Source: Gilvimarinus gilvus
GTDB lineage: Bacteria > Pseudomonadota > Gammaproteobacteria > Pseudomonadales > Cellvibrionaceae
Assembly: GCF_030518155.1 (NCBI RefSeq)
Contig: NZ_JAULRU010000514.1
Span: forward strand, 1-64,000
Direction: 5' to 3'
DNA length: 64,000 nt
Shown piece by piece: positions 1 through 64,000 of the stretch; positions within the stretch are counted from its first letter, which is position 1, and each line of letters starts with the position of its first letter. The translations under genes were made by a program, and so were the position numbers. Below the pieces are notes generated by a model. That model made no database searches. It saw nothing but the letters and a program-made list of their open reading frames with translations, and was not told where the DNA came from.

Positions 1-144
1 AGCAACACGCTACCAACTGGTTATGGACTTACAACAACGAAAGGCCGAACATGGCCTTGGGTGGCATAACGCCAGTACAAAAACTGGCGTTAGCCGCATA
101 GCCTTCTACTTTTAGCTTCGGTTAAAAATGGGGGGATTACCGGG
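1..144 (+). mobile_element. Right end of an IS3-family insertion sequence, with the last codons of its transposase
   Basis: Bases 3-101 encode the extreme C-terminus of an IS3-family OrfB transposase (DDE fold): the pattern WTYNNERPNMALGGITP followed by QKLALAA and a TAG stop is the usual end of this family. The rest of the element lies off the left edge. From about base 142 the frame of a topoisomerase gene begins immediately, so the element's right end lies near 130-144 and it is inserted inside that gene. The exact terminal inverted repeat cannot be fixed because the left end is not visible. Confidence 0.85.
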
Positions 145-1851
145 GAGGCCATTGCCTGGCATCTGCAGCAGGCTCTCAAACTCAAGGACCCCAAGCGGAT
201 TGTGTTCTCTGAGATTACGGCTAAAGCCATCAAGGCAGCGATAAGTAAGCCCGGAAAGATCAATTACCGCCGTGTGGCCGCACAAGAGGGGCGTCGCGTC
301 CTAGATAGGCTCGTGGGTTACCGGGTATCACCCAAGCTCGGAGATGTGACCAAGCAGCGAGGCCTCTCCGCCGGCAGAGTGCAATCACCGGCCGTACGTA
401 TCGTTGCTGATCGTGAACGGGCCATTCAGGCCTTTGTCGCCACAGATCACTATGGTGCCCGATGGGATCTCGGTGGCTGGTTTGCTGACTGGGACGTCAA
501 ACCGTTCCTCCGGGAGGGGCAGGAATACCTGCTTGATCGCTCCCTAGCCGAATGGGTGGCAAATGTCACGGAGGCGTCTGTAATCGCTTGTGAGGAGACT
601 CAGGAGTCCAAGGCACCTCCAGCACCGTTCATCACCTCTACGCTTCAGCAAGCAGCCTCCAGCCGCCTCAAGATGAAGCCGAAGGCCACCATGGCCGCCG
701 CTCAGAAGCTCTACGAGCAAGGCCACATCACCTACATGCGGACTGACACTCCCAATTTATCTGAGGAAGCGTTTGCGCAGATCCAGGACTACGGCCGAGC
801 GAATGGGTTGCCCGTTGTCGATCGTTAACGCACTTGGAAAGTCAAAGGTGATGCCCAGGAGGCGCACGAAGCCGTCCGGCCGACTCACATTAACCAGGTC
901 GAAGCTGGCGAGACCTTGGATCAGCAACAGCTGTATAAGCTGATCTGGCAGCGTACCGTGGCCTCGCAGCTGCAGGAGGCCAAATACGCGGTGCGCACGG
1001 TTAAACTCCGGGCTGGCGAGCAGCTGCAGGGTAAGCCCGTCGAGTGCGTGGCCAAGGGTCGGACCGAGTTCTCACCAGGTTGGAGGACGGTCTATGCCAA
1101 TGATACGCCGGCGTCTAAGCAAGATCCTGAAGAAGCGGCCAATCCGGTACCCAGACTGCAGGAGGGCCAGTTGGTCAAAATTGCTGAGGGCAAAGTCCTG
1201 GATAAGCGCACCAAGCCACCCTCACGCTTCACGGAGGCGCAACTGATCAAAGAGCTGGAGAAGCAAGGCATTGGCCGACCATCGACCTACGCCGCGATCA
1301 TGGAGAACATCATGTCCCGCGGTTACGTCGCCTATGACTCGGCCGGCAAGTACCTGGTACCGACCGATACCGGATACCTGGTGGTGGACTGCCTGGTCGC
1401 CAGTCGCTTTAGCTTTATCGAGCTGGATTTCACCAAGTCCATTGAGGCCCAGCTGGACGAGGTTGCGGAAGGCCGCGCCGGCTACAAGGGTGTGATCGCG
1501 ACTCTGGATGATCGATTGACCGCAGAGCTCACCAATATGGATAACGTCCAAGTCGAGGTGCCGGCCGGAATGAATCACCCGTGCCCGGAGTGCGGGGAGT
1601 AGCTGACTCGCCGCCCGGGTAAATCTGGCAAGAAAGCCTGGTGGGGTTGCTCTGGCTACCCTGAGTGTAAAGTGACCCTACCAGACCAAAATGGTAAGCC
1701 AGGTAAACCTAAAGAACAGGAAGTGTCTGATACACCTTGCCCGAAATGCGGGAAGGAGCTGGTTCGCCGGAAGAAAGGCGGCAAGTCCGGCTATGACTTT
1801 TGGGGTTGTAGTGGATTTCCGAAATGTGATGGGAGGCGACATTTATTGTAG
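142..1851 (+). pseudogene. Disrupted type IA DNA topoisomerase (topoisomerase III/TopA-like) of the ICE
   Basis: One continuous frame from 142 to the TAG at 1849-1851 encodes a type IA topoisomerase from the GEAIAWHL motif onward. It includes the strand-passage region with a YMRTDTPNLS-like segment (the catalytic Tyr lies in this motif), the HEAVRPTH motif (around 866-890), a GIGRPSTYA segment and two C-terminal zinc ribbons (CPECGE, then CPKCGKEL with a later GCSGFPKC). The N-terminal TOPRIM part is cut away by the IS3 element. Two in-frame stops, TAA at 826-828 and TAG at 1600-1602, break the frame although the protein sequence continues normally across each. Topoisomerases of this type are regular members of PFGI-1-class ICEs and act in element replication or transfer. 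This copy should be non-functional unless the host suppresses the stops. Confidence 0.9.
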
Positions 1852-2100
1852 AATAATCAATTAAACGCGTAATTGGGCATGAATATAACTAATTAACACA
1901 AGCTATTAGATGCTCCCTCCTTATAGGAGGTGTCATCTACATTGACGAAAACGGATATATAATTTCGTTGGTGGTTTCTTACACTAAGGGGGGTATGGCC
2001 TTCTCGAACCTTCAAATACCTTATTTTCGTCGAGGAGAGGCCTTGGCCTGAGCGCCACGAATCCACCAAGATATCTTTAATTCCATACATGGAGCGTTGC

Positions 2101-3546
2101 ATGCCAGAGATAATAACTATTAATGTTTTGGATATCTATCTAGATCCGGAAAATCCGCGTCATGATCCTATTCAGGATCAAGACAAAATTATTGAGCAGC
2201 TGCTTAAATCAGACAAAGTTCGGGAGTTGGCTCGAGATATTGCTGCGAACGGACTAAACCCCCTCGAATTACTGGGTGTAATTAAAGATAAGGATAATAA
2301 CTATATAGCGGTGGAAGGGAATAGACGCCTGTGTTCTCTAAAGTTACTAAATGATCCAGAGTCGGCTCCCGCTGGGGCATCAAAATACTTTAAGCAGCTT
2401 TCTGAAGCCAGCACTTTGGTGCCTACGGACATAACCTGCATACAGCTGGAAAATCGAGATGCTGCTGATATCTGGATCGAGCGTAGGCATGAAGGAGAAC
2501 AAGGCGGGGTCGGAATTAGGCAGTGGAACTCAACACAAAAAACTAGACACAACACGCGTCGTATGAAAAAAGATTCCAACGCGTTGGCATTGTCGATTAT
2601 TGAATATGCATTCAAGCTTGGTTTAATTACACGTCCAGATGGAGAGAAGAAAATCCTCACAACAGCGTCCAGATATCTGGGAAACCCTTATTTTAGGAAA
2701 ACAATAGGAGTAGTCTCTGGAAGATCAGATTCCAGCGTGGTTATAAATGTAACTTACGATGATTTTGATAGGGTTATCGAACGTTTTTTGAAAGACATTC
2801 TTGATGACACTACAGATGTCAACTCAAGGACCAACAAGGCCTCATGGGAAGGTTACGCTCGCAGGCTAATCAACGAGGGGGATGCACCAGTAAGTCGAGC
2901 AGAAAAAATCAAACTGTCAGACCGAAAATCGTTTGATAAGTCTTCCGTCCCGTCCATCGCAGATAATCAATCGCCCACAAGAAATGGAGACATTTCTAGT
3001 TCCATCGAACAGGCGGATCAAGAAGCCGATATATCTACCTCAGGTGAAAATCAAAATTATGCAGATAATGGAAAACCAAGACAGTGGGGTTCGCAAACTC
3101 AAGATCCAGACAAGAGGAAATATATTCTACCTTACGATTTCAATCCAACAATTTCGGATAAAATATTGAGACGTGTATTCAGAGAGATGAAGAACATTGA
3201 AACGGAGCATTATGCATTAGCCGTTTCATTGATTACGAGAGCCTTTCTCGAGAAAGTATACAAAAGCTTTTATGAGTCAAAAATTGACCGAAATGTGCCC
3301 AGCAAAACAAATGATGTACTTACCAAAATAATTCCATATATTGAAGGAGTTTTGCATCAACTAAATGGAAGAGAAAAGCAGGCCTTAGGAGCACTAAGAA
3401 GAGTTAACTCTAACCCAAACAATGTGCTCTCACCTAAAACACTGGGCGCATTTGCTCACGCAGGTCATTACCCAACGAAAATGGAGCTACACACTCAATG
3501 GGATAACATTAGTGAAATTGTAGCGTACATGATTCGTGAGCTGTAG
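2101..3546 (+). CDS. ParB/sulfiredoxin-like N-terminal domain protein, probable defence operon
   Basis: A 481-residue protein with a ParB-like N-terminal domain (about residues 1-110). It opens with a strand leading to DPENPRHD, followed by a helical stretch and the ParB-type EGNRRLCSLKLL motif near residue 75, which in ParB-fold proteins forms the nucleotide or phosphate site. The middle (about 260-350) is polar and low in hydrophobics, probably a linker. The C-terminal 130 residues form a helical domain I do not recognise. ATG 2101 is preferred over 2089 because GGAG lies six bases upstream. The gene is followed closely by a Dam-type methylase and an OLD-like ATPase in the same orientation, the context of a defence or modification system rather than of plasmid partition. 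The ICE's own ParB is at 60789-62444 and is unrelated in sequence. Confidence 0.7.
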   Translation: MPEIITINVLDIYLDPENPRHDPIQDQDKIIEQLLKSDKVRELARDIAANGLNPLELLGVIKDKDNNYIAVEGNRRLCSLKLLNDPESAPAGASKYFKQLSEASTLVPTDITCIQLENRDAADIWIERRHEGEQGGVGIRQWNSTQKTRHNTRRMKKDSNALALSIIEYAFKLGLITRPDGEKKILTTASRYLGNPYFRKTIGVVSGRSDSSVVINVTYDDFDRVIERFLKDILDDTTDVNSRTNKASWEGYARRLINEGDAPVSRAEKIKLSDRKSFDKSSVPSIADNQSPTRNGDISSSIEQADQEADISTSGENQNYADNGKPRQWGSQTQDPDKRKYILPYDFNPTISDKILRRVFREMKNIETEHYALAVSLITRAFLEKVYKSFYESKIDRNVPSKTNDVLTKIIPYIEGVLHQLNGREKQALGALRRVNSNPNNVLSPKTLGAFAHAGHYPTKMELHTQWDNISEIVAYMIREL

Positions 3547-3612
3547 AGCCATGGCCATGCTGTGTACATAATGGTAGAATAGCCCAGAACTGTTAATTAT
3601 TTGGATTCTAGT

Positions 3613-4509
3613 ATGGCATCAACTCCTTCACCTTTAAGGTATCCCGGAGGCAAAGCAAATATTGTTAGCATGGTCTCTGAGATCATTAAAGATAACAAAT
3701 TGTGCCGAGGACATTATGCAGAGCCATACGCAGGCGGTGGAGGCCTAGCGTTATCCTTGCTCTTTAAGGGACATGTACATTACATACACTTAAACGATCT
3801 TGACCGTTCAATCTGGTGCTTCTGGAATGCGATCCTTAAGAATACGGAAGAATTTATCTCTAGAATAGAAAAAGTAGATATCACTCTTGATGAGTGGTAT
3901 CGGCAACGGAAAATCCAGAAGGATAGGGATAATCAGAACAACCTGGATGTAGCATTTTCAACATTCTTTCTAAATCGGACTAACAGGTCTGGTGTTATTT
4001 TGAAAGCAGGCGTTATTGGCGGTCTCGAGCAAGGCGGGAAATATAAGCTGGACTGTAGATTTAACAAGCAAGGTTTAATTGATAAAATATTAAGAATCAA
4101 AAAATATAAGAACAGGATAAATCTATATAACCTGGACGCAATTGATTTCATAAAGGCAACTAGGGGTGAATTGCCAGCCAAAACCTTGTATTGCATCGAC
4201 CCTCCTTATTTTGTAAAAGGCTCCACACTCTACACAAATTATTATAATCCTGAGGACCACAAGAAAATCGCTAGCCTGCTAAATAGATTGGGCAAGCCGT
4301 GGATACTAACTTATGATGATGCTCCTGAAATTCAGGAGTTATATAAAAGTAAGCGGCAATATAGGTTTAATCTAAATTACAGCGCGGGGGTTAAGCGGGT
4401 AGGCACCGAATTATTAATCGCGAGCAACAAGGTTTCAATTCCTCACGACCTTAATGTTTCGAAAATATCTTTCCAAGCTGAGAAGGATGAGATTTTTCGT
4501 GCTATGTAA
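3613..4509 (+). CDS. Dam-type (D12 class) N6-adenine DNA methyltransferase
   Basis: A 298-residue DNA adenine methylase of the D12/Dam family, transferring a methyl group from S-adenosylmethionine to adenine N6. The SAM-binding motif PLRYPGGKA is at residues 6-14 and the catalytic DPPY motif (CIDPPYF) near residue 196. The spacing and length agree with Dam/DpnM-like enzymes. A TTG at 3601 is in frame, but ATG 3613 places the family motif at the usual distance; neither start has a strong ribosome-binding site. It sits 66 bases after the ParB-like gene and 78 bases before the ATPase gene, so the three are probably cotranscribed. It may protect host DNA from its neighbours, which is inference from context. 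The gene is AT-rich compared with the ICE core. Confidence 0.9.
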   Translation: MASTPSPLRYPGGKANIVSMVSEIIKDNKLCRGHYAEPYAGGGGLALSLLFKGHVHYIHLNDLDRSIWCFWNAILKNTEEFISRIEKVDITLDEWYRQRKIQKDRDNQNNLDVAFSTFFLNRTNRSGVILKAGVIGGLEQGGKYKLDCRFNKQGLIDKILRIKKYKNRINLYNLDAIDFIKATRGELPAKTLYCIDPPYFVKGSTLYTNYYNPEDHKKIASLLNRLGKPWILTYDDAPEIQELYKSKRQYRFNLNYSAGVKRVGTELLIASNKVSIPHDLNVSKISFQAEKDEIFRAM

Positions 4510-4587
4510 ATTTTTTCTGATAAATGATGCTTTATCCTGTGTCGATATTTGGATTAACGTTGACTGCAAATAGGATGTTTAAATTAC

Positions 4588-6159
4588 ATGATTATTAAAA
4601 AGGTCGAGATTGCCAAATTTAGAGGATTTAAAAATGTTGGGTTTTCTCTTGGTGAGTACATCACCCTAATTGCCGGCCAGAATGGAACTCAAAAAAGTAC
4701 GCTACTGGGGATTCTAACCCAAACATTTACTATCCCGAACGCTGGGCATAAATTTTCAACTGAAAGCCCACTTACAGGAGGAACTTTTCGTTCTGCGTTT
4801 CAAGATAAATTCAGGCTATCCCCCACTCTGGACACGGCGGGAAGTCATCTATGGACTTTGTTTTTTCATGATAACAGCATACACCCAGACATTGATGAGT
4901 CTGGGGGCTTTACGATAGAAAGCATTCCTAGAAACACCAAAACCTCAGGTACCAAGAAAGGCATCAGATTCTGGCAAAAAGGAAAGCGAGATGCAGGTAG
5001 CGGTTATGTTCAAATTCCGGTAATTTTTTTAAGCTTAAAAAGATTGATACCCATTGCTGAAGCTGGAATTTTTAAAAAAAACAACATCTCTCTAACGGAC
5101 CAAGAAAAACTTTGGTTTTCAAAACATTACAATAAAATTCTGTTGGGCATGGACTCGCTTCAGGAAATAGATTATCTGCACAGCCACTCAAAAAACACAT
5201 TGGGCGTCACAACCGACTACTACGACTGGAACACTAATTCAGCTGGCCAAGATAATATCAGTAGAATTTTGCTCGCGTTCATATCATTCCAGCGATTAAA
5301 GGAAAATTTTAAGGACCACTACAAGGGCGGGATCCTTGCGATCGATGAGATAGACGCAACACTGTACCCTGGCAGCCAGATTAAACTGATAGATTTTTTG
5401 AGTTCTCACTGCAAAAAACTTGACGTTCAAGTTGTTGCAACAACCCACTCCCTACACACTATTGATAAAGTCTATAAATTAAAAAATGCTAATGGCAGAA
5501 GCCCTCAATTTGGCATAATTTACTTAAAGAAAGTCGATCGCGAGGTTGTGGTCCATGAGAATCCTGACTACAACTCTATTGTTAACAATTTAAATGTCAG
5601 CATAGGAAAGACTCATAAAGCACGTAAATTTTTTGTCCATACTGAAGATTCTGAATGCGCCCACTTTGCCAAGGCAATTTTGGGGCGAAAGTATCCAAAC
5701 TTACACTTTCCTGACATCACTCTAGGTTGTGGCAACCTAATCCAACTCGGAAAGAAAAAGGTGGAGAGCTTCTCACATCCAAATTCAATTGTGATTCTTG
5801 ATGGTGACGCAAAGAAGGAAGTTAATAGATCAAAGCTGAAGAATTATATTTGTTTGCCAGGAGACCACTCCCCAGAGATTATTTTGGCTGAATTTTTGTC
5901 TGGCTTATCCGACAAAAGCCCCTTCTGGGAAGAGAAGCGCGACGGATACTCTAAGCAAGTGTGTTTTTCAGAATTCGATCTCAACGACATAAAATCAGGT
6001 AGAACTACGGCCAAAAAGTGGTATCTCCAACAGCTTGATTCCGGTGCGTGGGGAGCCAGGGCTACCAATTTATTTAAATATTTTTTAAAAACTATTCCGG
6101 ACGAAAAAGCGAAGTTCCTGGCTGAATTTGACTTCATTTACAAGAACCTAAAGCATTGA
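4588..6159 (+). CDS. AAA ATPase of the OLD-like class with a C-terminal TOPRIM-like region
   Basis: A 523-residue SMC/ABC-type ATPase. The N-terminus (IKKVEIAKFRGFKNV) is typical of AAA_15/AAA_21 proteins. The P-loop at about residues 29-38 reads GQNGTQKST, with Gln where the usual motif has Gly before Lys. The ABC-signature region is weak (NSAGQDNISRILLAF), Walker B is LAIDEIDATLYPG near residue 250, and a switch His follows in ATTHSLHT. After residue 350, FFVHTEDSECAHF and SIVILDGDAKKE resemble the glutamate and DxD parts of a TOPRIM nuclease domain, as in OLD and GajA proteins. It is probably a DNA-activated nuclease-ATPase of a defence system. The methylase and ParB-like genes precede it and an unknown gene follows. 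Confidence 0.75.
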   Translation: MIIKKVEIAKFRGFKNVGFSLGEYITLIAGQNGTQKSTLLGILTQTFTIPNAGHKFSTESPLTGGTFRSAFQDKFRLSPTLDTAGSHLWTLFFHDNSIHPDIDESGGFTIESIPRNTKTSGTKKGIRFWQKGKRDAGSGYVQIPVIFLSLKRLIPIAEAGIFKKNNISLTDQEKLWFSKHYNKILLGMDSLQEIDYLHSHSKNTLGVTTDYYDWNTNSAGQDNISRILLAFISFQRLKENFKDHYKGGILAIDEIDATLYPGSQIKLIDFLSSHCKKLDVQVVATTHSLHTIDKVYKLKNANGRSPQFGIIYLKKVDREVVVHENPDYNSIVNNLNVSIGKTHKARKFFVHTEDSECAHFAKAILGRKYPNLHFPDITLGCGNLIQLGKKKVESFSHPNSIVILDGDAKKEVNRSKLKNYICLPGDHSPEIILAEFLSGLSDKSPFWEEKRDGYSKQVCFSEFDLNDIKSGRTTAKKWYLQQLDSGAWGARATNLFKYFLKTIPDEKAKFLAEFDFIYKNLKH

Positions 6160-6232
6160 GAATGCCATATTAATTACATTATGAAACAGGCCTAACATTT
6201 CATTTATTTCCGGGATTAGCGAACCAAAACAT

Positions 6233-6769
6233 ATGCTTCTTAAGCTGGTCAGAGAAGGAAATAGGATCGCTTTCGAAGAGAATCTAGAAAACATAATGGA
6301 TCATTTCTTTAATTTTTCAGTTACTGCTCATTCGCTACGAGATTGGTGCATTGAACATCTGTCTCAGCAAGATAAAAGAAAGCAGCTTAATCAAATGTGG
6401 GATGCCGAGAAGCATTTAGTTATTGCGAAAGATGTAGCCAATTCGGTAAAGCATTTCAAGATTACTAAATACACTCCTGACGTAAAAGAATCATCACTTT
6501 CAACAACGAAAAGAGTTCCGTTTTACCTCGGTCAGGACATAGTGGAAGAAATGGAAAGTGTTCAGCGAGACTTTGAATATCGAGAATCTAAAATCCAAGA
6601 AAATCCAAGCTTTGTTGTGACATTTACGGATGGCACTACTGAAGATTTAACAGATTACGCTGTTAAAACAATAAAATATTGGGTTTGCTACTTTGACAGT
6701 TATAGCATTCCGCGATCGGTGATAGATTTCAAAGGTGTTTTTTTAATAGGAGCTTTTGGCACTCGATAA
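6233..6769 (+). CDS. Uncharacterised protein, last gene of the ParB-Dam-ATPase operon
   Basis: A 178-residue soluble protein I cannot assign. The first 90 residues are mostly helical (AHSLRDWCIEHL, then AKDVANSVKHF), which resembles small helical proteins often found beside defence genes. The last 60 residues contain strands and a short WVCYFDSY segment. There is no signal peptide or membrane helix. It starts at ATG 6233, 73 bases after the ATPase gene, in the same orientation and with the same AT-rich composition, so it probably belongs to that operon. A hairpin at 6781-6800 follows its stop. Confidence 0.55.
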   Translation: MLLKLVREGNRIAFEENLENIMDHFFNFSVTAHSLRDWCIEHLSQQDKRKQLNQMWDAEKHLVIAKDVANSVKHFKITKYTPDVKESSLSTTKRVPFYLGQDIVEEMESVQRDFEYRESKIQENPSFVVTFTDGTTEDLTDYAVKTIKYWVCYFDSYSIPRSVIDFKGVFLIGAFGTR

Positions 6770-6780
6770 CATAAAAAATG

Positions 6781-6800
6781 CCTCAATGCCAACATTGGGG
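6781..6800. terminator. Hairpin with an A-tract on its left side, best read as a minus-strand terminator
   Basis: CCTCAATG and CATTGGGG pair as an 8-bp stem (one G-U) with a CCAA loop. On the minus strand the stem is followed by CATTTTTTAT, a fair intrinsic-terminator tail. On the plus strand the U-tract is missing. It may end leftward transcripts and, less efficiently, the operon at 2101-6769. Confidence 0.5.
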
Positions 6801-7074
6801 CTACACTTACTTTCCGTTGCCGCTCTTTCGCTTGTTTGCTCGCTTGCGCTTTACTTTGGCTCGTACCCTTTCTGGTCCTTGTGAGTAATAGTGGAGAAAT
6901 TCCGGCACCGAGAGAAAATGGCTATTTATTGCTAATGTGGAGAAGTTCCGGCAACCCAGGGTGTCCAAGAATTAACTTGCTAAAGTGTACGTATTACTTC
7001 GCCTCTAGGCCGATGGTCACGCATTCTGGAGACTCTATTGTGGAGAGATGCCGGTATTACCAGCGTGCCTAGCC

Positions 7075-7400
7075 TGGATGACCTTCGCTGTGACCGGTAG
7101 AGGTGTGTCTATTGGGTTTGTTAAAGTGCGCCTGGCTTTCACGGGTAATGACTCACCGGTGGTCATGCAACTGCTCAGCACGATGGGAGTTTTTGCTGAA
7201 TTCGAGCGTGTTTAAATTCTGGGGCGTCAACGCGAAGGCATTGAGCAAGCGCGAGCGGCCGGCAAATATCTCGGCAGGAAATCAGCTCTCAATAAAGATG
7301 CGAAAGCAGAGCACAAGCAACGTGCGAACGCCGGTGAGACCAAATCCGCAATTGCCAAAAAGTTATCGATCCCATTGGTCTTTGTGATTGAGTGCAGCAA
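7075..7400 (+). pseudogene. Remnant of a Tn3-type serine resolvase/recombinase
   Basis: From about 7091 a frame encodes TGRGVSIGFVKVRLAF, then TGNDSPVVMQLLSTMGVF and AEFERV, followed by an in-frame TAA. It then continues as RQREGIEQARAAGKYLGRK and an SAIAKKLSI helix-turn-helix-like tail. This is the C-terminal half of a serine resolvase. The start of the gene is missing or frameshifted near 7080-7090 and the TAA (near 7213) lies in the conserved E-helix. It is a dead relic marking an old transposition event between the defence operon and the peptide cluster. Confidence 0.75.
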
Positions 7401-7518
7401 TCGATGTGGCTTACAGGTGTTGTTAAAAGTAGAGTTTTAGCAAGCTTTCAGGGCGGGCGATAGGCATCCATAGAGCATGAAGAGCTTGTCTAACGTGCAT
7501 AAGGCTGTATCTGTTCAT

Positions 7519-7553
7519 GTATGGGTGGGCAGGGCAGCCCACCCCACCCATAC
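7519..7553 (-). terminator. Strong stem-loop just downstream of the precursor-peptide gene
   Basis: GTATGGGTGGG pairs with CCCACCCATAC (11 bp, perfect), with a small inner GGGC/GCCC pairing in the loop. On the minus strand it begins eight bases after the stop codon of the peptide gene at 7561-7776. No U-tract follows, so it may act mainly by protecting the 3' end of the short message rather than as a classical intrinsic terminator. Confidence 0.5.
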
Positions 7554-7560
7554 AGTCTAG

Positions 7561-7776
7561 TTAATACCAACCACCCGAAGTTATAGGGGGTTGTGGTGGT
7601 TGTGGGTTATATGAGGGGGTGCCTCCACCAATTGTACGATCGCTAGTGGTCATCTTGGACCCCCCAAAAACCAAGGACAACTCGTCGTCTGTTAAACTCA
7701 CTAATTTGGGGCTAGTGTTACCACTCTTAGAGCCCAGTTTACTTTTAAAAGTATCTATTGCATCCAAAAACTTCAT
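7561..7776 (-). CDS. Double-glycine-leader precursor peptide (probable RiPP/bacteriocin precursor)
   Basis: A 71-residue peptide with a textbook GG leader. Counting back from the cleavage site after Gly39, it has Leu at -12, Thr at -11, Glu at -8, Leu at -7, Val at -4 and Gly-Gly at -2/-1 (LTDDELSLVFGG). Peptidase C39 ABC exporters cut such leaders, and one is encoded at 15111-17183. The predicted 32-residue core begins SKMTTSDRT, is rich in Gly, Thr and Ser, contains SYNPQPPQPP and ends SGGWY. A good ribosome-binding site (GGAGAG, six bases before ATG) supports the start, and a strong stem-loop follows the stop. It lies on the minus strand, downstream of the unknown gene and glycosyltransferases. 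Nearby radical SAM, kinase-like and glycosyltransferase genes suggest Tyr/Trp cross-linking or Ser/Thr decoration, which is inference. Confidence 0.75.
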   Translation of the reverse strand: MKFLDAIDTFKSKLGSKSGNTSPKLVSLTDDELSLVFGGSKMTTSDRTIGGGTPSYNPQPPQPPITSGGWY

Positions 7777-9187
7777 ATAATACTCTCCATGATATTAGAT
7801 TTATTCACTGTTAGTTTTGTCTCCTAAGCTCCACCAGTTAATCGTAGAGCCTTGGTACCATACAAAGTCTCGCGGTTGCTTGTCAAGAGCGTTGCTGGTC
7901 ATTAACTTTCATGTCAATGTAAGGTGTTTGTATTGCGTGCATATGGACTTGCTGGATCATTTCTGAGCCAGATTCAAAAGATCTCACTTTTCAAGCAGGT
8001 TGCTCTGTGAAAGCCTTAATATTTGATGCAGATTCCAATGCACTCTTGACTGAAGCTTAAAGGATGAGCGCAGTACTGGGGTGCATAACGGAATCCAAAT
8101 CTGTGTCATTCTTGCTGTTGCCGACAAACTACTTGTATTAAGACTCTGCTTGATTTAGATAATCGACAGTTCAGCATCCCGGCGAACCAAATAAATCTAT
8201 ATAATAGTGTTGGCTGATTGCTTATATTGTTGGCCAATAAGACGTAACACTTTCCGGCTTCATCGTCCGGGTGGCCGATCCGGCGGAATTGGACGGAGAT
8301 TTTGAGTGATAGTCACGCCTGCAGGCTCGTTCGCTTGGTTCGTGGGCGCATCTTTATCCTTAATTGGCTGATGGAGGGGGGGGGGAGCACGATAATCTGC
8401 ATTACCCTTGACGCTTCACTAAGTATATCTCTATATAACAGTCTGAGAAATATGACACGCGTAGTCAGTTTACCCCCTCCTTGTAGATGGCGACAATGCT
8501 CCCCTTTGGAACCACGATTGGTTTTCCTATGTACACTACATGCTTTTACTCGCGGTGATCGCTAGAAGCTTATGATTCAGGGCTACATGTAGTCTTGATG
8601 GAAGCTTTGATTGCGCTAAATCTAACTATGGCGCGTTAGAGGGTCACAGTGCAATGGCGCAGGCGGCTAAAGCGTACAGTGGGTGTGTCCAAGAGAAATT
8701 TGGGCCATGGCGCTTTATGTTTACTGCGGCTCGGTAGCCTGTAGAGCAGGAAGCCATTTAATTGTAGGGGGTATTGTTAACGCGCAATAACGTACACTGA
8801 GAGAGTGGTTTGCTACCAAGGAGAGGAAGAGCTTGAATATTCAGATTTTCGATCATAATCCGCAAACTGCTTCTACCTGAGAGGCGAGCGCGGGTTAGTA
8901 GCTGTGATTTCCTGGCGCTATAGAGTCAAGGTGTCTTAAAAGGAGTGAGAGAATTGGAGGAAGGATTTTGAGCGAATGTGCGGTTTTGCATTGACAGTTT
9001 CAAATATTCAATATGTCACCTCAATATTGCCATGAAAGGGAGTTGTGTCATTGGGTCCGCTTTCGATTCTCCTAATGCTAATTTTCTGGCGGGGTGTGGG
9101 CTAAGTCGACAGTCAGGTTTGAGACAAATCCTAAGTAACTATTGAGGTTTATATTGGTCGCTTGACGAATGTTTTTGATTGGGGGAG
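7777..9187. other. 1.4-kb stretch without a convincing gene
   Basis: I see no frame with a recognisable product on either strand. Short open frames here lack ribosome-binding sites and family features. The stretch contains a run of ten G at 8376-8385 and patches of higher GC (about 8250-8360 and 8640-8990) unlike the AT-rich flanks, so it may be a mosaic of decayed mobile-element sequence. The promoter of the precursor peptide must lie at its left end, just above 7777. A TAATAT sequence about 20 bases above the start codon is a possible -10 element but is not convincing. Confidence 0.4.
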
Positions 9188-10366
9188 TCAGCCAATCGAG
9201 GAAGCTGGATCAGTGCCAAAAAATACTTCAAAATCTTGAGTGGTGATTTTGGTGACACTATTGATGTGCCTATTAGTATTGTTGCAAAGTTTTTTGTTGA
9301 GATTGTTGGTAATCTGAAGAGTTGTGTTTCTGAAAGAGATCCAGCTTTCTGGGTTGAAGCTTTCTTTATTTAAAATTAACTTTGCGAAAATATTTTCTGC
9401 TACAGGTAAGTGGTTATAAGAAAACCAATATCGCATATGAAGTGTCTTGTAAAATGCATGATCTAGTGGGCGGTTGTAGTTTGCCATTTCTATAGACACA
9501 TTGAAATATGAAATGCCAGGAATAGTTAGTATGTTTTCGTTAGAAAGTACTTCTTCTATGGTAAATTTGTGTTTCAATTTTAAGCAAATTAGTCTGGCAG
9601 TTGAATATAGTAAGAACAAAAGCTCCAGTTCATTTACTACTTTTGAATGTCTTACAAGGCCCAAATGATTGCCAGAGTTAATTTCTGATATGATTTTATG
9701 GTTTATTGTTACCATCGAAAGTATATCCCGGATAATTCTTGGCGGTGCTGCGCATACTTCGAATCTCCCAATCAGCAAATTATCTCTATTGGCGATGTCT
9801 AACATGTCATCAATTGATAAATCGGTCAGAGATTCGAGCATAGCCTCAATTTCGTCATTTTCGTTGATTTTGTTAAGTATGTGCCAAGTTAGAGTAATTA
9901 TTCCGTGACAAAATTTTGCGATGGTAGCTAAAGATGATTTTAAGTGAACACAATCATTATTTTGGGGCGTATTGTTCTTTGATATTGTCCAGTAAGAGGA
10001 GTAGCGAAAGCCAATGTATGAAAAAATATTTAATTTTTCAAGTGACGTTAAACTGTTCCATGATGTGTCCATGTCTTTTTCGATGGATACGCATATTTCT
10101 TGTATTTCGCGGTGTATCTCCCTCTGTTGCAGAGAGTATGATTTAAGTGCTCCTCTATTCATAGGGTTTATGTGCAGATGACGAGAGTCTCGAAAGCTAC
10201 ACCTGACATAATCTTTCTTGGGTGGCTTGAAGGAGGGGGAGCGACCTTCAAGAATAGTTCGACCGCTTTCGTCTAATCCATCTATACGAGAGAATATTTG
10301 AAAGCAAGGTCGGTGCCGAAGATAGTCATGCGAAAGCGGGTGGATTGATCGGATGTTTGGTTTCAT
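9188..10366 (-). CDS. Uncharacterised protein of the peptide cluster
   Basis: A 392-residue protein that I do not recognise. It begins MKPNIRSIHPLSHDYLRHRP, is rich in helices in its centre (segments around SLTDLSIDDMLDI and KVVNELELLFLLYSTARL), and has many His, Tyr and Trp residues but no clear catalytic motif. There is no signal peptide, and one moderately hydrophobic helix near residue 265 is not a clear membrane span. It follows the glycosyltransferase gene by 41 bases on the same strand and is the last gene before the precursor peptide, so it is probably part of the modification or immunity machinery. A start at ATG 10366 has AAGGA ten bases upstream. Confidence 0.6.
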   Translation of the reverse strand: MKPNIRSIHPLSHDYLRHRPCFQIFSRIDGLDESGRTILEGRSPSFKPPKKDYVRCSFRDSRHLHINPMNRGALKSYSLQQREIHREIQEICVSIEKDMDTSWNSLTSLEKLNIFSYIGFRYSSYWTISKNNTPQNNDCVHLKSSLATIAKFCHGIITLTWHILNKINENDEIEAMLESLTDLSIDDMLDIANRDNLLIGRFEVCAAPPRIIRDILSMVTINHKIISEINSGNHLGLVRHSKVVNELELLFLLYSTARLICLKLKHKFTIEEVLSNENILTIPGISYFNVSIEMANYNRPLDHAFYKTLHMRYWFSYNHLPVAENIFAKLILNKESFNPESWISFRNTTLQITNNLNKKLCNNTNRHINSVTKITTQDFEVFFGTDPASSIG

Positions 10367-10407
10367 TAAAGTTGGGTCCTTAGGGTGTGGAAGGGATATC
10401 GGAGTAT

Positions 10408-11715
10408 TTATCTTTCGAGGCTTGTTACTATATGGTTGCAGATGTTATTTAAGGAATTCGATTCTCTTGTCTTCTTTGAATAGCAACTTATACTATCTTT
10501 AGTGGGTGTATTTGAGAGCATGTAGGTAATGTCATTCACCGCCTTGTTGATGTCAAAATTTGATGCTGGCTGACTCATCGCAACGCCGATTTCCGATAGC
10601 CGTCTAGCATTATCGAATTGGTCAAATTCTACCGGCCTTATGTATTGAGGAATTCCTGCGTAAAGAGCTTCCGCGCAGGTTCCGATTCCACCATGGTGAA
10701 TAATGGCATCTGACACTAAAAGTAACGGTCTTAGGGGGGTGTAGTTTAATTTCAGGATCTGATCGAATGATGTGCTAAAGGAGGTTTGGTGCTTGGATAA
10801 AAATATTCCTGGTCTTTCGAGTTTTTTTAAAATGACTTCGGCGTCCGAAAAAAATTTGTTTGCTTCTTTGACATTGGTCCCGCATGTGAAAATTATGGGG
10901 TGAGGAAACTTCTTTAAGAAATTTTGTATTTTGTTAGGCAGGGTGGACTCCATGGGTGGGTCCATTACATTGGTAAAGCCTAACGCTCCACAGGTTGGCT
11001 CTGGGTTTGAGGAGGTACAGTTCAGAAGCCATTCTGGAAACAAGCCGATCTCGTCGTAAAGATTGCTGGCCATGAAGCGCATGATTTTGAAATAGCTGAA
11101 ATTTGGTGATGTCGTATTGTTATGAATAATTTTGAGCATCCACTCTACTTGCTTATACATGTGGTATTTCGTTTTGTAACCGAAGATGCTGCGCTTTAGT
11201 CGTGAATTAATGCTTTCATTAGGGAATTTTTTGTATAACCATTTTGTTGTTGTGTCATTAAATTCGTAGTTGCAAGGTGAGAGCGTAAGCTTCAAATATT
11301 TGGTGTTAGTTTCTAAACTGGCCAGCATTGCCCCGTTAACCCTGGCAGGAGAGGCAACCAGAGGCTTGGGTATAGTCTTGAGTAAATCGCGGGTCCGAAC
11401 GTATTCGCGTAGATATGTTGGGACGATATATTCTTGAAATAGGTTTCTATATCTTATACTTGAAGGGTTGGATTCTTCAAGTCGAAGTGATTTCTCATAT
11501 TCAGAAGCACTTCCTGTGGAAATGAATTTTATTGATAGGTCATTGATCTGATCTCGATAAACATCATTGGTAAGTATTATAGGAGTGATTTCGCTTTGCT
11601 TTAGTTGCAAAGATATATCAATAAGGGGGTTTACGTCACCGTGACTTCCCGAGCCTACAAGTACCACACTCGGAGGGCTCTGGTTGGACAAAAAATTGTT
11701 TCTCCTAGTATTCAT
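10408..11715 (-). CDS. GT1-family glycosyltransferase (UGT/MGT type)
   Basis: A 435-residue glycosyltransferase with GT-B fold. The N-terminal VVLVGSGSHGDVNPLIDIS is the acceptor-domain signature of the GT1 family (compare GtfA-like and macrolide glycosyltransferases). The C-terminal domain carries HHGGIGTCAEALYAG and PVEFDQFDNARRL, the nucleotide-sugar donor-binding signature. Such enzymes move a sugar from a nucleotide-diphosphate donor onto a small molecule or peptide. The start at 11715 overlaps the end of the preceding GT2 gene by 11 bases, so the two are translationally coupled. In this cluster the likely acceptor is the peptide product, and the donor may be the UDP-uronic sugar made by the dehydrogenase at 26939-28264. 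Both of these are inferences. Confidence 0.85.
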   Translation of the reverse strand: MNTRRNNFLSNQSPPSVVLVGSGSHGDVNPLIDISLQLKQSEITPIILTNDVYRDQINDLSIKFISTGSASEYEKSLRLEESNPSSIRYRNLFQEYIVPTYLREYVRTRDLLKTIPKPLVASPARVNGAMLASLETNTKYLKLTLSPCNYEFNDTTTKWLYKKFPNESINSRLKRSIFGYKTKYHMYKQVEWMLKIIHNNTTSPNFSYFKIMRFMASNLYDEIGLFPEWLLNCTSSNPEPTCGALGFTNVMDPPMESTLPNKIQNFLKKFPHPIIFTCGTNVKEANKFFSDAEVILKKLERPGIFLSKHQTSFSTSFDQILKLNYTPLRPLLLVSDAIIHHGGIGTCAEALYAGIPQYIRPVEFDQFDNARRLSEIGVAMSQPASNFDINKAVNDITYMLSNTPTKDSISCYSKKTRESNSLNNICNHIVTSLER

Positions 11716-12673
11716 CTGTCTGATGGCTGGTGATGATTTTCTTTAGATGTTTACCTTTTTTTTGCGGGGTTTCTAATCTCATATTCTTTTTGTGTTTCTT
11801 AGAAATGTAATCAATAGAATACCCAAACCTCTCAAGATGATCTATGAGCGGTCTGGCTTTTCTTATATTATTGTTTAGTAGGTGGACCCTAAGTGCCCAA
11901 TAGACTATGTCTATATAGGCATATGGGTGAGCTTTAAAAATATTCAGGTTCTTGTTAATTATCTTCTCATATATGGAGTCCTCAGAGTATCTAGTAAAGT
12001 TCGCCGATAGTCTAGTTTCATGTTTTTCGTTTTTCACTATTGCTATATGCTCTACGGAGCAAACCTTTACTCTATTTCCTATGATTCGGATAAACAAGTC
12101 TGTGTCCTCGCCAACGGGAAGACTTGCATCAAATCCGTTGATGCTTAGAAATATTTTCCTTCTGATGGTGACTCCAAAGGAAATGCCTGCAGTTAATAAT
12201 CTTCTGAGACTCTCTTCTTGAGAAAGGACTCTTCCGCAATATAGATAATTGAACTCGCCGTCGGCTCTCTTGGAGTAGATGCCACCCCAAAATAATGATA
12301 TCGATGGGTTTGACGCCATTTTATTAATAAGTGCATCCAAGTAGCCAGGGTAGACTTCGTCATCGTCATCCAAAAACAATAACCACTTTCCTGAAGCTAA
12401 TTTTGCTCCAATATTTCTTGATTGTGAAACGCCAGTGTTAGTTTTGTTTACTTGGTACTGCAGGGGTGTGCGCGCCCTAATTGAAGTAATTACCCTTGTG
12501 TAGTCTTTGGTTGAGGCGTCGTTTATAACGATTAATTCCGCTAGATAGTCGTACTTAGTAGCGTCTGCTAGGAGGCTCTCAATGCATTTAAGTAACAGTA
12601 GTGGCCTATTGTAAGTAGGAATAATAACCGAAAATTGCGGTTGCTTCTGTCTACGCTTTATTATATTTATCAC
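11705..12673 (-). CDS. GT2-family glycosyltransferase
   Basis: A 322-residue GT-A glycosyltransferase. FSVIIPTYNRPLLLLKCIES, then ELIVINDASTKD and GKWLLFLDDDDEVYPGYL give the canonical GT2 domain with its DxD-type metal site in the first 120 residues. A GEDTDLFIRI segment follows near residue 190. The last 90 residues are helical and basic. It starts with GTG at 12673 and is the first gene of a minus-strand operon of three (GT2, GT1, unknown). No membrane helix is visible, so it acts in the cytoplasm or at the inner leaflet. Its acceptor is unknown; a peptide or an already attached sugar is likely from the context. Confidence 0.88.
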   Translation of the reverse strand: MINIIKRRQKQPQFSVIIPTYNRPLLLLKCIESLLADATKYDYLAELIVINDASTKDYTRVITSIRARTPLQYQVNKTNTGVSQSRNIGAKLASGKWLLFLDDDDEVYPGYLDALINKMASNPSISLFWGGIYSKRADGEFNYLYCGRVLSQEESLRRLLTAGISFGVTIRRKIFLSINGFDASLPVGEDTDLFIRIIGNRVKVCSVEHIAIVKNEKHETRLSANFTRYSEDSIYEKIINKNLNIFKAHPYAYIDIVYWALRVHLLNNNIRKARPLIDHLERFGYSIDYISKKHKKNMRLETPQKKGKHLKKIITSHQTDEY

Positions 12674-13873
12674 GTCAATCTCTTCGAGGATTTGATTTGG
12701 TGCATTTACGCTCTATTGTATTCTCGGTGTTGAGATAAATAAAGTCTGAACTCATTTGGCTCATCTTCATAATGGTCGATTGGATGTGATCAACCAATAA
12801 CTGTTTGACCATATGTCGGTGGAGCTTTGTAACTTGGCGGCATTCAACTCTATGGAGGTTTGCTTGTAACCTCATTATGCCCGCGCCTACAATCCCGTCG
12901 AGAAGCTTTTGTTGGCAGACTGAAGAAGTGGGTCGTATTGTATGGTTGACAAAGTTTGATGGTTCTTAGTATCGTAAACCGTGGGCGCTGGTATTTTCTT
13001 GGGGTTGGTTTAAATAGAGAATAAATAATATAAATACATGGAGGGTTGATGTGAGGTTAATAAGAGTCGTTGGTGCATTTAGAGTCAAGCAAGGTTCATT
13101 AATTGACAAGCCGCCGAGCTAACTTACGAGCAGGCGTGTTTGGTGGGCAAGAATTCAAGACGACTCAGGGGCTAATCCAGGCGGCGTCCCGGGAGCCGCG
13201 GTGAGGGTGTCTATCAGCCCCAAATAACTCCTGGCGGCTGGCGCTGAAAACAGTGAGGGGTGGTCGCCCCGGTTTCCTTTTCGATCTACAGTCCTTAGTG
13301 GCTCAGCTTCGACTCACTGTCGGTAATTCATGGCGTGTGTTTGCAATTTGCACCTATATACGAGCCTTTTTGACGATTCGCACATCCTTACAGGCCCGAA
13401 GGGTTATGGTCACGCGACGATACGAAGTAGTGTTTAAGGGAGGGTGTTCTAATGCCTGCTCCCTTTCGCTATCAATTGGGTTGTTTGTGAATTTTTCATT
13501 TGGCGCGCTTGCACAAGTTGCCGAGATCTAGTTGCATAATGACTGCTAAAGCAGATCTCCTTCTAAGGGGCGTTAGGTTGAGAAGTGTACTACACAGATG
13601 TACTAGTTTTGGACTAAGTTCCACGCCGTGGTGTTTGCTTGAAAATCAAGGGCAACGCCTTCGCTAGTATTGAAGGCTAACATAAAGGAATGATCTGGAC
13701 TGCTTATGTATTTTTGCCGTTGTTATATCCGTTTTGTTTCTTGCTGGTGCTACATTTTGCAGCTCTTGTCCGAACTTAGTAATTAAATTGAAAATATTAA
13801 CAATAACATTCAAAGAAATTCTCTAGTACTTTTCAGAGATTAAGCCTTTTCATAGTTTTGTAGTGTAAAAACA
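12674..13873. other. 1.2-kb divergent intergenic stretch, no convincing gene
   Basis: It lies between the leftward glycosyltransferase operon and the rightward exporter genes, so it must hold the promoters of both. An open frame at 13253-13531 has no recognisable product and sits in a GC-richer patch (about 13130-13560) that contrasts with AT-rich flanks, suggesting inserted or decayed sequence. I could not place a confident -35/-10 pair, operator or second precursor peptide here. Confidence 0.4.
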
Positions 13874-15100
13874 ATGCCTAACGACTTATTTAGATCGGAA
13901 GCCGTTGAGAGCTTCAATGATCGACTAAGTGGCCGCGTGGTTTTATCTCCTTCTCGTGCGGTTACCTCGGTGCTTTTTGCAATTTTGATATTGATCTTAT
14001 TGTTTGTTGTTGCTGCTTTTTTGCTGTCGTATTCCAGCACATCAAATTTAAAAGGCTGGATCACGACCGGAGAGGGCGTGAGTAACATATATGGGCGCAA
14101 TGGCTACAATTTAGTTCAGTTGTATGTAGCCAACGGAGATCTGGTTAATAAGGGCGAGGTTGTAGCGAGAATACAAAAGAATCAGTATTCGGACTACGAC
14201 AAGTTTCTGCATCAGCAATTGGAACAGTTAGAGGTCTTGATTGGCGAAAAGCAGCGAGCGAATGATAAAGAGTTTAATGAATATAGAGGGGAGTTACTGA
14301 AGCAAAGAAAAAAAATTGCAAAAGAAATAGACTTGTTGATTGAAGAGTTGAGTCAACTTTCAGAGGCTGTGACGATCTACGAGGCGGTCAAGTTGGCTAA
14401 CGCTTCTCTTTACGAGAAATCGTTGATTTCCGAGCTGCAATGGGCAAATGTTAAGCGGGAGGAGCTTGGCCTTAATGAGAGAGTTTTGTATAAGCAGCGC
14501 TTGATATCTGAGCGGCGAAGAGAGTTGTCATCATTAAATGTAGAGATTTCTAGGATTGATGGATTAGAGCTTAGAGAAAAGCTAAGTATTAGTTTTAGCT
14601 TGATTGATCTAGCCTCTCAAAACTCATTATTGGGAAGCAGCGAGGGGATTAAAGTAGTTAGCCCTTTAGATGGAGAAGTTATCGCCCTTGATGCAAAAAG
14701 GGGAGATTCTCTAACAAATGAAAATGTTCTGATGTCTATTACAAGGAGAAATTCCCAATACACTATTGAGGCATGGGCCCCTATGCCTGCACTGGAGAAT
14801 CTAAGTTTGGGTCAGGAAGCTCGAGTAGAAATGGATACCTATCCAGCCGAAAAATATGGGTACTTAAAGGCAAGTGTTGTGAGTATCGGAGAAAAGCCTA
14901 CCCTGCCGAGTGATACATTGTTTGCGCCCGTTTCCAGTCGAATTCCAGTATATAAAGTTACCTTGGCATTTAGTGATGTGCCAGAGCTAAATGAAAAGAT
15001 GGAGCTCAAGTTGGGGATGCTCCTTAATGTGAAGGTCGTTCAAAGAAAGCAAAAACTTTATAAATGGGTTGAGCAGTACTTTAAAAAGTTGGGTAAATAA
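13874..15100 (+). CDS. HlyD-family periplasmic adaptor (membrane fusion protein)
   Basis: A 408-residue HlyD/CvaA-like adaptor that links an inner-membrane ABC exporter to an outer-membrane channel. One transmembrane helix lies at about residues 31-55 (VTSVLFAILILILLFVVAAF), after a short cytoplasmic tail. A lipoyl-like half-motif (LYVANGDLVNKGEVVARI) follows, then a long coiled coil (about 110-240) and the second lipoyl half (VVSPLDGEVIALDAKRGDSL). The C-terminal beta-barrel region contains GQEARVEMDTYP. The ATG at 13874 has only a weak ribosome-binding site. The C39 exporter gene starts ten bases after its stop, so the two form an export operon for the GG-leader peptide. Confidence 0.92.
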   Translation: MPNDLFRSEAVESFNDRLSGRVVLSPSRAVTSVLFAILILILLFVVAAFLLSYSSTSNLKGWITTGEGVSNIYGRNGYNLVQLYVANGDLVNKGEVVARIQKNQYSDYDKFLHQQLEQLEVLIGEKQRANDKEFNEYRGELLKQRKKIAKEIDLLIEELSQLSEAVTIYEAVKLANASLYEKSLISELQWANVKREELGLNERVLYKQRLISERRRELSSLNVEISRIDGLELREKLSISFSLIDLASQNSLLGSSEGIKVVSPLDGEVIALDAKRGDSLTNENVLMSITRRNSQYTIEAWAPMPALENLSLGQEARVEMDTYPAEKYGYLKASVVSIGEKPTLPSDTLFAPVSSRIPVYKVTLAFSDVPELNEKMELKLGMLLNVKVVQRKQKLYKWVEQYFKKLGK

Positions 15101-15110
15101 GAATATTAAT

Positions 15111-17183
15111 ATGAACTTTATCAGTTTTTCGGTTGGGAAAAGCCTTCCAGTTATTCTTCAGGAGGAGTATGCAGAGTGTGGTCTAATTTGTCTGTGTATG
15201 ATATCGGGGTTTCACGGACGCCACTATGATTTAGCATCCCTTCGGCAAAGTCATAATATTGGACGTCAAGGTATGAGCCTGGTAGAGCTTATGGACGTAG
15301 GAGAAAGTATGGGGCTAAACTGTCGACCGGTAAAGGCAGGTTTAGACGATATTCGGGCACTAAAGTTGCCGGCAATTGCTCACTGGAGAATGGAGCACTT
15401 TGTCGTAATTAAGTCCGTTCAGCGCAATCGAGTTATCATACATAACCCTTCTAGCGGAGAAGTAAGTTGTACTTTTGATAGCTTCTCGAAAGCTTATACC
15501 GGAGTGGCAGTCGAGGTTCTTCCAAGTAGTTCCTTTGCGAAAAAAGATGATAGAAAGAAGGTGGGGTTGAAGAGTTTTTGGTCTGGGCTAGTAGGTTTGC
15601 GTAGCTCGATGGTTCAGGTGTTTTCTGTCTCAATCGTTTTCCAGTTGCTGGCATTGCTATCACCCTTGATGATCCAGTTTGTTGTGGATGGGGGAATTGG
15701 ATCGGGTGATAGCGGGCTACTCGTGTCCATTGCGGTAGGTTTCTTTTTGCTGCTTCTATTGCAGGTGGCGGTTGAGGCTATACGGGACTTCTGTGTTTTA
15801 AAAATGTCATCAGACCTCAATATGCAAATGGCTTCCAATTTATTTCAACATTTAATGAAGCTTCCATTTTCATTCTTTGAGTCGAGAAAAGTAGGAGATA
15901 TTATAAGTAGGTTTTCCTCAATGGATGAGGTCCGTCTAGTTTTGTCAAAAAGTTTGGTAAGCTCTCTTGTGGATGGGGTCATGGCAGTAATGATAGTTGT
16001 TGCCATGTTTCTTTACAGTTTTGAATTGTCCTTAGTGGTGTTGTCTGCATTCTCACTGTTTGTAATTATAAGGCTTTCTTTGCACAATAGATATTTGGAA
16101 TGCTGTAAAAAGCGAATTCTTTCAAAGGCACAATTAGACTCTACATTGATTGAATCGGTTCGGGCTTCCTTGGTTATTAAGCTTAATCAGTTAGAGCCAT
16201 TACGTAACCAGCTATGGAGAGGAAAGCTTTCTATGTTGGTTAACTCTGATATAAGAGTTAACCAATGGGGTATGCTCTTTAATGCTATTAAGGTGGTGAT
16301 ATATGGCGCAGAGAATATTCTGGTGGCAGCTATTGGTGCAATATTTGTAATTCAAGAGGTGATGTCCCTGGGGATGTTCTTCGCGTTTTTTGCTTACAAA
16401 GCTCGTTTGATACAAGCATTAGACCGTATGTTCAATGAGTTGTTGAACATAAAAACACTGAGATTGCATTTCGCTCGGCTTGGCGACATTGTTTTAGAGG
16501 CGCCAGATGTATCTTTAATGAAAGATACGGGTTTAGATAATAATGAAGTTTCTACTTGGGAAATTGAGGTTTCCGGTCTTACCTATTCTTACCAAAAGGA
16601 TGTGTGTGTTATTGAGGATCTAAACTTTAGTGTTGGTGAGGGAGAGTCGGTAGCGATAGTGGGGCCAAGCGGAAGTGGAAAGAGCACGCTTTTGAAATGT
16701 ATGTTGGGACTACTTGAGCCTAAGAAAGGAAGTGTTCGATTGGGCGGTAGATCTATCAGTAGTATCTCGAAATATCGTTCATATGTTTCTTCGGTGATGC
16801 AGGATGATCAGTTGCTCAGTGGTTCCATAGCCGACAATATTGCGAATTTTTCTCCGAGAATTGATATGGAGCTTGTTGAACATGTGGCTAGGGTTGCAAT
16901 GATACATGATGAAATTAAGTTGATGCCAATGGGATATAGGACGCGAATTGGAGATATGGGAAATTCGTTAAGTGGTGGGCAGAAACAACGAGTTGTTCTC
17001 GCAAGAGCGTTGTACAAAAAACCAAAAATATTGTACTTAGATGAGGCTACAAGTCATTTGGATGAAAAGACAGAGAAGGAAATTAGCAAAAATATAGCAA
17101 AGTTAGATATTACTAGGATAATTGTAGCGCATAGGCAGGAAACAATATCAAGCGCTGATAGGATAGTATCAATTAGTCGGTAG
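15111..17183 (+). CDS. Peptidase-containing ABC transporter (C39 bacteriocin exporter/processor)
   Basis: A 690-residue PCAT: N-terminal C39 cysteine protease (1-150), ABC transmembrane domain (about 165-460) and nucleotide-binding domain (about 485-690). The protease has the Q17-x5-C23 nucleophile motif (QEEYAECGL) and H96 (MEHFVVI). The position of the usual Asp is Asn112 (HNPSSG). The ATPase shows Walker A GPSGSGKST, signature LSGGQKQRV and Walker B ILYLDEATSHLD. It would cut GG leaders on the cytoplasmic side and export the core with the HlyD partner. An outer-membrane TolC is not encoded here. ATG 15111 is preferred because it begins the C39 fold directly; an upstream TTG would overlap the adaptor gene. 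Confidence 0.93.
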   Translation: MNFISFSVGKSLPVILQEEYAECGLICLCMISGFHGRHYDLASLRQSHNIGRQGMSLVELMDVGESMGLNCRPVKAGLDDIRALKLPAIAHWRMEHFVVIKSVQRNRVIIHNPSSGEVSCTFDSFSKAYTGVAVEVLPSSSFAKKDDRKKVGLKSFWSGLVGLRSSMVQVFSVSIVFQLLALLSPLMIQFVVDGGIGSGDSGLLVSIAVGFFLLLLLQVAVEAIRDFCVLKMSSDLNMQMASNLFQHLMKLPFSFFESRKVGDIISRFSSMDEVRLVLSKSLVSSLVDGVMAVMIVVAMFLYSFELSLVVLSAFSLFVIIRLSLHNRYLECCKKRILSKAQLDSTLIESVRASLVIKLNQLEPLRNQLWRGKLSMLVNSDIRVNQWGMLFNAIKVVIYGAENILVAAIGAIFVIQEVMSLGMFFAFFAYKARLIQALDRMFNELLNIKTLRLHFARLGDIVLEAPDVSLMKDTGLDNNEVSTWEIEVSGLTYSYQKDVCVIEDLNFSVGEGESVAIVGPSGSGKSTLLKCMLGLLEPKKGSVRLGGRSISSISKYRSYVSSVMQDDQLLSGSIADNIANFSPRIDMELVEHVARVAMIHDEIKLMPMGYRTRIGDMGNSLSGGQKQRVVLARALYKKPKILYLDEATSHLDEKTEKEISKNIAKLDITRIIVAHRQETISSADRIVSISR

Positions 17184-17333
17184 CTTAATTGAGATTGGGT
17201 ATATACAGTTGTAGTTACGTTTACAGAATAGGTAGGAATATTCTTTTACGTTTAATTGCAGGTTCGTTTATGGAAGTTGTTTTGATAATTTTTCGGTATT
17301 TTCAATTAAAATTTATGGCACGATGACGTAAAA

Positions 17334-18305
17334 GTGGAATTGGTTGAAATGAGAGCCTCAGGTTTTGATATTGGTAAGATAGTTTCAAGATACGAAAAAT
17401 TTGTCTCTCCAAATGGTTTCCTGTTGTTGACGGGATCCATTGCGGAGGGTTTTTCTAACAGAACTTCTGATGTGGACCTTATTCTAGTCACTGACTACAA
17501 AGACGATGTCAAGAGAAGCTCAGAAAACTACGCTATAGAGTATTTATATGATCGACGCGTGGAGATGACTGTTTTTAGTCTGCTTGAGTTTCGTGATTAC
17601 GTAAGACAAATTAATGATAAAGCCCGAATAAAGGGTGGCATGAGAACGGGAAAGATAATTAGTTCTAAACCTATACTCAATCCTAGAAATTATGAAGTTG
17701 AACTAAAAAGTTTCGATCGAGATCGCTTTCTAGAAAAAAGATTTGCCTTTTATGAGTCGTATAGTACGAGTATATATGAAGATTTCGAGGGGGCGATTAA
17801 GTCGAGCAAGATGAATTGTGCTGGAATTTGGGCCAGGGAGCTTTTAGTGGTTTGCGCGGAGCAACTTCTTTTTTCTATGGGTGATATGTACGAAAAGAGA
17901 AAGTGGGTTGTGGATCGATTCGCTAATACCGTTGGTAAACTCTGTGGGTCCGCTGCGATCAATTTTGAAAAGTTATATTGTAGTTGGAGTGGGAGCTACA
18001 CCAGTTTAGAACAATATCTATCTGATTTATTTATAGAAGTATGGACTTACAAGCTGATTATCTATTTTAAGTTTCCATTTAGTTCTTACGACCTGCTAAA
18101 GGAAGAGCTTGAGTTATCTGGTGCCAGAAGTTTTCCCAACAATTATTTCTATGTTCAACTAAACGGTTTGAAAAACTACATACTGATTACTAATGGTGAA
18201 GCGTACGTGGCTGATTCGAATGATGTCTTTTTACGACTACTCCGGGCCTCGTTAGGCGGTGTAGAAACCACAAATGATTATGCGTTAAAGAAGTTTTACT
18301 TGTAA
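17334..18305 (+). CDS. Nucleotidyltransferase-fold protein
   Basis: A 323-residue protein whose N-terminal domain has the polymerase-beta-type nucleotidyltransferase motif: GSIAEGFSNRTSDVDLIL (about residues 33-50), a Gly-Ser followed by an Asp-x-Asp metal pair. A further acidic strand follows (RRVEMTVFSL). The C-terminal 200 residues are helical and unassigned. Enzymes of this fold transfer a nucleotide monophosphate to a small molecule, protein or peptide. In some lasso-peptide clusters nucleotidyltransferase-family genes accompany HPr-kinase-like genes, as they do here. The start is GTG 17334 or ATG 17349 (GGA ten bases upstream); the choice does not affect the domain. The gene stands about 150 bases after the exporter gene. 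Confidence 0.75.
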   Translation: MELVEMRASGFDIGKIVSRYEKFVSPNGFLLLTGSIAEGFSNRTSDVDLILVTDYKDDVKRSSENYAIEYLYDRRVEMTVFSLLEFRDYVRQINDKARIKGGMRTGKIISSKPILNPRNYEVELKSFDRDRFLEKRFAFYESYSTSIYEDFEGAIKSSKMNCAGIWARELLVVCAEQLLFSMGDMYEKRKWVVDRFANTVGKLCGSAAINFEKLYCSWSGSYTSLEQYLSDLFIEVWTYKLIIYFKFPFSSYDLLKEELELSGARSFPNNYFYVQLNGLKNYILITNGEAYVADSNDVFLRLLRASLGGVETTNDYALKKFYL

Positions 18306-18595
18306 TTGATCAGTCTGCAGGCTAAGTGAGCTCTGAAGGAATAAGAAAGATATCAAGTATTCCAGGACATTAGAAGAATTAGAGAAAGTCAAAGATGATA
18401 AAACTTAGTAATAGTGACAGTTCTATTTGGTTTAAGTTCTTTTATCGCGAGTGCGTTTAAGTATATGCGGGGCGCTATATTCTATTAGCTAGGTATTGAT
18501 AGATTAGCTGTAACAATTTTGAAAATGGGTCTTGTTTTTCGGATTAAAATTTCTGAATTGCGTGACAAAATATGCAAGTTATAAGGAAGGTGGAA
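18306..18595 (+). other. Intergenic region before the radical SAM operon
   Basis: About 290 AT-rich bases with no gene I can support. They separate the nucleotidyltransferase gene from the tightly packed radical SAM to deaminase block and probably hold that block's promoter. I could not settle on one promoter among several AT-rich candidates. Confidence 0.3.
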
Positions 18596-19897
18596 ATGAT
18601 TCGTAGCGGGAAAAAGAAAGAGTTGTCTGGTGAGAATCCATTCTCTAATTTTGTTAGAGCAGATATTCCGGGTCGTTTCAATGAGTTGGATGTATTGATG
18701 CGACAGGAAGATTGGCTGCAAGCAAGTGCTCAGAGTGAGGAGATAATTCCACCATATGAGGTACTAATACATCCGTCTAGTGCATGTAATTTAGCATGTG
18801 CTTGGTGTATTGGCGATCATGTTCCCATTATCGCTAAGAGCGGAAGCCTTATTAACTTAGTTGACGCTTCGAAAACAGCTGAGGAAACCCTTCCAAATAT
18901 CTTGTCTAATGTCCAGAATATGGAATCGCTAATTCAAGGGATTCTGGACTATAAGAAGAAGGTGTCATTCTTGAAGAATGGAAAAATGGTAGAGCGAGAG
19001 TTTGGTATCAATACAATTTCATTTTCTGGACTTATTGGTGAGCCGCTTTCCAGTAAAGCGTCAGTTTTGAAAGCAATGAACATGGCGGTTGAGTCGGGAA
19101 AGCGAGTTGGAATCTTTACCAATGGAGTGCTTATGGATCAGCGGGTGATAGATGTGTTCTCGCGAATTGACTATGTCCATCTCAGTTTAGATGCTTCTAC
19201 TGCAGATGTTTATGGCTGGTTAAAGTTTGGTGATGCAAAAAAGGGAGAGGATAGATTTCACAAGGCTGTTGAAAATCTATCTAAACTTGTGAGTAAGAGA
19301 AACGGAGATCCTTCATCAAGCCTTAGAGTCAATACCTCATTTATTCTTTATCCGGAAAATTATTCTCAAGTGTATGACGCAGCCAAGCTTGTAAAGGAAA
19401 TTGGAGTAGATTGTTTCCGAGTGAAAACCGATAACTCTGGAAGTCGTGTACTGAGTCCAAGTCAGGTTTTAGAGTGTAAAGCCTTGTTGGATAAAATTGA
19501 ACAAGATCTGGTCGATGAAGACTTTGATTTTATTCGAATTCATACTTTTGACAGGGGGGTGGATTTCGATCGAAACTTTTCAAAATGTAGGATTACAGAC
19601 ATGATGGCGGCTGTAGGGTCAGATGGCTGTCTTTATCCATGTAATTACCACCCAAGGCCTGGTGGTCATAATTATGGCAGTGCCGTCGCAAATAGTTTTA
19701 GCGATATTTGGGAGGGGGAGTTGAGATTATCAATGAAGTGTGGAATGCCTAAAATTTGCCCAGATGTATGCGATCCTTTTAAGACGAGGTCAAATGCATT
19801 ACTTGAGCGCTTCGATTCAATTAGCTATGAGGTAGGCCAAGAAAAAGCTTTTGGGTATGTTAAAGCGCTATCGGAGGAATTGAACATTGAGAGATAG
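18596..19897 (+). CDS. Radical SAM enzyme with C-terminal SPASM/twitch-like cysteine cluster
   Basis: A 433-residue radical SAM protein. The CxxxCxxC motif (CNLACAWC, about Cys64/68/71) binds the SAM-cleaving 4Fe-4S cluster. A GLIGEPLSS segment near residue 145 is the GGEP-like SAM contact. The C-terminal region carries further cysteines (CRITD, DGCLYPCNYHP, KCGMPKICPDVCDP) spaced like a SPASM or twitch domain with an auxiliary cluster. Enzymes of this class often modify ribosomal peptides (thioether or C-C cross-links, epimerisation) but also sugars. ATG 18596 is chosen over 18572 because AAGGAAGG sits five bases upstream. The next gene overlaps its 3' end by 11 bases. With a GG-leader precursor nearby, peptide modification is the leading hypothesis. 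Confidence 0.88.
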   Translation: MIRSGKKKELSGENPFSNFVRADIPGRFNELDVLMRQEDWLQASAQSEEIIPPYEVLIHPSSACNLACAWCIGDHVPIIAKSGSLINLVDASKTAEETLPNILSNVQNMESLIQGILDYKKKVSFLKNGKMVEREFGINTISFSGLIGEPLSSKASVLKAMNMAVESGKRVGIFTNGVLMDQRVIDVFSRIDYVHLSLDASTADVYGWLKFGDAKKGEDRFHKAVENLSKLVSKRNGDPSSSLRVNTSFILYPENYSQVYDAAKLVKEIGVDCFRVKTDNSGSRVLSPSQVLECKALLDKIEQDLVDEDFDFIRIHTFDRGVDFDRNFSKCRITDMMAAVGSDGCLYPCNYHPRPGGHNYGSAVANSFSDIWEGELRLSMKCGMPKICPDVCDPFKTRSNALLERFDSISYEVGQEKAFGYVKALSEELNIER

Positions 19898-20321
19898 ATA
19901 TCAAGTATTAGTTTTTTCCTACTTTAAGAAAAAAAGCGGGCTGCGCTATTTAATTTTAAAGCGAAGCGATAACTCGTGTTGGCAGGGAATTGCTGGAGGA
20001 GGCGAGATGAATGAGTCACCTCTAGAGGCCGCAAGGAGAGAGGCCTTTGAAGAGGCTGGGATCCCAATGAATGCTAATTATATTTCACTCGACTCCATGT
20101 GTACCGTTCCAATCAGGTATTTTCCTGAATTAGCATCTACGGACGGTTCCCTCGTTATACCAGAGTATGCATTCGGTGTGGAGTCCAAAACTATGGATGT
20201 ATGCCTTTCGATTGAACACACGGAGTATACTTGGAGCTCATATGAGGAAGCAGTTGATAAGCTTAAGTGGGATAGTAATGTCAATGCACTCTGGGAACTA
20301 CATACCCGTCTTAATCAATAG
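19887..20321 (+). CDS. Nudix hydrolase
   Basis: A 144-residue Nudix protein. The Nudix box (about residues 37-59) begins GGGEMNESPLEAARREAFEE and continues AGI, which fits GX5EX7REUXEEXGU completely. Such enzymes cleave nucleoside diphosphates linked to another group, using Mg2+. The TTG start at 19887 overlaps the end of the radical SAM gene and has GGAGG about ten bases upstream, so translation is coupled. Together with the nucleotidyltransferase and the adenosine-deaminase-like gene it points to a nucleotide-linked intermediate, or to housekeeping of a by-product. The substrate is unknown. Confidence 0.9.
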   Translation: MRDRYQVLVFSYFKKKSGLRYLILKRSDNSCWQGIAGGGEMNESPLEAARREAFEEAGIPMNANYISLDSMCTVPIRYFPELASTDGSLVIPEYAFGVESKTMDVCLSIEHTEYTWSSYEEAVDKLKWDSNVNALWELHTRLNQ

Positions 20322-21320
20322 GTGTATGGTGAAAGGATGAAAGCCTATGTGTCGATTCATGGAATCGTTTTTTCAATCGATAATAAAAATATGCTTCGCT
20401 CTACGAGAGAATTTTTTAGAGGTTGGTTAGACGATGCGCATCAGAATATGTCTGAGCATTGGCAAGTTTGTTTCGGTGAGAATAACAAAGAACCATTAAT
20501 GATCGGTAAAATATTTAGTAATGAAAATTGGTTCTCTAGTGATGATGTGCATGAGGTTCATAATGCTAGTGCGAATATTCGTTATCAAGTAGACCTTAAG
20601 AACAAAAAGCTGTTGGTGAGAGAAAGTTCCGTAAGCCAATCCTTATTGCTTTCTGTAAATAGAATTATTCGATGTGTTGTGTTTTGGGAGTTAATGGCGC
20701 GTGGATGTGTCCCATTTCATGCTGCGTCAGTGTCTAGAGGTGGTAGGTCTGTTTGTGTTTCCGGAAATAAGCACTCAGGAAAAACTACATCTATGCTGAA
20801 TCTATTGAAAACGAAAAAGTTCGACATGCAGGCTAATGATAAAGTTCTACTTCGGTCCGATAATTCCGAATATTTTTGTTTTTCTCTACCAATTTCTGTA
20901 AATGTTAGGCCAGGAACGGCCAATTTGTTTTCCATGAAAGATAGAGCTGACCACTATTATCGATTAAATATGTCTACTTTGGAGTTGTGTAATACATTTG
21001 GGGTAAGGCCTACCTTTAAAACATTCTTACAGGGTTTTATCTATACCACTTATGAGCCTGGAAGTGGGGAGCTAGAAGTCTACAGGATTGAATCTAAGCA
21101 GGAAAGGTTGCGTCAGCTCAAATCTAATCGATTAAGTAATATTTACGGTGATCATGATTTTTGGAAATTTTGTAGTGGCCTTAACCAGCGATTTGTTAAT
21201 AAGTTCTATGAAGATTTTTCAAAGTTGCCTTCTTATAGGGTCATTCAGAGAGACAATACAAGTTCAATATTTGTAGATTTAGTAGAGTCAATGATGGGGT
21301 ATTCGGATGGCAATGTTTAG
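20322..21320 (+). CDS. HPr-kinase-like P-loop protein 1
   Basis: A protein of 327-332 residues resembling the C-terminal kinase domain of HPr kinase/phosphorylase. The P-loop SGNKHSGKTT lies in mid-protein, preceded by a HAASVSRGG strand-turn typical of HprK-like ATPases and followed by an acidic QANDKVLL segment. The N-terminal 140 residues are unassigned. Known relatives in lasso-peptide clusters phosphorylate a C-terminal Ser of the precursor (paeninodin, pseudomycoidin). Here the precursor is not a lasso peptide, so the substrate is open. GTG 20322 directly follows the Nudix stop; ATG 20337 is an alternative start. A second, shorter paralogue is encoded at 24950-25699. Confidence 0.75.
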   Translation: MYGERMKAYVSIHGIVFSIDNKNMLRSTREFFRGWLDDAHQNMSEHWQVCFGENNKEPLMIGKIFSNENWFSSDDVHEVHNASANIRYQVDLKNKKLLVRESSVSQSLLLSVNRIIRCVVFWELMARGCVPFHAASVSRGGRSVCVSGNKHSGKTTSMLNLLKTKKFDMQANDKVLLRSDNSEYFCFSLPISVNVRPGTANLFSMKDRADHYYRLNMSTLELCNTFGVRPTFKTFLQGFIYTTYEPGSGELEVYRIESKQERLRQLKSNRLSNIYGDHDFWKFCSGLNQRFVNKFYEDFSKLPSYRVIQRDNTSSIFVDLVESMMGYSDGNV

Positions 21321-21330
21321 GAGTGGGGGC

Positions 21331-22383
21331 ATGCATACGGAGGGGAGGATGAGTACCTTTTGGCCAAGTTTAAGTGATACTGAGTATAATACATTTAAAG
21401 GCTATTTAGATGATTATCATTCTAAACGAATCCAAATCTATGAGCTTAGAGAACAATTGGTTGATGAGTTCGTTGGAAAACTGGGTGGAGGGCGCGTTGG
21501 TTTTTTCTGCAGTGCAACAAGGGCCTTTGAACTATTATTAGAAAAAATCGGGCTATGCGCTCTAGATGAGGTTATTCTACCGATAAATGTATTCTATTCT
21601 ATTTACTTGGCAGTGGAGAAAAAAGGCTGTCAAATAATTTTAGTTGATACAATGACTAGTTCACAGCTTCCATGTACGAAGTCGATTCTTGAGCGGGTGT
21701 CTGACCGAACCAAGTTAATAGTTTTCCCTCATATGGGAGGGGAGTACGCGGATGTTCTTCCTCTTCTTTCTGGTATCGATAGTTCCGTTTATGTTGTTAG
21801 GGATCTGTGTCAGTCTTATCCGTTTAACGAGTATGACTCGCTTAAGATGCATTCCCGTCTCTACAATTTATTTAGTTTTTCAGGCACTAAGCTGCTTTCT
21901 GCGGGTGAGGGGGGCGGTTTACACTCATATTCAGGCAGTGGTCCCTTTATGGATTACGAAAGTAGGAAAAGTGGAATGGAAAACTACGAGCATAGTAAAT
22001 CTGATCGTCTTAGCTACCTCCAGGAAATATTACTGCTAACACGACTTGTTGGGGGCATTCAAGTGATGAAAGAGCGTAGTCGATTTATAGATGAATATCT
22101 TAGACCAATCAAGCATCATAGGGGTGATCTTTTTGTCAAGGATTCTAATCGAGCCTTCGATTCCAATTATTCTTATGTGTTTACTCTTAACTGTGCGTCT
22201 GATTATCACGAGGCTCAACATCTATTGGATTCAGAAGGGGTAGGGTATCTTGAAGCTAGCCTTTTCGATATGTCAATTTTAAAAAAAGTCGGAGTTGATG
22301 GAAAATTCAAGAACTTTGTTGAGTATTCGACTAGAAGTTTCGTTAACAGTATTTCTTCAGGGTGTATTGAGGGTAAGCGGTGA
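21331..22383 (+). CDS. DegT/DnrJ/EryC1-type PLP enzyme (aminotransferase-like)
   Basis: A 350-residue protein with the layout of sugar aminotransferases of the DegT/DnrJ/EryC1/StrS family. FFCSATRAFELLL fits the PLP-phosphate-binding region, RDLCQSYP takes the place of the usual EDAAQ motif, and LFSFSGTKLLSAGEGG carries the Schiff-base Lys near residue 186. The sequence is divergent, so amino transfer is likely but not certain. Starts at ATG 21331 (AGGAG seven bases upstream) or 21349 (GGAGG five bases upstream) are both well supported. The gene follows the kinase-like gene by ten bases, and the next gene starts within its stop (GTGA). A role in making an amino sugar or an aminated side group is inferred. 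Confidence 0.78.
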   Translation: MHTEGRMSTFWPSLSDTEYNTFKGYLDDYHSKRIQIYELREQLVDEFVGKLGGGRVGFFCSATRAFELLLEKIGLCALDEVILPINVFYSIYLAVEKKGCQIILVDTMTSSQLPCTKSILERVSDRTKLIVFPHMGGEYADVLPLLSGIDSSVYVVRDLCQSYPFNEYDSLKMHSRLYNLFSFSGTKLLSAGEGGGLHSYSGSGPFMDYESRKSGMENYEHSKSDRLSYLQEILLLTRLVGGIQVMKERSRFIDEYLRPIKHHRGDLFVKDSNRAFDSNYSYVFTLNCASDYHEAQHLLDSEGVGYLEASLFDMSILKKVGVDGKFKNFVEYSTRSFVNSISSGCIEGKR

Positions 22384-24062
22384 AGATTCTTGGAGTTTCA
22401 TATTTGTCCTACAATGCTGGAGCTTCGCTAATAGTTGATGGCGAAGTCGTAGCGTCAGTTACTGAAGAACGTCTTAATCGCATTAAGTATTGTAATAGCT
22501 TTCCATTTCTCGCTATTGAGTATTGTCTATTGCGCGCAGGCTTGAAATTCTCTGATTTAGATGTTATTGCGCTTAATGCAAATCCTAATATTGATATGAC
22601 TAATTGGAATAGGGTGGCTGGAAACTCTCCATCATGGTTTCCAGAAATGCTGGTCAACACTATTTCTTCGATTCACAAGCTCGCAAAAACAAATTTTTCG
22701 TCAGACCACCTTAAAGTGACATTTGATATTGATGGTAAGAGTGTCAATTTGATCTTCGTTCAACATCATTACTGTCATATTGCAAGTAGTTTTTACCTCA
22801 GTGATTTTGATACATCTATTTGTCTTAGCTTGGACGGGCGTGGCGAAAAAGATAGCGGTCTTGTAGTACGGGCTTCGGGGAGAAAATTTGAGAATTTGGA
22901 AACATTTCAGTATCCAAATTCAATAGGGTTGCTATATGGAACATTTACATCATATTTGGGCTATCAAATTGATAAAGATGAATGGAAGGTTATGGGGCTC
23001 GCCTCATACGGCTCTGAGTCCTATTTTATTAGTTTAGTGAAGAAGGTTGCCTATTTTGTAAACGATACTTTCCTTGTGGATAGAAACTATTTTGATTATT
23101 TCAACAAGGCTTCTAGTGCACCATATACAGATATTTTTGATGAGCTGTTTCAGTGTCGAAGAGAGCCAAACGATCCTATTACGAGTGCACATAAAAATCT
23201 GGCGTTTGCCGTGCAGGCTGTTGTTGAAGAGTATGTCTTCAAGATAATCAGGCGACTTAAAGATGCTAGCCCTCAAGTAAACAACATTTGCTTGGCTGGT
23301 GGGGTTTTTATGAATTCAGTCTTGGTAGGGAAATTAGCGGAATCTAAGATATTCGAAAATCTATATGTTAACGCGTTTCCGGATGATACGGGGACGTGTC
23401 TCGGAGCGGCTCTTCATGTTTTGCAATCGAAGGTCAGTATTAAGAACAATCTATTTGGGCCTTCTGTTACGAATGCTCAAGTCGAAAGAAAATTAGAAAA
23501 GTATGGACTTGATTATTCTTACTATGATGACATTTCCCTTGTTACCGCCAAGGAAGTCTGCGCGGGTAAGGTGGTCGGTTGGTTTCAGGGGGGTATGGAA
23601 TTTGGTCAAAGAGCGTTAGGCTCTAGATCAATATTGGCGGATGCGAGAGATGTAAAAAATAAAGACCGATTGAATAGGAAGATTAAATATAGAGAATCCT
23701 TTCGACCTTTCGCTCCTTCGGTACTAGATCAGGATTACAGTAAATTCTTTCCTAATCGCGCGCCGTGTTATTTTATGGAAAAGACTACCATGGCGACAGA
23801 CGAGTTCAAGGAAAAATTTCCAGCTGGTGTTCACGTAGATGGTACGTGCAGGGTTCAAACAGTTGACTCCAATTCCAATAGTGTTTTTTATGATCTCCTT
23901 GAGAGGGTTAGAGAATTGACTGGTCACGGAGTTTTGCTCAATACCTCGTTTAATTTAAATGGCGAGCCCATCGTGGCGACTTTGGAGGATGCGCTAAAAA
24001 GCTTTTTCACTTCTGGCATAGACATATTGGTGGTGGAAAACTATCTAATAAGGAAACGATAG
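22380..24062 (+). CDS. NodU/CmcH/TobZ-family O-carbamoyltransferase
   Basis: A 560-residue carbamoyltransferase. The N-terminal Kae1-like domain has the nucleotide-binding start MKILGVSYLSYNAGASLIV and the metal-binding HHYCHIASSFY region (about 129-139). The C-terminal YrdC-like domain contains GGMEFGQRALGSRSILAD near residue 404 and RESFRPFAPSVL. Enzymes of this family use carbamoyl phosphate and ATP, via carbamoyl-adenylate, to carbamoylate hydroxyls on sugars or antibiotics. Length and motifs are complete. The GTG start overlaps the previous stop (GTGA). In this cluster the likely acceptor is a sugar or hydroxyl on the peptide product. Confidence 0.92.
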   Translation: MKILGVSYLSYNAGASLIVDGEVVASVTEERLNRIKYCNSFPFLAIEYCLLRAGLKFSDLDVIALNANPNIDMTNWNRVAGNSPSWFPEMLVNTISSIHKLAKTNFSSDHLKVTFDIDGKSVNLIFVQHHYCHIASSFYLSDFDTSICLSLDGRGEKDSGLVVRASGRKFENLETFQYPNSIGLLYGTFTSYLGYQIDKDEWKVMGLASYGSESYFISLVKKVAYFVNDTFLVDRNYFDYFNKASSAPYTDIFDELFQCRREPNDPITSAHKNLAFAVQAVVEEYVFKIIRRLKDASPQVNNICLAGGVFMNSVLVGKLAESKIFENLYVNAFPDDTGTCLGAALHVLQSKVSIKNNLFGPSVTNAQVERKLEKYGLDYSYYDDISLVTAKEVCAGKVVGWFQGGMEFGQRALGSRSILADARDVKNKDRLNRKIKYRESFRPFAPSVLDQDYSKFFPNRAPCYFMEKTTMATDEFKEKFPAGVHVDGTCRVQTVDSNSNSVFYDLLERVRELTGHGVLLNTSFNLNGEPIVATLEDALKSFFTSGIDILVVENYLIRKR

Positions 24063-24953
24063 TTGGATAAGTGGAATATTCAGGGTTGTATTAAGAGGCT
24101 GTACGGGATATTGATAAATGATCTGTATTATTTATCTTCAGGATATGATTGGAATATAATTTATAAGGCAAAAGGTGCTTCTGGTACTTATATAATTAAA
24201 ATATATTCTAGGCACGTCATTTTGGATAGGCTGCATGCTTCTTTCGCAAATATGGAAAGAGCGTCGCAAGCTGGAGTCGGAGTTGTAAAGCCTATTGAAA
24301 GTTTAACAGGAAAAGTTGTAGAAACGTTAGGGTTTTCATATTTTTCAATTTACGAGTATTGTCCATACCCACCAATTAGATCGCTTTTTCATCGAGATTT
24401 GATATCAAAAGTTTCTCTTATTCACTCTGTAGACTCCAATTATGCTCGATTTCCATCGAATAAATTAGCTGAGGCGAGAAGTTGTTTGCGTTTGGATGGT
24501 CGTGCCGAAGGATTGCTCAATAAGCGAAAAGATTTTCTATGTAGATTGTCTTCTATGGGGATGTTGGCGGAAGGTGAGTTCGTACGAGTTGGTATGGTGC
24601 ATGGGGATCTTAGGATGGAAAATGTACTGTTTGGAAGCTCTCTATTGTTTATTGATTGGGATAACTCTAGGAAATTTTTTACTGATTATGAAAAGTTCAA
24701 GATCTTTCTTCCGTTTGTTCTTTCCAATACATTCACATGCGCTAAACTCCGTGTTTTGTTGAGTGAGTATGGTATTGAGGGAGATGACTTTCTGACTATG
24801 ATGAAGGTCTATCTAAATGTTCAAGCGCAAGATATAAGAATCTACAAGCAAAATTTCAGATTCTATTCGAATAGTTTTGAGTTTGAACAAAAAAAGATTG
24901 ATGTTTTAGATAGATTGATTCTTGTGTATAAGGAAATTTATTTAGATCTGTGA
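24063..24953 (+). CDS. Aminoglycoside-phosphotransferase-fold kinase
   Basis: A 296-residue APH-like protein. The catalytic loop VHGDLRMENVLF (His near 180, catalytic Asp near 182) and the metal-binding Asp of LLFIDWDNSR (near 198) match the APH/choline kinase fold. The N-terminal lobe has a short Gly-rich turn (KGASGTYIIKIY) with an ATP-contact Lys. It would phosphorylate a hydroxyl on a sugar or small molecule, either to build a sugar or to protect the producer. It starts with TTG directly after the previous stop, with AAGGA about nine bases upstream. The next gene overlaps its stop. Confidence 0.85.
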   Translation: MDKWNIQGCIKRLYGILINDLYYLSSGYDWNIIYKAKGASGTYIIKIYSRHVILDRLHASFANMERASQAGVGVVKPIESLTGKVVETLGFSYFSIYEYCPYPPIRSLFHRDLISKVSLIHSVDSNYARFPSNKLAEARSCLRLDGRAEGLLNKRKDFLCRLSSMGMLAEGEFVRVGMVHGDLRMENVLFGSSLLFIDWDNSRKFFTDYEKFKIFLPFVLSNTFTCAKLRVLLSEYGIEGDDFLTMMKVYLNVQAQDIRIYKQNFRFYSNSFEFEQKKIDVLDRLILVYKEIYLDL

Positions 24954-25699
24954 TTATGAGTTATCAGTATAGTTTACTTATGGCCATGTTTAAGGTTGAT
25001 GTGATTTCGTGTATTCCATTGGAAACGATTGGAGACTATTCGATTTATACGGGAAAATATTTAACACAATTAGTTGTGCTTGTTAGGCGGGAATCAGAAG
25101 GGGTTGTGGTAACTGATGGAGAAGAGACTCTATCCATAAAATATTGTAGAAATATTGATATGGCTGTCTATCGTCTTATTCGAAGTATAGTAAGATTGCG
25201 GCTTTTAAAATTTGGTTTCATCGAGTTTCCGGCAGCATGCGTTGAGCTACTTGGTAAAGGTGTATTACTTTTGGGTGCTTCTAAGTCCGGCAAGACTGAG
25301 CTAGTGTTTAATTTGCTGAAGGAGGGGGGGGTAAAGCTTGTCGGAAATGATCTTGTTTATTGTTATCCTGGTACAAGTTTTGTTACATCATTACCCACAT
25401 CTATCGGTGTTCGATATAACACTAAACAAAAATTTAATATTTCTAATATTGGCGAGGATATTGTAACGCGAGGGGAAACTAGGAGTCACTATAAGCCACG
25501 CATTATTTGCAGTATTTTCGAAGTCACGTTTGTTAATGCGTGTAGCGTTGACACTGTAGTAAATTTAAAGAAGGCCAAGAATTGCCGGTTAGATGTTATA
25601 GATCATTATACCTTTGATCACGTGGGGCAAGTGGGTCGAAGTTTGGAATATCGTCACAACTATGATTTTGGTGTTTTGTTAGATGAGTTATTAACGTGA
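24950..25699 (+). CDS. HPr-kinase-like P-loop protein 2
   Basis: A 249-residue protein with the HprK-type core: LLGASKSGKTELVFNLL is the P-loop (about residues 105-121), followed by VKLVGNDLVYCYPG, in the place of the strand carrying the HprK acidic residue. It is shorter than the first paralogue (20322-21320) and similar to it only around the motifs. It may phosphorylate the peptide or a carrier. The GTG start shares its bases with the preceding TGA (GTGA) and the next gene repeats this arrangement. A run of eight G at 25324-25331 lies inside the coding frame. Confidence 0.75.
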   Translation: MIMSYQYSLLMAMFKVDVISCIPLETIGDYSIYTGKYLTQLVVLVRRESEGVVVTDGEETLSIKYCRNIDMAVYRLIRSIVRLRLLKFGFIEFPAACVELLGKGVLLLGASKSGKTELVFNLLKEGGVKLVGNDLVYCYPGTSFVTSLPTSIGVRYNTKQKFNISNIGEDIVTRGETRSHYKPRIICSIFEVTFVNACSVDTVVNLKKAKNCRLDVIDHYTFDHVGQVGRSLEYRHNYDFGVLLDELLT

Positions 25700-26601
25700 T
25701 TGGCAATCCATTTGTTCGATGTAAAAAGGCTGAGTATCACGCGCATGGAATACTAAGTGCTTCAAGGTCTGATATTTTCAAGATCAATCCTGGCGTACTT
25801 GAAGTTAAATCAAGATTTTTAGGCTGGGATGAATTTGAAGATTCAGTTCGAAATCTACTGTCGTCGGCTTGGTGTGTCTCGAACTATTGTTATTATATAA
25901 AAAGTGCTATATCAAATTTAGTTTTAGATAATGTATGTTACGCTGAGCTCTCGTTCGATCTGTCGGATCACCTGACTCTTGGGATTGAGTTCGATTGTTG
26001 GCTCGAGTTGATTTTTCGGGAATGTCAATCTCACGGAGAGTCCATTTTAATTAAACCCGAAATTGGATTGAATGCAAGGCATGGATCTGAATTCTATAGA
26101 CCTTGGTTTGTTGCTGCTTGTGAGTCTGGGGTTTTTCATTCTGTTGACCTGTATGGAAATGTTAATATTGATAGGGCGCTTGAATTTAAGTCGTTTTTTA
26201 CTTTTGCGGAAAGATCAAACCTAAAGAAAAAAGCTCATTTGGGAGAGTTTAATGATTGCGGAAGCTCACTTGAGTTTCTAAAGTTTGTTGCTTTGGACGA
26301 AATTCAGCATGGTGTATCAATACTTAATTCGCCCGTCGGATTTTCCATTCTGAGTAAAAAACGTATACCTCTAAATCTTTCATTGTCGAGTAATATTGCT
26401 CTTGGAGTCGTTTATTCTTTCGAGAGTTACCCGTTCAGGCGCATGTTGGATAAAGACTTGAGTTTTAGATTGTCAACGGACGATTATTTGGTGTTTGGTA
26501 GGTCGATATCAGATGATGCGATGGCTGTATGTCAACTTGGATTGTTGTCTCAACTAGAAATGGAGGCTGTGCTGAGTAAAGGTGTCCCATTGATTCCGTA
26601 G
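25696..26601 (+). CDS. Adenosine-deaminase-like amidohydrolase
   Basis: A 301-residue protein with the ordered motifs of the adenosine/AMP deaminase family: metal-binding YHAHG near residues 14-18, KKKAHLGEF in the position of the His-Ala-Gly-Glu motif, EIQHGVSI with the conserved His, LNLSLSSN in the position of the CPTSN-like segment, and PFRRMLDKD with STDDYLVFG containing the metal-ligand Asp. These would hydrolytically deaminate an adenine-type nucleoside. The sequence is divergent and the substrate may be a nucleoside joined to another moiety. It overlaps the previous gene by GTGA and ends the packed operon. With the nucleotidyltransferase and Nudix genes it suggests nucleoside chemistry in this pathway. 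Confidence 0.8.
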   Translation: MIGNPFVRCKKAEYHAHGILSASRSDIFKINPGVLEVKSRFLGWDEFEDSVRNLLSSAWCVSNYCYYIKSAISNLVLDNVCYAELSFDLSDHLTLGIEFDCWLELIFRECQSHGESILIKPEIGLNARHGSEFYRPWFVAACESGVFHSVDLYGNVNIDRALEFKSFFTFAERSNLKKKAHLGEFNDCGSSLEFLKFVALDEIQHGVSILNSPVGFSILSKKRIPLNLSLSSNIALGVVYSFESYPFRRMLDKDLSFRLSTDDYLVFGRSISDDAMAVCQLGLLSQLEMEAVLSKGVPLIP

Positions 26602-26938
26602 CGCTAGATTTTCGTGACTCCTATTATTCAGATTCGCTCTCTTCTGAGATGTTTAAGAATAGAAGCTATGCATTGAACAATATATTTTGAGGTGTTTAAG
26701 TTATATTTTTATGTTAGTAATGTAAATTTTCTCCGCGCGTGAATGGCCTGCAGTGTAGTTTAGTCGTAGTGTCGAACTCTGTCGGTGGGTTTACTGTGTT
26801 TGTCTTAATTTCATATGTAAATTCCGGAAATGTTTGAATGTTTCGTTAGATGGTTTTGCCCACTGCTATTCTATATGTTGACGTGCCATTTTTAAAATGT
26901 ATGTTTTTCGTGTCCTTGGTTTCAAGTTGGATTGGTTT
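26602..26938 (+). other. Intergenic region before the UDP-sugar dehydrogenase
   Basis: About 340 AT-rich bases with no gene I can support. A separate promoter for the dehydrogenase gene is likely here but cannot be assigned with confidence. No strong terminator follows the deaminase-like gene. Confidence 0.3.
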
Positions 26939-28264
26939 ATGAGTCTTAAAAACAGCGTTGATTGCTTGGAAGTGCTAGAAGATCGTATTCGTAAGCGAGA
27001 GTGCGTTGTTGGCATTTTTGGACTAGGTTACGTGGGGCTTCCACTAGCGATGTGTTTTACTTATGCTGGGGTGAAGGTGGTCGGATTTGACATAGATCCA
27101 AAGAAGATATCAATTTTGTCTGGTGGGAAAAGCTATATTAGTACTGTCTCAGATCTTCAAGTTGCTGAAGCGTTAAATCTAGGTTTTTCTGCCACTAGTG
27201 ATTACAAGGCTGCATCAGAGCTAGATTCCATTTTAATTTGCGTTCCAACGCCTCTTAATCAGTATCGACAACCCGATTTGAGTTTTGTTGAGAAGACGCT
27301 TGACGCTCTTCGTCCTTATATTAGGAAAGGACAAGTGCTAGGTTTAGAGAGTACTACTTGGCCAGGTACCACAGAAGAGGTAGTTGTACCTGCGGTCGAG
27401 TCCACCGGGTTGTCTGTAGGGAGTGATATTGCAGTAGTCTACTCACCAGAACGCGAAGACCCAGGTAATCAAGAATACTCAACTGCTAATATACCGAAAA
27501 TAATTGGTGGTGCAACGTCAAGGTGTTTGAGAGTGGGAAAGGCCCTTTATGAAATAGGCGTTCAGGAGATGGTTGAAGTAAGTTCATTGAAAGTGGCAGA
27601 AATGAGTAAGTTGCTAGAAAACATCCATAGAGCAGTTAATATTGGACTAGTTAACGAAATGAAAATTGTATCAGATAAGATGGGTATCAATATAAATGAA
27701 GTTATTGACGCTGCTTCAACGAAACCGTTCGGCTTTGTACCATATCGACCGGGCCCGGGACTTGGAGGGCACTGCCTTCCGATCGATCCATTTTACTTGG
27801 CGTGGAAAGCACGGGAGTATGGGGTAAATACACGCTTTATAGAATTGGCTGGGGAGATTAACCACTATATGCCTATGTGGGTAATCGAAAAGGTTTCTAG
27901 TGTTCTGAATAATTATGGAAAAGCGATTAAAGGAAGTAGCATATTGGTACTTGGCATTGCATATAAAAAAAATATTAATGATACGCGTGAATCCCCTGCA
28001 ATTGAACTAATTGATCAGCTGAGTAAAATGGGTGCATTGATTTCTTATTCTGATCCTTATGTTCCCAAGTTTCCAAAGAAAAGACGCTATAGTTATTCTC
28101 TTACTTCAGTAGATCTATGCAGTCGTACATTGAGGTCGTTCGATTGTATAGTTATTGCTACCGATCATGATGTATTTGATTATGATCTTATTGAGAAATC
28201 CTCAAATTTTGTAATTGATACTAGAAACCGAATCAATAGAGGGCCTCGGTGCATTCATGCATAG
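26939..28264 (+). CDS. UDP-sugar 6-dehydrogenase of the WbpA type (UDP-N-acetylglucosamine dehydrogenase-like)
   Basis: A 441-residue nucleotide-sugar dehydrogenase oxidising a UDP-hexose to the uronic acid with two NAD+. The NAD-binding start VVGIFGLGYVGLPLAM, CVPTPLNQYRQPDLSFV, LESTTWPGTTEE, SPEREDPGN and the catalytic-Cys motif GPGLGGHCLPIDPF (Cys near 279) match the WbpA subgroup better than UDP-glucose dehydrogenases. Length is complete. The start is taken at ATG 26939; ATG 26897 is also in frame. It is the last gene of the cargo, and its end abuts the truncated SRAP gene. It probably supplies the donor sugar for the glycosyltransferases at 10408-12673. Confidence 0.88.
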   Translation: MSLKNSVDCLEVLEDRIRKRECVVGIFGLGYVGLPLAMCFTYAGVKVVGFDIDPKKISILSGGKSYISTVSDLQVAEALNLGFSATSDYKAASELDSILICVPTPLNQYRQPDLSFVEKTLDALRPYIRKGQVLGLESTTWPGTTEEVVVPAVESTGLSVGSDIAVVYSPEREDPGNQEYSTANIPKIIGGATSRCLRVGKALYEIGVQEMVEVSSLKVAEMSKLLENIHRAVNIGLVNEMKIVSDKMGININEVIDAASTKPFGFVPYRPGPGLGGHCLPIDPFYLAWKAREYGVNTRFIELAGEINHYMPMWVIEKVSSVLNNYGKAIKGSSILVLGIAYKKNINDTRESPAIELIDQLSKMGALISYSDPYVPKFPKKRRYSYSLTSVDLCSRTLRSFDCIVIATDHDVFDYDLIEKSSNFVIDTRNRINRGPRCIHA

Positions 28265-28703
28265 TTACTGATGGTGGACTTCCCGCGATACCGAGGACAC
28301 TCTGGCAGCAATCCCAGATAGCGGCGAGCTTCAGGACGCCGTCGGTGGCGATGTAATACGGCTGCTTGCCAGCCGATCGGGTTTCCCACTCCACAAAACC
28401 GGCAGCCAATACTGCACCCCTTCGGTGTCGTATCGGTTCCTGGAAGGCTCTGCTGGTCATTATGGTCTCAATTTTCGCATTGAACATGCTAAATGCCTGA
28501 TTAGGCGGGTCTGGCGACCAGTGCGGGTGCAGCCACCATCGCATTGGTCCTAGAGCATAACCTTGCTCAGCTCTGTGGAGTACCGGAACAGCTTCTGTGG
28601 GCGCCACATTAGCCAATGTAGGCAGTTGGGCCCCGTCCAGCCCGTAGTCGGCCAAAAGCCGCTCAGAGGCGGCTGAGGGCGCGACGAAAACACGTCCACA
28701 CAT
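28233..28703 (-). pseudogene. 3'-truncated SRAP/YedK-HMCES family gene
   Basis: The open frame encodes the first 150 or so residues of an SOS-response-associated peptidase-like protein: MCGRVF with the Cys2 nucleophile, NVAPTEAVPVL, RWWLHPHW, FNAKIETI and the FVEW segment with its conserved Glu. Family members run to about 200-230 residues and need a later His in an H-D-R-M-P motif, which is missing. Homology stops near 28285, exactly where the cargo ends. SRAP proteins form thiazolidine links with abasic sites in single-stranded DNA; this copy should be inactive. It is divergent from umuD with a LexA box between them. Confidence 0.85.
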
Positions 28704-28762
28704 AAATCTACCCCTTTAGCTGATTAAATAGCCTTGACGAGTTTAGCAAATCTGTCACTATG

Positions 28763-28778
28763 CTGTACATATTTACAG
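28763..28778. promoter_or_regulatory. LexA (SOS) box
   Basis: CTGTACATATTTACAG is a 16-bp CTGT-N8-ACAG palindrome, the proteobacterial LexA operator. It lies 12 bases upstream of the umuD start codon and 59 bases upstream of the divergent SRAP gene, so it could repress both until DNA damage. Confidence 0.85.
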
Positions 28779-28790
28779 TATTGGTATGCG

Positions 28791-29219
28791 ATGAAGATTA
28801 TCCCCCTCGCGATAGACAGGCTTGCTATTGAAATCCCGCTGTATGGGTGCCGGGTTCGCGCTGGCTTTCCATCGCCAGCAGACGACTACCTGGAGAGGCC
28901 TCTTGACCTCAACGAACACCTGATCAAACGACCGGCCGCGACATACTTTGTGCGAGCCCTGGGCGACTCCATGCAGCAACTTGGTATCTACGACGGTGAT
29001 CTACTGATTGTCGATCGTTCCATCGAGGCTGCCCACGGTAACGTGATTATCGCGGCCGTCGAGGGCGAGCTGACCTGCAAAGTTCTGAATACCAAATATC
29101 GCCGGCTTCTCTCTGGTAATGATCTCTATCCGCCCATTGAGTGTAGCGCCGATATGGATTGGGTTTCAGAGGGTGTGGTTGTGGCATCCGTGAGGTATCA
29201 CCATGTTTTGCCTGGTTGA
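28791..29219 (+). CDS. umuD: UmuD-like DNA polymerase V subunit (LexA-type autoprotease)
   Basis: A 142-residue UmuD. The self-cleavage site lies at Ala24-Gly25 (RAGFPSP), and the catalytic dyad is Ser60 (GDSMQ) and Lys97 (LTCKVL), at the same numbering as in E. coli UmuD. After RecA-stimulated cleavage UmuD' joins UmuC as error-prone polymerase V. ATG 28791 gives the family length; an upstream frame to 28734 is an artefact. The umuC start lies 17 bases inside its 3' end, so the two were coupled. A LexA box precedes it. Its partner gene is frameshifted, so the operon no longer makes an intact polymerase V by itself. Confidence 0.95.
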
Positions 29220-30455
29220 CTGCAACTCGTTCTACGCCAGCTGTGAACAGGTGTTCAGGCCCGACCTCAGGGGAAAACCCGTCGTCGTACTGTCGAACAA
29301 CGACGGGTTTGTGGTGGCCAGAAGCCGGGAGGCCAAAGCCCTTGGCATTCCCGACCTAGAGCCATTCTTCAAAATTGAGCCGCTGTTACAGCGGCACAAC
29401 GTAGCAATCTTCAGTTCCAATTATGCACTCTATGGCGACCTGTCTGGCCGGGTGGTGGCCACACTGCAGGAGTTTGCCAAGGACCTTGAGGTCTACAGCA
29501 TTGATGAGGTGTTCATTCGTCCATGGTGTCCAGATGGCAACCTGAAGCAATTCGGCGACCGTGTGCGTGAAACCGTCTGGCGCGATGTCAGAATTCCAGT
29601 GGGCGTCGGCATGGCTTCAACCAAAACGCTCGCCAAACTGGCTAACCGAGCCGCGAAAAAATTCCCGCCCTGGACTACGTGTGTATTTTGGAGCGGGAGG
29701 AACAGCGTGAATGGCTACTTAGGCGGGCCAAAGTGGATGACATCTGGGGTGTCGGCCGGCGCCTCACGGCGCGACTGAATACTCTCGGTGTCTCCACAGG
29801 CTGGGAATTGGCCAACATGAGCCCCAAGCGGGCCCGTCAGCACTTCAGCGTCTGCCTGGAGCGCACGATCGAGGAGCTGAACGGAGTTTCCTGTCTCCCC
29901 CTTGAGGATGCGCCGCCGAAAAAACGCGAAATCTACTGTACGCGATCCTTTGGCGAGAAAGCGAGTTCGATAGAGCCCATCCTGCAGGCGACATCACTCT
30001 ATGCCAGGCGTGCCTGCGAAAAGCTCCGAAAGCAAAAACACCTGGTGCGTGAGATCTTGGTGTTCCTGCAAACCTCGCCCTTTGCGGAAAAACGCTACTC
30101 CAAGTCTGTGACGGTGAAATTGCCTTACCCGACCGACGACACACGCCTAATTACACGTGCCGCCAAGCAAGCAATTCAATCTCTCTACAAAGAGGGGTAT
30201 CAATACCTTAAATCAGGTGTTGGACTGATCGACCTCATCGATCCGGCTTATGGCCAGGGAGACTTATTTCAGGTAGCACAGCCACTCCGATCGACAAAAA
30301 TCATGGCGACACTGGATTCGATCAATAAACGGTTTGGAAGCGGGACCGCCTTTTCGGCTGCGGAAGGTGTTCAGAAAAAGTGGGCGATGCGACAATTCTT
30401 TCGTTCTCCCAATTATTTGAACTCATGGTCCCAGCTTCCTCAGATCCAGTGTTAA
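29203..30455 (+). pseudogene. umuC: umuC with a single-base deletion (frameshifted DNA polymerase V catalytic subunit)
   Basis: The first frame (29203 to about 29665) encodes the start of Umu[32 protein letters not shown] and VYSIDEVFI with the catalytic Asp-Glu, up to AAKKFP. The second frame (from about 29667 to 30455) continues with ALDYVCILE and [10 protein letters not shown] through to the C-terminus. Around 29665-29672 the sequence TTCCCGCCCTGG lacks one base relative to the reading needed to join the two parts, so a 1-nt deletion is the simplest explanation. The total of about 418 codons equals a full UmuC. A sequencing error cannot be excluded from this window alone. Confidence 0.9.
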
Positions 30456-30508
30456 TAGTAACTTGGTAGGCAATATCTTTTGGTGACTGCTACACTGAAG
30501 TACTCAGG

Positions 30509-31699
30509 TCAATCTAAATGGTCGAAATTCTGTGGTTGGCCGTCCCATTGGGAATAGAGAACTCTGCCATCCCAATATCTAACCTTTCCGTCATCGGACG
30601 AACGTTTCGCTCGCCAGACACTGTTCTTTGTTAATAACTCCAGAGGCGACTTGCCTGTTAAATCAGGCACCTCTAAACCTACCTGTCGATATCCGTCATG
30701 ACTGACAATCTTTGCGGGAAGCCTCATCAATAGAGCCGCGTGATTGGTTTCTTTAACAACCAAAGCGAAACTATTCATAATGGTTGAGTAACCAGTGTGC
30801 CCATGAACGACTCTGCCATCTCTCACACCGGCCACTTCTCCAATTAACTTTGAGATATGATCGGGCTCTACCAAGAGTGATTTATTCTGTATCACACCTT
30901 TTTCTGCGCGGTTACACCATTCGACGATACTATTGCGATCTGCTAACTCTAGGACCCCAGAGGTTCTTGCTGCAAACCTTTTCGCGACTGGCGAAAACTC
31001 TGAACTTGTCACGAATAGAGCTTTTTCAGCCTCTTCTACAACACTTATCCCGTACAGCGCTGCCACTTGTGTTTGATCAATCTTGTTTTTCATGGCGTAT
31101 CGCTTAGCTTGGACGATCGTCATGATGTCGCCTAACGGGTCGGTTTGAAAAAGCTGTAAATCGATACCCCCATCATTGCGCCCAGGCCCCAAAACAGCGC
31201 GAAAGCCGTGATTCTGGAAAATACGGAAGAGTAATATTTCAAAACGTCGCCAATCAAGTCTATTCAAGTCGTTAGGCGTTTTTTTAAAATGAGAATAAAT
31301 TTCCTCGTAAACATCCGCTGTATCTTCTTGAATGAGACTGCAGACCCACCGCCAATGAAAGTAGTTTGCAAATTTAGAGTTTAGCGCTTCATCTAAAACG
31401 TATATTTCATAAGTATTGGGATTGGCGCAATCATACCAAAACCCTTTGGAGTGAAGGAAATCGTCAAACTCAGGCTGGAGCATTAATGAATCTTCGCCCG
31501 CTAAAATATCACATAGAGGTCCATCGGTGAGAAGTAGAGTGATAACAGGCTCATACCCTGGCTCCCTATCAGTGTGCGAAAGGTGATCGGAGAAGCTGGT
31601 GTCGTGCCAAAGATCTCGATCCTTTGCCCATGTCTTAATATCGGAACGAAGTTGGGATATTGTATTTTCTAAAAATCTATCCAGTTCGACATTCTTCAT
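30509..31699 (-). CDS. Mrr-type restriction endonuclease domain protein
   Basis: A 396-residue protein. The centre (about residues 150-270) is an Mrr_cat-like PD-(D/E)XK nuclease: RFEILLFRIFQNHGF, then GRNDGGIDL with the metal-binding Asp and VQAKRY with the catalytic Gln-x-Lys, followed by a VTSSEFSPVAKRFA-type helix. The N-terminal 150 residues are unassigned, and the C-terminal 120 residues may be a target-recognition or regulatory part. Proteins of this class cut methylated or foreign DNA. It is the first of a group of three minus-strand genes that look like defence cargo. The start at 31699 has AGAGGA just upstream. Confidence 0.82.
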   Translation of the reverse strand: MKNVELDRFLENTISQLRSDIKTWAKDRDLWHDTSFSDHLSHTDREPGYEPVITLLLTDGPLCDILAGEDSLMLQPEFDDFLHSKGFWYDCANPNTYEIYVLDEALNSKFANYFHWRWVCSLIQEDTADVYEEIYSHFKKTPNDLNRLDWRRFEILLFRIFQNHGFRAVLGPGRNDGGIDLQLFQTDPLGDIMTIVQAKRYAMKNKIDQTQVAALYGISVVEEAEKALFVTSSEFSPVAKRFAARTSGVLELADRNSIVEWCNRAEKGVIQNKSLLVEPDHISKLIGEVAGVRDGRVVHGHTGYSTIMNSFALVVKETNHAALLMRLPAKIVSHDGYRQVGLEVPDLTGKSPLELLTKNSVWRAKRSSDDGKVRYWDGRVLYSQWDGQPQNFDHLD

Positions 31700-31884
31700 A
31701 GATCCTCTGTCTTGATTAGCCTCAAGACACCTTTGATTCCTTAGATCTAAAGATCAACTCACAAAACCTTTAACATCTAGGCGCCGCACAACATCAATAT
31801 ATCAATGATATTATCACCCGGTAACCGGCTCCGAAACATGATAACGGGGTAATCTAACCAAACAGACGTCATAAGGAAAAAACG

Positions 31885-32175
31885 TTATGTTGAAATCTCA
31901 AAAGTAACGCCCTCTATCTCATAGTGAAGAGAGATTATGCCATTATTTCTCATAAGCTCCTTATTAGATGGCATTTTATTTCTTGCCGTAGAACCACGTG
32001 GATAATCTTTAAGCAAAGGATAGATCTCCACATCTGGGTTTTCTTGGGAAACAATTGATTCCAAGACAAAGCTATCCACTAAATATGCAGCTGGAAATTT
32101 GTCGCACTTAAGATCTATAATTTTTTCGCTTCCCGAGTCCATTTTGTATACGACCCTTATTGAATAATCTTTCAT
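31885..32175 (-). CDS. Small uncharacterised protein
   Basis: A 96-residue acidic protein beginning MKDYSIRVVYKMDSGSEKII. It is mostly predicted strand, with a middle segment naming no known motif. It has no signal peptide or membrane helix. It sits between the Mrr-type gene and a possible pPIWI-associated nuclease gene, with a clear ATG and a purine-rich upstream stretch. It may be a partner of either neighbour. I cannot assign a family. Confidence 0.55.
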   Translation of the reverse strand: MKDYSIRVVYKMDSGSEKIIDLKCDKFPAAYLVDSFVLESIVSQENPDVEIYPLLKDYPRGSTARNKMPSNKELMRNNGIISLHYEIEGVTFEIST

Positions 32176-32271
32176 TTGTTTTTCCTCAGATTTTTATTCT
32201 AAAAATTACAACTTAAGCGACGCGAAAAGCTAAAATTTAGTGGTGGTAATGTCAGAACATTAACAATTTCG

Positions 32272-33153
32272 CTATGTATTCTGGCAAATAGAGAACAAGT
32301 AAGTAATACCATCCTCAACCCTAGTTTTAATTGACAAAAGTTTATTTAACCCAAACTTACCTGAAGAGCCGTGAGTGCCATCATTAAACACACGAAAAAG
32401 TGCTAAGACGTTCTTTACATCCTCGTCAACAAAATCAACTGCTTCAGTAGTCAAAAGATCGCAGCGGCCTAACAAATAGCGTACTTTTTCTTTTCTCGTG
32501 GGGCATCCGCTTGGCGTCGTATCACAGTCGGGATACGACGCCAATACTTTTTCATCAGGTGCATTCATATCCAGTATCTGAACAAACACTTCCCGGGCGC
32601 TTGTGCAGAAATGACGTGCGGCATCAGGGTTCTGTGGATTCAACGAGAAAAGAGCACCTTTCCATCGATTACTAAGGTCTGATGATAACTTTTGAAGCAT
32701 CCCATCAATTTCGGTGCGTAGAAGTTCCGACGGGTCAATGCTTGACTCATCAGCTTCAGACTCAAGGGCATTCGATAGAGCTAAGCTATTCGCGTTCTCA
32801 CGCTCAGATAAATCTAAGAACTCTCCGCCATGATGTACGTTTTCCAGTGCACTTCCACCTGCGTCTAGTCGTTCATAGTAGCTGTTTAAGGCTATTGCGG
32901 ATGTTTTTACGATCTGATATCGAGCTGTGCTGGAGGACTGGAGACGCCTAAGCTCCGATGCTATTTTCTGGCGATTCGCCCGAACCCTGGCGTTGTACCT
33001 TCTTACTTCATTGTTGTAATTGTTGACTGCCTGTTTCACGTTCTGGTTGTGCCGACGGACCTCGCGATTATACCTGTCAATGGCCTGCTTCCGCTTGCTT
33101 TGAGCTTGTCGGATTGCACTACGAATCTGTGATGGAGTCATTCTTCTAGGCAT
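32272..33153 (-). CDS. Possible pPIWI-associating nuclease-type protein
   Basis: A 293-residue protein. Residues 1-75 form a strongly basic coiled coil with a repeating pattern (QAIDRYNREVRRHNQNVK, then NNYNNEVRRYNARVRANR), probably a long helix. The C-terminal half begins WKGALFSLNPQNPDAARHF and contains CTSAREVFVQILD, a PTRKEKVRYLL helix and FNDGTHGSSGKFG. The HFCTSARE segment with a later Gly-Thr-His is what I remember of the predicted pPIWI-associating nuclease domain. That assignment rests on memory of the family. Its neighbours, an Mrr nuclease and a small unknown, are consistent with a defence role. Confidence 0.55.
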   Translation of the reverse strand: MPRRMTPSQIRSAIRQAQSKRKQAIDRYNREVRRHNQNVKQAVNNYNNEVRRYNARVRANRQKIASELRRLQSSSTARYQIVKTSAIALNSYYERLDAGGSALENVHHGGEFLDLSERENANSLALSNALESEADESSIDPSELLRTEIDGMLQKLSSDLSNRWKGALFSLNPQNPDAARHFCTSAREVFVQILDMNAPDEKVLASYPDCDTTPSGCPTRKEKVRYLLGRCDLLTTEAVDFVDEDVKNVLALFRVFNDGTHGSSGKFGLNKLLSIKTRVEDGITYLFSICQNT

Positions 33154-33577
33154 CTCTCCCCCCCTATTTGATTATTTTTCATAACATTTTTGTAGTGAAT
33201 AACGCGATCCCGCTCTTTGAAGAAAGGTAAGAAAAGCATCGTAACACTTTGAAATTTATGGAATTATATCTCCACATGTGAATTCATGGTACTGGGGAAA
33301 GAGTAATTGGCTACTAATCTACGCGTCGATAGCGGTCCCGAGAGACAAGCCAATAGCTATAAGGGAAGTACCCTTAGCATCACAAGTTGAATTCGAGAAT
33401 CACCAAAACGTGTGCCCTATATCTCTCGACACTGCAATATAAATACCCTAAAAGATATTTCGGAATAATCATTTAAGTGACGCATAGATGTTCGAGTTCT
33501 GAGAGGTTTGCTGGTCAAGTCTATGCGAGTATAGACCTGTGGAATGAAGCCGCCCCGAGGGGCGGCTATAGACTAGG
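33154..33577. other. Intergenic region between cargo and ICE core
   Basis: About 420 AT-rich bases with no gene I can support. The left end presumably holds the promoter for the gene at 32272-33153, and the right end holds the terminator of the ICE core operon at 33548-33567. This is the likely junction between inserted defence genes and the conserved core. Confidence 0.4.
33548..33567 (-). terminator. GC-rich hairpin ending the radC/ardB operon
   Basis: AGCCGCCCC pairs with GGGGCGGCT as a 9-bp stem with a two-base gap at the centre (the central pairs open to form the loop). On the minus strand it lies about ten bases after the stop codon of the gene at 33578-34039 and is followed by TTCATT, a weak U-tract. 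It is probably the end of the long minus-strand operon starting near 39943. Confidence 0.6.
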
Positions 33578-34039
33578 CTAAGCAGCGGCTGGCGCTGGAA
33601 GACGCCGAACCTTTCGCCAGCTGCGTTTTACGCTGGTGATAACTGACCGGGTAGCCTCCATAAAGCCCACTGGGGTCATGATGACATGATCCAAGGCCTC
33701 GATGCCGGCGACATTCAATGCCTCTACCAGCTCGTACTGATCCTGGAGCGGATCACCCACCTGGCTGTTTTCCAAATCAAGCATGGTGACGATCACCACT
33801 TTCTCGATACCCAGCTGAATGGCCTTGCGCAAAATATCGCGCTGAGCCGTAGCAGTTTCCATCTGCATCTCATCAGGATAAGCATCAAAAAAGCATGGCT
33901 GCAGGTTGTCATCCAGGTATAGACAGAACAGCATGCGCTCTCTTGTCTTTATCGAGTGTGCCTTCACATACGCAATGGCTTTTTTTGGCGAGTCGATCAC
34001 GCGACGCTTATCAATTTTCTTGTAACGATCGTAAGACAT
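33578..34039 (-). CDS. RadC/JAB-fold-like protein lacking the metal-binding residues
   Basis: A 153-residue protein that aligns in outline with the RadC JAB domain: RVIDSPKKAIAYVKAH fits the start, LFCLYLDDNLQPCFF the central strand, ETATAQRDILRKAIQLG the helix, and IEALDHVIMTP the final strand (LDHLIVG in RadC). Where RadC has the metal-binding H-N-H-P-S-G motif, this protein reads VTMLDLEN. Catalysis is therefore unlikely. It is the last gene of the ICE core operon that also contains an intact radC (35619-36116), suggesting a duplicated and repurposed copy. The homology is inferred by eye from spacing and a few residues. Confidence 0.6.
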   Translation of the reverse strand: MSYDRYKKIDKRRVIDSPKKAIAYVKAHSIKTRERMLFCLYLDDNLQPCFFDAYPDEMQMETATAQRDILRKAIQLGIEKVVIVTMLDLENSQVGDPLQDQYELVEALNVAGIEALDHVIMTPVGFMEATRSVITSVKRSWRKVRRLPAPAAA

Positions 34040-34065
34040 AGAAGTACTCCTAAATGAAAAAGATA

Positions 34066-34084
34066 GAGCCCTCGATGAGGGCTC
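34066..34084 (-). promoter_or_regulatory. Leader hairpin with U-tract before the RadC-like gene
   Basis: On the minus strand GAGCCCT and AGGGCTC pair (7 bp, loop CATCG), followed by TATCTTTTT, an attenuator-like or terminator-like form. It lies between ardB and the RadC-like gene, just upstream of that gene's ribosome-binding site (AGGAG). It may lower readthrough into the last gene. It is simpler than the two-helix leaders elsewhere in the operon. Confidence 0.6.
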
Positions 34085-34110
34085 AGGATTTGAATAAAAC
34101 GATGATGAAA

Positions 34111-34542
34111 TCAGTCAATGGCCTGCCAGATGGTGCCGGCTTCTTTGTGGTCGGACATGTAGTCATATAACCGAGCATAATGATCCGCCAGATCTGCATC
34201 CGGGAACTTCTCAGCAATGAAACAGTACGCATACAGAGTCACGGCCACGCCAAAAGCATCTGCACTGAGTGATCCCCGGAAGCCATTACCGAAGGGTATG
34301 GTTACCTCGAATTCACCATCGCAATGAGGGGCCATGTAAAAGCCTCCGTTGGATAAGCGATAGAACTGCCAGTACCCGGAGGCTCCCTGGTAGGTCTTCG
34401 AAATAGTGCGAGCCACATCAAACACCATCAGCTCGAACTCCAGATAACACGATGGAAAGAACGACGGTAAGGTGTCGATTCGTTCCTCAGCGGGTACGGC
34501 CTCGGCCGTTACCGGTTGTACTTCAGCTGCATTGGATTGCAT
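34111..34542 (-). CDS. ardB: ArdB-family antirestriction protein
   Basis: A 143-residue ArdB/KlcA-type protein. SFFPSCYLEFELMVFDVART, YWQFYRLSNGGFYMAPHC, GSLSADAFGVAVTLYAYC and the closing HKEAGTIWQAID are the family landmarks and cover its whole length. ArdB protects incoming plasmid or ICE DNA from type I restriction without mimicking DNA. ATG 34542 is chosen because AGGAGG lies just upstream and because upstream sequence is a structured leader, although an open frame extends to 34692. It is preceded by a two-helix leader (34559-34599) and a 58-bp repeat (34636-34693). Confidence 0.9.
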   Translation of the reverse strand: MQSNAAEVQPVTAEAVPAEERIDTLPSFFPSCYLEFELMVFDVARTISKTYQGASGYWQFYRLSNGGFYMAPHCDGEFEVTIPFGNGFRGSLSADAFGVAVTLYAYCFIAEKFPDADLADHYARLYDYMSDHKEAGTIWQAID

Positions 34543-34558
34543 AAAGCCTCCTAAGATA

Positions 34559-34599
34559 GGAAGACTTCCCCCCTCTGGGGGAATGTCCCCCAGTTGGGT
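34559..34599 (-). promoter_or_regulatory. Structured leader of ardB with two competing or pseudoknotted helices
   Basis: Minus strand: CTGGGGGA pairs with TCCCCCAG around a CAT loop. Alternatively GGGGGAC pairs with the downstream GTCTTCC (two G-U pairs) while an upstream CCC can pair with the later GGGG run. The core layout is CCCA, then TGGGGGA, then TCCCCC, then GGGG and a final TTCC. It is the same order of segments as in the leaders of DUF3577, radC and the gene at 37586. It ends ten bases before the AGGAGG site of ardB. Confidence 0.7.
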
Positions 34600-34635
34600 T
34601 GTAGGCGTAACGCCCAAGATATGCCTCGGTTTCCC

Positions 34636-34693
34636 GTGCGGTTTTTCAGGCAAACGAACCGCTATCAAGGTGCAACTAAAGGCAGTTGCCACC
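34636..34693 (-). repeat. 58-bp intergenic repeat, copy 1
   Basis: It is nearly identical to 36226-36284: the last 29 bases (from 34665) match exactly and contain a hairpin, GCAACT/AGTTGC, with a six-base loop flanked by complementary GGTG/CACC. The first half differs at about seven positions. Both copies lie a short distance upstream of a structured leader (ardB here, radC for copy 2). Confidence 0.85.
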
Positions 34694-34760
34694 GTGATTC
34701 ACATCCTAAAAACACCTAGTGATGCGCTTAGGGTGTGCCCCTCATCGAGGGGCGTTAATA

Positions 34761-35477
34761 TTAAACGGCAGTGCGCAAGGTAGCGTCCTGCGTTCCGGCT
34801 GAATTGGCTGCCGTATTCTTGCGGCCGCGAAGCTTCAGATCCCAAAGGCCTAAATGGTGGGCTGGCGTATACATTACCTGGTACACCTTCCCGCTCAGCG
34901 TGTTGCCAACAACCACCTCCGCTGGAATATGCAATAGCGACAGCTGGATGAAACACATCCTGGCCGCCACTGGATCGATGTCCCAACAAGACGCCCAAAG
35001 TTGGGTTTGCGGGTTGAATCCGGCCTCCATGAATGCCTCACTAAAGGCGATGGCCATACCTCCAGCGCCAGCGGCCGGCTCAGAGACGGTAATGAAATCT
35101 TGTCCTTCAGGAAGAGCGATATCATCACCGGCCGTTACCTTGGCCATCATCCGGCTAACCTCGTAGGGCGTGAAAAACTGCCCGATGTGATCAGAGCCCA
35201 GTTCAAGCGACATGTAGGTTGCCCCCAGGTAGTCACCGACTTGCTTTTCCAGCCCCATGACCACCTCAGCAAAGAGATGTGAGATAGCCTCAAGGTCAGA
35301 TTTTTGGTACTTGCCCACCACCTGCAGATACTCATCCTCAATGGCCTGATCGAAACGAACCGCATTTTGTAACGTGCATGCGGATAGGATCACAAAGTCG
35401 CGGAAGACTTCGTATCGGTGCTGGTGTGGCGCAATGGTCTTGAACAAACGAACGAAGTTCGAGGTATTAAACGACAT
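34761..35477 (-). CDS. N6-DNA-methylase-like protein of the ICE core
   Basis: A 238-residue protein related to type I restriction M subunits. FFTPYEVSRMMA and the SAM-binding ITVSEPAAGAGGMAIAF segment (near residue 125) are clear, and CWDIDPVAARMCFIQLSLL is the acidic loop. Where an active enzyme has N-P-P-F/Y, this protein reads VVGNTLSGKVYQV, so the catalytic motif is absent. Proteins of this shape are common on ICEs and plasmids beside radC and ardB, and may bind rather than modify DNA. ATG 35477 is chosen because GGAGG lies six bases upstream. The preceding bases form a structured leader (35502-35539). Confidence 0.8.
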   Translation of the reverse strand: MSFNTSNFVRLFKTIAPHQHRYEVFRDFVILSACTLQNAVRFDQAIEDEYLQVVGKYQKSDLEAISHLFAEVVMGLEKQVGDYLGATYMSLELGSDHIGQFFTPYEVSRMMAKVTAGDDIALPEGQDFITVSEPAAGAGGMAIAFSEAFMEAGFNPQTQLWASCWDIDPVAARMCFIQLSLLHIPAEVVVGNTLSGKVYQVMYTPAHHLGLWDLKLRGRKNTAANSAGTQDATLRTAV

Positions 35478-35501
35478 GATTCCTCCAGGAAATGACCGCT
35501 G

Positions 35502-35539
35502 AGGGAATCCACCTCTGCAGGGGGGATTCCCTGCAGAGG
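35502..35539 (-). promoter_or_regulatory. Structured leader of the methylase-like gene (clearest pseudoknot layout)
   Basis: Minus strand: helix 1 pairs CCTCTGCAGG with CCTGCAGAGG (10 bp, perfect). Helix 2 pairs AGGGAATCC, mostly inside the helix-1 loop, with GGATTCCCT, which lies after helix 1 (9 bp, perfect). The helices cross, giving an H-type pseudoknot or two mutually exclusive folds, since the first three bases of helix 2 overlap helix 1. The sequence differs from the other leaders but the segment order is the same. Confidence 0.75.
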
Positions 35540-35618
35540 AAGTGGTGAGAGTATTCTGCAATTACATAAGTTGGTTAGTAGCAGAATTTATTATTGAAAG
35601 GATAAGTTGGTATTGGCT

Positions 35619-36116
35619 CTACATGAGCCCTCGCTCTGCGAATGATGTAACCTCATAAGCCCCAACGATAAGATGATCCAAAGCACGAATATCGACGAGA
35701 TCCAATGCAGAGCACAGTTTCTCGGTGATTTTTCGATCTGCTTGGCTTGGCTCTGAGACACCTGACGGGTGATTGTGAGCAAAAATTACAGCAGCGGCAT
35801 TGTATTGCAGTGCCAGCTTCACAATCTCGCGAGGGTACACAGACGCACCATCTAAAGTTCCTCTGAACACTTCTTCGTATTTAATAACACGATGCTGATT
35901 GTTGAGGAAAAGTACCGCAAACACTTCATGCTCTAATGGAAGCATTCTCGCTCGCAAATACTTTCGGGTTAAATCAGGAGAGGTGAGGGCATCTAGACCA
36001 ACAACTCTTTGAGTTGCGATAAAGCTTGCCATCTCAATGATTTCTGCCTCAGAGACAGGCTCATTAGTGATGTAAGTACCTTCTTTGTCGGCTACTTTAA
36101 AAGCTGATAGTGACAT
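35619..36116 (-). CDS. radC: RadC-family JAB-domain protein
   Basis: A 165-residue RadC of the short, mobile-element type, lacking the N-terminal helix-hairpin-helix part of chromosomal RadC. The JAB/MPN+ metal motif is intact: [18 protein letters not shown], with the upstream Glu in [19 protein letters not shown] and the closing RALDHLIVG. Its biochemical role is unsettled. On ICEs it is part of the conserved core. ATG 36116 is chosen (AGGAG upstream); a longer open frame to 36146 would run into the structured leader at 36141-36183. A degenerate paralogue is encoded at 33578-34039. Confidence 0.92.
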
Positions 36117-36140
36117 AGTGAGTGCTCCTAAAATGAAAAA

Positions 36141-36183
36141 GGGCACGCACTTATCCCAATGGGCAAGTTGTGCCCATGGTGGG
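36141..36183 (-). promoter_or_regulatory. Structured leader of radC with terminator-like end
   Basis: Minus strand: ATGGGCA pairs with TGCCCAT (helix 1, extended by CCCA with TGGG). In the alternative, GGGCAC pairs with the later GTGCCC, supported by ACTT with AAGT, and is followed by five U. The second fold resembles an intrinsic terminator 25 bases before the start codon. The radC ribosome-binding site AGGAG follows the U-tract. Confidence 0.7.
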
Positions 36184-36225
36184 ATGGTTGAAAAACTATT
36201 TGAAAGGAAGATGCCCCGTTTAAGG

Positions 36226-36284
36226 GTGCGGTATTTCAGGCATCACAACCGCATTTCAAGGTGCAACTAAAGGCAGTTGCCACC
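36226..36284 (-). repeat. 59-bp intergenic repeat, copy 2
   Basis: This is the partner of 34636-34693. The final 29 bases are identical and include the GCAACT/AGTTGC hairpin. It overlaps the last six codons of the gene at 36267-36518, so part of that protein's C-terminus (VPGGNCL) is written in repeat sequence, and it lies upstream of the radC leader. Confidence 0.85.
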
Positions 36285-36518
36285 AGGAACTAACGCGCGA
36301 GGAATATTATATTTTTCGCGCAGATCTTTAAAATCTGGTGAATTCAAATACTGTAGTTGTAGCCTGCGCTCGGTTGGCGTGAGCTCCGCTGGCGGTGCCT
36401 TGCACAGCCCTAAAAAAGTCCAGTGGATGGGCGTTTCTCTCGACTTTCCCCGCAGAGCCAAGTCTAAGTTAACACTGGCTAGAAACGCTTTACTGTGAGG
36501 CACAGAATCAAATTCCAT
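36267..36518 (-). CDS. Small uncharacterised protein, paralogue of its upstream neighbour
   Basis: An 83-residue protein with HWTFLGLCKAPPAELTPTER followed by RLQLQYLNSPDFKDLREKY. It shares this pattern (WTF-x-L-Y/C, P-A-E/D-L-T-P-x-E-R, Q-x-Y-x-N-S) with the product of 36518-36748, so the two arose by tandem duplication. There is no known family or motif. Its ATG overlaps the previous stop codon (TAATG), which couples translation. The 3' end runs into a 59-bp repeat. Confidence 0.7.
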   Translation of the reverse strand: MEFDSVPHSKAFLASVNLDLALRGKSRETPIHWTFLGLCKAPPAELTPTERRLQLQYLNSPDFKDLREKYNIPRALVPGGNCL

Positions 36519-36748
36519 TACTGCAATCCATGTTTGGTTCTAAGCTCAGCCCATACGGCTGAATTTTTATACTCAACCTGGGTTTGACGCTCCAGGGGTG
36601 TTAAATCGGCCGGGTCCGCTTGGTACAGTTCCACAAACGTCCACGTCCTTACTTGCTCAGCTTTAAGGCTGCCTCGATCAATCATCCCTTGGATGACGTT
36701 GCCGAGATGATCGTTTGGAATACTCAAACTGTCCTGATCAATGCTCAT
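36518..36748 (-). CDS. Small uncharacterised protein, first of a tandem paralogous pair
   Basis: A 76-residue acidic protein containing RTWTFVELYQADPADLTPLE and RQTQVEYKNSAVWAELRTKH, the same layout as the product of 36267-36518. GGAGGT six bases before ATG supports the start. Upstream the message can form a 7-bp hairpin (ATTCTAT/ATAGAAT, 36760-36786) right before the ribosome-binding site and another (TGAGGC/GCCTCA, 36809-36824) further up. The function is unknown. Confidence 0.7.
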   Translation of the reverse strand: MSIDQDSLSIPNDHLGNVIQGMIDRGSLKAEQVRTWTFVELYQADPADLTPLERQTQVEYKNSAVWAELRTKHGLQ

Positions 36749-36826
36749 TGGTGACCTCCATTCTATCGGTAGGGTCAGTATAGAATCGCCTGAAGTACTC
36801 TACAAGCCTGAGGCTACAGCCTCATA

Positions 36827-36854
36827 TTGAGTTGCTACCTGATTCTGCTAGACT
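36827..36854 (+). promoter_or_regulatory. Probable promoter of the plus-strand gene at 36886
   Basis: TTGAGT (36827-36832) and TAGACT (36849-36854) are separated by 16 bases, a plausible sigma-70 promoter. Transcription would start near 36861, about 25 bases before the start codon of the only plus-strand gene in this core block. Confidence 0.45.
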
Positions 36855-36885
36855 TAATTTTCACGCATGAAACCGAGCCAAATTG

Positions 36886-37125
36886 ATGCTTACTATCGCA
36901 ACCACCGAAGCAAAACCAGCTGGCACTGTATATCTCGACAAACGAGAGCAAAAGGCTTTAAAAGACTTGGCCGGTCTCAATCGTAAGCGGTTCTTGAGCC
37001 ACGACCAATATCAACAGAACGTGGAGCTCAGCAAACAACAATTCTCCGGTGATTCGGCCGCCGAAGCGCTGCTACGGCATCTCATCGACATCAACCTTAA
37101 AAAGGGCGGCGGTGTGAACGAATAG
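36886..37125 (+). CDS. Small uncharacterised plus-strand protein
   Basis: A 79-residue, Lys-rich protein (ATTEAKPAGTVYLDKREQKA, later HLIDINLKKGGGVNE) running against the direction of the surrounding core operon. It could be a small regulator, but no helix-turn-helix is certain. ATG 36886 is preferred to the TTG just before it; the ribosome-binding site is weak. A promoter-like pair precedes it. Its converging orientation with the gene at 37144-37371 leaves only 18 bases between their stops. Confidence 0.5.
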   Translation: MLTIATTEAKPAGTVYLDKREQKALKDLAGLNRKRFLSHDQYQQNVELSKQQFSGDSAAEALLRHLIDINLKKGGGVNE

Positions 37126-37143
37126 CTCCACACCGCACTCTGA

Positions 37144-37371
37144 CTACGCCCTGGTTTCCAATACTCTAGCCGCAGAAAATCCAATCTTATCCCCGGCATA
37201 GTACTGCTCATCCGACGAGGGCGGCATAATGCCCGCCTGGAAGACCACTCTCCAACACCGGTAGGTCCGGTACCACATGTTGCGAGTGTGGGTTTCACGA
37301 TCTTTTGGCCTGGAAGCCACTGTCATCGCATGGCGGTGACGGGACGCCAGGCTGATATGTTCCTTAGACAT
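37144..37371 (-). CDS. Small uncharacterised basic protein
   Basis: A 75-residue protein starting MSKEHISLASRHRHAMTVAS, rich in Arg, His and Tyr (NMWYRTYRCWRVVFQAG). GGAG five bases upstream of ATG 37371 supports the start. The preceding leader hairpin (37390-37431) overlaps the end of the upstream gene. No family is recognised. It is part of the ICE core operon. Confidence 0.6.
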   Translation of the reverse strand: MSKEHISLASRHRHAMTVASRPKDRETHTRNMWYRTYRCWRVVFQAGIMPPSSDEQYYAGDKIGFSAARVLETRA

Positions 37372-37389
37372 AAACACTCCTAACGGGAT

Positions 37390-37431
37390 GTAGAGGTCAG
37401 AGAAGCCCTAAGGCTTCGTCTGAACCTCTAC
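37390..37431 (-). promoter_or_regulatory. Long intercistronic hairpin spanning a stop codon
   Basis: Minus strand: GTAGAGG/CCTCTAC, TCAGA/TCTGA and GAAGCC/GGCTTC pair in register (18 bp in all, two single-base bulges) around a TTAG loop that contains the TAG stop of the gene at 37408-37593. It sits upstream of the ribosome-binding site of the next gene. It could control coupling of the two genes or process the message. Confidence 0.7.
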
Positions 37432-37593
37432 GGTCTTGATGGCTGTCACATACACCTCAGAGAGCTCATCGCGCATCTCTGGATTGGCGTTGAGCCAGTC
37501 CAGGATTTGCTGGGCATACTCTGAATCCTGTGCCAGTTCTTTGACTTTCTTCTTGCAGTCAATGAGGTATCGAAGATCCAACAAGTTAACCAT
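37408..37593 (-). CDS. Small uncharacterised helical protein
   Basis: A 61-residue protein beginning MVNLLDLRYLIDCKKKVKEL, wholly helical and amphipathic, with a charged tail. GGAGG lies six bases upstream of ATG 37593. Its start overlaps the previous gene's end by eight bases, so translation is coupled. The stop codon sits in the loop of a long hairpin. No family is recognised. Confidence 0.65.
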   Translation of the reverse strand: MVNLLDLRYLIDCKKKVKELAQDSEYAQQILDWLNANPEMRDELSEVYVTAIKTVEVQTKP

Positions 37594-37813
37594 TGGCCAC
37601 CTCCTGAAATTGATCAGTGAGATTGGCCAAACAGTGAATTGATGGGTCAGACTCAAGCCCCGATAAGAGCTCGTCATACTCCAGTAGTGAAAGCTCACCA
37701 AAGGTCGACGTGCCACCTGTACGGGTGTCAGAAACCTTTATGTGATACTCACCGTCAATGTGAGATTCGGCGACTCGAAAGAAGCCAATGTTGAAACGTG
37801 GGGAAGTTGCCAT
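37586..37813 (-). CDS. Small uncharacterised protein
   Basis: A 75-residue protein beginning MATSPRFNIGFFRVAESHID and ending in a helical CLANLTDQFQEVANG tail. AGGAG seven bases upstream of ATG 37813 sets the start. It is preceded by a structured leader (37836-37868). No family is recognised. The next gene overlaps its end. Confidence 0.65.
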   Translation of the reverse strand: MATSPRFNIGFFRVAESHIDGEYHIKVSDTRTGGTSTFGELSLLEYDELLSGLESDPSIHCLANLTDQFQEVANG

Positions 37814-37835
37814 GGGAATGCTCCTGGTTAAGACA

Positions 37836-37868
37836 GGGAACACCCCATGGGGAGTATTCCCCAGTGGG
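37836..37868 (-). promoter_or_regulatory. Structured leader with two alternative helices
   Basis: Minus strand: CCCA pairs with TGGG and GGGGA with TCCCC to form one hairpin (one bulge). In the alternative, GGGAATAC pairs with GTGTTCCC (8 bp, one G-U) around TCCCCATGGG, itself self-complementary. The segment order (CCCA, TGGGGA, TCCCC, TGGGG, TTCCC) is that of the ardB, radC and DUF3577 leaders. Confidence 0.7.
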
Positions 37869-38534
37869 CGGACAGTTTGAAAAAAGGATCGTATTGCTGC
37901 TATCACAGGCAATGCCTGCTCAGATCCACGAACAGCTAAAAGGGTCGGCGTTTAGGCTCGCCGGCAGCACAATCAGACCACGTAAAGACCCTGATTCAAG
38001 GCCCTTAAGTGGTCCGCCTGGTGACGGACCCTTTGGATATCAGCGCACAATATTGTGCTATGGCCCGCGCCTGTACGTGTCGCGGTACGTTGACCTGGCA
38101 AGCTGGCATGGCCTCTGTGATAAAAACACCAGTTGTTGCCCGGTATGCTCATCACAAAGGCCTTGCCAGAAGCGATTTTAGGCCGAGGCCACGGGTGTGA
38201 CCTCGGTTGACATTGGAAGGGACGATTCTCACATCGTCGAGTTTAACCAGCCAGTCAGGACGGTTGGAGGGTACCTGCTGACTGTCAACCGGAAAGGCCT
38301 GGCTGTGGGGCAGAACAGAGCCTTGTTCAGTATCTCACCGGTACGACTGAATCAAACCGCATAAGCGGCTAAGGTCCACTAAATCCGTAGTGGGACGGGA
38401 GAACTGGATTACTGAAACCGTGGTGATCGCACGTCTTGAGTAATACAGCGGCTCTTGTCCGAAGGCGCAGCATGTTACCAAAATCAGCCCACCAGCGGAA
38501 CCTGGTGAAATATGGGGCATGCCGGCACCGCCGG
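37869..38534. other. 665-base stretch without a supported gene
   Basis: Short open frames on both strands lack ribosome-binding sites and family features. Several small inverted repeats are present, such as CAGGC/GCCTG at 37907-37919, GACGAT/ATCGTC near 38222 and CACCAG/CTGGTG near 38490. Composition is like the core. It may be a long untranslated part of the operon or a decayed core gene. Confidence 0.4.
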
Positions 38535-38780
38535 CTATGCCGCCTCCTTGGGAGCGTGGATCGCGCTACCTGATTCAATATCGAATAGCGTAGCGATGAC
38601 CTCGGATGACCGGACCGTCATATCGAAATCACTGAATACCTGGATACCCCTGATTGAGCGCACGACAAACCGTGCTAAGCCACCAGAGGCATACTGGGTA
38701 ATGCATTCCCCAACGGCTCGTTGGTAGTTGGGGTAAACGGTGGACTGAGAGTTACCAATGGATGCCGTAGCTGTGCTCAT
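38535..38780 (-). CDS. Small uncharacterised protein
   Basis: An 81-residue protein beginning MSTATASIGNSQSTVYPNYQ, with a central GLARFVVRSIRGIQVFSDF strand region. AGGAG upstream of ATG 38780 supports the start. It is preceded by a long leader hairpin (38810-38850), like most genes of this operon. No family is recognised. It follows the DUF3577 gene. Confidence 0.65.
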   Translation of the reverse strand: MSTATASIGNSQSTVYPNYQRAVGECITQYASGGLARFVVRSIRGIQVFSDFDMTVRSSEVIATLFDIESGSAIHAPKEAA

Positions 38781-38809
38781 ACTGTGCTCCTATGCTTTGT
38801 TACGCCCAA

Positions 38810-38850
38810 CGGGCTCCCTAAAAGGCTCAGAAAACCTTCTAGGGAACCCG
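38810..38850 (-). promoter_or_regulatory. Leader hairpin with a 16-bp stem
   Basis: Minus strand: CGGGTTCCCTAGAAGG pairs with CCTTTTAGGGAGCCCG (16 bp with two G-U pairs) around a nine-base loop. A competing small hairpin, CCCGC/GCGGG, uses the first bases of the long stem. It lies about 30 bases before the start of 38535-38780. The competition between an upstream short hairpin and a downstream long one is shared with the other leaders here. Confidence 0.7.
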
Positions 38851-38991
38851 CTAAGCGGGACTCCACATAAGCGCTAAATCGCCCAGAGGGGCAAATCAGC
38901 GCGTCAGAGCACTGTAGAAGATCCAGGCGACCCGGACTGACAGCGATGCTGCCAGCCAGGTGCCTTTGGCCACTTGGATGGGAATGGACTT

Positions 38992-39753
38992 TCAAGCCGC
39001 GGGACGAACCCATGCTTGTTGATCACGATCCCAGCGGTAGCCCTGGCTCTTCAGCTCAGCTTTACGAGCAGCAAAATCAGGCTGACCTTTATCCAGCCTT
39101 ACTACATCGCCCTGTGCAGGAGCAGCTTGGTTCTCCGGAGCTTGACGGCTCTGAGGAGCGACCCAAGCGCCCTGATCGCGGTTCCAAGAGTAGCCTGCCG
39201 CTTTCAATTCAGCTTTACGCTGCTTGAAATCAGGTGCCTCTGGATCCAGCGTCACAGAATCCGGTAAGTTGGCATTTGCCGCGGCCGGATTGGCTTGCTG
39301 CGCTTGTGGCTGATAAGAACCGCCAGCGGTTGCTTGAGCACCAGCATCATTGAATTGCTCCAGGTTCACTTGTTGGCCATCTACCTTCAAATATTTGATG
39401 GACAGTAGACGAGCACTGGTGAACACCCGAACCTCCTGGCCTTGGCCGGGAGAGCTGGCTGTGAATCGAAGATCGCCGGCTTTAAGGACGGCATTGACCT
39501 TCTTGTCACGGTCAGCGATTTCGGATTGGAACTTCTCAATGATCTTTTTAGCGGTTTTGCCAGTGACCTTCAGGTCGACAAATACCGGCTGAGCGTCTTC
39601 GGCCTTACCCTGAAGGAAGGTGGCGCGAACTTGCAGGAATGGCTCAAATGACTGCCCCGGCTTGGGGGTAACCATCCGTGCATCGTACAGGTTGGCAAAG
39701 CCTTCCAGGTGAAGATTGAAGTAACGTTGATCGTTTGATTGGTTGTAAGACAT
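38992..39753 (-). CDS. DUF3577/STY4534-family ICE replication-associated protein with added C-terminal repeats
   Basis: A 253-residue protein. Residues 1-120 match the STY4534 family of ICE proteins: QRYFNLHLEGFANLYDARMV, FLQVRATFLQG, PVFVDLKVTGKTAKKIIEKF and RVFTSARLLSIKYLKVDG. After a Gln/Ala-rich linker there are two copies of a 26-residue unit (PDFKQRKAELKAAGYSWNRD and PDFAARKAELKSQGYRWDRD, each ending in AWV), which are not usual in the family. ATG 39753 has AGGAG upstream; a longer frame to 39822 would include the leader. It is the first gene of the minus-strand core operon and may bind single-stranded DNA, by analogy and fold. Confidence 0.82.
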   Translation of the reverse strand: MSYNQSNDQRYFNLHLEGFANLYDARMVTPKPGQSFEPFLQVRATFLQGKAEDAQPVFVDLKVTGKTAKKIIEKFQSEIADRDKKVNAVLKAGDLRFTASSPGQGQEVRVFTSARLLSIKYLKVDGQQVNLEQFNDAGAQATAGGSYQPQAQQANPAAANANLPDSVTLDPEAPDFKQRKAELKAAGYSWNRDQGAWVAPQSRQAPENQAAPAQGDVVRLDKGQPDFAARKAELKSQGYRWDRDQQAWVRPAA

Positions 39754-39776
39754 GATATCTCTCCTGAATTTAGGAA

Positions 39777-39826
39777 CAAAAAAAGGGGAGACACCTGTCC
39801 CCAACGGGAAGATGCTCCCCATTGGG
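39777..39826 (-). promoter_or_regulatory. Structured leader of the DUF3577 gene with antiterminator/terminator-like folds
   Basis: Minus strand: CCCAATGGGGAG pairs with CTTCCCGTTGGG as a 12-bp hairpin with a three-base loop. Alternatively, GGGGAG pairs with the later CTCCCC, directly before seven U, giving an intrinsic-terminator-like structure. The two cannot form together. The first gene of the operon lies 24 bases downstream, so this element could gate entry into the whole operon. Confidence 0.75.
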
Positions 39827-39907
39827 TTGGTATAACTGATTTGGCCCGAAGGCTAGATATGAACGCCGGGATGAACCCTGAGCTTGCTGCCGCGTCACGA
39901 AAGCTCT

Positions 39908-39936
39908 AACAAAGGTACCACTGGTAGCAGTGGCCA
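39908..39936 (-). repeat. Diverged third copy of the intergenic hairpin repeat
   Basis: CCACTG pairs with CAGTGG here, where copies at 34665 and 36256 have GCAACT with AGTTGC. The order of flanking bases (CAAAGGT on one side, CCAC on the other) is kept. The compensating changes suggest that the hairpin is what is conserved. It too lies upstream of a structured leader. Confidence 0.45.
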
Positions 39937-39949
39937 CTATGCACCTCTG

Positions 39950-39977
39950 ATTCTAGCAAAGTTTAGACGCTTGTAAA
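39950..39977 (-). promoter_or_regulatory. Probable promoter of the minus-strand core operon
   Basis: On the minus strand TTTACA (39977-39972) and TAGAAT (39955-39950) are separated by 16 bases. Transcription would begin near 39943, leaving an untranslated leader of about 190 bases before the DUF3577 gene, long enough to hold the hairpin at 39908 and the two-helix leader at 39777-39826. Confidence 0.55.
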
Positions 39978-40049
39978 CCCCGTCTTCAAATCGAATGGTG
40001 GCCAATATGAAGCCCGGGTCGCGCGACCTCTCGGCAAAGGAGCAGGTTT

Positions 40050-40093
40050 CACAAACATCTCAACACTTTACTGTTTGTGTATGCGGATATAAT
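40050..40093 (+). promoter_or_regulatory. Promoter with an overlapping inverted repeat
   Basis: TTTACT (40067) and TATAAT (40088-40093) form a promoter-like pair with a 15-base gap. The -35 region is flanked by CACAAAC (40050-40056) and GTTTGTG (40073-40079), a perfect 7-bp inverted repeat that could be an operator. Downstream is a tiny open frame (about 40126-40182) beginning MSNKLISHS, possibly the stub of a lost gene, and then the cassette genes. Confidence 0.5.
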
Positions 40094-40405
40094 GGCTTTG
40101 TCGATAAACTCGAAGGCAGTGTCCTATGAGTAACAAACTCATTAGTCATAGTTTCTCCACAGTCTGCACTCTAACCCATTGAAATATGGGTATATTTGCT
40201 AACCTCGTAAGTACATAGTAGACCTCGCTGAGGTCTCGTTGAACATAATGGCTTGGTTTTCGCAGGAACAAAACGCAGAAAGAGATGCGCTAACCTGTTG
40301 AGCTTGGTATGATTTTTTGAAAATAAACTCGGAAAAGGGGTGGATTTCTGTGTTTGGTAATCGAAATTCCGTCTAATAGACTGTTAGCTTCATGAAGTAA
40401 TTGGA

Positions 40406-41134
40406 ATGATTTTTACAAGCTCATATAGTGATGGAGATGGCTTCATCGCAGACCGAGAATTAACTGGGTATACTTATAAATCCGAACCTGTAGAGTTGTG
40501 GGTGACACGCTGGACTGAAGGCAGCGGTAGAGAAGAGTACTCCGCCAAGATTGTACGAAAAAACAATAATTATGATGAGTTATTATCAATCGACTTCAAA
40601 AACAGTCTTGTAACCGTACTCAGATGGGCAAGCAAAAACCTTGATGGCCAGCCGAAAGTTTTTGGTGAATTAGACCTACTAGACTTAAAAAGAGATGCTT
40701 CAATTAAGGGGGAAGGCTCTGAATATCTAATCGCTGCATACCTCATGCTAGAATTTGGATATCTAGCTTCCCTAGCTAGCCCAAATATGCCAGGTTACGA
40801 TATTCATGTTGTAAACCCAAAATCTAAAGCTTCTTGTAAGCTACAGGTTAAATTTCGAAGCAATAGAAATTCAACCTTTAAAGTTTCAAGTGATGATTTT
40901 GACTTTTTGGTTTTAGTAGATAAGTCCTTCCATGAACACAAGAAGCTAAACGTTTCAGCGGAGAATAATAGTTTTAAGACCAAAGAAATTTATAGGCCTA
41001 TACCAAGCTGGCCTATTTGGATTATAGATAAAAATCATATCGTTAGTGATATGAAGTTTTACGGCTATGTTAAGAGTCCAAGATATAGTGATTTCTATCA
41101 TAACTGGAAGTCAATATCTGATTTCTTGTCATGA
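40406..41134 (+). CDS. Putative PD-(D/E)XK-type nuclease-like protein, probable integron cassette gene
   Basis: A 242-residue protein. The centre resembles the restriction-endonuclease-like fold: KGEGSEYLIAAYLMLEFGYL, then MPGYDIHVVNPKSKA and CKLQVKFRSNRN, that is an acidic helix residue, an Asp before a strand and a Gln-x-Lys (like Hjc or Mrr cores). DFLVLVD follows. The stop codon TGA overlaps the next reading frame and lies at the start of an attC-like site (41130-41211). It lies on the plus strand, opposite to the ICE core. Assignment as a nuclease is by motif pattern only. Confidence 0.55.
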   Translation: MIFTSSYSDGDGFIADRELTGYTYKSEPVELWVTRWTEGSGREEYSAKIVRKNNNYDELLSIDFKNSLVTVLRWASKNLDGQPKVFGELDLLDLKRDASIKGEGSEYLIAAYLMLEFGYLASLASPNMPGYDIHVVNPKSKASCKLQVKFRSNRNSTFKVSSDDFDFLVLVDKSFHEHKKLNVSAENNSFKTKEIYRPIPSWPIWIIDKNHIVSDMKFYGYVKSPRYSDFYHNWKSISDFLS

Positions 41135-41211
41135 CAAAGCCAACAAGGCGTTTGATTCGCCTTCGGCTTGGGCGCGCAAAAAAACGCGAGCCCTTTAACG
41201 TGGCGTTATGT
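41130..41211 (+). repeat. attC-like recombination site 1
   Basis: The 82-base element begins with TGAC and ends with GTTA of the core-like GTTATGT. TGAC pairs with GTTA (one G-U), GCCA with TGGC, and CGTT with AACG, and the centre folds as GGGC-GCG with CGC-GA-GCCC. This mirror layout (R''-L''...L'-R') with the previous stop codon inside the site is typical of integron attC sites. Confidence 0.6.
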
Positions 41212-41226
41212 TTTTTGGAGGATAAA

Positions 41227-41613
41227 TTGAAAGCTTTATCCGTAGTTGCTCCTTGGGGGGCGATGATTGCTAACAAAAGTAAGTCTTTGGAAATTAGGTC
41301 CTGGCAGCCAGAAGTGCTACCGATTCGAGATGTTGCTTTAGTACAAAACAGAAAGCGTCTGACGAAGTGCGGGGAAGAGGATGCGGATGGGCATGTTGTG
41401 GCAATAGTCGATATTATTTCATGCAAACCTTGGGAAATCGAGGACTGCAAATTCTCGGGTTGTGATGAGTCAGATTTTGAAGAAGGTTGGCTAGCATGGA
41501 AGCTGTGCAACGTCAGAAAGTTAGCCAATCCAGTCACAGCAGTCGCAAAACGCAAATTTTATGAGTTGGCAAATACTGAAGCTATTGCAGTCAGGCGCGA
41601 ACTAGGAAAATAA
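41227..41613 (+). CDS. ASCH-domain protein (PUA-like), probable integron cassette gene
   Basis: A 128-residue ASCH protein: KALSVVAPWGAMIANKSKSL, EIRSWQPEVLPIRDVALVQ and HVVAIVDIISCKPW are standard for this RNA-binding, PUA-like fold, which spans the whole protein. The TTG start at 41227 has GGAGG six bases upstream, directly after the attC-like boundary at 41205-41211. A longer frame from 41131 would translate the recombination site and is rejected. The stop TAA is the first part of a second attC-like site. ASCH genes are known from mobile cassettes; the substrate is unknown. Confidence 0.85.
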   Translation: MKALSVVAPWGAMIANKSKSLEIRSWQPEVLPIRDVALVQNRKRLTKCGEEDADGHVVAIVDIISCKPWEIEDCKFSGCDESDFEEGWLAWKLCNVRKLANPVTAVAKRKFYELANTEAIAVRRELGK

Positions 41614-41657
41614 CAATCCAAGTCAGCGGGACATATTTTTGCTTTGGGGCGTTAAGT
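41609..41657 (+). repeat. attC-like recombination site 2
   Basis: TAAC (41611) pairs with GTTA of GTTAAGT (41651-41657), which fits the integron core GTTRRRY exactly. Inside, TCCAAG pairs with TTTGGG and GC with GC around a short loop. The TAA stop of the ASCH gene is part of the site. Together with site 1 it frames a 446-base cassette. Confidence 0.65.
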
Positions 41658-41676
41658 ATAGCCAAAAAGGACACGC

Positions 41677-44091
41677 ATGAGTGGACAGATTAAAAAAATA
41701 GACTCAATTAAAGGGATGGCGGTCTATGATGATTTTCAGTGGTCATCATCTATGCGAGGTGCAGGTAACAACATCTCAGAATTTAAAAAACTAAACATCC
41801 TATATGGCCGGAACTACTCTGGTAAAACAACACTCTCGCGGATAATCAGAGCTCTCGAAACCGGCACGATATCAGACAAATATGGTTCACCTAAGTTTCA
41901 ATTGTCTTTTGATGGCGGCAGCACTGCCACGCAAAGCTCATTAAGCAATCATGGTCAAATAGTTCGGGTTTTCAATGAGGACTTTGTTCGGGACAATCTT
42001 CGGTTCATTGTTGATGACGAGCGGACGATCAATTCATTCGCCATCTTGGGGGAAGACAACACAAAGCTTGAGGAAGAAATTGAGAAGCATGAAGCCGAAC
42101 TTGGGAGCGAAGAGGAGAAGTATGGGCTACTGGGAGAACTCCTAGGGGCTGAAGAAAAATTCAACGGAGCCCAAAAAGACCATGACGATAAGTCGTCCGA
42201 ACTGGAGGGGAAGTTACGTGATAAAGCCAATCAGGCAGGCACTGGAATCAAGCATAATAAAACGTTTGGTGATGCCAACTACAATGTTACGAGAATAAAG
42301 GCAGACATCTCGACTGTTACTAAAGACACATACTCTCCGCTTACTGATGAGCAGGTGGTCAGGTTTCACGACCTCCTGAGAGAAGAACCCAAATCGGAAA
42401 TCCTTGAATCACCGACTTTCAATCTTCAATACTCTGCTATATCTTCAAAGGCTAAGGAGCTCATTGAAAAAAAGATTCAGGCATCTGATCCAATTCAGGA
42501 ATTGCTAAACGATGCGGCCTTGGCCTTGTGGGTGAGGAGTGGTCGGGACCACCATCAAGAGAAAAGAGATAAGTGCGCATTTTGTGGCGAAGACCTTCCT
42601 GAAGATTTGTGGGAGAAGCTGGACAAGCATTTTAATAAGGAATCTGAAGAGCTTCGTCAAGCATTGGAAACCCTGCTTGGATTGATTGAACGTGAGCGAT
42701 CCCGAGCTCCTAATCTACTGAAAATAAAAAACTCGGATTTCTACTCTAACTTTACAGTCGACTTGGATTTGTTGTCAGAACAGTTGTCGACCTTATCAGA
42801 GTCTTACAGTGAGAGTCTGGACTCGATAGAAGAACAGGTCGAAAAGCGAAGAGATGACATTTTTACGCCTCTTGAGTTTGAAGTGTCTGAGACTGTTGAA
42901 GGTGCTTTGAATGCGGTCAGGGAATCCTATGAGGAGCTCAGAAGCGCATCTAACCAGCTTACAGCTTCGCTAAGCGCCGACCAATCTGAAGCTCGTGCGG
43001 CTCTTCGCCTTCATGAGGTTTACACATTCACGAACGACATTAAGTATGAAGACGAGTGTACGGCCATTGAGTCATTTAATATGGCGATGGGTGAAGCGAA
43101 GAAAGCTAAAAGCATTGTAAAAGAAAAAGTTGATGTAAAACGAGAAAAGATCGCAGTACTGAAGGCCCAGCTAAAAGATGAAAGCAAGGGGGCTGATAGG
43201 GTAAACGATTATCTGAACAACTTTTTCGGCCACCAGTATCTCTCACTAAAAGCCATTGAGGAAAAGCTAGGGGACGCGTCATCTGGATACCGGTTTGAGG
43301 TAATTCGAAACGACAATAAAGCATTCCATCTCAGCGAAGGAGAATGCAGTCTGATAGCTTTCTGTTACTTCATGGCCAAGCTTGAAGACATAGAGACTAA
43401 AGGTAATCAGCCAATCATTTGGATCGATGATCCCATTTCCAGCTTGGATGCAAATCATATATTTTTTGTTTACAGCCTTATTAATGCAGAGATTGTAACC
43501 CCAGAGAAATATGAAGATGGCGATGAGATTAAGGAGCGTGACCGTTTTAAGCAACTATTTATTTCGACTCACAATTTGGATTTTCTAAAGTATCTGAAGA
43601 GACTACCCGGCGCTTTTAATAAAAATAAGTCTCAATACTTTATAATTACTAGAACGAATCAAGTCAGTAAAATTACATTGATGCCTCGATACCTCAAAGA
43701 CTACGTCACAGAATTTAACTTCCTGTTTCATCAAATTTATAAATGCGCTCATGCACAGATCGAGAGTGATGAAAATCATGATTGCTACTACAATTTTGGA
43801 AACAATGCCCGAAAGTTTCTTGAAGCATTCTTATACTACAAATACCCCAATGCCGTAGAAAGAGATAATAAGTTGGCGCGTTTTTTCGGGGATGATGCAT
43901 TGGCATCGTCACTAACGGATCGCATAAACAATGAGTTTTCCCATTTGGAGGGTGTGTTTGAGAGAAGTGTTTTGCCTGTTGATGTGCCTGAAATGAAGAC
44001 AACAGCAAATTTTATATTGCGAAAAATTCAAGAAAAAGATCCAGACCAGTATTCGGCGCTGCTTCAAAGTATTGGGGTGGAAAATTCGTAA
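41677..44091 (+). CDS. RloC/PrrC-like ATPase with a candidate anticodon-nuclease triad
   Basis: An 804-residue SMC/Rad50-like AAA_13 ATPase. Walker A is GRNYSGKTT (about residues 44-52), followed by the family segment IVRVFNEDFVRDNLRF. Two long coiled coils flank a zinc-hook-like CAFCG near residue 300, and Walker B is PIIWIDDPISSLDANH near 586. The C-terminal region has ARKFLEAFLYYKYP and INNEFSHLEG: an Arg-x3-Glu pair with a later His, the pattern of the PrrC/RloC tRNA anticodon nuclease site. RloC-type proteins cut tRNA on phage attack or DNA damage. It starts 20 bases after an attC-like boundary, and its TAA begins a TAACAAGGGG that could be the start of a lost third site. Confidence 0.75.
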   Translation: MSGQIKKIDSIKGMAVYDDFQWSSSMRGAGNNISEFKKLNILYGRNYSGKTTLSRIIRALETGTISDKYGSPKFQLSFDGGSTATQSSLSNHGQIVRVFNEDFVRDNLRFIVDDERTINSFAILGEDNTKLEEEIEKHEAELGSEEEKYGLLGELLGAEEKFNGAQKDHDDKSSELEGKLRDKANQAGTGIKHNKTFGDANYNVTRIKADISTVTKDTYSPLTDEQVVRFHDLLREEPKSEILESPTFNLQYSAISSKAKELIEKKIQASDPIQELLNDAALALWVRSGRDHHQEKRDKCAFCGEDLPEDLWEKLDKHFNKESEELRQALETLLGLIERERSRAPNLLKIKNSDFYSNFTVDLDLLSEQLSTLSESYSESLDSIEEQVEKRRDDIFTPLEFEVSETVEGALNAVRESYEELRSASNQLTASLSADQSEARAALRLHEVYTFTNDIKYEDECTAIESFNMAMGEAKKAKSIVKEKVDVKREKIAVLKAQLKDESKGADRVNDYLNNFFGHQYLSLKAIEEKLGDASSGYRFEVIRNDNKAFHLSEGECSLIAFCYFMAKLEDIETKGNQPIIWIDDPISSLDANHIFFVYSLINAEIVTPEKYEDGDEIKERDRFKQLFISTHNLDFLKYLKRLPGAFNKNKSQYFIITRTNQVSKITLMPRYLKDYVTEFNFLFHQIYKCAHAQIESDENHDCYYNFGNNARKFLEAFLYYKYPNAVERDNKLARFFGDDALASSLTDRINNEFSHLEGVFERSVLPVDVPEMKTTANFILRKIQEKDPDQYSALLQSIGVENS

Positions 44092-44133
44092 CAAGGGGAT
44101 TTTGAAAGCTTTCCGATGGGCTCAAAAGCAGCC

Positions 44134-44373
44134 TCAAATGCGGACTTTAAAATCAAATGGAATGCGTTTATAAATAGCTTCAGCAAAGGCTAGAGATAGC
44201 CAAACGACACAGGGTGTTAATGCAGCATCTCGCCCGCTTCCCAGAATCACCACCCCATTGCGAATAACGTATACGAATGCGATGATTAACGTGAATCCGC
44301 CACCAATCCAAAGTACGGTTTCAGTTGCCTTGGTAAAGGCTTTCGGAAGGTATATTACTGTCTGCCTGTCCAT
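44134..44373 (-). CDS. Small membrane protein
   Basis: A 79-residue protein with two predicted membrane helices (about residues 18-38, VLWIGGGFTLIIAFVYVIRN, and 48-65). GGGAG upstream of ATG 44373 supports the start. It has no recognised family. It lies downstream of the pilus operon on the same strand, across a hairpin terminator (44459-44490). Confidence 0.6.
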   Translation of the reverse strand: MDRQTVIYLPKAFTKATETVLWIGGGFTLIIAFVYVIRNGVVILGSGRDAALTPCVVWLSLAFAEAIYKRIPFDFKVRI

Positions 44374-44458
44374 ATAAAGCTCCCTTCAGTGGGTTGCTAA
44401 AACAAGCCTACTGTAGGATCGCTTCATACTATAGTCGTCGTAAGGCGTGAAGCCTGAA

Positions 44459-44490
44459 GAACACAGCCCAACGCATATTGGACTGTGTTC
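44459..44490 (-). terminator. Hairpin at the end of the pilus operon
   Basis: GAACACAG pairs with CTGTGTTC, extended inward by CCAA with TTGG, with a short loop. On the minus strand it follows the stop of 44507-45925 by about 17 bases. Only a weak U-tract follows, so termination may be partial. Confidence 0.55.
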
Positions 44491-44506
44491 ATTTGACAAG
44501 ATCACT

Positions 44507-45925
44507 TCACTGAAGGTCTATGGTTGACCAGCACAATTCCGATAATCCAATATCTGGGGAGTTCCATTTTGTATACGTTTGATTATGATAAACAGTAACT
44601 AGGTTCTCATCGCGTCGATACTCACAAAGGTAGTGACCATTAAGCTCATCCACTGACTTGTTTGGTTCGTCAATCGTAAACTGTGAGGCAGTGCCGACAA
44701 ATGCAATTTTTGAAATTTCTTCGTTTTCCATTGTGTCAGTGAAAAACTTGGATAATGACGCGGTGCCGACTGGCGTATAGTCCGAAACGCGAGTTTCGAG
44801 GGTAAGCACACAATCATTTTGAACCAGTGGGAGCTCGTCGTATAAATGGATGATACCGTCATGAATTATATCATTATGATAGGGATCTCTATGGCAGCCA
44901 TCGGCTGAATACAATATTGATCCTGATGGCCTTTCAAGCTGGATGTCCATAGATTCAATAGAATCCCTAAGGACGACATAAGGGATCGTAGCGAGAACAG
45001 GGTTTTCCCAGCCATTCTCATCTACGATCTGAAGAAAAACTGGTTCGTTGTTTGAGGTTTCAATCGTCAAAATTGGATTATCGCTGTCAGGCAGAGATAC
45101 AACGTCAATCGTACAATCAGCTGTTGCCGTAAACTGATATGATCCCTCAGAAAAGGTGCCATCGCAGCCTGTAACCTCTGTTGTGAAACCATAGCCTGAC
45201 TCGATATCGAAAGTCACTTGGTCGCCGCTATTTACTGTAGCTGTCGATGGCACTATACGAGCGCCAAGCGTTGCTGATGTAGTAATGATGACCTGCTCAG
45301 CGCTGGTGGGCGTGGATTCTGCCGTGATCTTGCAATTCTCAGTCACCGACTCAATGACATAGGTGCCTTCATTTAGAAAGCCGTTACAGCCAGTAATATT
45401 CAAATCATAGCCAGGTTCGCGACTTACAAATAAATAAGCACTCTCACCACTAGGAACAGATAGGTCCATAGGGGAAATTGATGTTCCATAGCCTTCCAGA
45501 TCTACGGATATGAGATGCGGTGTCTCACTAGCGAGAGAATATGTAGCGGTAACCGTGCAATCACCAGGTACGTTATGAACGGTTTCGTATTGGCTTACTA
45601 AAGGAGCGTCGGGATTCATCGAGCGAACACCGCCGCAACCTTCAATATCGGTTAACTCAAAACGTTCATTCATTAACCCGTTAAGCGTGAACTCCATGGG
45701 AAATCCACGATAGGCAGGTATCGTTTGCTTCATGATAGAGTCACCAACAATCTCAATTATGGTCATCTCTCGATCGCTTTCACTAATACTAATTGGGCGA
45801 TCCTCAATATTGCCTCGCTGACCGCCAGTGGATCCACCCGTATCCCCTCCAGAAGAGCCAGAACCGGACCCACATCCAGCCAGGGTGATTGCAGAAATTG
45901 CTAGAAGAGCTTTTGAAATTTTCAT
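44507..45925 (-). CDS. Secreted lipoprotein with Cys-paired beta repeats, end of the pilus operon
   Basis: A 472-residue lipoprotein: the signal peptide MKISKALLAISAITLAGC ends in a lipobox with the modified Cys at 18, followed by a Gly/Ser-rich tether. The remainder contains repeated units each with a Gly-Cys-x-Gly and a later Cys (IEGCGGV/GDCTVTATY, ITGCNGFLNEGTY/ENCKITAE, VTGCDGTFSEGSY/ADCTIDVVS), probably disulfide-linked Ig-like or InlB-type repeats. It follows pilV and may be a surface adhesin, a pilus assembly accessory or an exclusion factor. ATG 45925 is chosen because it gives an intact signal peptide and AAGGA upstream. Confidence 0.7.
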   Translation of the reverse strand: MKISKALLAISAITLAGCGSGSGSSGGDTGGSTGGQRGNIEDRPISISESDREMTIIEIVGDSIMKQTIPAYRGFPMEFTLNGLMNERFELTDIEGCGGVRSMNPDAPLVSQYETVHNVPGDCTVTATYSLASETPHLISVDLEGYGTSISPMDLSVPSGESAYLFVSREPGYDLNITGCNGFLNEGTYVIESVTENCKITAESTPTSAEQVIITTSATLGARIVPSTATVNSGDQVTFDIESGYGFTTEVTGCDGTFSEGSYQFTATADCTIDVVSLPDSDNPILTIETSNNEPVFLQIVDENGWENPVLATIPYVVLRDSIESMDIQLERPSGSILYSADGCHRDPYHNDIIHDGIIHLYDELPLVQNDCVLTLETRVSDYTPVGTASLSKFFTDTMENEEISKIAFVGTASQFTIDEPNKSVDELNGHYLCEYRRDENLVTVYHNQTYTKWNSPDIGLSELCWSTIDLQ

Positions 45926-46062
45926 CGAACACATCCTTTCTTGTATGACGTTCCTACAGTTTGGGGGTTGCAAAATATCTGTCAATCTGATATTCAGTCT
46001 CATACGATTTATCGAATGATTTCTTTTAAGTCGCATCCTTCCCGCGCAGAAGCGTAAACAAT

Positions 46063-47205
46063 CTAAGTCGAATACCCAACTACATGGACAATAAATCCGT
46101 CTTCACAAGGGTGGTCGTGTGAGGTATTGGAAGTCAGTCGAATACGGCCATTAGTCACATTGGCGAGAGTCATCCCAAACGCACTATCAGAGTGACCGCT
46201 ATCGCCTGCATGTTTAACCGATAGAAGTAGGCTGCCAGCAGCGTGAATAGTAAATACAGAATTATGGGATCCCGCCAACTCGCAGCGAGCCGTTACTAAT
46301 GCCACTCTAGCATCATCCAAATAGCTCCCCCCGTACGTACTGTTTAGCTGCCCAGATTGATATCCTCTTCTCTGAACAAGGATTCTAGGGCTCAGCGCAA
46401 TCAAGCGGCTCTCCTCCTTGGCCATCCACCTTCCCATATAGCAAACAAGAAGCGATCTACGATCATCCTCATTGATAGCGATATTACCGCTTAAAGAATT
46501 GCACCTATCGCCATCTCCGGCCATTTGCAAAAGGTTAAGTGCTCCGGTTTCTGTGTGATCCGCTACCACATTGTTAGCATCTACTCGGTTCGCCTCCATG
46601 TTATGGATAATTGATAGGTCAGAAGGATCAAGCACCTTGGTAATGTCATCCCTGTCTGTAAGCATCGTCATTTCAATATTGCGCAAATTCACGGCGTCCT
46701 GGTCACCACCGGCAAAGGTTCCAGTAAGTTCGCGGGAACCGTCACGGTGGTAGTACTTATCATCAAGTGCTGCATAGGAAACTTCGTGCCCTGGAATCGG
46801 AATCACAGTGGCCACATTGGCTACACCAATTCGACGCGCGTAGGGAAGTCTTGCCAATAATCTGTTCGCATAGACGCTTTGCGCCGCACTGAACTGGACT
46901 TCAAAATCATCTCCAACCTGGTTGAAGGTATAGCTGCCACCCAATGGCGCCGCTGCCATGCCGGAACTTAAGTAACCACCAGTCACTAAAGCGCCAACAT
47001 TGTTTGGCCAAGCTTGAGTGTCCAGACGATGGCGTCTGGCGGCCGTCAGCACGTCATGCACCTGGCTAGCCGCATTATTCACAATGCGCTCAGCCCATTC
47101 TTCTTCGATTTTCGGAATCGCGAACAACGCAATCAAACCAAGGACAGCCAACGCAGCGGTCAGCTCAATCATGGTAAAGCCTTTAGACCTAAAATACTGA
47201 ATCAT
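46063..47205 (-). CDS. pilV: PilV-type minor pilin/tip adhesin of the type IVb pilus
   Basis: A 380-residue PilV. The prepilin N-terminus MIQYFRSKGFTMIELTAALA has Gly before Phe+1 and Glu+5, then a hydrophobic helix. The long C-terminal region is the PilV/shufflon type (NIEMTMLTDRDDITKV, SLLVCYMGRW, then a variable domain). IncI and PFGI-1 PilV proteins sit at the pilus tip and choose the recipient. I see no shufflon inverted repeats or recombinase. ATG 47205 is preferred over an upstream GTG because AGGAG is seven bases away. The start overlaps the previous stop (ATGA). Confidence 0.85.
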   Translation of the reverse strand: MIQYFRSKGFTMIELTAALAVLGLIALFAIPKIEEEWAERIVNNAASQVHDVLTAARRHRLDTQAWPNNVGALVTGGYLSSGMAAAPLGGSYTFNQVGDDFEVQFSAAQSVYANRLLARLPYARRIGVANVATVIPIPGHEVSYAALDDKYYHRDGSRELTGTFAGGDQDAVNLRNIEMTMLTDRDDITKVLDPSDLSIIHNMEANRVDANNVVADHTETGALNLLQMAGDGDRCNSLSGNIAINEDDRRSLLVCYMGRWMAKEESRLIALSPRILVQRRGYQSGQLNSTYGGSYLDDARVALVTARCELAGSHNSVFTIHAAGSLLLSVKHAGDSGHSDSAFGMTLANVTNGRIRLTSNTSHDHPCEDGFIVHVVGYST

Positions 47206-47690
47206 TGGCACACTCCTGGTTCGTACATGTGTTTAAGCTGCATGTTGTAGACATTTTCTTGGGCGGTTAGAACCGTCGGCGCAGACTCCCAAATCACTTC
47301 GCTGCCGCTATATCGCGTTCCACCCACAGTAGCGTAAAGCCTAGATGCCGACACTCCAGAAACACGGGCTTTAACCATCAACGTTTGGTCAATTTCAACG
47401 GTCAGATCAGACCCGAATGGATTATCAGCGAAAGATGATTGATCAAGCAGACCAAGACCGACCAAATGACTTATCGACGGTGTCGGACTGAACGATGCAC
47501 TACTGCAATGCATGTCGTAGTATCCGTTGAGAGCGCTCATGACAAGCGCGGCATTTCTTTCAAGGAGTCTATAATCGGCATCGCGATAATAGCTTTCAGC
47601 CGCTCTGATCCCTCCAATAGCCACAAGAGATAGGACCGCAAGAACGGTCACTATCTCAAGTAAGGTAAAACCTTGCTGTCGTGGATTCAC
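47202..47690 (-). CDS. Second type IV prepilin/pseudopilin
   Basis: A 162-residue prepilin: NPRQQGFTLLEIVTVLAVLS carries the Gly/Phe cleavage site and Glu+5, followed by the usual helix and a soluble domain with two widely spaced Cys. The GTG start at 47690 has AGAGGA five bases upstream. The stop of pilS is three bases before this start. In IncI-type operons the pilT and pilU genes come between pilS and pilV; this pilin gene occupies that position. It may be a minor pilin that primes assembly. Confidence 0.8.
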   Translation of the reverse strand: MNPRQQGFTLLEIVTVLAVLSLVAIGGIRAAESYYRDADYRLLERNAALVMSALNGYYDMHCSSASFSPTPSISHLVGLGLLDQSSFADNPFGSDLTVEIDQTLMVKARVSGVSASRLYATVGGTRYSGSEVIWESAPTVLTAQENVYNMQLKHMYEPGVCQ

Positions 47691-47692
47691 GA

Positions 47693-48139
47693 TTATCCTC
47701 TGAACGTCGTCGTCAGTGTTCCACCGGAACACGCTGCAGTTGTTGAGGATGGTGCGATCGCGTTTTCGACACGCGAACAGAAATTAGCCTCCAATCCTGT
47801 TGCTGTGATAGTGACTGTCGACCCACTGGCACTGACCGTGTAGTCACCACCTTGAGGGTTAGCACCGGTACAACTGGTGAACGGCATGCTGGCGTACTTC
47901 TCAGAAACGATGGTATTACAGCTAACGCCGGAGTAGCTGCTCCGAATACCACGCATTTTTTTGGCACCAGCAACAAGCATGGATATATCGCTGATGAGCG
48001 ATTCTTCTTGCTTGCTTTCGTACATGCTGTTCACTTTGGGAACCGCGTAGAGGAGGACTAGCGCAAGTACGGCCAAGCCGACAATTATTTCTACTGCGGT
48101 TATGCCCGCCTGGCGTTTGGGTAAGAATGGTTTTTTCAT
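47693..48139 (-). CDS. pilS: PilS-type major prepilin
   Basis: A 148-residue prepilin. RQAGITAVEIIVGLAVLALV has Gly/Ile at the cleavage point and Glu+5, and a hydrophobic helix follows. Cys residues in SCNTIV, TSCTGAN, NFCSR and ACSGG suggest two disulfides, as in type IVb major pilins. It is cut by a prepilin peptidase, which is not encoded in the window, so a host PilD-type enzyme or an off-window gene must serve. It lies between the platform protein gene and the second pilin gene. Confidence 0.85.
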   Translation of the reverse strand: MKKPFLPKRQAGITAVEIIVGLAVLALVLLYAVPKVNSMYESKQEESLISDISMLVAGAKKMRGIRSSYSGVSCNTIVSEKYASMPFTSCTGANPQGGDYTVSASGSTVTITATGLEANFCSRVENAIAPSSTTAACSGGTLTTTFRG

Positions 48140-48141
48140 GG

Positions 48142-49245
48142 TTAGACTCCAATTTGCATGTGATCCTTAGGGTTAAACCCTACGAGTACGGATACGATCA
48201 TGATGACGTTATAAAAAGCCCATCCCCCAATGAGAAGAGCTACAAGATAAGCAGCGTAGGTGGAACGTTTCGATATGGATTTTCCGACTACATCTGCGGC
48301 CTTGTTCATTGCAGCGATCAGCTGGTCGTCATCGGCACTGGCGTAAAGATGCAGCGTCGCAATTTGCGAGTCATCCAACAAACCTGTATCCATGGCGTCC
48401 ACTTCGCTTATGGCACCTTCACCCAAGTTAAATTGAGCTAAGGTAGCGTGATACCGTTGATAGTTATTTCCAGAATCTTTCAGGATGTTAAAAATTCGTG
48501 AGGCAGGCATGCCGAACTCTTTGAGGAGCGCGAACGTCGAGATAAACTTGCTCGCAATTGAAAGCCGGTACCCAGAAAAAATCGGTATTTGATCGATTCT
48601 GTGTCTGAAGCTGGAGATACTGTTCGCCATATACCAGCGATATCCAATGAACAGCCCGATACCGATCAGTGCCGCCAGCCATAACCAATGAACATAAAAC
48701 TCGATGAGAGAGGTCATACTGTCGAGTGTTGGATCGGATTTACCGTGAATCATCAACTTAAGACTTTCAATCACCGGCCCAACGGGGTAAATCATAATAG
48801 CGATCGTCGCAATCAAGATAATCGAGGGATAGATGGCAAGCTTGATGATTTTGGCGCGCCCCTGTGACGACACTTCCAGTGCATCCGCAATGCGCTCCAA
48901 GGCACGTACAAACACTTCTGAACCCGCTTCCTCGGTCGCCTTAAGTGCAGACAAAGAAACCGGATCGATCCATCCTTCCATAGCCGATGCAATACCACCA
49001 CCTTCTTCGAGCGACGCAAGAATCAGTGTGGCGACTTCCTTCTGAATGGTCGAGCCGTGTTTGCGTATGTGTTCACAGATTTCAATCGGTTGCTTCCCCA
49101 CTGTCATGGGGCCAGCAAACGCGCGAAGAAAATCAGCCTGCTTCGCACGACTAAACCGAAAAGACCGCTTTAAACCTTGTAGTGAATCGTTAAACGACTC
49201 GCTCAAAGAGTTTAGATTAACGAGCTCAGTAAAGTAATTATCCAT
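48142..49245 (-). CDS. pilR: PilR-type inner-membrane platform protein (GspF/PilC family)
   Basis: A 367-residue protein with the GspF domain layout: EGGGIASAMEGWIDPVSLSA and a first helix cluster, IIKLAIYPSIILIATIAIMI, a second pair of helices near WLWLAALIGIGLFIGYRW, then the second cytoplasmic domain (FALLKEFGMPASRIFNIL) and a final helix (YAAYLVALLIGGWAFYNV). It anchors the pilus motor. ATG 49245 has GGAGG nine bases upstream and overlaps the previous gene's end by eight bases. Confidence 0.88.
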   Translation of the reverse strand: MDNYFTELVNLNSLSESFNDSLQGLKRSFRFSRAKQADFLRAFAGPMTVGKQPIEICEHIRKHGSTIQKEVATLILASLEEGGGIASAMEGWIDPVSLSALKATEEAGSEVFVRALERIADALEVSSQGRAKIIKLAIYPSIILIATIAIMIYPVGPVIESLKLMIHGKSDPTLDSMTSLIEFYVHWLWLAALIGIGLFIGYRWYMANSISSFRHRIDQIPIFSGYRLSIASKFISTFALLKEFGMPASRIFNILKDSGNNYQRYHATLAQFNLGEGAISEVDAMDTGLLDDSQIATLHLYASADDDQLIAAMNKAADVVGKSISKRSTYAAYLVALLIGGWAFYNVIMIVSVLVGFNPKDHMQIGV

Positions 49246-50998
49246 TCTCAACGACCTCCAACGACCTGTTGGCAATCGCTGCCTGGCGTGACTCAATTTC
49301 TGCGATTCTTCGTGACTCAATATCACGATCAAACTGCGCGTAATCAAAGCTGTCCGCATTGATCCCGTAAGGAGATTCCAGTGACTTCTCAACGATGATT
49401 GGACACAGTCGCCCCGCGAGGATCTTATCGGCGGCATTGTCTTCCATCGACTTCCAGCCGGTAGACTTCAAGTAATCCAGCCAGCCATTCAGGTCGCCAT
49501 TGCGGATGTATCCGCGTCCTAGTTTGTCCAGGAAAATGATTTCAGCAATCGGGACGCGACCGCTAATCCCATGGCCATCACAATGCTGGCAGTGGTTCTC
49601 ACCAACCGCTTTGGTACGAATACGTTTCAAAGCTCCTGAATTGTTCTCCGCTGTCATTTTCTTAAAGTGATCCCAGACACGGCGGTGATCATCCGTAGCC
49701 CTGGGGTTATCTACGACATCCTCCAAGCGTTGACTGCACGCAGGACAGAGCTCGGGTACCAGACGCTGGGCGATGATGGCCCGGATTAACCCTGGGGAGG
49801 CCAGCCGGCTCGGCTGAGCGCCAAGATCCACCATTCGCTCAATGGCCACAACGCCGCTGTTGGCGTGGAGTGTAGATAACACCAAGTGACCGGTATTCGC
49901 CTGCTGGAATGCGCTGGACTGTACTTCAGGGTCACGGATCTCACCGTAGACAATGACATCCGGGTCCTGACGCATCGTCGATTTTGAATAGCTTGCCCAG
50001 GAGGTCTCAGGACGCTTTTCATTGACCTGTGTTTGGCAAACACCGGGGATTCGGTTCTCTACCGGGTCCTCGTAGGTAATGATCTTCCGGGTTCCGCCCT
50101 TTGCAAGGATGGTAACCCCGGCCGACAGCGCTGTGGACTTGCCCGAACCGGTAGGGCCAACGTAAAGCACAATCCCGTGAGGGAACGCAAAAGCTTTTTC
50201 CTGCAGCGCCACTTGGCCTGAGCTGTAGCCTAGCTCCACGAATGTTGGGTTCTTACCTTCGCCATCGGCGGACAGTAACCGTAGAACAATGCTGATACCC
50301 TTGGGATCATCCATGGGCTGGTGGGCGTAGCGGATCTTCACCTTGCGCAGACGGCCGCCCACGCTGATCTCTACCGTGACGCTGGCGTCCACCGGAATGT
50401 TGACGTCAAAGGGCTTTGGTGACGTCCCTCCGGTGCGGTAGGACTCGAAGTTCACAATCAGAGCCCCTAATTTTCGGCCCTGTTCTGCCGTCAGGCGAAA
50501 ACTGGTACCCGTTTGCTCGACCAGCTTTCCCAGCACCCTAAACTTGACGATCGAGCGTCCCAGGATCTCATCGGTCTCAATATGCACATCGGAAGATCCG
50601 GCCTGGTAGGCCGACTGAACCAGAATATCCAGGAGCCTTTGAATAGCGGAACGCTCAACGGTGTTTAACTCACTTTGAGTAGGTTCTTCGGCGGTGCCTT
50701 GAGGAACGGTATTATTCGAGCGCAACATCGAGACGATTTGTTGCTCCGCTGGGCGAATCGTGACGTCCAGACCGTGTGATGTCTTTAAAAAATCCTTGGC
50801 TCTCCTGGCCGTCTGTAAGCCTTTGTGGGATATGTCTGCAGTCAATAACTCATCTGTATCCAGGAGCACACAAGATTGCATGTCAGCCAAATAGGAACGT
50901 AAGCGTTCGTCCTGAACCGGTGTGCCGGCAATGTCTCGCATGTCCAGCACAGGGCTGGTGCCACACATATCCGCAATGCTCTGCATATCTGATGTCAT
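49238..50998 (-). CDS. pilQ: PilQ-type pilus assembly ATPase (GspE/VirB11 superfamily)
   Basis: A 586-residue secretion ATPase. The N-terminal half includes GSSDVHIETDEILGRSIVKF and a substrate domain. Walker A (VGPTGSGKSTAL) lies near residue 280, followed by the Asp box (ITYEDPVENRIPG), Walker B (PDVIVYGEIRDPE) and the His box (LVLSTLHANSG). A Cys-x2-Cys pair (CPACSQ) and CQHCDGHG give a zinc motif. It powers pilin polymerisation. In IncI-type nomenclature PilQ is the ATPase, not the secretin of type IVa pili. Confidence 0.93.
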   Translation of the reverse strand: MTSDMQSIADMCGTSPVLDMRDIAGTPVQDERLRSYLADMQSCVLLDTDELLTADISHKGLQTARRAKDFLKTSHGLDVTIRPAEQQIVSMLRSNNTVPQGTAEEPTQSELNTVERSAIQRLLDILVQSAYQAGSSDVHIETDEILGRSIVKFRVLGKLVEQTGTSFRLTAEQGRKLGALIVNFESYRTGGTSPKPFDVNIPVDASVTVEISVGGRLRKVKIRYAHQPMDDPKGISIVLRLLSADGEGKNPTFVELGYSSGQVALQEKAFAFPHGIVLYVGPTGSGKSTALSAGVTILAKGGTRKIITYEDPVENRIPGVCQTQVNEKRPETSWASYSKSTMRQDPDVIVYGEIRDPEVQSSAFQQANTGHLVLSTLHANSGVVAIERMVDLGAQPSRLASPGLIRAIIAQRLVPELCPACSQRLEDVVDNPRATDDHRRVWDHFKKMTAENNSGALKRIRTKAVGENHCQHCDGHGISGRVPIAEIIFLDKLGRGYIRNGDLNGWLDYLKSTGWKSMEDNAADKILAGRLCPIIVEKSLESPYGINADSFDYAQFDRDIESRRIAEIESRQAAIANRSLEVVENG

Positions 50999-51014
50999 AA
51001 GGCGCTCTCGGTGA

Positions 51015-51674
51015 TTACTTGGTGCTCGACTTCATAGGTTTTACTGTCGGGTGGGAACGTCCGACCAATTTCGAATAGGCAATGGACTTGCTCACTCCGC
51101 CGTCGGTGTAGGTCAGCCGTTGGCCAGATCGATCAATGTTTTTGATCGTGATGCCAGCATAGGTCTGGCCTTCAGAGACAACGGTAGAGACACCGTTGAT
51201 TGAGGTGATCGCCCGGCCGTCGGGGAGAAACGTGTTGATGGCCACCTGTGAAGGCACGTGCTCAGATTTGCTTGCCGCTGTATCAATCGTTGTGGGCTGT
51301 TGTGGGTTGTACATTGTGTTATGACTAGCCAGGCTTTCGCCCTCTTTACGGCGATTAGCCAGCTCAGCCTTGGCTTTATCGACATCGACTTCCGCTATGT
51401 CTGCGGTTTTCTTATGCTCAGCGATCTTGGCGTCGTAACCGGCGACCAGCAGCTGATGTTCTTTGGTTATCAAGGTTTCAGCATTGCCTGGAAGTCGGAT
51501 GACTGGGTCTACGGATTGGTCTTTGTACTCTTGAACAGGTACCAGGACCGGATCGGGCACTTTGACGATTTCTTTGTCAGCTACACTGTCCGAGTCGCCA
51601 GAGAGCTCTGAGTAACCGATGGCTGCACCGGCCACCACCAATATGCCAATAAGGACCTTCTCTGAAGTTTTCAT
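51015..51674 (-). CDS. pilP: PilP-type pilus assembly protein
   Basis: A 219-residue protein with an N-terminal membrane anchor (MKTSEKVLIGILVVAGAAIG), a coiled-coil middle (EHKKTADIAEVDVDKAKAEL) and a C-terminal beta domain (DGRAITSINGVSTVVSEGQT, YAGITIKNIDRSGQRLTY), typical of PilP in PFGI-1 and IncI pili. It probably links the inner-membrane complex to the secretin. It lies 3 bases from pilO and 16 bases from pilQ. Confidence 0.8.
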   Translation of the reverse strand: MKTSEKVLIGILVVAGAAIGYSELSGDSDSVADKEIVKVPDPVLVPVQEYKDQSVDPVIRLPGNAETLITKEHQLLVAGYDAKIAEHKKTADIAEVDVDKAKAELANRRKEGESLASHNTMYNPQQPTTIDTAASKSEHVPSQVAINTFLPDGRAITSINGVSTVVSEGQTYAGITIKNIDRSGQRLTYTDGGVSKSIAYSKLVGRSHPTVKPMKSSTK

Positions 51675-51677
51675 AAT

Positions 51678-52898
51678 TTAATTAGCACCCACGATTTTTA
51701 AATTTGCTTCAATGTTGTATGCAACGCCCGCGCGATCCACTGTCAGAGAATCGATAAACACAGGCAGATGACGAGTGGCCTTAGCCAACTGCAGTAAGGT
51801 GTGAGAGCCCGCGCCGGATTTCTTGACTAGGACATGGCGAGAACTCCAGTGATTGCCTGGAACGGTGGTATCAAAGTCGACACTGTCCACCACCTTGTTC
51901 GAGAACAGATTGAATCGAACTTCTCGCTCCGACTCAGAGACGGGCGTGATCAGGTAAGGCCTTGAGTTGTCTTCCAATTGAAGCGCGATATTGGCTACCG
52001 CGTTCTCCTTCGCCAGATCAACGGTAAAGTCTCGACCGATCTGAGTTAACCGATTTTCCAGGTCACTGACGTAGGCGGAAAGCGTGGGAGAAAATTCACA
52101 ACTGAGATGGCTTCCACTTAAAGAACAGCTGCGTAAGTTCCAGCCCGCGATAAACTGGATGCCCTCAGTAATGGACCAAACGTCATTGAAGACAGCGGTC
52201 GCGGAGGGGGTTTGAAACTGCTGTCGGTAGTCAGCAAAGTTATCGACCACCTCCTGCTCTTTCTCGTTATCACCCAGCGTAAAGAACAACACACCACCAA
52301 TCGCCACGATGGCTATCAGGCCTGCCACAAGCAGAGGCTTGTTGCCGGCACTCGTATGTTTCTTCAAGGCCTCTTCCAGCGGCATTAGCGTCGCGCCGGT
52401 GAAAGACGACAGTTTATTGATCAGTGGGGAATCTCTGATAACCGCATTCGAGCGTTCATCGATGTCAAACTGCGTAAACCCCTTAAGATCCTCAGGCAAC
52501 TCTCCGTATAGATATACCTTGTACTGATCCAGATCCCTAACAATGCTGTTCCAAAAGAGCTTGTCGGACTCGCCAGGCTTTACGTGTTTTTCGTCAACAT
52601 CCGATCCATGACCAACGACCACCAGGTGTGAGCCATCGTCTACCTGGTTAATCCACACAAAGTTATTGTCGTCGATATTGCTTCTGACCAGATCACCCAG
52701 TGCTACACCTTGTTCGGTGCTGAACACCAGGTTCCAATAGCCCTGACGCTCATACATGGACGCATAGGGATAGGTACTTTCATAAACTTGCTTAAACTGC
52801 TGTACCTTGATCTGAATCTTGGAGGGTTGTTGAGCCGCTGGAATACGCTCACGTTGAGCGCCAACCACATAACGGGTATTACCGATGATGATTCCCAT
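51678..52898 (-). CDS. pilO: PilO-type pilus assembly protein (PilO2 family)
   Basis: A 406-residue protein matching the plasmid/ICE PilO2 family: an actin-like N-terminal part (YVVGAQRERIPAAQQ, AGNKPLLVAG), one transmembrane helix at about residues 197-216 (LLVAGLIAIVAIGGVLFFTL) and a periplasmic beta-rich domain with LRSCSLSGSHLSCEF. It forms part of the inner-membrane scaffold. The operon order (after pilN, before pilP) supports the call. Confidence 0.85.
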   Translation of the reverse strand: MGIIIGNTRYVVGAQRERIPAAQQPSKIQIKVQQFKQVYESTYPYASMYERQGYWNLVFSTEQGVALGDLVRSNIDDNNFVWINQVDDGSHLVVVGHGSDVDEKHVKPGESDKLFWNSIVRDLDQYKVYLYGELPEDLKGFTQFDIDERSNAVIRDSPLINKLSSFTGATLMPLEEALKKHTSAGNKPLLVAGLIAIVAIGGVLFFTLGDNEKEQEVVDNFADYRQQFQTPSATAVFNDVWSITEGIQFIAGWNLRSCSLSGSHLSCEFSPTLSAYVSDLENRLTQIGRDFTVDLAKENAVANIALQLEDNSRPYLITPVSESEREVRFNLFSNKVVDSVDFDTTVPGNHWSSRHVLVKKSGAGSHTLLQLAKATRHLPVFIDSLTVDRAGVAYNIEANLKIVGAN

Positions 52899-52905
52899 GA
52901 CGACC

Positions 52906-54420
52906 TCAGATATTCCGAATGATTCGGGGCGTCACCAGCAAGTAGATATCGGTCACCCGGTGTCTGGCTCCAGCTGATGTAGAAGCCCAGCCAGTACGTA
53001 TAGGGGAATCCTGCTTGCTCATGTTTTCTTCACGACGAACCGCGGCCGCTACCACTGTTGTGCCATCGCTTACTACTTGCTGAATGTTGAAACGATTACG
53101 TTTCATTCGAGGCAGTTGGATGAAGTCGGTTTCAGTACCAATGGTCTCGGTGGGCTGCAGCTCGGACCCACTGTTACTTAGTACAACCGACACTCGGTTT
53201 TCGTCAAAGACTTTGGCCATCGAATAGAGTGTGTAACCACCCTGGAGAATTCCAGGTATAAGCTCTGTCGTACTACCCACGTCTGTCGTATTCGTTGTGC
53301 GAGACGCGGCCAGATAGCCCTCGATATCGGCAAGCTCGACTTCGGCAACACTACCGCTGCGTGTCATGACGCGCTGTTCAGTCACAAACGACACTTGACC
53401 TTGCTGCTCAAGCGCTTTTACCAGAACATCAATAGAGCTTGATCCGGTTTGACGGCTACCGGAAAAGGCAATCGGCGCATCATTAGTGAAAACACCAAAG
53501 GGGGATTCGCCAAAAAAGTTCAGTTGACTGCTGGCGGTGTTTTTCACGGCCGTCCAATCCAAACCAACCTCGGCATTGTTTTCCGTGGTCACCTGAAGGA
53601 CTCTAATTTCTAGTACAACCTGAGTGGAAAGCTCTTGAATTAACGGTTCCATATAGGAGCGCACGGTGCGCATCAAATCAGGTGTGGTTTTTACTAAAAT
53701 GGTCGACGATGACTCGGAGGGAATCACCACACCGTAATCGCCTACAATGCTTTCGACTGTAGTCTTAGCATCAGTGAATGGATTTAACCCTTCTGCCTGA
53801 GTGTTGCTGAACTGATCGCGGTCAACATCAAAAGCCGACGAATCAATCGGTGTCATTTCACTCGATCCACCGTTATTGGCGTTATCGTCGCGGGGCTTTT
53901 TCTTCCCCACCATGTAGCTGTAGTTGCCACCAAGGATTGGTAAGGTGAATGTCTCGGTTTCGTAGGCACTCCAATGTACAGAGGTGTCGCTGACCTCATA
54001 TGAGTAATTGGACAGCGAAGCAATCTTGTCCAGGGCACCACGTACACTGCCACGATGGGTCATAGACAGCCGGAAGGATGGATCGACGTTGTAATCGAGT
54101 TGGGCCACGATGCCGGTCTCGGTTAAAACTAGATCCAACACCTGGTCAATCGGTAAACCTGCCACATCAACGTCATGCGCTAAGGGCTGGTTTACCCAAG
54201 CGGGACCTTCGGGCTCTTTGATTGGCGTTAGATTGGCGGCCGGACGCTGTACATAGATCGCCGCATCCTGGCTGGTATCGGTAGCGGCTGCGGAAATCTT
54301 TTCTTCGGCCGACTCCAGGCCTTGTTTACTGTCATTGAATGATCCCATCACTCCACAGCCCGAAACGCTGCAGGCGGCAAGCATCACCAAAGTTCGCTGA
54401 ATATATTGTCTGAATTGCAT
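52906..54420 (-). CDS. pilN: PilN-type outer-membrane secretin lipoprotein
   Basis: A 504-residue secretin. The signal peptide ends in a lipobox (AACSVSGCGV, Cys near 22). An N-terminal N0/N1-like domain (DVDVAGLPIDQVLDLVLTET) precedes the secretin core: STQVVLEIRVLQVTTENNAE, VKALEQQGQVSFVTEQRVMT and the closing IYLLVTPRIIRNI. It forms the channel through which the pilus leaves the cell. It sits between pilL and pilO with the usual gaps of about eight bases. Confidence 0.92.
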   Translation of the reverse strand: MQFRQYIQRTLVMLAACSVSGCGVMGSFNDSKQGLESAEEKISAAATDTSQDAAIYVQRPAANLTPIKEPEGPAWVNQPLAHDVDVAGLPIDQVLDLVLTETGIVAQLDYNVDPSFRLSMTHRGSVRGALDKIASLSNYSYEVSDTSVHWSAYETETFTLPILGGNYSYMVGKKKPRDDNANNGGSSEMTPIDSSAFDVDRDQFSNTQAEGLNPFTDAKTTVESIVGDYGVVIPSESSSTILVKTTPDLMRTVRSYMEPLIQELSTQVVLEIRVLQVTTENNAEVGLDWTAVKNTASSQLNFFGESPFGVFTNDAPIAFSGSRQTGSSSIDVLVKALEQQGQVSFVTEQRVMTRSGSVAEVELADIEGYLAASRTTNTTDVGSTTELIPGILQGGYTLYSMAKVFDENRVSVVLSNSGSELQPTETIGTETDFIQLPRMKRNRFNIQQVVSDGTTVVAAAVRREENMSKQDSPIRTGWASTSAGARHRVTDIYLLVTPRIIRNI

Positions 54421-54428
54421 GTCTGCCC

Positions 54429-55688
54429 CTATTGAATCGGATTGCGATGTACGAAATACGCCGTGGTCGTACTCGGGTTAAGTCGCGCTTGAATGGGATA
54501 CTCGGCTAGAAGTTCACTGAAGGCCTGGCGGGGATCATCGCGCGAGATTGCGATTGGGAAGGAGGACGTAATGGGGTAGTCCTGAGCCTGCCAGCCATCC
54601 TTGAAAGGCATCTCCCAGCCAAATTCAGATAGCAGCCGCTTAGCATTGCTTTGCACGCTACCGGGCTTCACATCAAATACCACGGTGTTGGATGCATTCA
54701 GTGAAGAGTTGTCGGTAATGATCAGTGATCGATCACCTTGGCCTGATACGATGAAACCACTCAGCACATCATTGAGCGCTATTGATTCGGTGCTCATCAG
54801 ATCCTCTGATACTTCGATATCGTCTCCAATATTCAGACGGTTAATATCAAAGGATTTATCTCGAACGCTGTAGACCACACCATCCAAGTCAAACCGGGAC
54901 TGGAGTTTCATGATCGCCGATACCAGACTCTCGCCTTCGGCCAGGGTTAGTCCGGGTGTGGATATGACAGCTGTATCAGGCAGCTCAAGGGAGGCCCCAG
55001 TAGACGTCTCTATGGGTGTTCCAGTAGGTATTGCTGCTGTTACCGAGCGGGGTGATACAGAATGTTGGGAAGGCCCCCCAGTATTGCTGTGGACGGCCAC
55101 ATTGGATTGCACGTTCGTAGTCGAGCCCCCAATCGCGGCATTTGGCTCGAACTGTCCGGCAGCCATTCCAGTCGACCCCATCACTTCTGTTGGCGCTTTC
55201 CGGGTATAGGCCAGTCCATCCACCTCATCGACCAGAATGTCCAGCAAGGCACTTGAAGGTGCAGCGGCATCATTCAGGGTGAACGTGACTGTGCGGGATA
55301 AGTCAGAACCTTTCACTGTCCAGGAGCTTCCCGCGATTACTTGGAGTATTTCAATCAAAGGGAGAGGACCTAGCTCACGATGCGCTGCAGGCAGTGGCTG
55401 GTTTAGCAGGATTGAATCGAGATAGATACCTCGATGGGTTTGGTCGGCATTGCGCCGAACGCGATATCCGGTACCGTCAAGGACCTCATCGACAGCCTCA
55501 CCGATCGTAATAACATCAGTCGCAAAGGCGGCGGTCACGGCCGTGTAGAGTGGATTAACCGAACTTTGAGTCGGCTCCATCACAGCCAGCGTATACCGGT
55601 CGGTCTTGATGGCTATAGGATCTTGGCCCGCCCAGCTGGCCGTTACGGAAAATGTCAGTGCTATCAGTAATAAATATCTCATAATCAT
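54429..55688 (-). CDS. pilL: PilL-type pilus protein with TcpQ-like C-terminus
   Basis: A 419-residue exported protein: signal peptide MIMRYLLLIALTFSVTASWA, then a PilL-type N-terminal domain (GEAVDEVLDGTGYRVRR and LPLIEILQVIAGSSWTVK), a Ser/Thr/Gly-rich linker (about 175-250) and a C-terminal TcpQ-like domain (AKRLLSEFGWEMPFKDGW, PRQAFSELLAEYPIQARLN). It is longer than the usual PFGI-1 PilL2 because of the C-terminal domain. It likely helps place or stabilise the PilN secretin. ATG 55682 is an alternative start. Confidence 0.85.
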   Translation of the reverse strand: MIMRYLLLIALTFSVTASWAGQDPIAIKTDRYTLAVMEPTQSSVNPLYTAVTAAFATDVITIGEAVDEVLDGTGYRVRRNADQTHRGIYLDSILLNQPLPAAHRELGPLPLIEILQVIAGSSWTVKGSDLSRTVTFTLNDAAAPSSALLDILVDEVDGLAYTRKAPTEVMGSTGMAAGQFEPNAAIGGSTTNVQSNVAVHSNTGGPSQHSVSPRSVTAAIPTGTPIETSTGASLELPDTAVISTPGLTLAEGESLVSAIMKLQSRFDLDGVVYSVRDKSFDINRLNIGDDIEVSEDLMSTESIALNDVLSGFIVSGQGDRSLIITDNSSLNASNTVVFDVKPGSVQSNAKRLLSEFGWEMPFKDGWQAQDYPITSSFPIAISRDDPRQAFSELLAEYPIQARLNPSTTTAYFVHRNPIQ

Positions 55689-55695
55689 CGCCGGT

Positions 55696-55941
55696 TTAAT
55701 GTAGGGGCGTGTTCATCGCGCCCAGTTGCTCCAACCTGTACAACCCGATGTTTGTTCCAACTTCAATGTTCAGGTAGATACATGTGTTCGTTAGCTTTAG
55801 GGATCTCACAACCCCAATTCGATTGAACAGCATTTCATCTGGGTCAATGATCTTCACGCTTTGATCCAGAGAGCACTGCTGCAGCTTCAATAGCTCACGT
55901 TCAAGTACCCGCAGTCTCTGCAGGAATGTCTTCTTCTCCAT
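55696..55941 (-). CDS. Small uncharacterised protein at the head of the pilus operon
   Basis: An 81-residue protein. The first 25 residues form a charged helix (MEKKTFLQRLRVLERELLKL) and the rest strands (IIDPDEMLFNRIGVVRSL). It lies eight bases before pilL and 32 bases after ssb. No family is recognised. It could be a regulator or chaperone of pilus synthesis. Confidence 0.65.
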   Translation of the reverse strand: MEKKTFLQRLRVLERELLKLQQCSLDQSVKIIDPDEMLFNRIGVVRSLKLTNTCIYLNIEVGTNIGLYRLEQLGAMNTPLH

Positions 55942-55973
55942 CGCCTGCCCCCGCGATGTAGTACATGGAAAAA

Positions 55974-56399
55974 TTAGCCTTGTGATTGATCCTCGGCTGG
56001 ATAGCCTTGATTCGCCGGCCCGGCCTTTGGCTTGTATTGAATGGATTCAATGCCCATTGGGGCGAACGAGATTGAGTCAGCACGGACTTTTAAACGATAG
56101 ATTTCTTGACCTGGCGTCGCTGGGTCATTGGATTGAAAGGACTCCATTCTCTGCTCGCCAATCACGACAATACGAGCGCCCACTTTTAGCAATTCAGCCA
56201 CAGCCTTCGAGCGTTTGCCCCAGAACTCCACATCCACCCAGAACCCGTTGTCTTTGCTCCATTCTCCCGATTCGTCACGCGCTTTCACATCGGCACGAAA
56301 TGAGATGTTCAAAACGGATTTATCTTCGCCTTTGACCGGAACGGTTTTGTACTCAAATGAACCGACATTACCCTCGTGGGAAAAAATGCTGAGCGCCAT
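55974..56399 (-). CDS. ssb: Single-stranded DNA-binding protein (ICE-type)
   Basis: A 141-residue OB-fold SSB: FEYKTVPVKGEDKSVLNISF, FWVDVEFWGKRSKAVAELLK, VGARIVVIGEQRMESF and a C-terminal tail rich in Gly, Pro and Gln. The tail ends DQSQG rather than the acidic DDDIPF-like tip, so it may not recruit host repair proteins as chromosomal SSB does. ATG 56399 with AGAGGA upstream is chosen. It protects single-stranded DNA during replication and transfer. Confidence 0.88.
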   Translation of the reverse strand: MALSIFSHEGNVGSFEYKTVPVKGEDKSVLNISFRADVKARDESGEWSKDNGFWVDVEFWGKRSKAVAELLKVGARIVVIGEQRMESFQSNDPATPGQEIYRLKVRADSISFAPMGIESIQYKPKAGPANQGYPAEDQSQG

Positions 56400-56499
56400 G
56401 GGACATCCTCTCAATATAAAATTTTGGAGGATTGAGGATACTTAAAATTGTGAACGGGTTAGAGCTTTTAACTGAACAAGAGGTGTGCAAATTAGGAAG

Positions 56500-56526
56500 G
56501 AAAAAGAAACGGGGGCAAGCCCCCGT
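56500..56526 (-). terminator. Strong intrinsic terminator
   Basis: On the minus strand ACGGGGG and CCCCCGT pair around a CTTG loop and are followed by TTCTTTTT. It lies about 120 bases after the stop of the gene at 56648-57220 and ends the replication/partition operon before ssb and the pilus genes, which must then have their own promoter in 56400-56499. Confidence 0.85.
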
Positions 56527-56647
56527 GAATAATTGCGCACTCGCTTAGTCGGTCGGACTGTAGGCAAGTGGCTTTAGTATAACCCTAGTGTAGGGGCAGA
56601 CAACTATTAAATTGATCTCACTTCGTACAAATACATTTCTAAACGAT

Positions 56648-57220
56648 TCAGACTTCAAAGCCATCAACAGATGATCGAACGAGAATTTCTTTACCACTCG
56701 AATAGGGGCTAACTTCACCAGCAATATTGTCTTTCCAGACTTGTGCGGCTACCAAAGATTTGAATATCGCTAGATACGAATCTATTTCTACACGCAGTCT
56801 CATGCCAACAGCATCGTAGGAATACATGCTCTCAGCAAATTTTGGTGACTCGTCTTGAATGCAGCTCATCATTGCGGCGACCTTTGCGCGATTATCTACT
56901 CGCTCTCGGACACCAGAGGTTAACCGAACAAACGAGTGAAGACTGAAACCAAATTCTTGTCCATTGGCTAACACCCTCCATCGTAGATCGCCTATGCGCA
57001 CTTCTGGTACATCGAAACGCTTCACATGACTACCAGCCCTTGGGCTGTAACACAGAGTGACATACTCACACTCAGGGCCATAAAAACGATTCCAGTCCTG
57101 CACTGTATTGCGAGCTGTCTGATCGGCTGCCTGTAGCTGCCGGACAATCTGATCTTTCCAGCGATCAACGGAGTGACCGCCCTTATCCATTAAAAGGCCT
57201 TTTAAAGTAATGACCGCCAT
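56648..57220 (-). CDS. Uncharacterised ICE core protein, possibly DUF3158 family
   Basis: A 190-residue soluble protein (MAVITLKGLLMDKGGHSVDR, LRWRVLANGQEFGFSLHSFV, VGMRLRVEIDSYLAIFKSLV). Its position between ssb and the TIGR03761 gene is that of DUF3158 in PFGI-1-class ICEs, and the LKGLL start and helical C-terminus fit loosely. The family assignment rests mainly on gene order. The function is unknown; a role in element replication is likely. Confidence 0.6.
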   Translation of the reverse strand: MAVITLKGLLMDKGGHSVDRWKDQIVRQLQAADQTARNTVQDWNRFYGPECEYVTLCYSPRAGSHVKRFDVPEVRIGDLRWRVLANGQEFGFSLHSFVRLTSGVRERVDNRAKVAAMMSCIQDESPKFAESMYSYDAVGMRLRVEIDSYLAIFKSLVAAQVWKDNIAGEVSPYSSGKEILVRSSVDGFEV

Positions 57221-57240
57221 ATGACCGATATTCCTCTCTG

Positions 57241-58092
57241 TCAGATATCCGATAGTGATTCTTGTCGGTCGTCCGCAGACTCACCGGTCTTAATACGCGG
57301 CGCTAATTTTGCTCGACGCTCACCTTTACGAACATCCTCAGACAATGAGGGCATAGTCGGCTTGTGTGACTCGTATACTTTTGCCGCACGTTGAGCCACT
57401 TTGTTGTTCGCGGCCAAATCATCACGCTTAACTGATGTATTCACCCAAAGACGACTCGCCTCAAATACTGATCGAATCAATGATGAACACTTCACGATGC
57501 TGGCAGTCCAATCATCCTCAAACATGAGGCCCATCTTCTTCGCGGTCATCGCCGATAACACCACTCGGTCAAATTGTGTCAGCAAGATAGCTGAGCGGTA
57601 GGCCCAGGGAGAATAGAACTGAATATCCATCGTAGCCGGATCGACACTGTGGGTGTCCGGCATGTCGATACCTTGAAGTTCAGTCTCCAGCATTTCCTCA
57701 ATGTGTTTCTTCTGTGCCCGAATAAAAGCAGTCGCATCCTCAAACTTTGTTTCAATTTCCAACAATGCCTGATCCGCATAGGGATCATCATTCTCACTGG
57801 CATGCCATATCTCCGCCACATTCTTGGCGAACCGTACCAGGCCAACGATTGGATAAATGTTCTTGTCTTTATCACCACGACGGCCATAGAACAGGGCGTG
57901 TGCTTGCCGTGTCTCTAATGTGATCTTGCCACCGCCAGTCTCAAGCCTTCCAGGTCGCCCCTGAACTGACGCAGGTTTGACAATGCTGTCGGCACCGTCT
58001 GGGTGCGACCGGTTCAGATTCCGTTTAGCCTCAGCACGCAGCTCCGCTTTCTCTTCCAAATCCAGAATCGTTTCGTTTGTCTCATGTTCCAT
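57241..58092 (-). CDS. ICE protein of the TIGR03761 family
   Basis: A 283-residue protein with the family landmarks: KITLETRQAHALFYGRRGDK, IYPIVGLVRFAKNVAEIW, DDPYADQALLEIE, FYSPWAYRSAILLTQFDRVV and VKRDDLAANNKVAQRAAKVY. TIGR03761 proteins are specific to PFGI-1-class elements and lie next to the replication gene. AGGGGG before ATG 58092 supports the start. The exact role is unknown; replication is inferred from its constant neighbours. Confidence 0.9.
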   Translation of the reverse strand: MEHETNETILDLEEKAELRAEAKRNLNRSHPDGADSIVKPASVQGRPGRLETGGGKITLETRQAHALFYGRRGDKDKNIYPIVGLVRFAKNVAEIWHASENDDPYADQALLEIETKFEDATAFIRAQKKHIEEMLETELQGIDMPDTHSVDPATMDIQFYSPWAYRSAILLTQFDRVVLSAMTAKKMGLMFEDDWTASIVKCSSLIRSVFEASRLWVNTSVKRDDLAANNKVAQRAAKVYESHKPTMPSLSEDVRKGERRAKLAPRIKTGESADDRQESLSDI

Positions 58093-58128
58093 GATTGATC
58101 CCCCTAAGGTTGTAAACTTGTACCAGTC

Positions 58129-58365
58129 TCACCAACGAGACCCGCGCATTTTCTTTTGCATTTCTCGGTCACTGATCATTTCCACAAAGTGACCTTCAAT
58201 TTCGGATATCTCCAGTTGACCCTGTTCCAGACTCGTGGCTAAAAGCATCAGCGATATTGCTCCACCGCGAATGTATGCTTCGATGTATTCACCGTCAGCG
58301 GTCGATGCCATCGACGATAGGTCTACGGCGATGTCTCGCAGTGTTCTCGGGTTTAATTGTTCCAT
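58129..58365 (-). CDS. Small uncharacterised protein of the replication operon
   Basis: A 78-residue helical acidic protein (MEQLNPRTLRDIAVDLSSMA, then YIRGGAISLMLLATSLEQGQ). GGAG seven bases before ATG 58365 supports the start. It lies between the TIGR03761 gene and a small Cys-rich gene. No family is recognised. Confidence 0.65.
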   Translation of the reverse strand: MEQLNPRTLRDIAVDLSSMASTADGEYIEAYIRGGAISLMLLATSLEQGQLEISEIEGHFVEMISDREMQKKMRGSRW

Positions 58366-58437
58366 TCTCAATCTCCAACCGTATGGGTTTTTCTAATCCA
58401 CTTGCCCCAAGCGAACTATGTGTTTCACGTGGAATCT

Positions 58438-58737
58438 TCAGCTTCCAGTTTCTTTGGATTTTTCAGGAATTCGTATGTTGCACTTCACGCACGCATCGGG
58501 ACCATGTTGACCGTCGGGCCATAGGGAATGATTGCATCGTTCTTTGCAGGCTTTCATGCGTGAGTCGCTGGTGTAAAGAAAATAGCGATGGCGCCTGCGA
58601 TCTAATCGAGACACTTGTACGACGACAACCTTAACGGGAGGTTGGTTTTCACCGCCGTAGATTTCAGAAGTCAGCCCTGGAATGGGAATGTGGCCTTCGC
58701 CTACGCCGCCATACCAAACAAATTCGATCCTAGCCAT
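58438..58737 (-). CDS. Small zinc-ribbon-like protein
   Basis: A 99-residue protein with an N-terminal strand region (MARIEFVWYGGVGEGHIPIP), a basic stretch (RLDRRRHRYFLYTSDSRMK) and a C-terminal ACKERCNHSLW/ACVKCNIRIP pair, four Cys that could hold a zinc ion. GGAGG upstream of ATG 58737 supports the start. It resembles small DNA- or RNA-binding accessory proteins but has no assigned family. Confidence 0.65.
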   Translation of the reverse strand: MARIEFVWYGGVGEGHIPIPGLTSEIYGGENQPPVKVVVVQVSRLDRRRHRYFLYTSDSRMKACKERCNHSLWPDGQHGPDACVKCNIRIPEKSKETGS

Positions 58738-58845
58738 TGACCACCTCCAATCGAACTTTCAGAGTGCTGTACCCTACAGCACTTTGGATTTTCATCGGAT
58801 TCAGCTTCGGAGTGTTGTAGGGTGCAACACTTGTCGCAGGCATTC

Positions 58846-60192
58846 TCATGGCAAATCCCCATGGCCAATCAAGAAATGCGGCTCACCATCTTCAATGGCT
58901 TCCTTCACCATCTGCCCCCATTCATCCAGCATCATGACGTTGTCTCGACGGCGGTCTACCAAGGCTTTCGTGAAGCTAACGATGTTGCGGATGGGCTCAG
59001 TGCCGGGATGTTTGACGTTGAAGATCATGCGACCGAAGAGCTGACACATGACATCACGTCGGGCCTCCTCGCCAAGACCCAGCAATACGCGACCAATGAC
59101 CGGGATGTTGGTTCGATAGACTTCCCAGAGGAACAGCATGGGTTGCGTGGTGTCGGCGACCAGCCAGCCGAGATGGGAGGCGGTCAGGCACTCAGCCAAG
59201 GGTTTATCCAGGTCTGCGTCGTGCCGTCGTGCTGGCTCAGTGGATGGGTGAATTCCCTTACGTGCGCGCGTAGTAATATATTTATTAATATTAATACTAC
59301 TACTACCAATACTGCGGGGATAAAAAATATTTTTTTCGGAGCCGTGTAAAGAATTTTCTTTATCGGCCAAATTTTTATCAAAAGCCGTGTTAAGATTTTT
59401 AACATGGCTATTTTGACCCGCGTTAAAATTCTTATCATGGCTTTCCAAAGGCTCCTCTGAAGCCCGCATTACTTCGTTTAAAGCGATTTTCTCATCCTCA
59501 GCGTCAGTCAGAGCCGTGTTAAAATTTTTAACATGGCTATCGAATTCTTCACTCGTCGTGATCAAAGTACGTTTCCCAAAAACGGCTTCTCTCAGTCTGT
59601 CTTCCATGGACTCCAATTGAGTGGGGCTTCTTGGGGTCGACTCCAGCGCACTTATTTGAGCAAGAACCTGGCTGGCTAGGTTGCGATTGGCTTTACCCGC
59701 ACTAGCGCCACTTACCTGGGCTTCTAGGAACTGTACATACCCAGAATCCAGTTCCAGCGTGTCTGCCAAACTCAACGGCTCCTCATGAAGCAAATACACA
59801 TCGCCCACAAACCGCTGAAGCTCATCGCGGACCGTGCGGCAGAAGGTCATCCAGCGATTGATACGCAATGTTGCCCGAGAGTTCGCTACGGTAGGTGCTG
59901 AACACACCATGGCTGCACTTAACTCCTCGCGAGAGGGAACATAGCCAGGCATCTGTGGGTTTGAGATAAATGCCCTCAGAACCTGCCATAGAAGTTTATC
60001 CGCCGGCCTCAGCTGACCATCAAAGATTAAGTGATTGGGCACACTATGATGAAAGTTACCGGTAAAGATGACGCCCATGCTGGTACCGGAGCTGCCGGTG
60101 GAGTTGGCGCCACCGCTGTCAATTCGTCGTTGCTGAAGCAGGCTTTGCTCGGCAAAAGAAATCTGCTTAATGATGGGGGACAGGTCGGACAT
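58846..60192 (-). CDS. STY4528-family pathogenicity-island replication protein with embedded iteron-like palindromes
   Basis: A 448-residue replication protein. The N-terminal half has HLIFDGQLRPADKLLWQVLR, PGYVPSREELSAAM and VANSRATLRINRWMTFCRTV, a winged-helix arrangement typical of STY4528-type initiators. The linker (about 230-310) contains three repeats of SHVKNFNTA type, whose DNA is palindromic. The C-terminal domain has PLAECLTASHLGWLVADTTQ and ILGLGEEARR-like helices. It lies between DUF2857 and the TIGR03761 module as in PFGI-1 elements. ATG 60192 overlaps the previous stop (ATGA). It probably starts replication of the excised ICE. Confidence 0.85.
   Translation of the reverse strand: MSDLSPIIKQISFAEQSLLQQRRIDSGGANSTGSSGTSMGVIFTGNFHHSVPNHLIFDGQLRPADKLLWQVLRAFISNPQMPGYVPSREELSAAMVCSAPTVANSRATLRINRWMTFCRTVRDELQRFVGDVYLLHEEPLSLADTLELDSGYVQFLEAQVSGASAGKANRNLASQVLAQISALESTPRSPTQLESMEDRLREAVFGKRTLITTSEEFDSHVKNFNTALTDAEDEKIALNEVMRASEEPLESHDKNFNAGQNSHVKNLNTAFDKNLADKENSLHGSEKNIFYPRSIGSSSININKYITTRARKGIHPSTEPARRHDADLDKPLAECLTASHLGWLVADTTQPMLFLWEVYRTNIPVIGRVLLGLGEEARRDVMCQLFGRMIFNVKHPGTEPIRNIVSFTKALVDRRRDNVMMLDEWGQMVKEAIEDGEPHFLIGHGDLP
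59270..59336. other. AT-rich tract inside the replication gene (candidate DNA-unwinding element)
   Basis: The 67 bases are mostly A and T (TAATATATTTATTAATATTA and a later TAAAAAATATTTTTT) in a gene of otherwise moderate GC, and encode a Ser/Ile/Asn/Lys-rich linker. They lie right beside a group of palindromic repeats (59340-59538), the same layout as phage and plasmid origins that lie inside the initiator gene. Confidence 0.55.
59340..59538. repeat. Iteron-like palindromes inside the replication gene
   Basis: Copies at 59383-59409 and 59512-59538 are 27-bp near-perfect palindromes (AGCCGTGTTAA with TTAACATGGCT around a short A/T centre). A weaker copy lies at 59419-59442 and a half-copy at 59340-59357. 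They encode SHVKNFNTA-type repeats, with third codon positions also conserved between the two best copies. Candidate binding sites for the encoded initiator. Confidence 0.65.
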
Positions 60193-60782
60193 CAAATGCC
60201 CTCCATGATCGTGTTCCACAACCTGTCGATTCCTATGCCTGTCGACTCTGAAAGAGAGCACAACTTGCGTAATTCAGATAGGTTGGAGTTTTTTAACTGT
60301 TCCCATTGGCGAAGAGCATCCAGCTCTTCAGCTTCTGTCAGTGACTCGATTCGGCCTCGCTCCTGGGGTGGTAGCCCCAGAGCTTGCTTACGCTGGTCAT
60401 AGTCTCTTCGACTGATCCCCGTCAGCGCGTTCAGCATAGGTTGTCTTATTCCCAATCGAATCGCTCGGTCAGTGTCGGTCTCTTCGGAGTGCTCTAGTTC
60501 TTGGTGATTTAAAAAATTACTGAGCGCCTTCCCGTTAAACGACACATCTACGAGAGGTGCTGGGAAGTCGGTCATACGATCCAACGCTCGTAGCGTGACA
60601 GATCGCAATAAGTCGTAGCAGGTCTCCTCAACGCCCATCTTTTTCAAGAGGGCGAAGTTAGAGGTTTGAGCGGCTGTAGCCGCGGTATACAGTGCCTCTC
60701 TATTCAGAGAAGCCAGCTGCTTTGAATTGATGGTTTTGTTGTCTCGCCCCACAGCGATACCTCCTTGCGTGATCGTGCGCAT
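60192..60782 (-). CDS. DUF2857-family ICE protein
   Basis: A 196-residue protein: LASLNREALYTAATAAQTSN, CYDLLRSVTLRALDRMTDFP and GISRRDYDQRKQALGLPPQE, later EAEELDALRQWEQLK. This is the DUF2857 layout found directly before the replication gene in PFGI-1-class elements (STY4526-type). It probably works in replication or partition control. Its end overlaps the replication gene's start, and it starts six bases after parB's stop. Confidence 0.85.
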   Translation of the reverse strand: MRTITQGGIAVGRDNKTINSKQLASLNREALYTAATAAQTSNFALLKKMGVEETCYDLLRSVTLRALDRMTDFPAPLVDVSFNGKALSNFLNHQELEHSEETDTDRAIRLGIRQPMLNALTGISRRDYDQRKQALGLPPQERGRIESLTEAEELDALRQWEQLKNSNLSELRKLCSLSESTGIGIDRLWNTIMEGI

Positions 60783-60788
60783 CGTTGT

Positions 60789-62444
60789 TTACTTCGATTC
60801 CAAAAACAGACTCGTGTAGTCGTCGGCACAATGTTGCCTAATGGCTGCTAACGTTTTGTCAAAAGCGAGTAACCCTTGCTGGCTCTTTTTATGCTGGGCG
60901 GATGCGCCCTCGTAATCCGGCAGGGTTCTCAGCATATTGGTGTGTATATAGGCTTGCTGAACGCCCACAATCTCGAATAGCCGCATAAACGGAAAAGGCA
61001 ACATGGCATTGATTGCTTCAACCACGTCGTTCTGACCTTTCTCGGCACAATCATGCGCAATACCGATGAACGGAATCATGAGCCCGTAAGCCCACAATTT
61101 CTGAATAGGCCTTAGCTCGGATAACATCGTCTCGAAGCCACCAAACAGATCAGCCGCGATATGCCACCCGATACCAGGTGCGGTGTCGTATTCACCGTAG
61201 GTAGGCATTAAGAGGTGATCGATGTCGTGAACCTCAGCGACCATACAACTGGCGAGATACGATTCTTGTAGAAGATCGTCCAGCGTCTTCGGCTGGAAGT
61301 TTCCTGCTTGCCCCGCATTTGAAAGTTGATCGCTCTCGGCGGGAGTGTCATCTTGTGTAGTACCTGGCGGTGTCCTGGCGGCAGTTACAGCTGGCGCTTG
61401 TGCCTCATTTGGTGTTGCAACTTGTTGCGTCAAAGCGCCAGGCGCGCTGCTAGGCTCCTGGATGGGGCGCTGTGACGGTGTCGAATTGCTGGCCTCAGGT
61501 GCAGCTGTAGCTGGTTGAGTCGAAGGTTCTGGCTGAGCGTTCGGATGGTTGGGTTGAGGTGATTTAACACCTGAAGGCTTGCCACCTTTCATAATGTTAA
61601 ATATTTCCGAACTTACCGCACTGAATGGCTCGTCTACCGCGTCCGAAAATTTGATGCTCATCAACTGAAAGAAACCATCAAAATCAAATGCGACGTCATC
61701 GAACTCATTTAAAGTGTTTTGCCAAAGCGAATCCCAATCCTCTTTTGGCTCTTCACCGTTTTCAATTAGTGAATCCCAGTACGCTTTGAACGCTTTTTCA
61801 TAGCTTCGAATTTTCTTAACAATCGAAACACCAGCTCCCGCCCAAAGTAAATCTGGCAGGTGCTCGACCAAGGAGTCCACGGCGTACATCAATACGGAAA
61901 GGTTTCCGGAATCTATACCCCAGCCTTTAGCCTTCATCCGATCGGCCGCTTTGCGCATGGATATTTTGCCTTCCTTCTCCTCAATCAAGCCAATCCAACG
62001 CTTTGCGGCTAAGGCACGCTCGATGAGCTTCATATCCCCGCGCAAATCGTTCTCTACCAAGTGTCCGGCTAACGACTCCTCATCATCCACCCACGGCTTG
62101 AAAGTGACCTGGTGCCGAAAGAATTTTTCGTCGCCGGTCTCTTCCCAAAGCTCCTGCAGAGCTTGAAGACGTGTATTACCGCCGTCGGCAATTTGATACG
62201 GATCATCAACACTTTTACGAGTGACATTAAAACGATGATCGAGGCCTCGGGCCTTGATCGAGGCCTTAATATCATCGAACTTTGGGTTCACCGACTGACG
62301 CGGATTGAATTCACTGGGTACCAGCTCATCCAAGGTGACCGTGATTTCCGTTGGAATCGCGGGGTCTTTGCGTATTGCCTCGACAGTGCGCGACTGTCGT
62401 GTCAGCCGCTCAGACAAATCTACAGGTTTGTTCTTAGAGGCCAT
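60789..62444 (-). CDS. parB: ICE ParB-family partition protein
   Basis: A 551-residue ParB. The N-terminal nuclease-like/CTP-binding domain has LVPSEFNPRQSVNPKFDDIK, PYQIADGGNTRLQALQEL and LAGHLVENDLRGDMKLIERA. A helix-turn-helix region follows (SMRKAADRMKAKGWGIDSGN). Residues 300-395 form a Pro/Ala/Thr-rich linker and a C-terminal helical domain follows. With ParA it stabilises the excised or replicating element. It starts at ATG 62444 next to a small unknown gene and parA. Confidence 0.9.
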   Translation of the reverse strand: MASKNKPVDLSERLTRQSRTVEAIRKDPAIPTEITVTLDELVPSEFNPRQSVNPKFDDIKASIKARGLDHRFNVTRKSVDDPYQIADGGNTRLQALQELWEETGDEKFFRHQVTFKPWVDDEESLAGHLVENDLRGDMKLIERALAAKRWIGLIEEKEGKISMRKAADRMKAKGWGIDSGNLSVLMYAVDSLVEHLPDLLWAGAGVSIVKKIRSYEKAFKAYWDSLIENGEEPKEDWDSLWQNTLNEFDDVAFDFDGFFQLMSIKFSDAVDEPFSAVSSEIFNIMKGGKPSGVKSPQPNHPNAQPEPSTQPATAAPEASNSTPSQRPIQEPSSAPGALTQQVATPNEAQAPAVTAARTPPGTTQDDTPAESDQLSNAGQAGNFQPKTLDDLLQESYLASCMVAEVHDIDHLLMPTYGEYDTAPGIGWHIAADLFGGFETMLSELRPIQKLWAYGLMIPFIGIAHDCAEKGQNDVVEAINAMLPFPFMRLFEIVGVQQAYIHTNMLRTLPDYEGASAQHKKSQQGLLAFDKTLAAIRQHCADDYTSLFLESK

Positions 62445-62447
62445 GAC

Positions 62448-62846
62448 TTAACCCTCTCCATTCTCAGTGTTTTCAGTCCAGTCTCGGTCGTAGGCTTGAG
62501 CTTTCTTAAAAGCCGCCTCCAGCCTCTGCTGGTGATACGGTGGCAAAAAGATACCCAGCTGCTCACTGTCACTGCGTCCAGGGTAGGCAAAGGTAATCTT
62601 TTGGCCTCGACAGCCAGCCCCAACCAGGTGGGAATCCTCAAAGGCAGATTCGATACAATCTCGCATCAGCTCGTGTTCGGAATTCAAGTTGTAAGCATCA
62701 TGCTCGCGCCCATCACACCAGAGCGTGCAGGCCGCTGCCAGACGCTCTTGTGCCTCATCCTTGCTGCTAGCGACCAAAAAGACATAGCCACTTTGGTCGA
62801 ACTGGCCTGATGGATCGAAACTTTCCACTACGGCTCGATAGATCAT
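62448..62846 (-). CDS. Uncharacterised protein between parA and parB
   Basis: A 132-residue protein (MIYRAVVESFDPSGQFDQSG, VFLVASSKDEAQERLAAACT, ending in a helical LEAAFKKAQAYDRDWTENT). It has two Cys but no clear metal site. It sits tightly between parA (two bases) and parB (three bases), so it is translated with them. Its role in partition is inferred from position only. Confidence 0.7.
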   Translation of the reverse strand: MIYRAVVESFDPSGQFDQSGYVFLVASSKDEAQERLAAACTLWCDGREHDAYNLNSEHELMRDCIESAFEDSHLVGAGCRGQKITFAYPGRSDSEQLGIFLPPYHQQRLEAAFKKAQAYDRDWTENTENGEG

Positions 62847-62848
62847 GA

Positions 62849-63712
62849 CTAGGCCTCCACTGCCGATAAGACATCGTGGGGCTTACGGCCAGTCAATTTA
62901 GGCTGTAGCTCGTAAGCGAGCTCCAACATGGTTTCCTGCGCGCTCGGGGTCTTTCCCCGGCGCTTCGGTTCAAAGCGATGCGCCGGTTCAGAGCGTCCTG
63001 CAGCTTTGTTGTAGGCAGCAATATCGGGAACGATGGTCTTAAGCACTCGGACCATGCCATCGCCAACTTCATCGAACTCCCTGCTAAGCCATTCAGCCAT
63101 CTCACGTGAGTCGTTGGTTCGCCCCATACGGTTGATCAGTGCGTTACAGGTAGGGAGGGGTCGGCCGGCAATGGTGGTTTTCATGCCTGGCGCCGGGAGA
63201 AAGGAGCGCAGCATATTGACTGTGCCTGTCACAAACTCGGTCGAGTCCAGATAATTGGGCACAACAGGGCTGATTACCTCGTCCGAGGCCAGAATTACGG
63301 CCTCCTGAAGCAGACCAATGGCCCCCTGAGTATCGACAATGATGTAATCGTACTCGGTCGCCAGCTTCTGGAGGGCCATGTGGAAATACAAGACATGACT
63401 GCTGGACTCGCGAAGAAAGGGCAGGATCGGACCGCCTTTGTCGCCCTTGGAGTCATCGTTGACGATGATATCTAAGTTCGTAAATCCGGTGTGGCTGATA
63501 CAGCCCTCGGGGTCTGTCGTGGTAATCAATTGAGTCAGGCCAGAGTCGGCCGGGAAGGGGATATTGAAATACTTGCTCAAGTTTTGAGCGAAGTCAGTAT
63601 CAATAAGAAGTGTGCGTTGCCCTAAGTCTGCAAAGATTGCAGCTAGGTTCACTGAGATAGAAGTTTTACCGACTCCACCTTTGGTGGAAACTAAAGAATA
63701 GACTTTGGCCAT
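62849..63712 (-). CDS. parA: ParA/Soj-type partition ATPase, first gene of the ICE
   Basis: A 287-residue ParA: MAKVYSLVSTKGGVGKTSIS carries the deviant Walker A Lys, TLLIDTDFAQNLSKYF has the Walker A' region and YIIVDTQGAIGLLQEAVIL is Walker B. A C-terminal basic stretch (HRFEPKRRGKTPSAQE) follows. Soj-like ParA is the gene next to the attachment end in pKLC102/PFGI-1 elements and is needed for their stability. ATG 63712 with GGAGGG upstream is chosen. The tRNA-Met gene is 80 bases away. Confidence 0.95.
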   Translation of the reverse strand: MAKVYSLVSTKGGVGKTSISVNLAAIFADLGQRTLLIDTDFAQNLSKYFNIPFPADSGLTQLITTTDPEGCISHTGFTNLDIIVNDDSKGDKGGPILPFLRESSSHVLYFHMALQKLATEYDYIIVDTQGAIGLLQEAVILASDEVISPVVPNYLDSTEFVTGTVNMLRSFLPAPGMKTTIAGRPLPTCNALINRMGRTNDSREMAEWLSREFDEVGDGMVRVLKTIVPDIAAYNKAAGRSEPAHRFEPKRRGKTPSAQETMLELAYELQPKLTGRKPHDVLSAVEA

Positions 63713-63791
63713 AGAGCCCTCCAACCGTTGATTTAACGCAACGATTAAGAACTCATGGTCCAAAGAAGTGGGCTTACTACCACTTAGAAAA

Positions 63792-63868
63792 TGGTAGCTA
63801 GGGGCGGACTTGAACCGCCGACCCCAGCATTATGAGTGCTGTGCTCTAACCAGCTGAGCTACCTAGCC
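63792..63868 (-). tRNA. Elongator tRNA-Met (anticodon CAU) with encoded CCA
   Basis: The 77-nt gene (including CCA at its 3' end, 63794-63792) reads GGCTAGGTAGCTCAGCTGGT at its 5' end and has anticodon CAT in CTCATAA, a T-loop GGTTCAAGTCC and an acceptor stem closing with CCTAGCT. It matches elongator Met tRNAs. Its 3' end faces the ICE, whose first gene (parA) lies 80 bases beyond, so it is the probable attachment site. Confidence 0.97.
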
Positions 63869-64000
63869 ATATCTGAGGGCGCGTATTTTCTCTATCGGGC
63901 AGGGTAAAGTCAAGGTTTAATTACAATTAATCTTGGGTTTAGAATGGGGCGGTAACTCTTGGTGCCGTGGTATATTGATGTTTATGGATAAGCGTATTGA
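63869..64000. other. Chromosomal flank beyond the tRNA
   Basis: About 130 bases between the tRNA 5' end and the window edge. They should hold the tRNA promoter (on the minus strand). An ATG at 63984 (MDKRI) on the plus strand may begin a chromosomal gene but only 17 bases are visible. Confidence 0.4.

What the first reader, a model, noticed from the sequence alone, without database searches (positions are those of the whole stretch)
7561..28264. Undescribed-looking peptide natural-product cluster on an ICE
Seen: a GG-leader precursor, C39 exporter, HlyD adaptor, radical SAM/SPASM enzyme, two HPr-kinase-like proteins, nucleotidyltransferase, Nudix, adenosine-deaminase-like protein, DegT-type enzyme, carbamoyltransferase, APH-fold kinase, two glycosyltransferases, UDP-sugar dehydrogenase and an unknown 392-residue protein. 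Known: each family occurs in natural-product pathways, but I know of no characterised RiPP class with this combination. Inferred: a peptide cross-linked by the radical SAM enzyme and decorated with phosphate, nucleotide and a carbamoylated sugar, exported after leader removal.
Basis: partly seen in the sequence, partly recalled or inferred. Interest (0 to 1): 0.92.

Follow-up and report, generated by a model that had tools for sequence, protein, structure and literature searches.

The report
Microcin-like peptide locus with sugar-tailoring operon
A mobile element in a Cellvibrionaceae bacterium carries genes for a small exported peptide beside an unusual set of sugar-, carbamoyl- and phosphate-modifying enzymes, which suggests a peptide that carries a custom-made sugar; the product is unknown and would be worth isolating.

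Summary
The window encodes a 71-aa peptide with a canonical double-glycine leader and a Cys-free 32-aa core, a C39 exporter, an HlyD adaptor, two glycosyltransferases, an unknown 392-aa protein, and a tightly packed run rSAM-Nudix-HprK-DegT-carbamoyltransferase-APH-HprK-adenosine deaminase, flanked by a nucleotidyltransferase and a UDP-sugar dehydrogenase.

The interpretation needs correcting. Two radical SAM enzymes found beside C39 exporters in the same family score 224-299 bits to the XyeB cyclophane-maturase model. The window enzyme scores 21 bits to YhhB and 51 at best to any model; its distant relatives lie mostly in sugar or nucleoside loci. No RRE/PqqD domain was detected. A peptide cross-link is therefore unlikely; a sugar substrate is the better guess.

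Relatives of both glycosyltransferases lie beside C39 exporters in this family, several in siderophore-microcin-like loci with MchC/MchD-like genes, which the window lacks.

Best reading: a microcin-type peptide carrying a purpose-built carbamoylated, phosphorylated amino sugar. Outside the window the rSAM-Nudix-HprK trio was seen only as a truncated remnant in one MAG. Attachment to the peptide is unproven.

The parts
7561..7776 (-). GG-leader precursor, 71 aa; 39-aa leader, 32-aa Cys-free core SKMTTSDRTIGGGTPSYNPQPPQPPITSGGWY
   Evidence: only strict GG-leader match in the window; no relative found in 144 family genomes, plasmids or viral contigs (27, 26, 44)
9188..10366 (-). unknown 392-aa protein
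   Evidence: no family match of note; no relative in 143 family genomes, plasmids or viral contigs; model unusable
10408..11715 (-). GT28 / EryCIII-like glycosyltransferase
   Evidence: PF06722 56.6 bits; relatives beside C39 exporters
11705..12673 (-). GT2 glycosyltransferase
   Evidence: PF00535 93.7 bits; best relatives in MchC/MchD-type loci
13874..15100 (+). HlyD-type membrane-fusion protein
   Evidence: PF13437 39 bits
15069..17183 (+). C39 peptidase / ABC exporter (first in-frame start; the true start may lie a little downstream)
   Evidence: PF03412 114, PF00664 97, PF00005 115 bits
17334..18305 (+). nucleotidyltransferase (pol-beta type)
   Evidence: PF01909 23.3 bits, cut-off 21 (8); no PDB match
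18572..19897 (+). radical SAM enzyme with SPASM-like C-terminus, probably sugar-acting
   Evidence: PF04055 33.6 bits, SPASM 20.2 below cut-off
19887..20321 (+). Nudix hydrolase
   Evidence: PF00293 40.4 bits
20322..21320 (+). HprK-like P-loop kinase 1 (weak assignment)
   Evidence: TIGR04355 34.6 bits, below cut-off
21307..22383 (+). DegT-type PLP enzyme
   Evidence: PF01041 66.9 bits
22380..24062 (+). O-carbamoyltransferase (GdmN/NovN/TobZ/NodU kind)
   Evidence: PF16861 214, PF02543 160 bits; PDB GdmN 294 bits
24063..24953 (+). APH-fold kinase
   Evidence: PF01636 30.4 bits
24950..25699 (+). HprK-like P-loop kinase 2 (weak assignment)
   Evidence: PF07475 23.7 bits, below cut-off; similar to kinase 1
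25696..26601 (+). adenosine-deaminase-superfamily enzyme
   Evidence: PF00962 71.6 bits
26897..28264 (+). nucleotide-sugar dehydrogenase, nearer UDP-HexNAc than UDP-Glc types
   Evidence: TIGR03026 416.6 bits, above cut-off; UDP-ManNAc-type models 233-235, TuaD 141 bits

Best explanation
A microcin-type locus for a sugar-decorated peptide. The GG-leader precursor is modified, cleaved after Gly39 by the C39 domain and exported through C39/HlyD (outer-membrane partner assumed to be the host's). The operon makes the decoration: the dehydrogenase gives a nucleotide-activated uronic-type sugar; the radical SAM enzyme alters that sugar (for example decarboxylation or epimerisation, as BlsE acts on a glucuronyl group); DegT adds an amino group; the carbamoyltransferase and the APH and HprK-like kinases add carbamoyl and phosphate; GT2/GT28 transfer the sugar to the peptide or to a carrier. 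Nudix and deaminase may act on the nucleotide or on 5'-deoxyadenosine. Shown here: gene content, open frames, packed gene order, GG leader, kinship of the glycosyltransferases to genes beside C39 exporters, kinship of the radical SAM enzyme to those of sugar loci. Inferred: every chemical step, their order and the attachment.
For: Canonical GG leader beside the genome's only strong C39 match. GT28 relatives: 6 of 40 C39 neighbourhoods; 8 of 14 non-window matches in 20 other genomes lie within 5 kb of a C39 match (93 with 47; biased, six genomes were chosen because GT28 had been seen there). GT2: 5 of 8 examined relatives, the best included, lie in loci with MchC- and/or MchD-like genes. Radical SAM: 48-92 bits to six relatives outside the family (L011, L012, L117, L118, L119, L079), five of them in sugar or nucleoside loci, against 30 and 22 bits to two maturases from C39 loci of the family, which themselves score 224-299 bits to XyeB. 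rSAM-Nudix-HprK recur in that order in one MAG. Carbamoyltransferase nearest to GdmN, NovN, TobZ among solved structures.
Against: None of 40 C39 neighbourhoods shares the rSAM/Nudix/HprK/DegT/CarbT/APH/ADA/NTase genes, and the MAG remnant lacks precursor and exporter, so peptide and sugar module are linked only by adjacency in this one window. The precursor lies 6 kb from the exporter on the other strand and has no relative. NCBIfam gives BlsE only 18.5 bits, less than some peptide maturases (CbpB 27.1, MftC 27.1, AlbA 25.8). A PDB profile ranks BlsE (44.0) barely above the peptide enzyme SuiB (40.6), SuiB over a longer stretch, and that profile includes two sugar-locus relatives; the sequence alone and the two-row profile find nothing.
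Confidence: 0.43

Rival explanations
1. Two unrelated cargo systems side by side: a plain or simply glycosylated microcin-like peptide with exporter, and an independent sugar- or aminoglycoside-like small-molecule operon in which APH and the nucleotidyltransferase could be self-protection enzymes.
For: No other locus joins the two sets; MAG remnant without peptide genes; minus-strand and plus-strand halves are separated by 1.2 kb without a recognised gene; L012 and L119 relatives lie in Streptomyces sugar/nucleoside loci.
Against: HlyD, C39, NTase and the run are co-directional with gaps of 150 and 266 bases; similar low G+C throughout.
Confidence: 0.28
2. One reading: the radical SAM enzyme cross-links the core peptide, which is then decorated.
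For: GG peptide and C39 exporter in the same locus; core holds W and Y; peptide maturases appear among weak NCBIfam matches.
Against: 21 bits to YhhB against 236-244 for the two family maturases; sugar-locus relatives; no RRE detected by Pfam, which can miss RREs; core lacks Cys.
Confidence: 0.14
3. A surface-polysaccharide modification locus with the exporter there by chance.
For: UDP-HexNAc-type dehydrogenase, DegT and GT2 are common in such loci; radical SAM relatives L011, L117, L118 look like surface-sugar loci.
Against: No polymerase, flippase or initiating transferase among the proteins scanned in 7.5-28.3 kb; carbamoyltransferase nearest to antibiotic enzymes; GT relatives beside C39 exporters.
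Confidence: 0.1

Closest known systems
Class IIb (siderophore) microcins, e.g. MccE492, MccH47
   Same: GG leader, C39 exporter (PCAT) with HlyD, glycosyltransferases, extra genes that make and attach a small molecule
   Different: no MchC/MchD-like gene in the window, no Ser/Gly-rich C-terminus, and a sugar-type enzyme set instead
Glycocins (sublancin, enterocin F4-9)
   Same: GG leader, C39 exporter, GT2 glycosyltransferase
   Different: no cysteines; dedicated sugar-making operon
Blasticidin S-type nucleoside pathway (BlsE, DegT)
   Same: radical SAM enzyme distantly akin to BlsE next to DegT, with a nucleotide-sugar dehydrogenase
   Different: no cytosylglucuronate synthase match among the proteins scanned; carries a peptide precursor and exporter; similarity to BlsE is weak
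XyeB/YhhB cyclophane RiPPs exported by C39
   Same: GG peptide, C39/HlyD, a radical SAM enzyme
   Different: radical SAM enzyme of another kind
Phosphorylated lasso peptides with HprK-type kinases
   Same: HprK-like kinases in a peptide locus
   Different: no lasso B or C protein matched

Membership tests
GG-leader peptides exported by C39 (class II microcin kind) | double-glycine leader | tested here: met
GG-leader peptides exported by C39 (class II microcin kind) | C39 ABC exporter and HlyD adaptor encoded nearby | tested here: met
GG-leader peptides exported by C39 (class II microcin kind) | antibacterial activity and immunity protein | not testable with these tools
   no immunity gene recognised; activity needs a bench test
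Class IIb siderophore microcins | MchC/MchD-type conjugation proteins | tested here: not met
   tblastn of four MchC-like and three MchD-like proteins against the window: nothing below E 0.25 (104)
Class IIb siderophore microcins | Ser/Gly-rich C-terminus (PMC10233263, passages) | tested here: not met
   core ends PPITSGGWY
XyeB/YhhB-type cyclophane RiPPs | radical SAM enzyme of that family | tested here: not met
   YhhB 21.1 bits, cut-off 445 (12)
Glycocins | paired cysteines in the core | tested here: not met
   no Cys in the 71 residues
Glycocins | glycosyltransferase that acts on the peptide | not testable with these tools
   GT2 and GT28 present; acceptor unknown
BlsE-type sugar radical SAM enzymes | match to the BlsE model | tested here: not met
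   18.5 bits, cut-off 400 (12)
BlsE-type sugar radical SAM enzymes | activity on a uronic sugar | not testable with these tools
   needs enzyme assay
Lasso peptides | B protease and C cyclase | tested here: not met
   no match

The most novel reading that the evidence does not exclude
A new kind of peptide-small-molecule conjugate: a microcin-type ribosomal peptide to which a dedicated operon attaches a radical-SAM-edited, carbamoylated and phosphorylated amino sugar (or nucleoside), in place of the siderophore of class IIb microcins, as uptake signal or warhead, with the 392-aa protein or the nucleotidyltransferase in the role that MchC/MchD play there.
Probability: 0.22. Interest if true: 0.85.

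Novelty: new variant of a known kind. Interest (0 to 1): 0.6.

Why it matters
If peptide and module belong together, a ribosomal peptide would carry a sugar as elaborate as those of aminoglycosides or blasticidin-type nucleosides. I recall no such combination among characterised peptides, and four narrow full-text searches returned no paper. It would offer enzymes for attaching tailored sugars to peptides and suggests that C39 loci of Cellvibrionaceae exchange their conjugation modules.

Tried and rejected
Peptide cross-linking by the radical SAM enzyme: demoted after comparison with two maturases from C39 loci of the same family (12, 110, 111). Siderophore microcin: no MchC/MchD. Glycocin: no cysteines. 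Lasso peptide: no B or C protein matched. Viral cargo: no relative of the rSAM, the precursor or the 392-aa protein in viral contigs.

Led nowhere: AlphaFold models of the radical SAM enzyme (pLDDT 47) and the 392-aa protein (pLDDT 33) are too poor, so no fold search was run. The one genome-contig scan used two peptide patterns and returned only the MAG already seen. Radical SAM in further genomes: 369 of the class gave only L011 besides the window, 293 of the order none; HprK-1 in 398 of the phylum: none but the window. Plasmid searches with HprK-1, NTase, HprK-2 and the 392-aa protein found nothing. 20 of 26 carbamoyltransferase neighbourhoods in the family were read; besides the query they gave one UGD-like and seven C39/ABC-type hits. 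The deaminase's best plasmid relative (Devosia) lies in no peptide locus. Similarity of the core to five other GG cores is not convincing: 69, 21, 284, 745 and 28 of 1000 shuffles reach the score. The GT28 tree and the radical SAM tree place the window genes nowhere with support. hhalign of MchC-like proteins against the 392-aa protein, APH and NTase gave probabilities under 1%. Promoter- and terminator-like sites are no more frequent than in shuffles. Correction: the table mixed some radical SAM hits into the MchC column; one search recounts it.
Full report
What is there. The window lies on contig C717 of a 4.78-Mb assembly in 852 contigs. On the minus strand: the precursor (7561-7776), a 392-aa protein without relatives, and overlapping GT28 and GT2 genes. 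On the plus strand: HlyD, C39 exporter, nucleotidyltransferase (150 bases on), then after 266 bases radical SAM, Nudix, HprK-like, DegT, carbamoyltransferase, APH, second HprK-like and adenosine-deaminase genes that overlap or abut, and a nucleotide-sugar dehydrogenase 295 bases further. The HprK-like and nucleotidyltransferase assignments are weak by score.

Is the precursor real? The leader ends LTDDELSLVFGG; the strict pattern occurs once in the window, 0.23 times on average in 30 Markov simulations, and never there in a precursor-sized ORF. The genome has two C39 matches over Pfam's cut-off, 118.7 bits here and 29.5 bits elsewhere. No relative of the precursor was found in 144 family genomes, plasmids or viral contigs, which leaves the core without comparative support.

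What accompanies C39 exporters in this family. Of 143 family genomes, 41 including the window's have a C39 exporter match at E up to 1e-80; I read the best 40 of 60 non-self matches, some on short contigs. With a slightly looser GG pattern, for which no chance control was run, 21 of 40 hold a candidate precursor; 6 of 40 hold a GT28 relative, 3 of 40 a GT2 relative, and none a relative of any other window cargo protein except HlyD and C39 at E up to 1e-4. A 571-aa protein in L062 matches plasmid genes annotated MchC or SelO-family. MchC-like genes occur in 11 of 40 loci and MchD-like genes in 10 of those 11 (which corrects). MchD is named from position and recalled resemblance; no model matched it. 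So loci of the siderophore-microcin kind seem common here, and the window locus is a cousin without that pair: nothing in the window matches these proteins below E 0.25.

The glycosyltransferases fit such loci. GT28: 14 non-window matches in 20 other genomes, 8 of them within 5 kb of a C39 match. The genomes were chosen because they have C39 loci, and six because GT28 had been seen there, so the figure is biased upward. Three further GT28 stretches (L120, L121, L122) show neither precursor nor C39 exporter; a fourth, L123, has both, with MchC- and MchD-like genes. GT2: 10 non-self matches at E up to 1e-25 in 142 genomes; 8 were read; 5 of these 8 lie in loci with MchC- and/or MchD-like genes, including the best one (39% identity, L124), and 3 of the 5 lie within 13 kb of a full C39 exporter. 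The other 3 lie between giant ORFs that look like NRPS genes (L126, by eye), on a short contig (L129) and in a locus without such genes (L130).

What the radical SAM enzyme acts on. Its one close relative is a fragment, 63% identical, followed by Nudix (47%) and HprK-like (32%) genes in the same order in the MAG, with IS3-like transposase ORFs (by eye) nearby. That shows the trio is a unit but says nothing on the peptide. Distant relatives and surroundings: L011 (transketolase halves, GT2), L012 (NAD-epimerase, GHMP kinase, Nudix), L117 (pseudaminic- and neuraminic-type cytidylyltransferases, PfkB, SIS), L118 (heptose epimerase, glycosyltransferases), L119 (blsE with cytosylglucuronate synthase and DegT), and L079 (mixed, with a carbamoyltransferase and several radical SAM genes). 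In one small blastp set the window enzyme scores 92 bits to L011, 82 to L012, 62 and 61 to L118 and L117, 49 and 48 to L079 and L119, 42 to a family protein near two GT28 genes (L120), and 30 and 22 to two radical SAM enzymes beside C39 exporters (L123, L124). Those two score 224 and 299 bits to XyeB and 244 and 236 to YhhB, below the curated cut-offs but far above the window enzyme's 21 bits to YhhB; its best model is a tungsten-cofactor maturase at 51 bits.

Against this: BlsE reaches only 18.5 bits, less than CbpB, MftC or AlbA (26-27 bits), and a PDB profile ranks BlsE (44.0) barely above SuiB (40.6), while the single sequence and the two-row profile find no PDB sequence. I conclude that a sugar or sugar nucleotide is the likelier substrate, not that the enzyme is a BlsE.

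How it may work. The set reads as a route to a modified sugar: dehydrogenase nearer the UDP-HexNAc type, radical SAM step, DegT amination, O-carbamoylation by an enzyme nearest to GdmN, NovN and TobZ among solved structures, phosphorylation by APH and HprK-like enzymes, and transfer by GT2/GT28. Deaminase and Nudix may clear nucleotides or 5'-deoxyadenosine; this is inference, as is the intactness of active sites, judged by eye against recalled motifs. Export and leader removal follow from the families. Attachment to the peptide has no direct evidence; the two-systems rival keeps 0.28.

Literature. Searches for HPr kinase or HprK with radical SAM and RiPP, for carbamoyltransferase with double-glycine and RiPP, and for Cellvibrionaceae with bacteriocin and RiPP returned no paper. 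I saw passages of PMC10233263 and the abstract and outline of PMC3715490; the other papers only in listings.

Verdict. The cluster is real and unusual; reading it as a modified exported peptide is reasonable; the cross-linking claim is not supported; whether peptide and sugar module belong together is the open question.

Noticed in passing
L124 (G030:C109:36000-55999), 4515-18955: Hybrid locus: MchC-like and MchD-like genes, GT2, XyeB-like radical SAM enzyme, HlyD, C39 exporter, a SagD/YcaO-type protein (144 bits) and a weak SagB match side by side; possibly a microcin with azole, cyclophane and conjugate chemistry.
   Followed up: partly
L062 and L127 (G132): GG precursors with poly-Ser tails ending GGA beside MchC/MchD-like genes, GT28, GT2 and a tryptophan halogenase.
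   Followed up: partly
L039-L078: MchC-like genes in 11 of 40 C39 neighbourhoods of Cellvibrionaceae: siderophore-microcin-like loci seem common in this family.
   Followed up: partly
L057, L058, L061: GG precursors whose cores are tandem TTLAxGEEGG-like repeats, in three genomes.
   Followed up: no
window 202-1602: Topoisomerase gene split into two ORFs (202-828 and 916-1602) that match successive parts of PF01131.
   Followed up: no
   Followed up: no
window 30509-33153 and 41677-44091: Mrr-type endonuclease, pPIWI-associating nuclease domain and AAA_13 ATPase: perhaps defence cargo.
   Followed up: no
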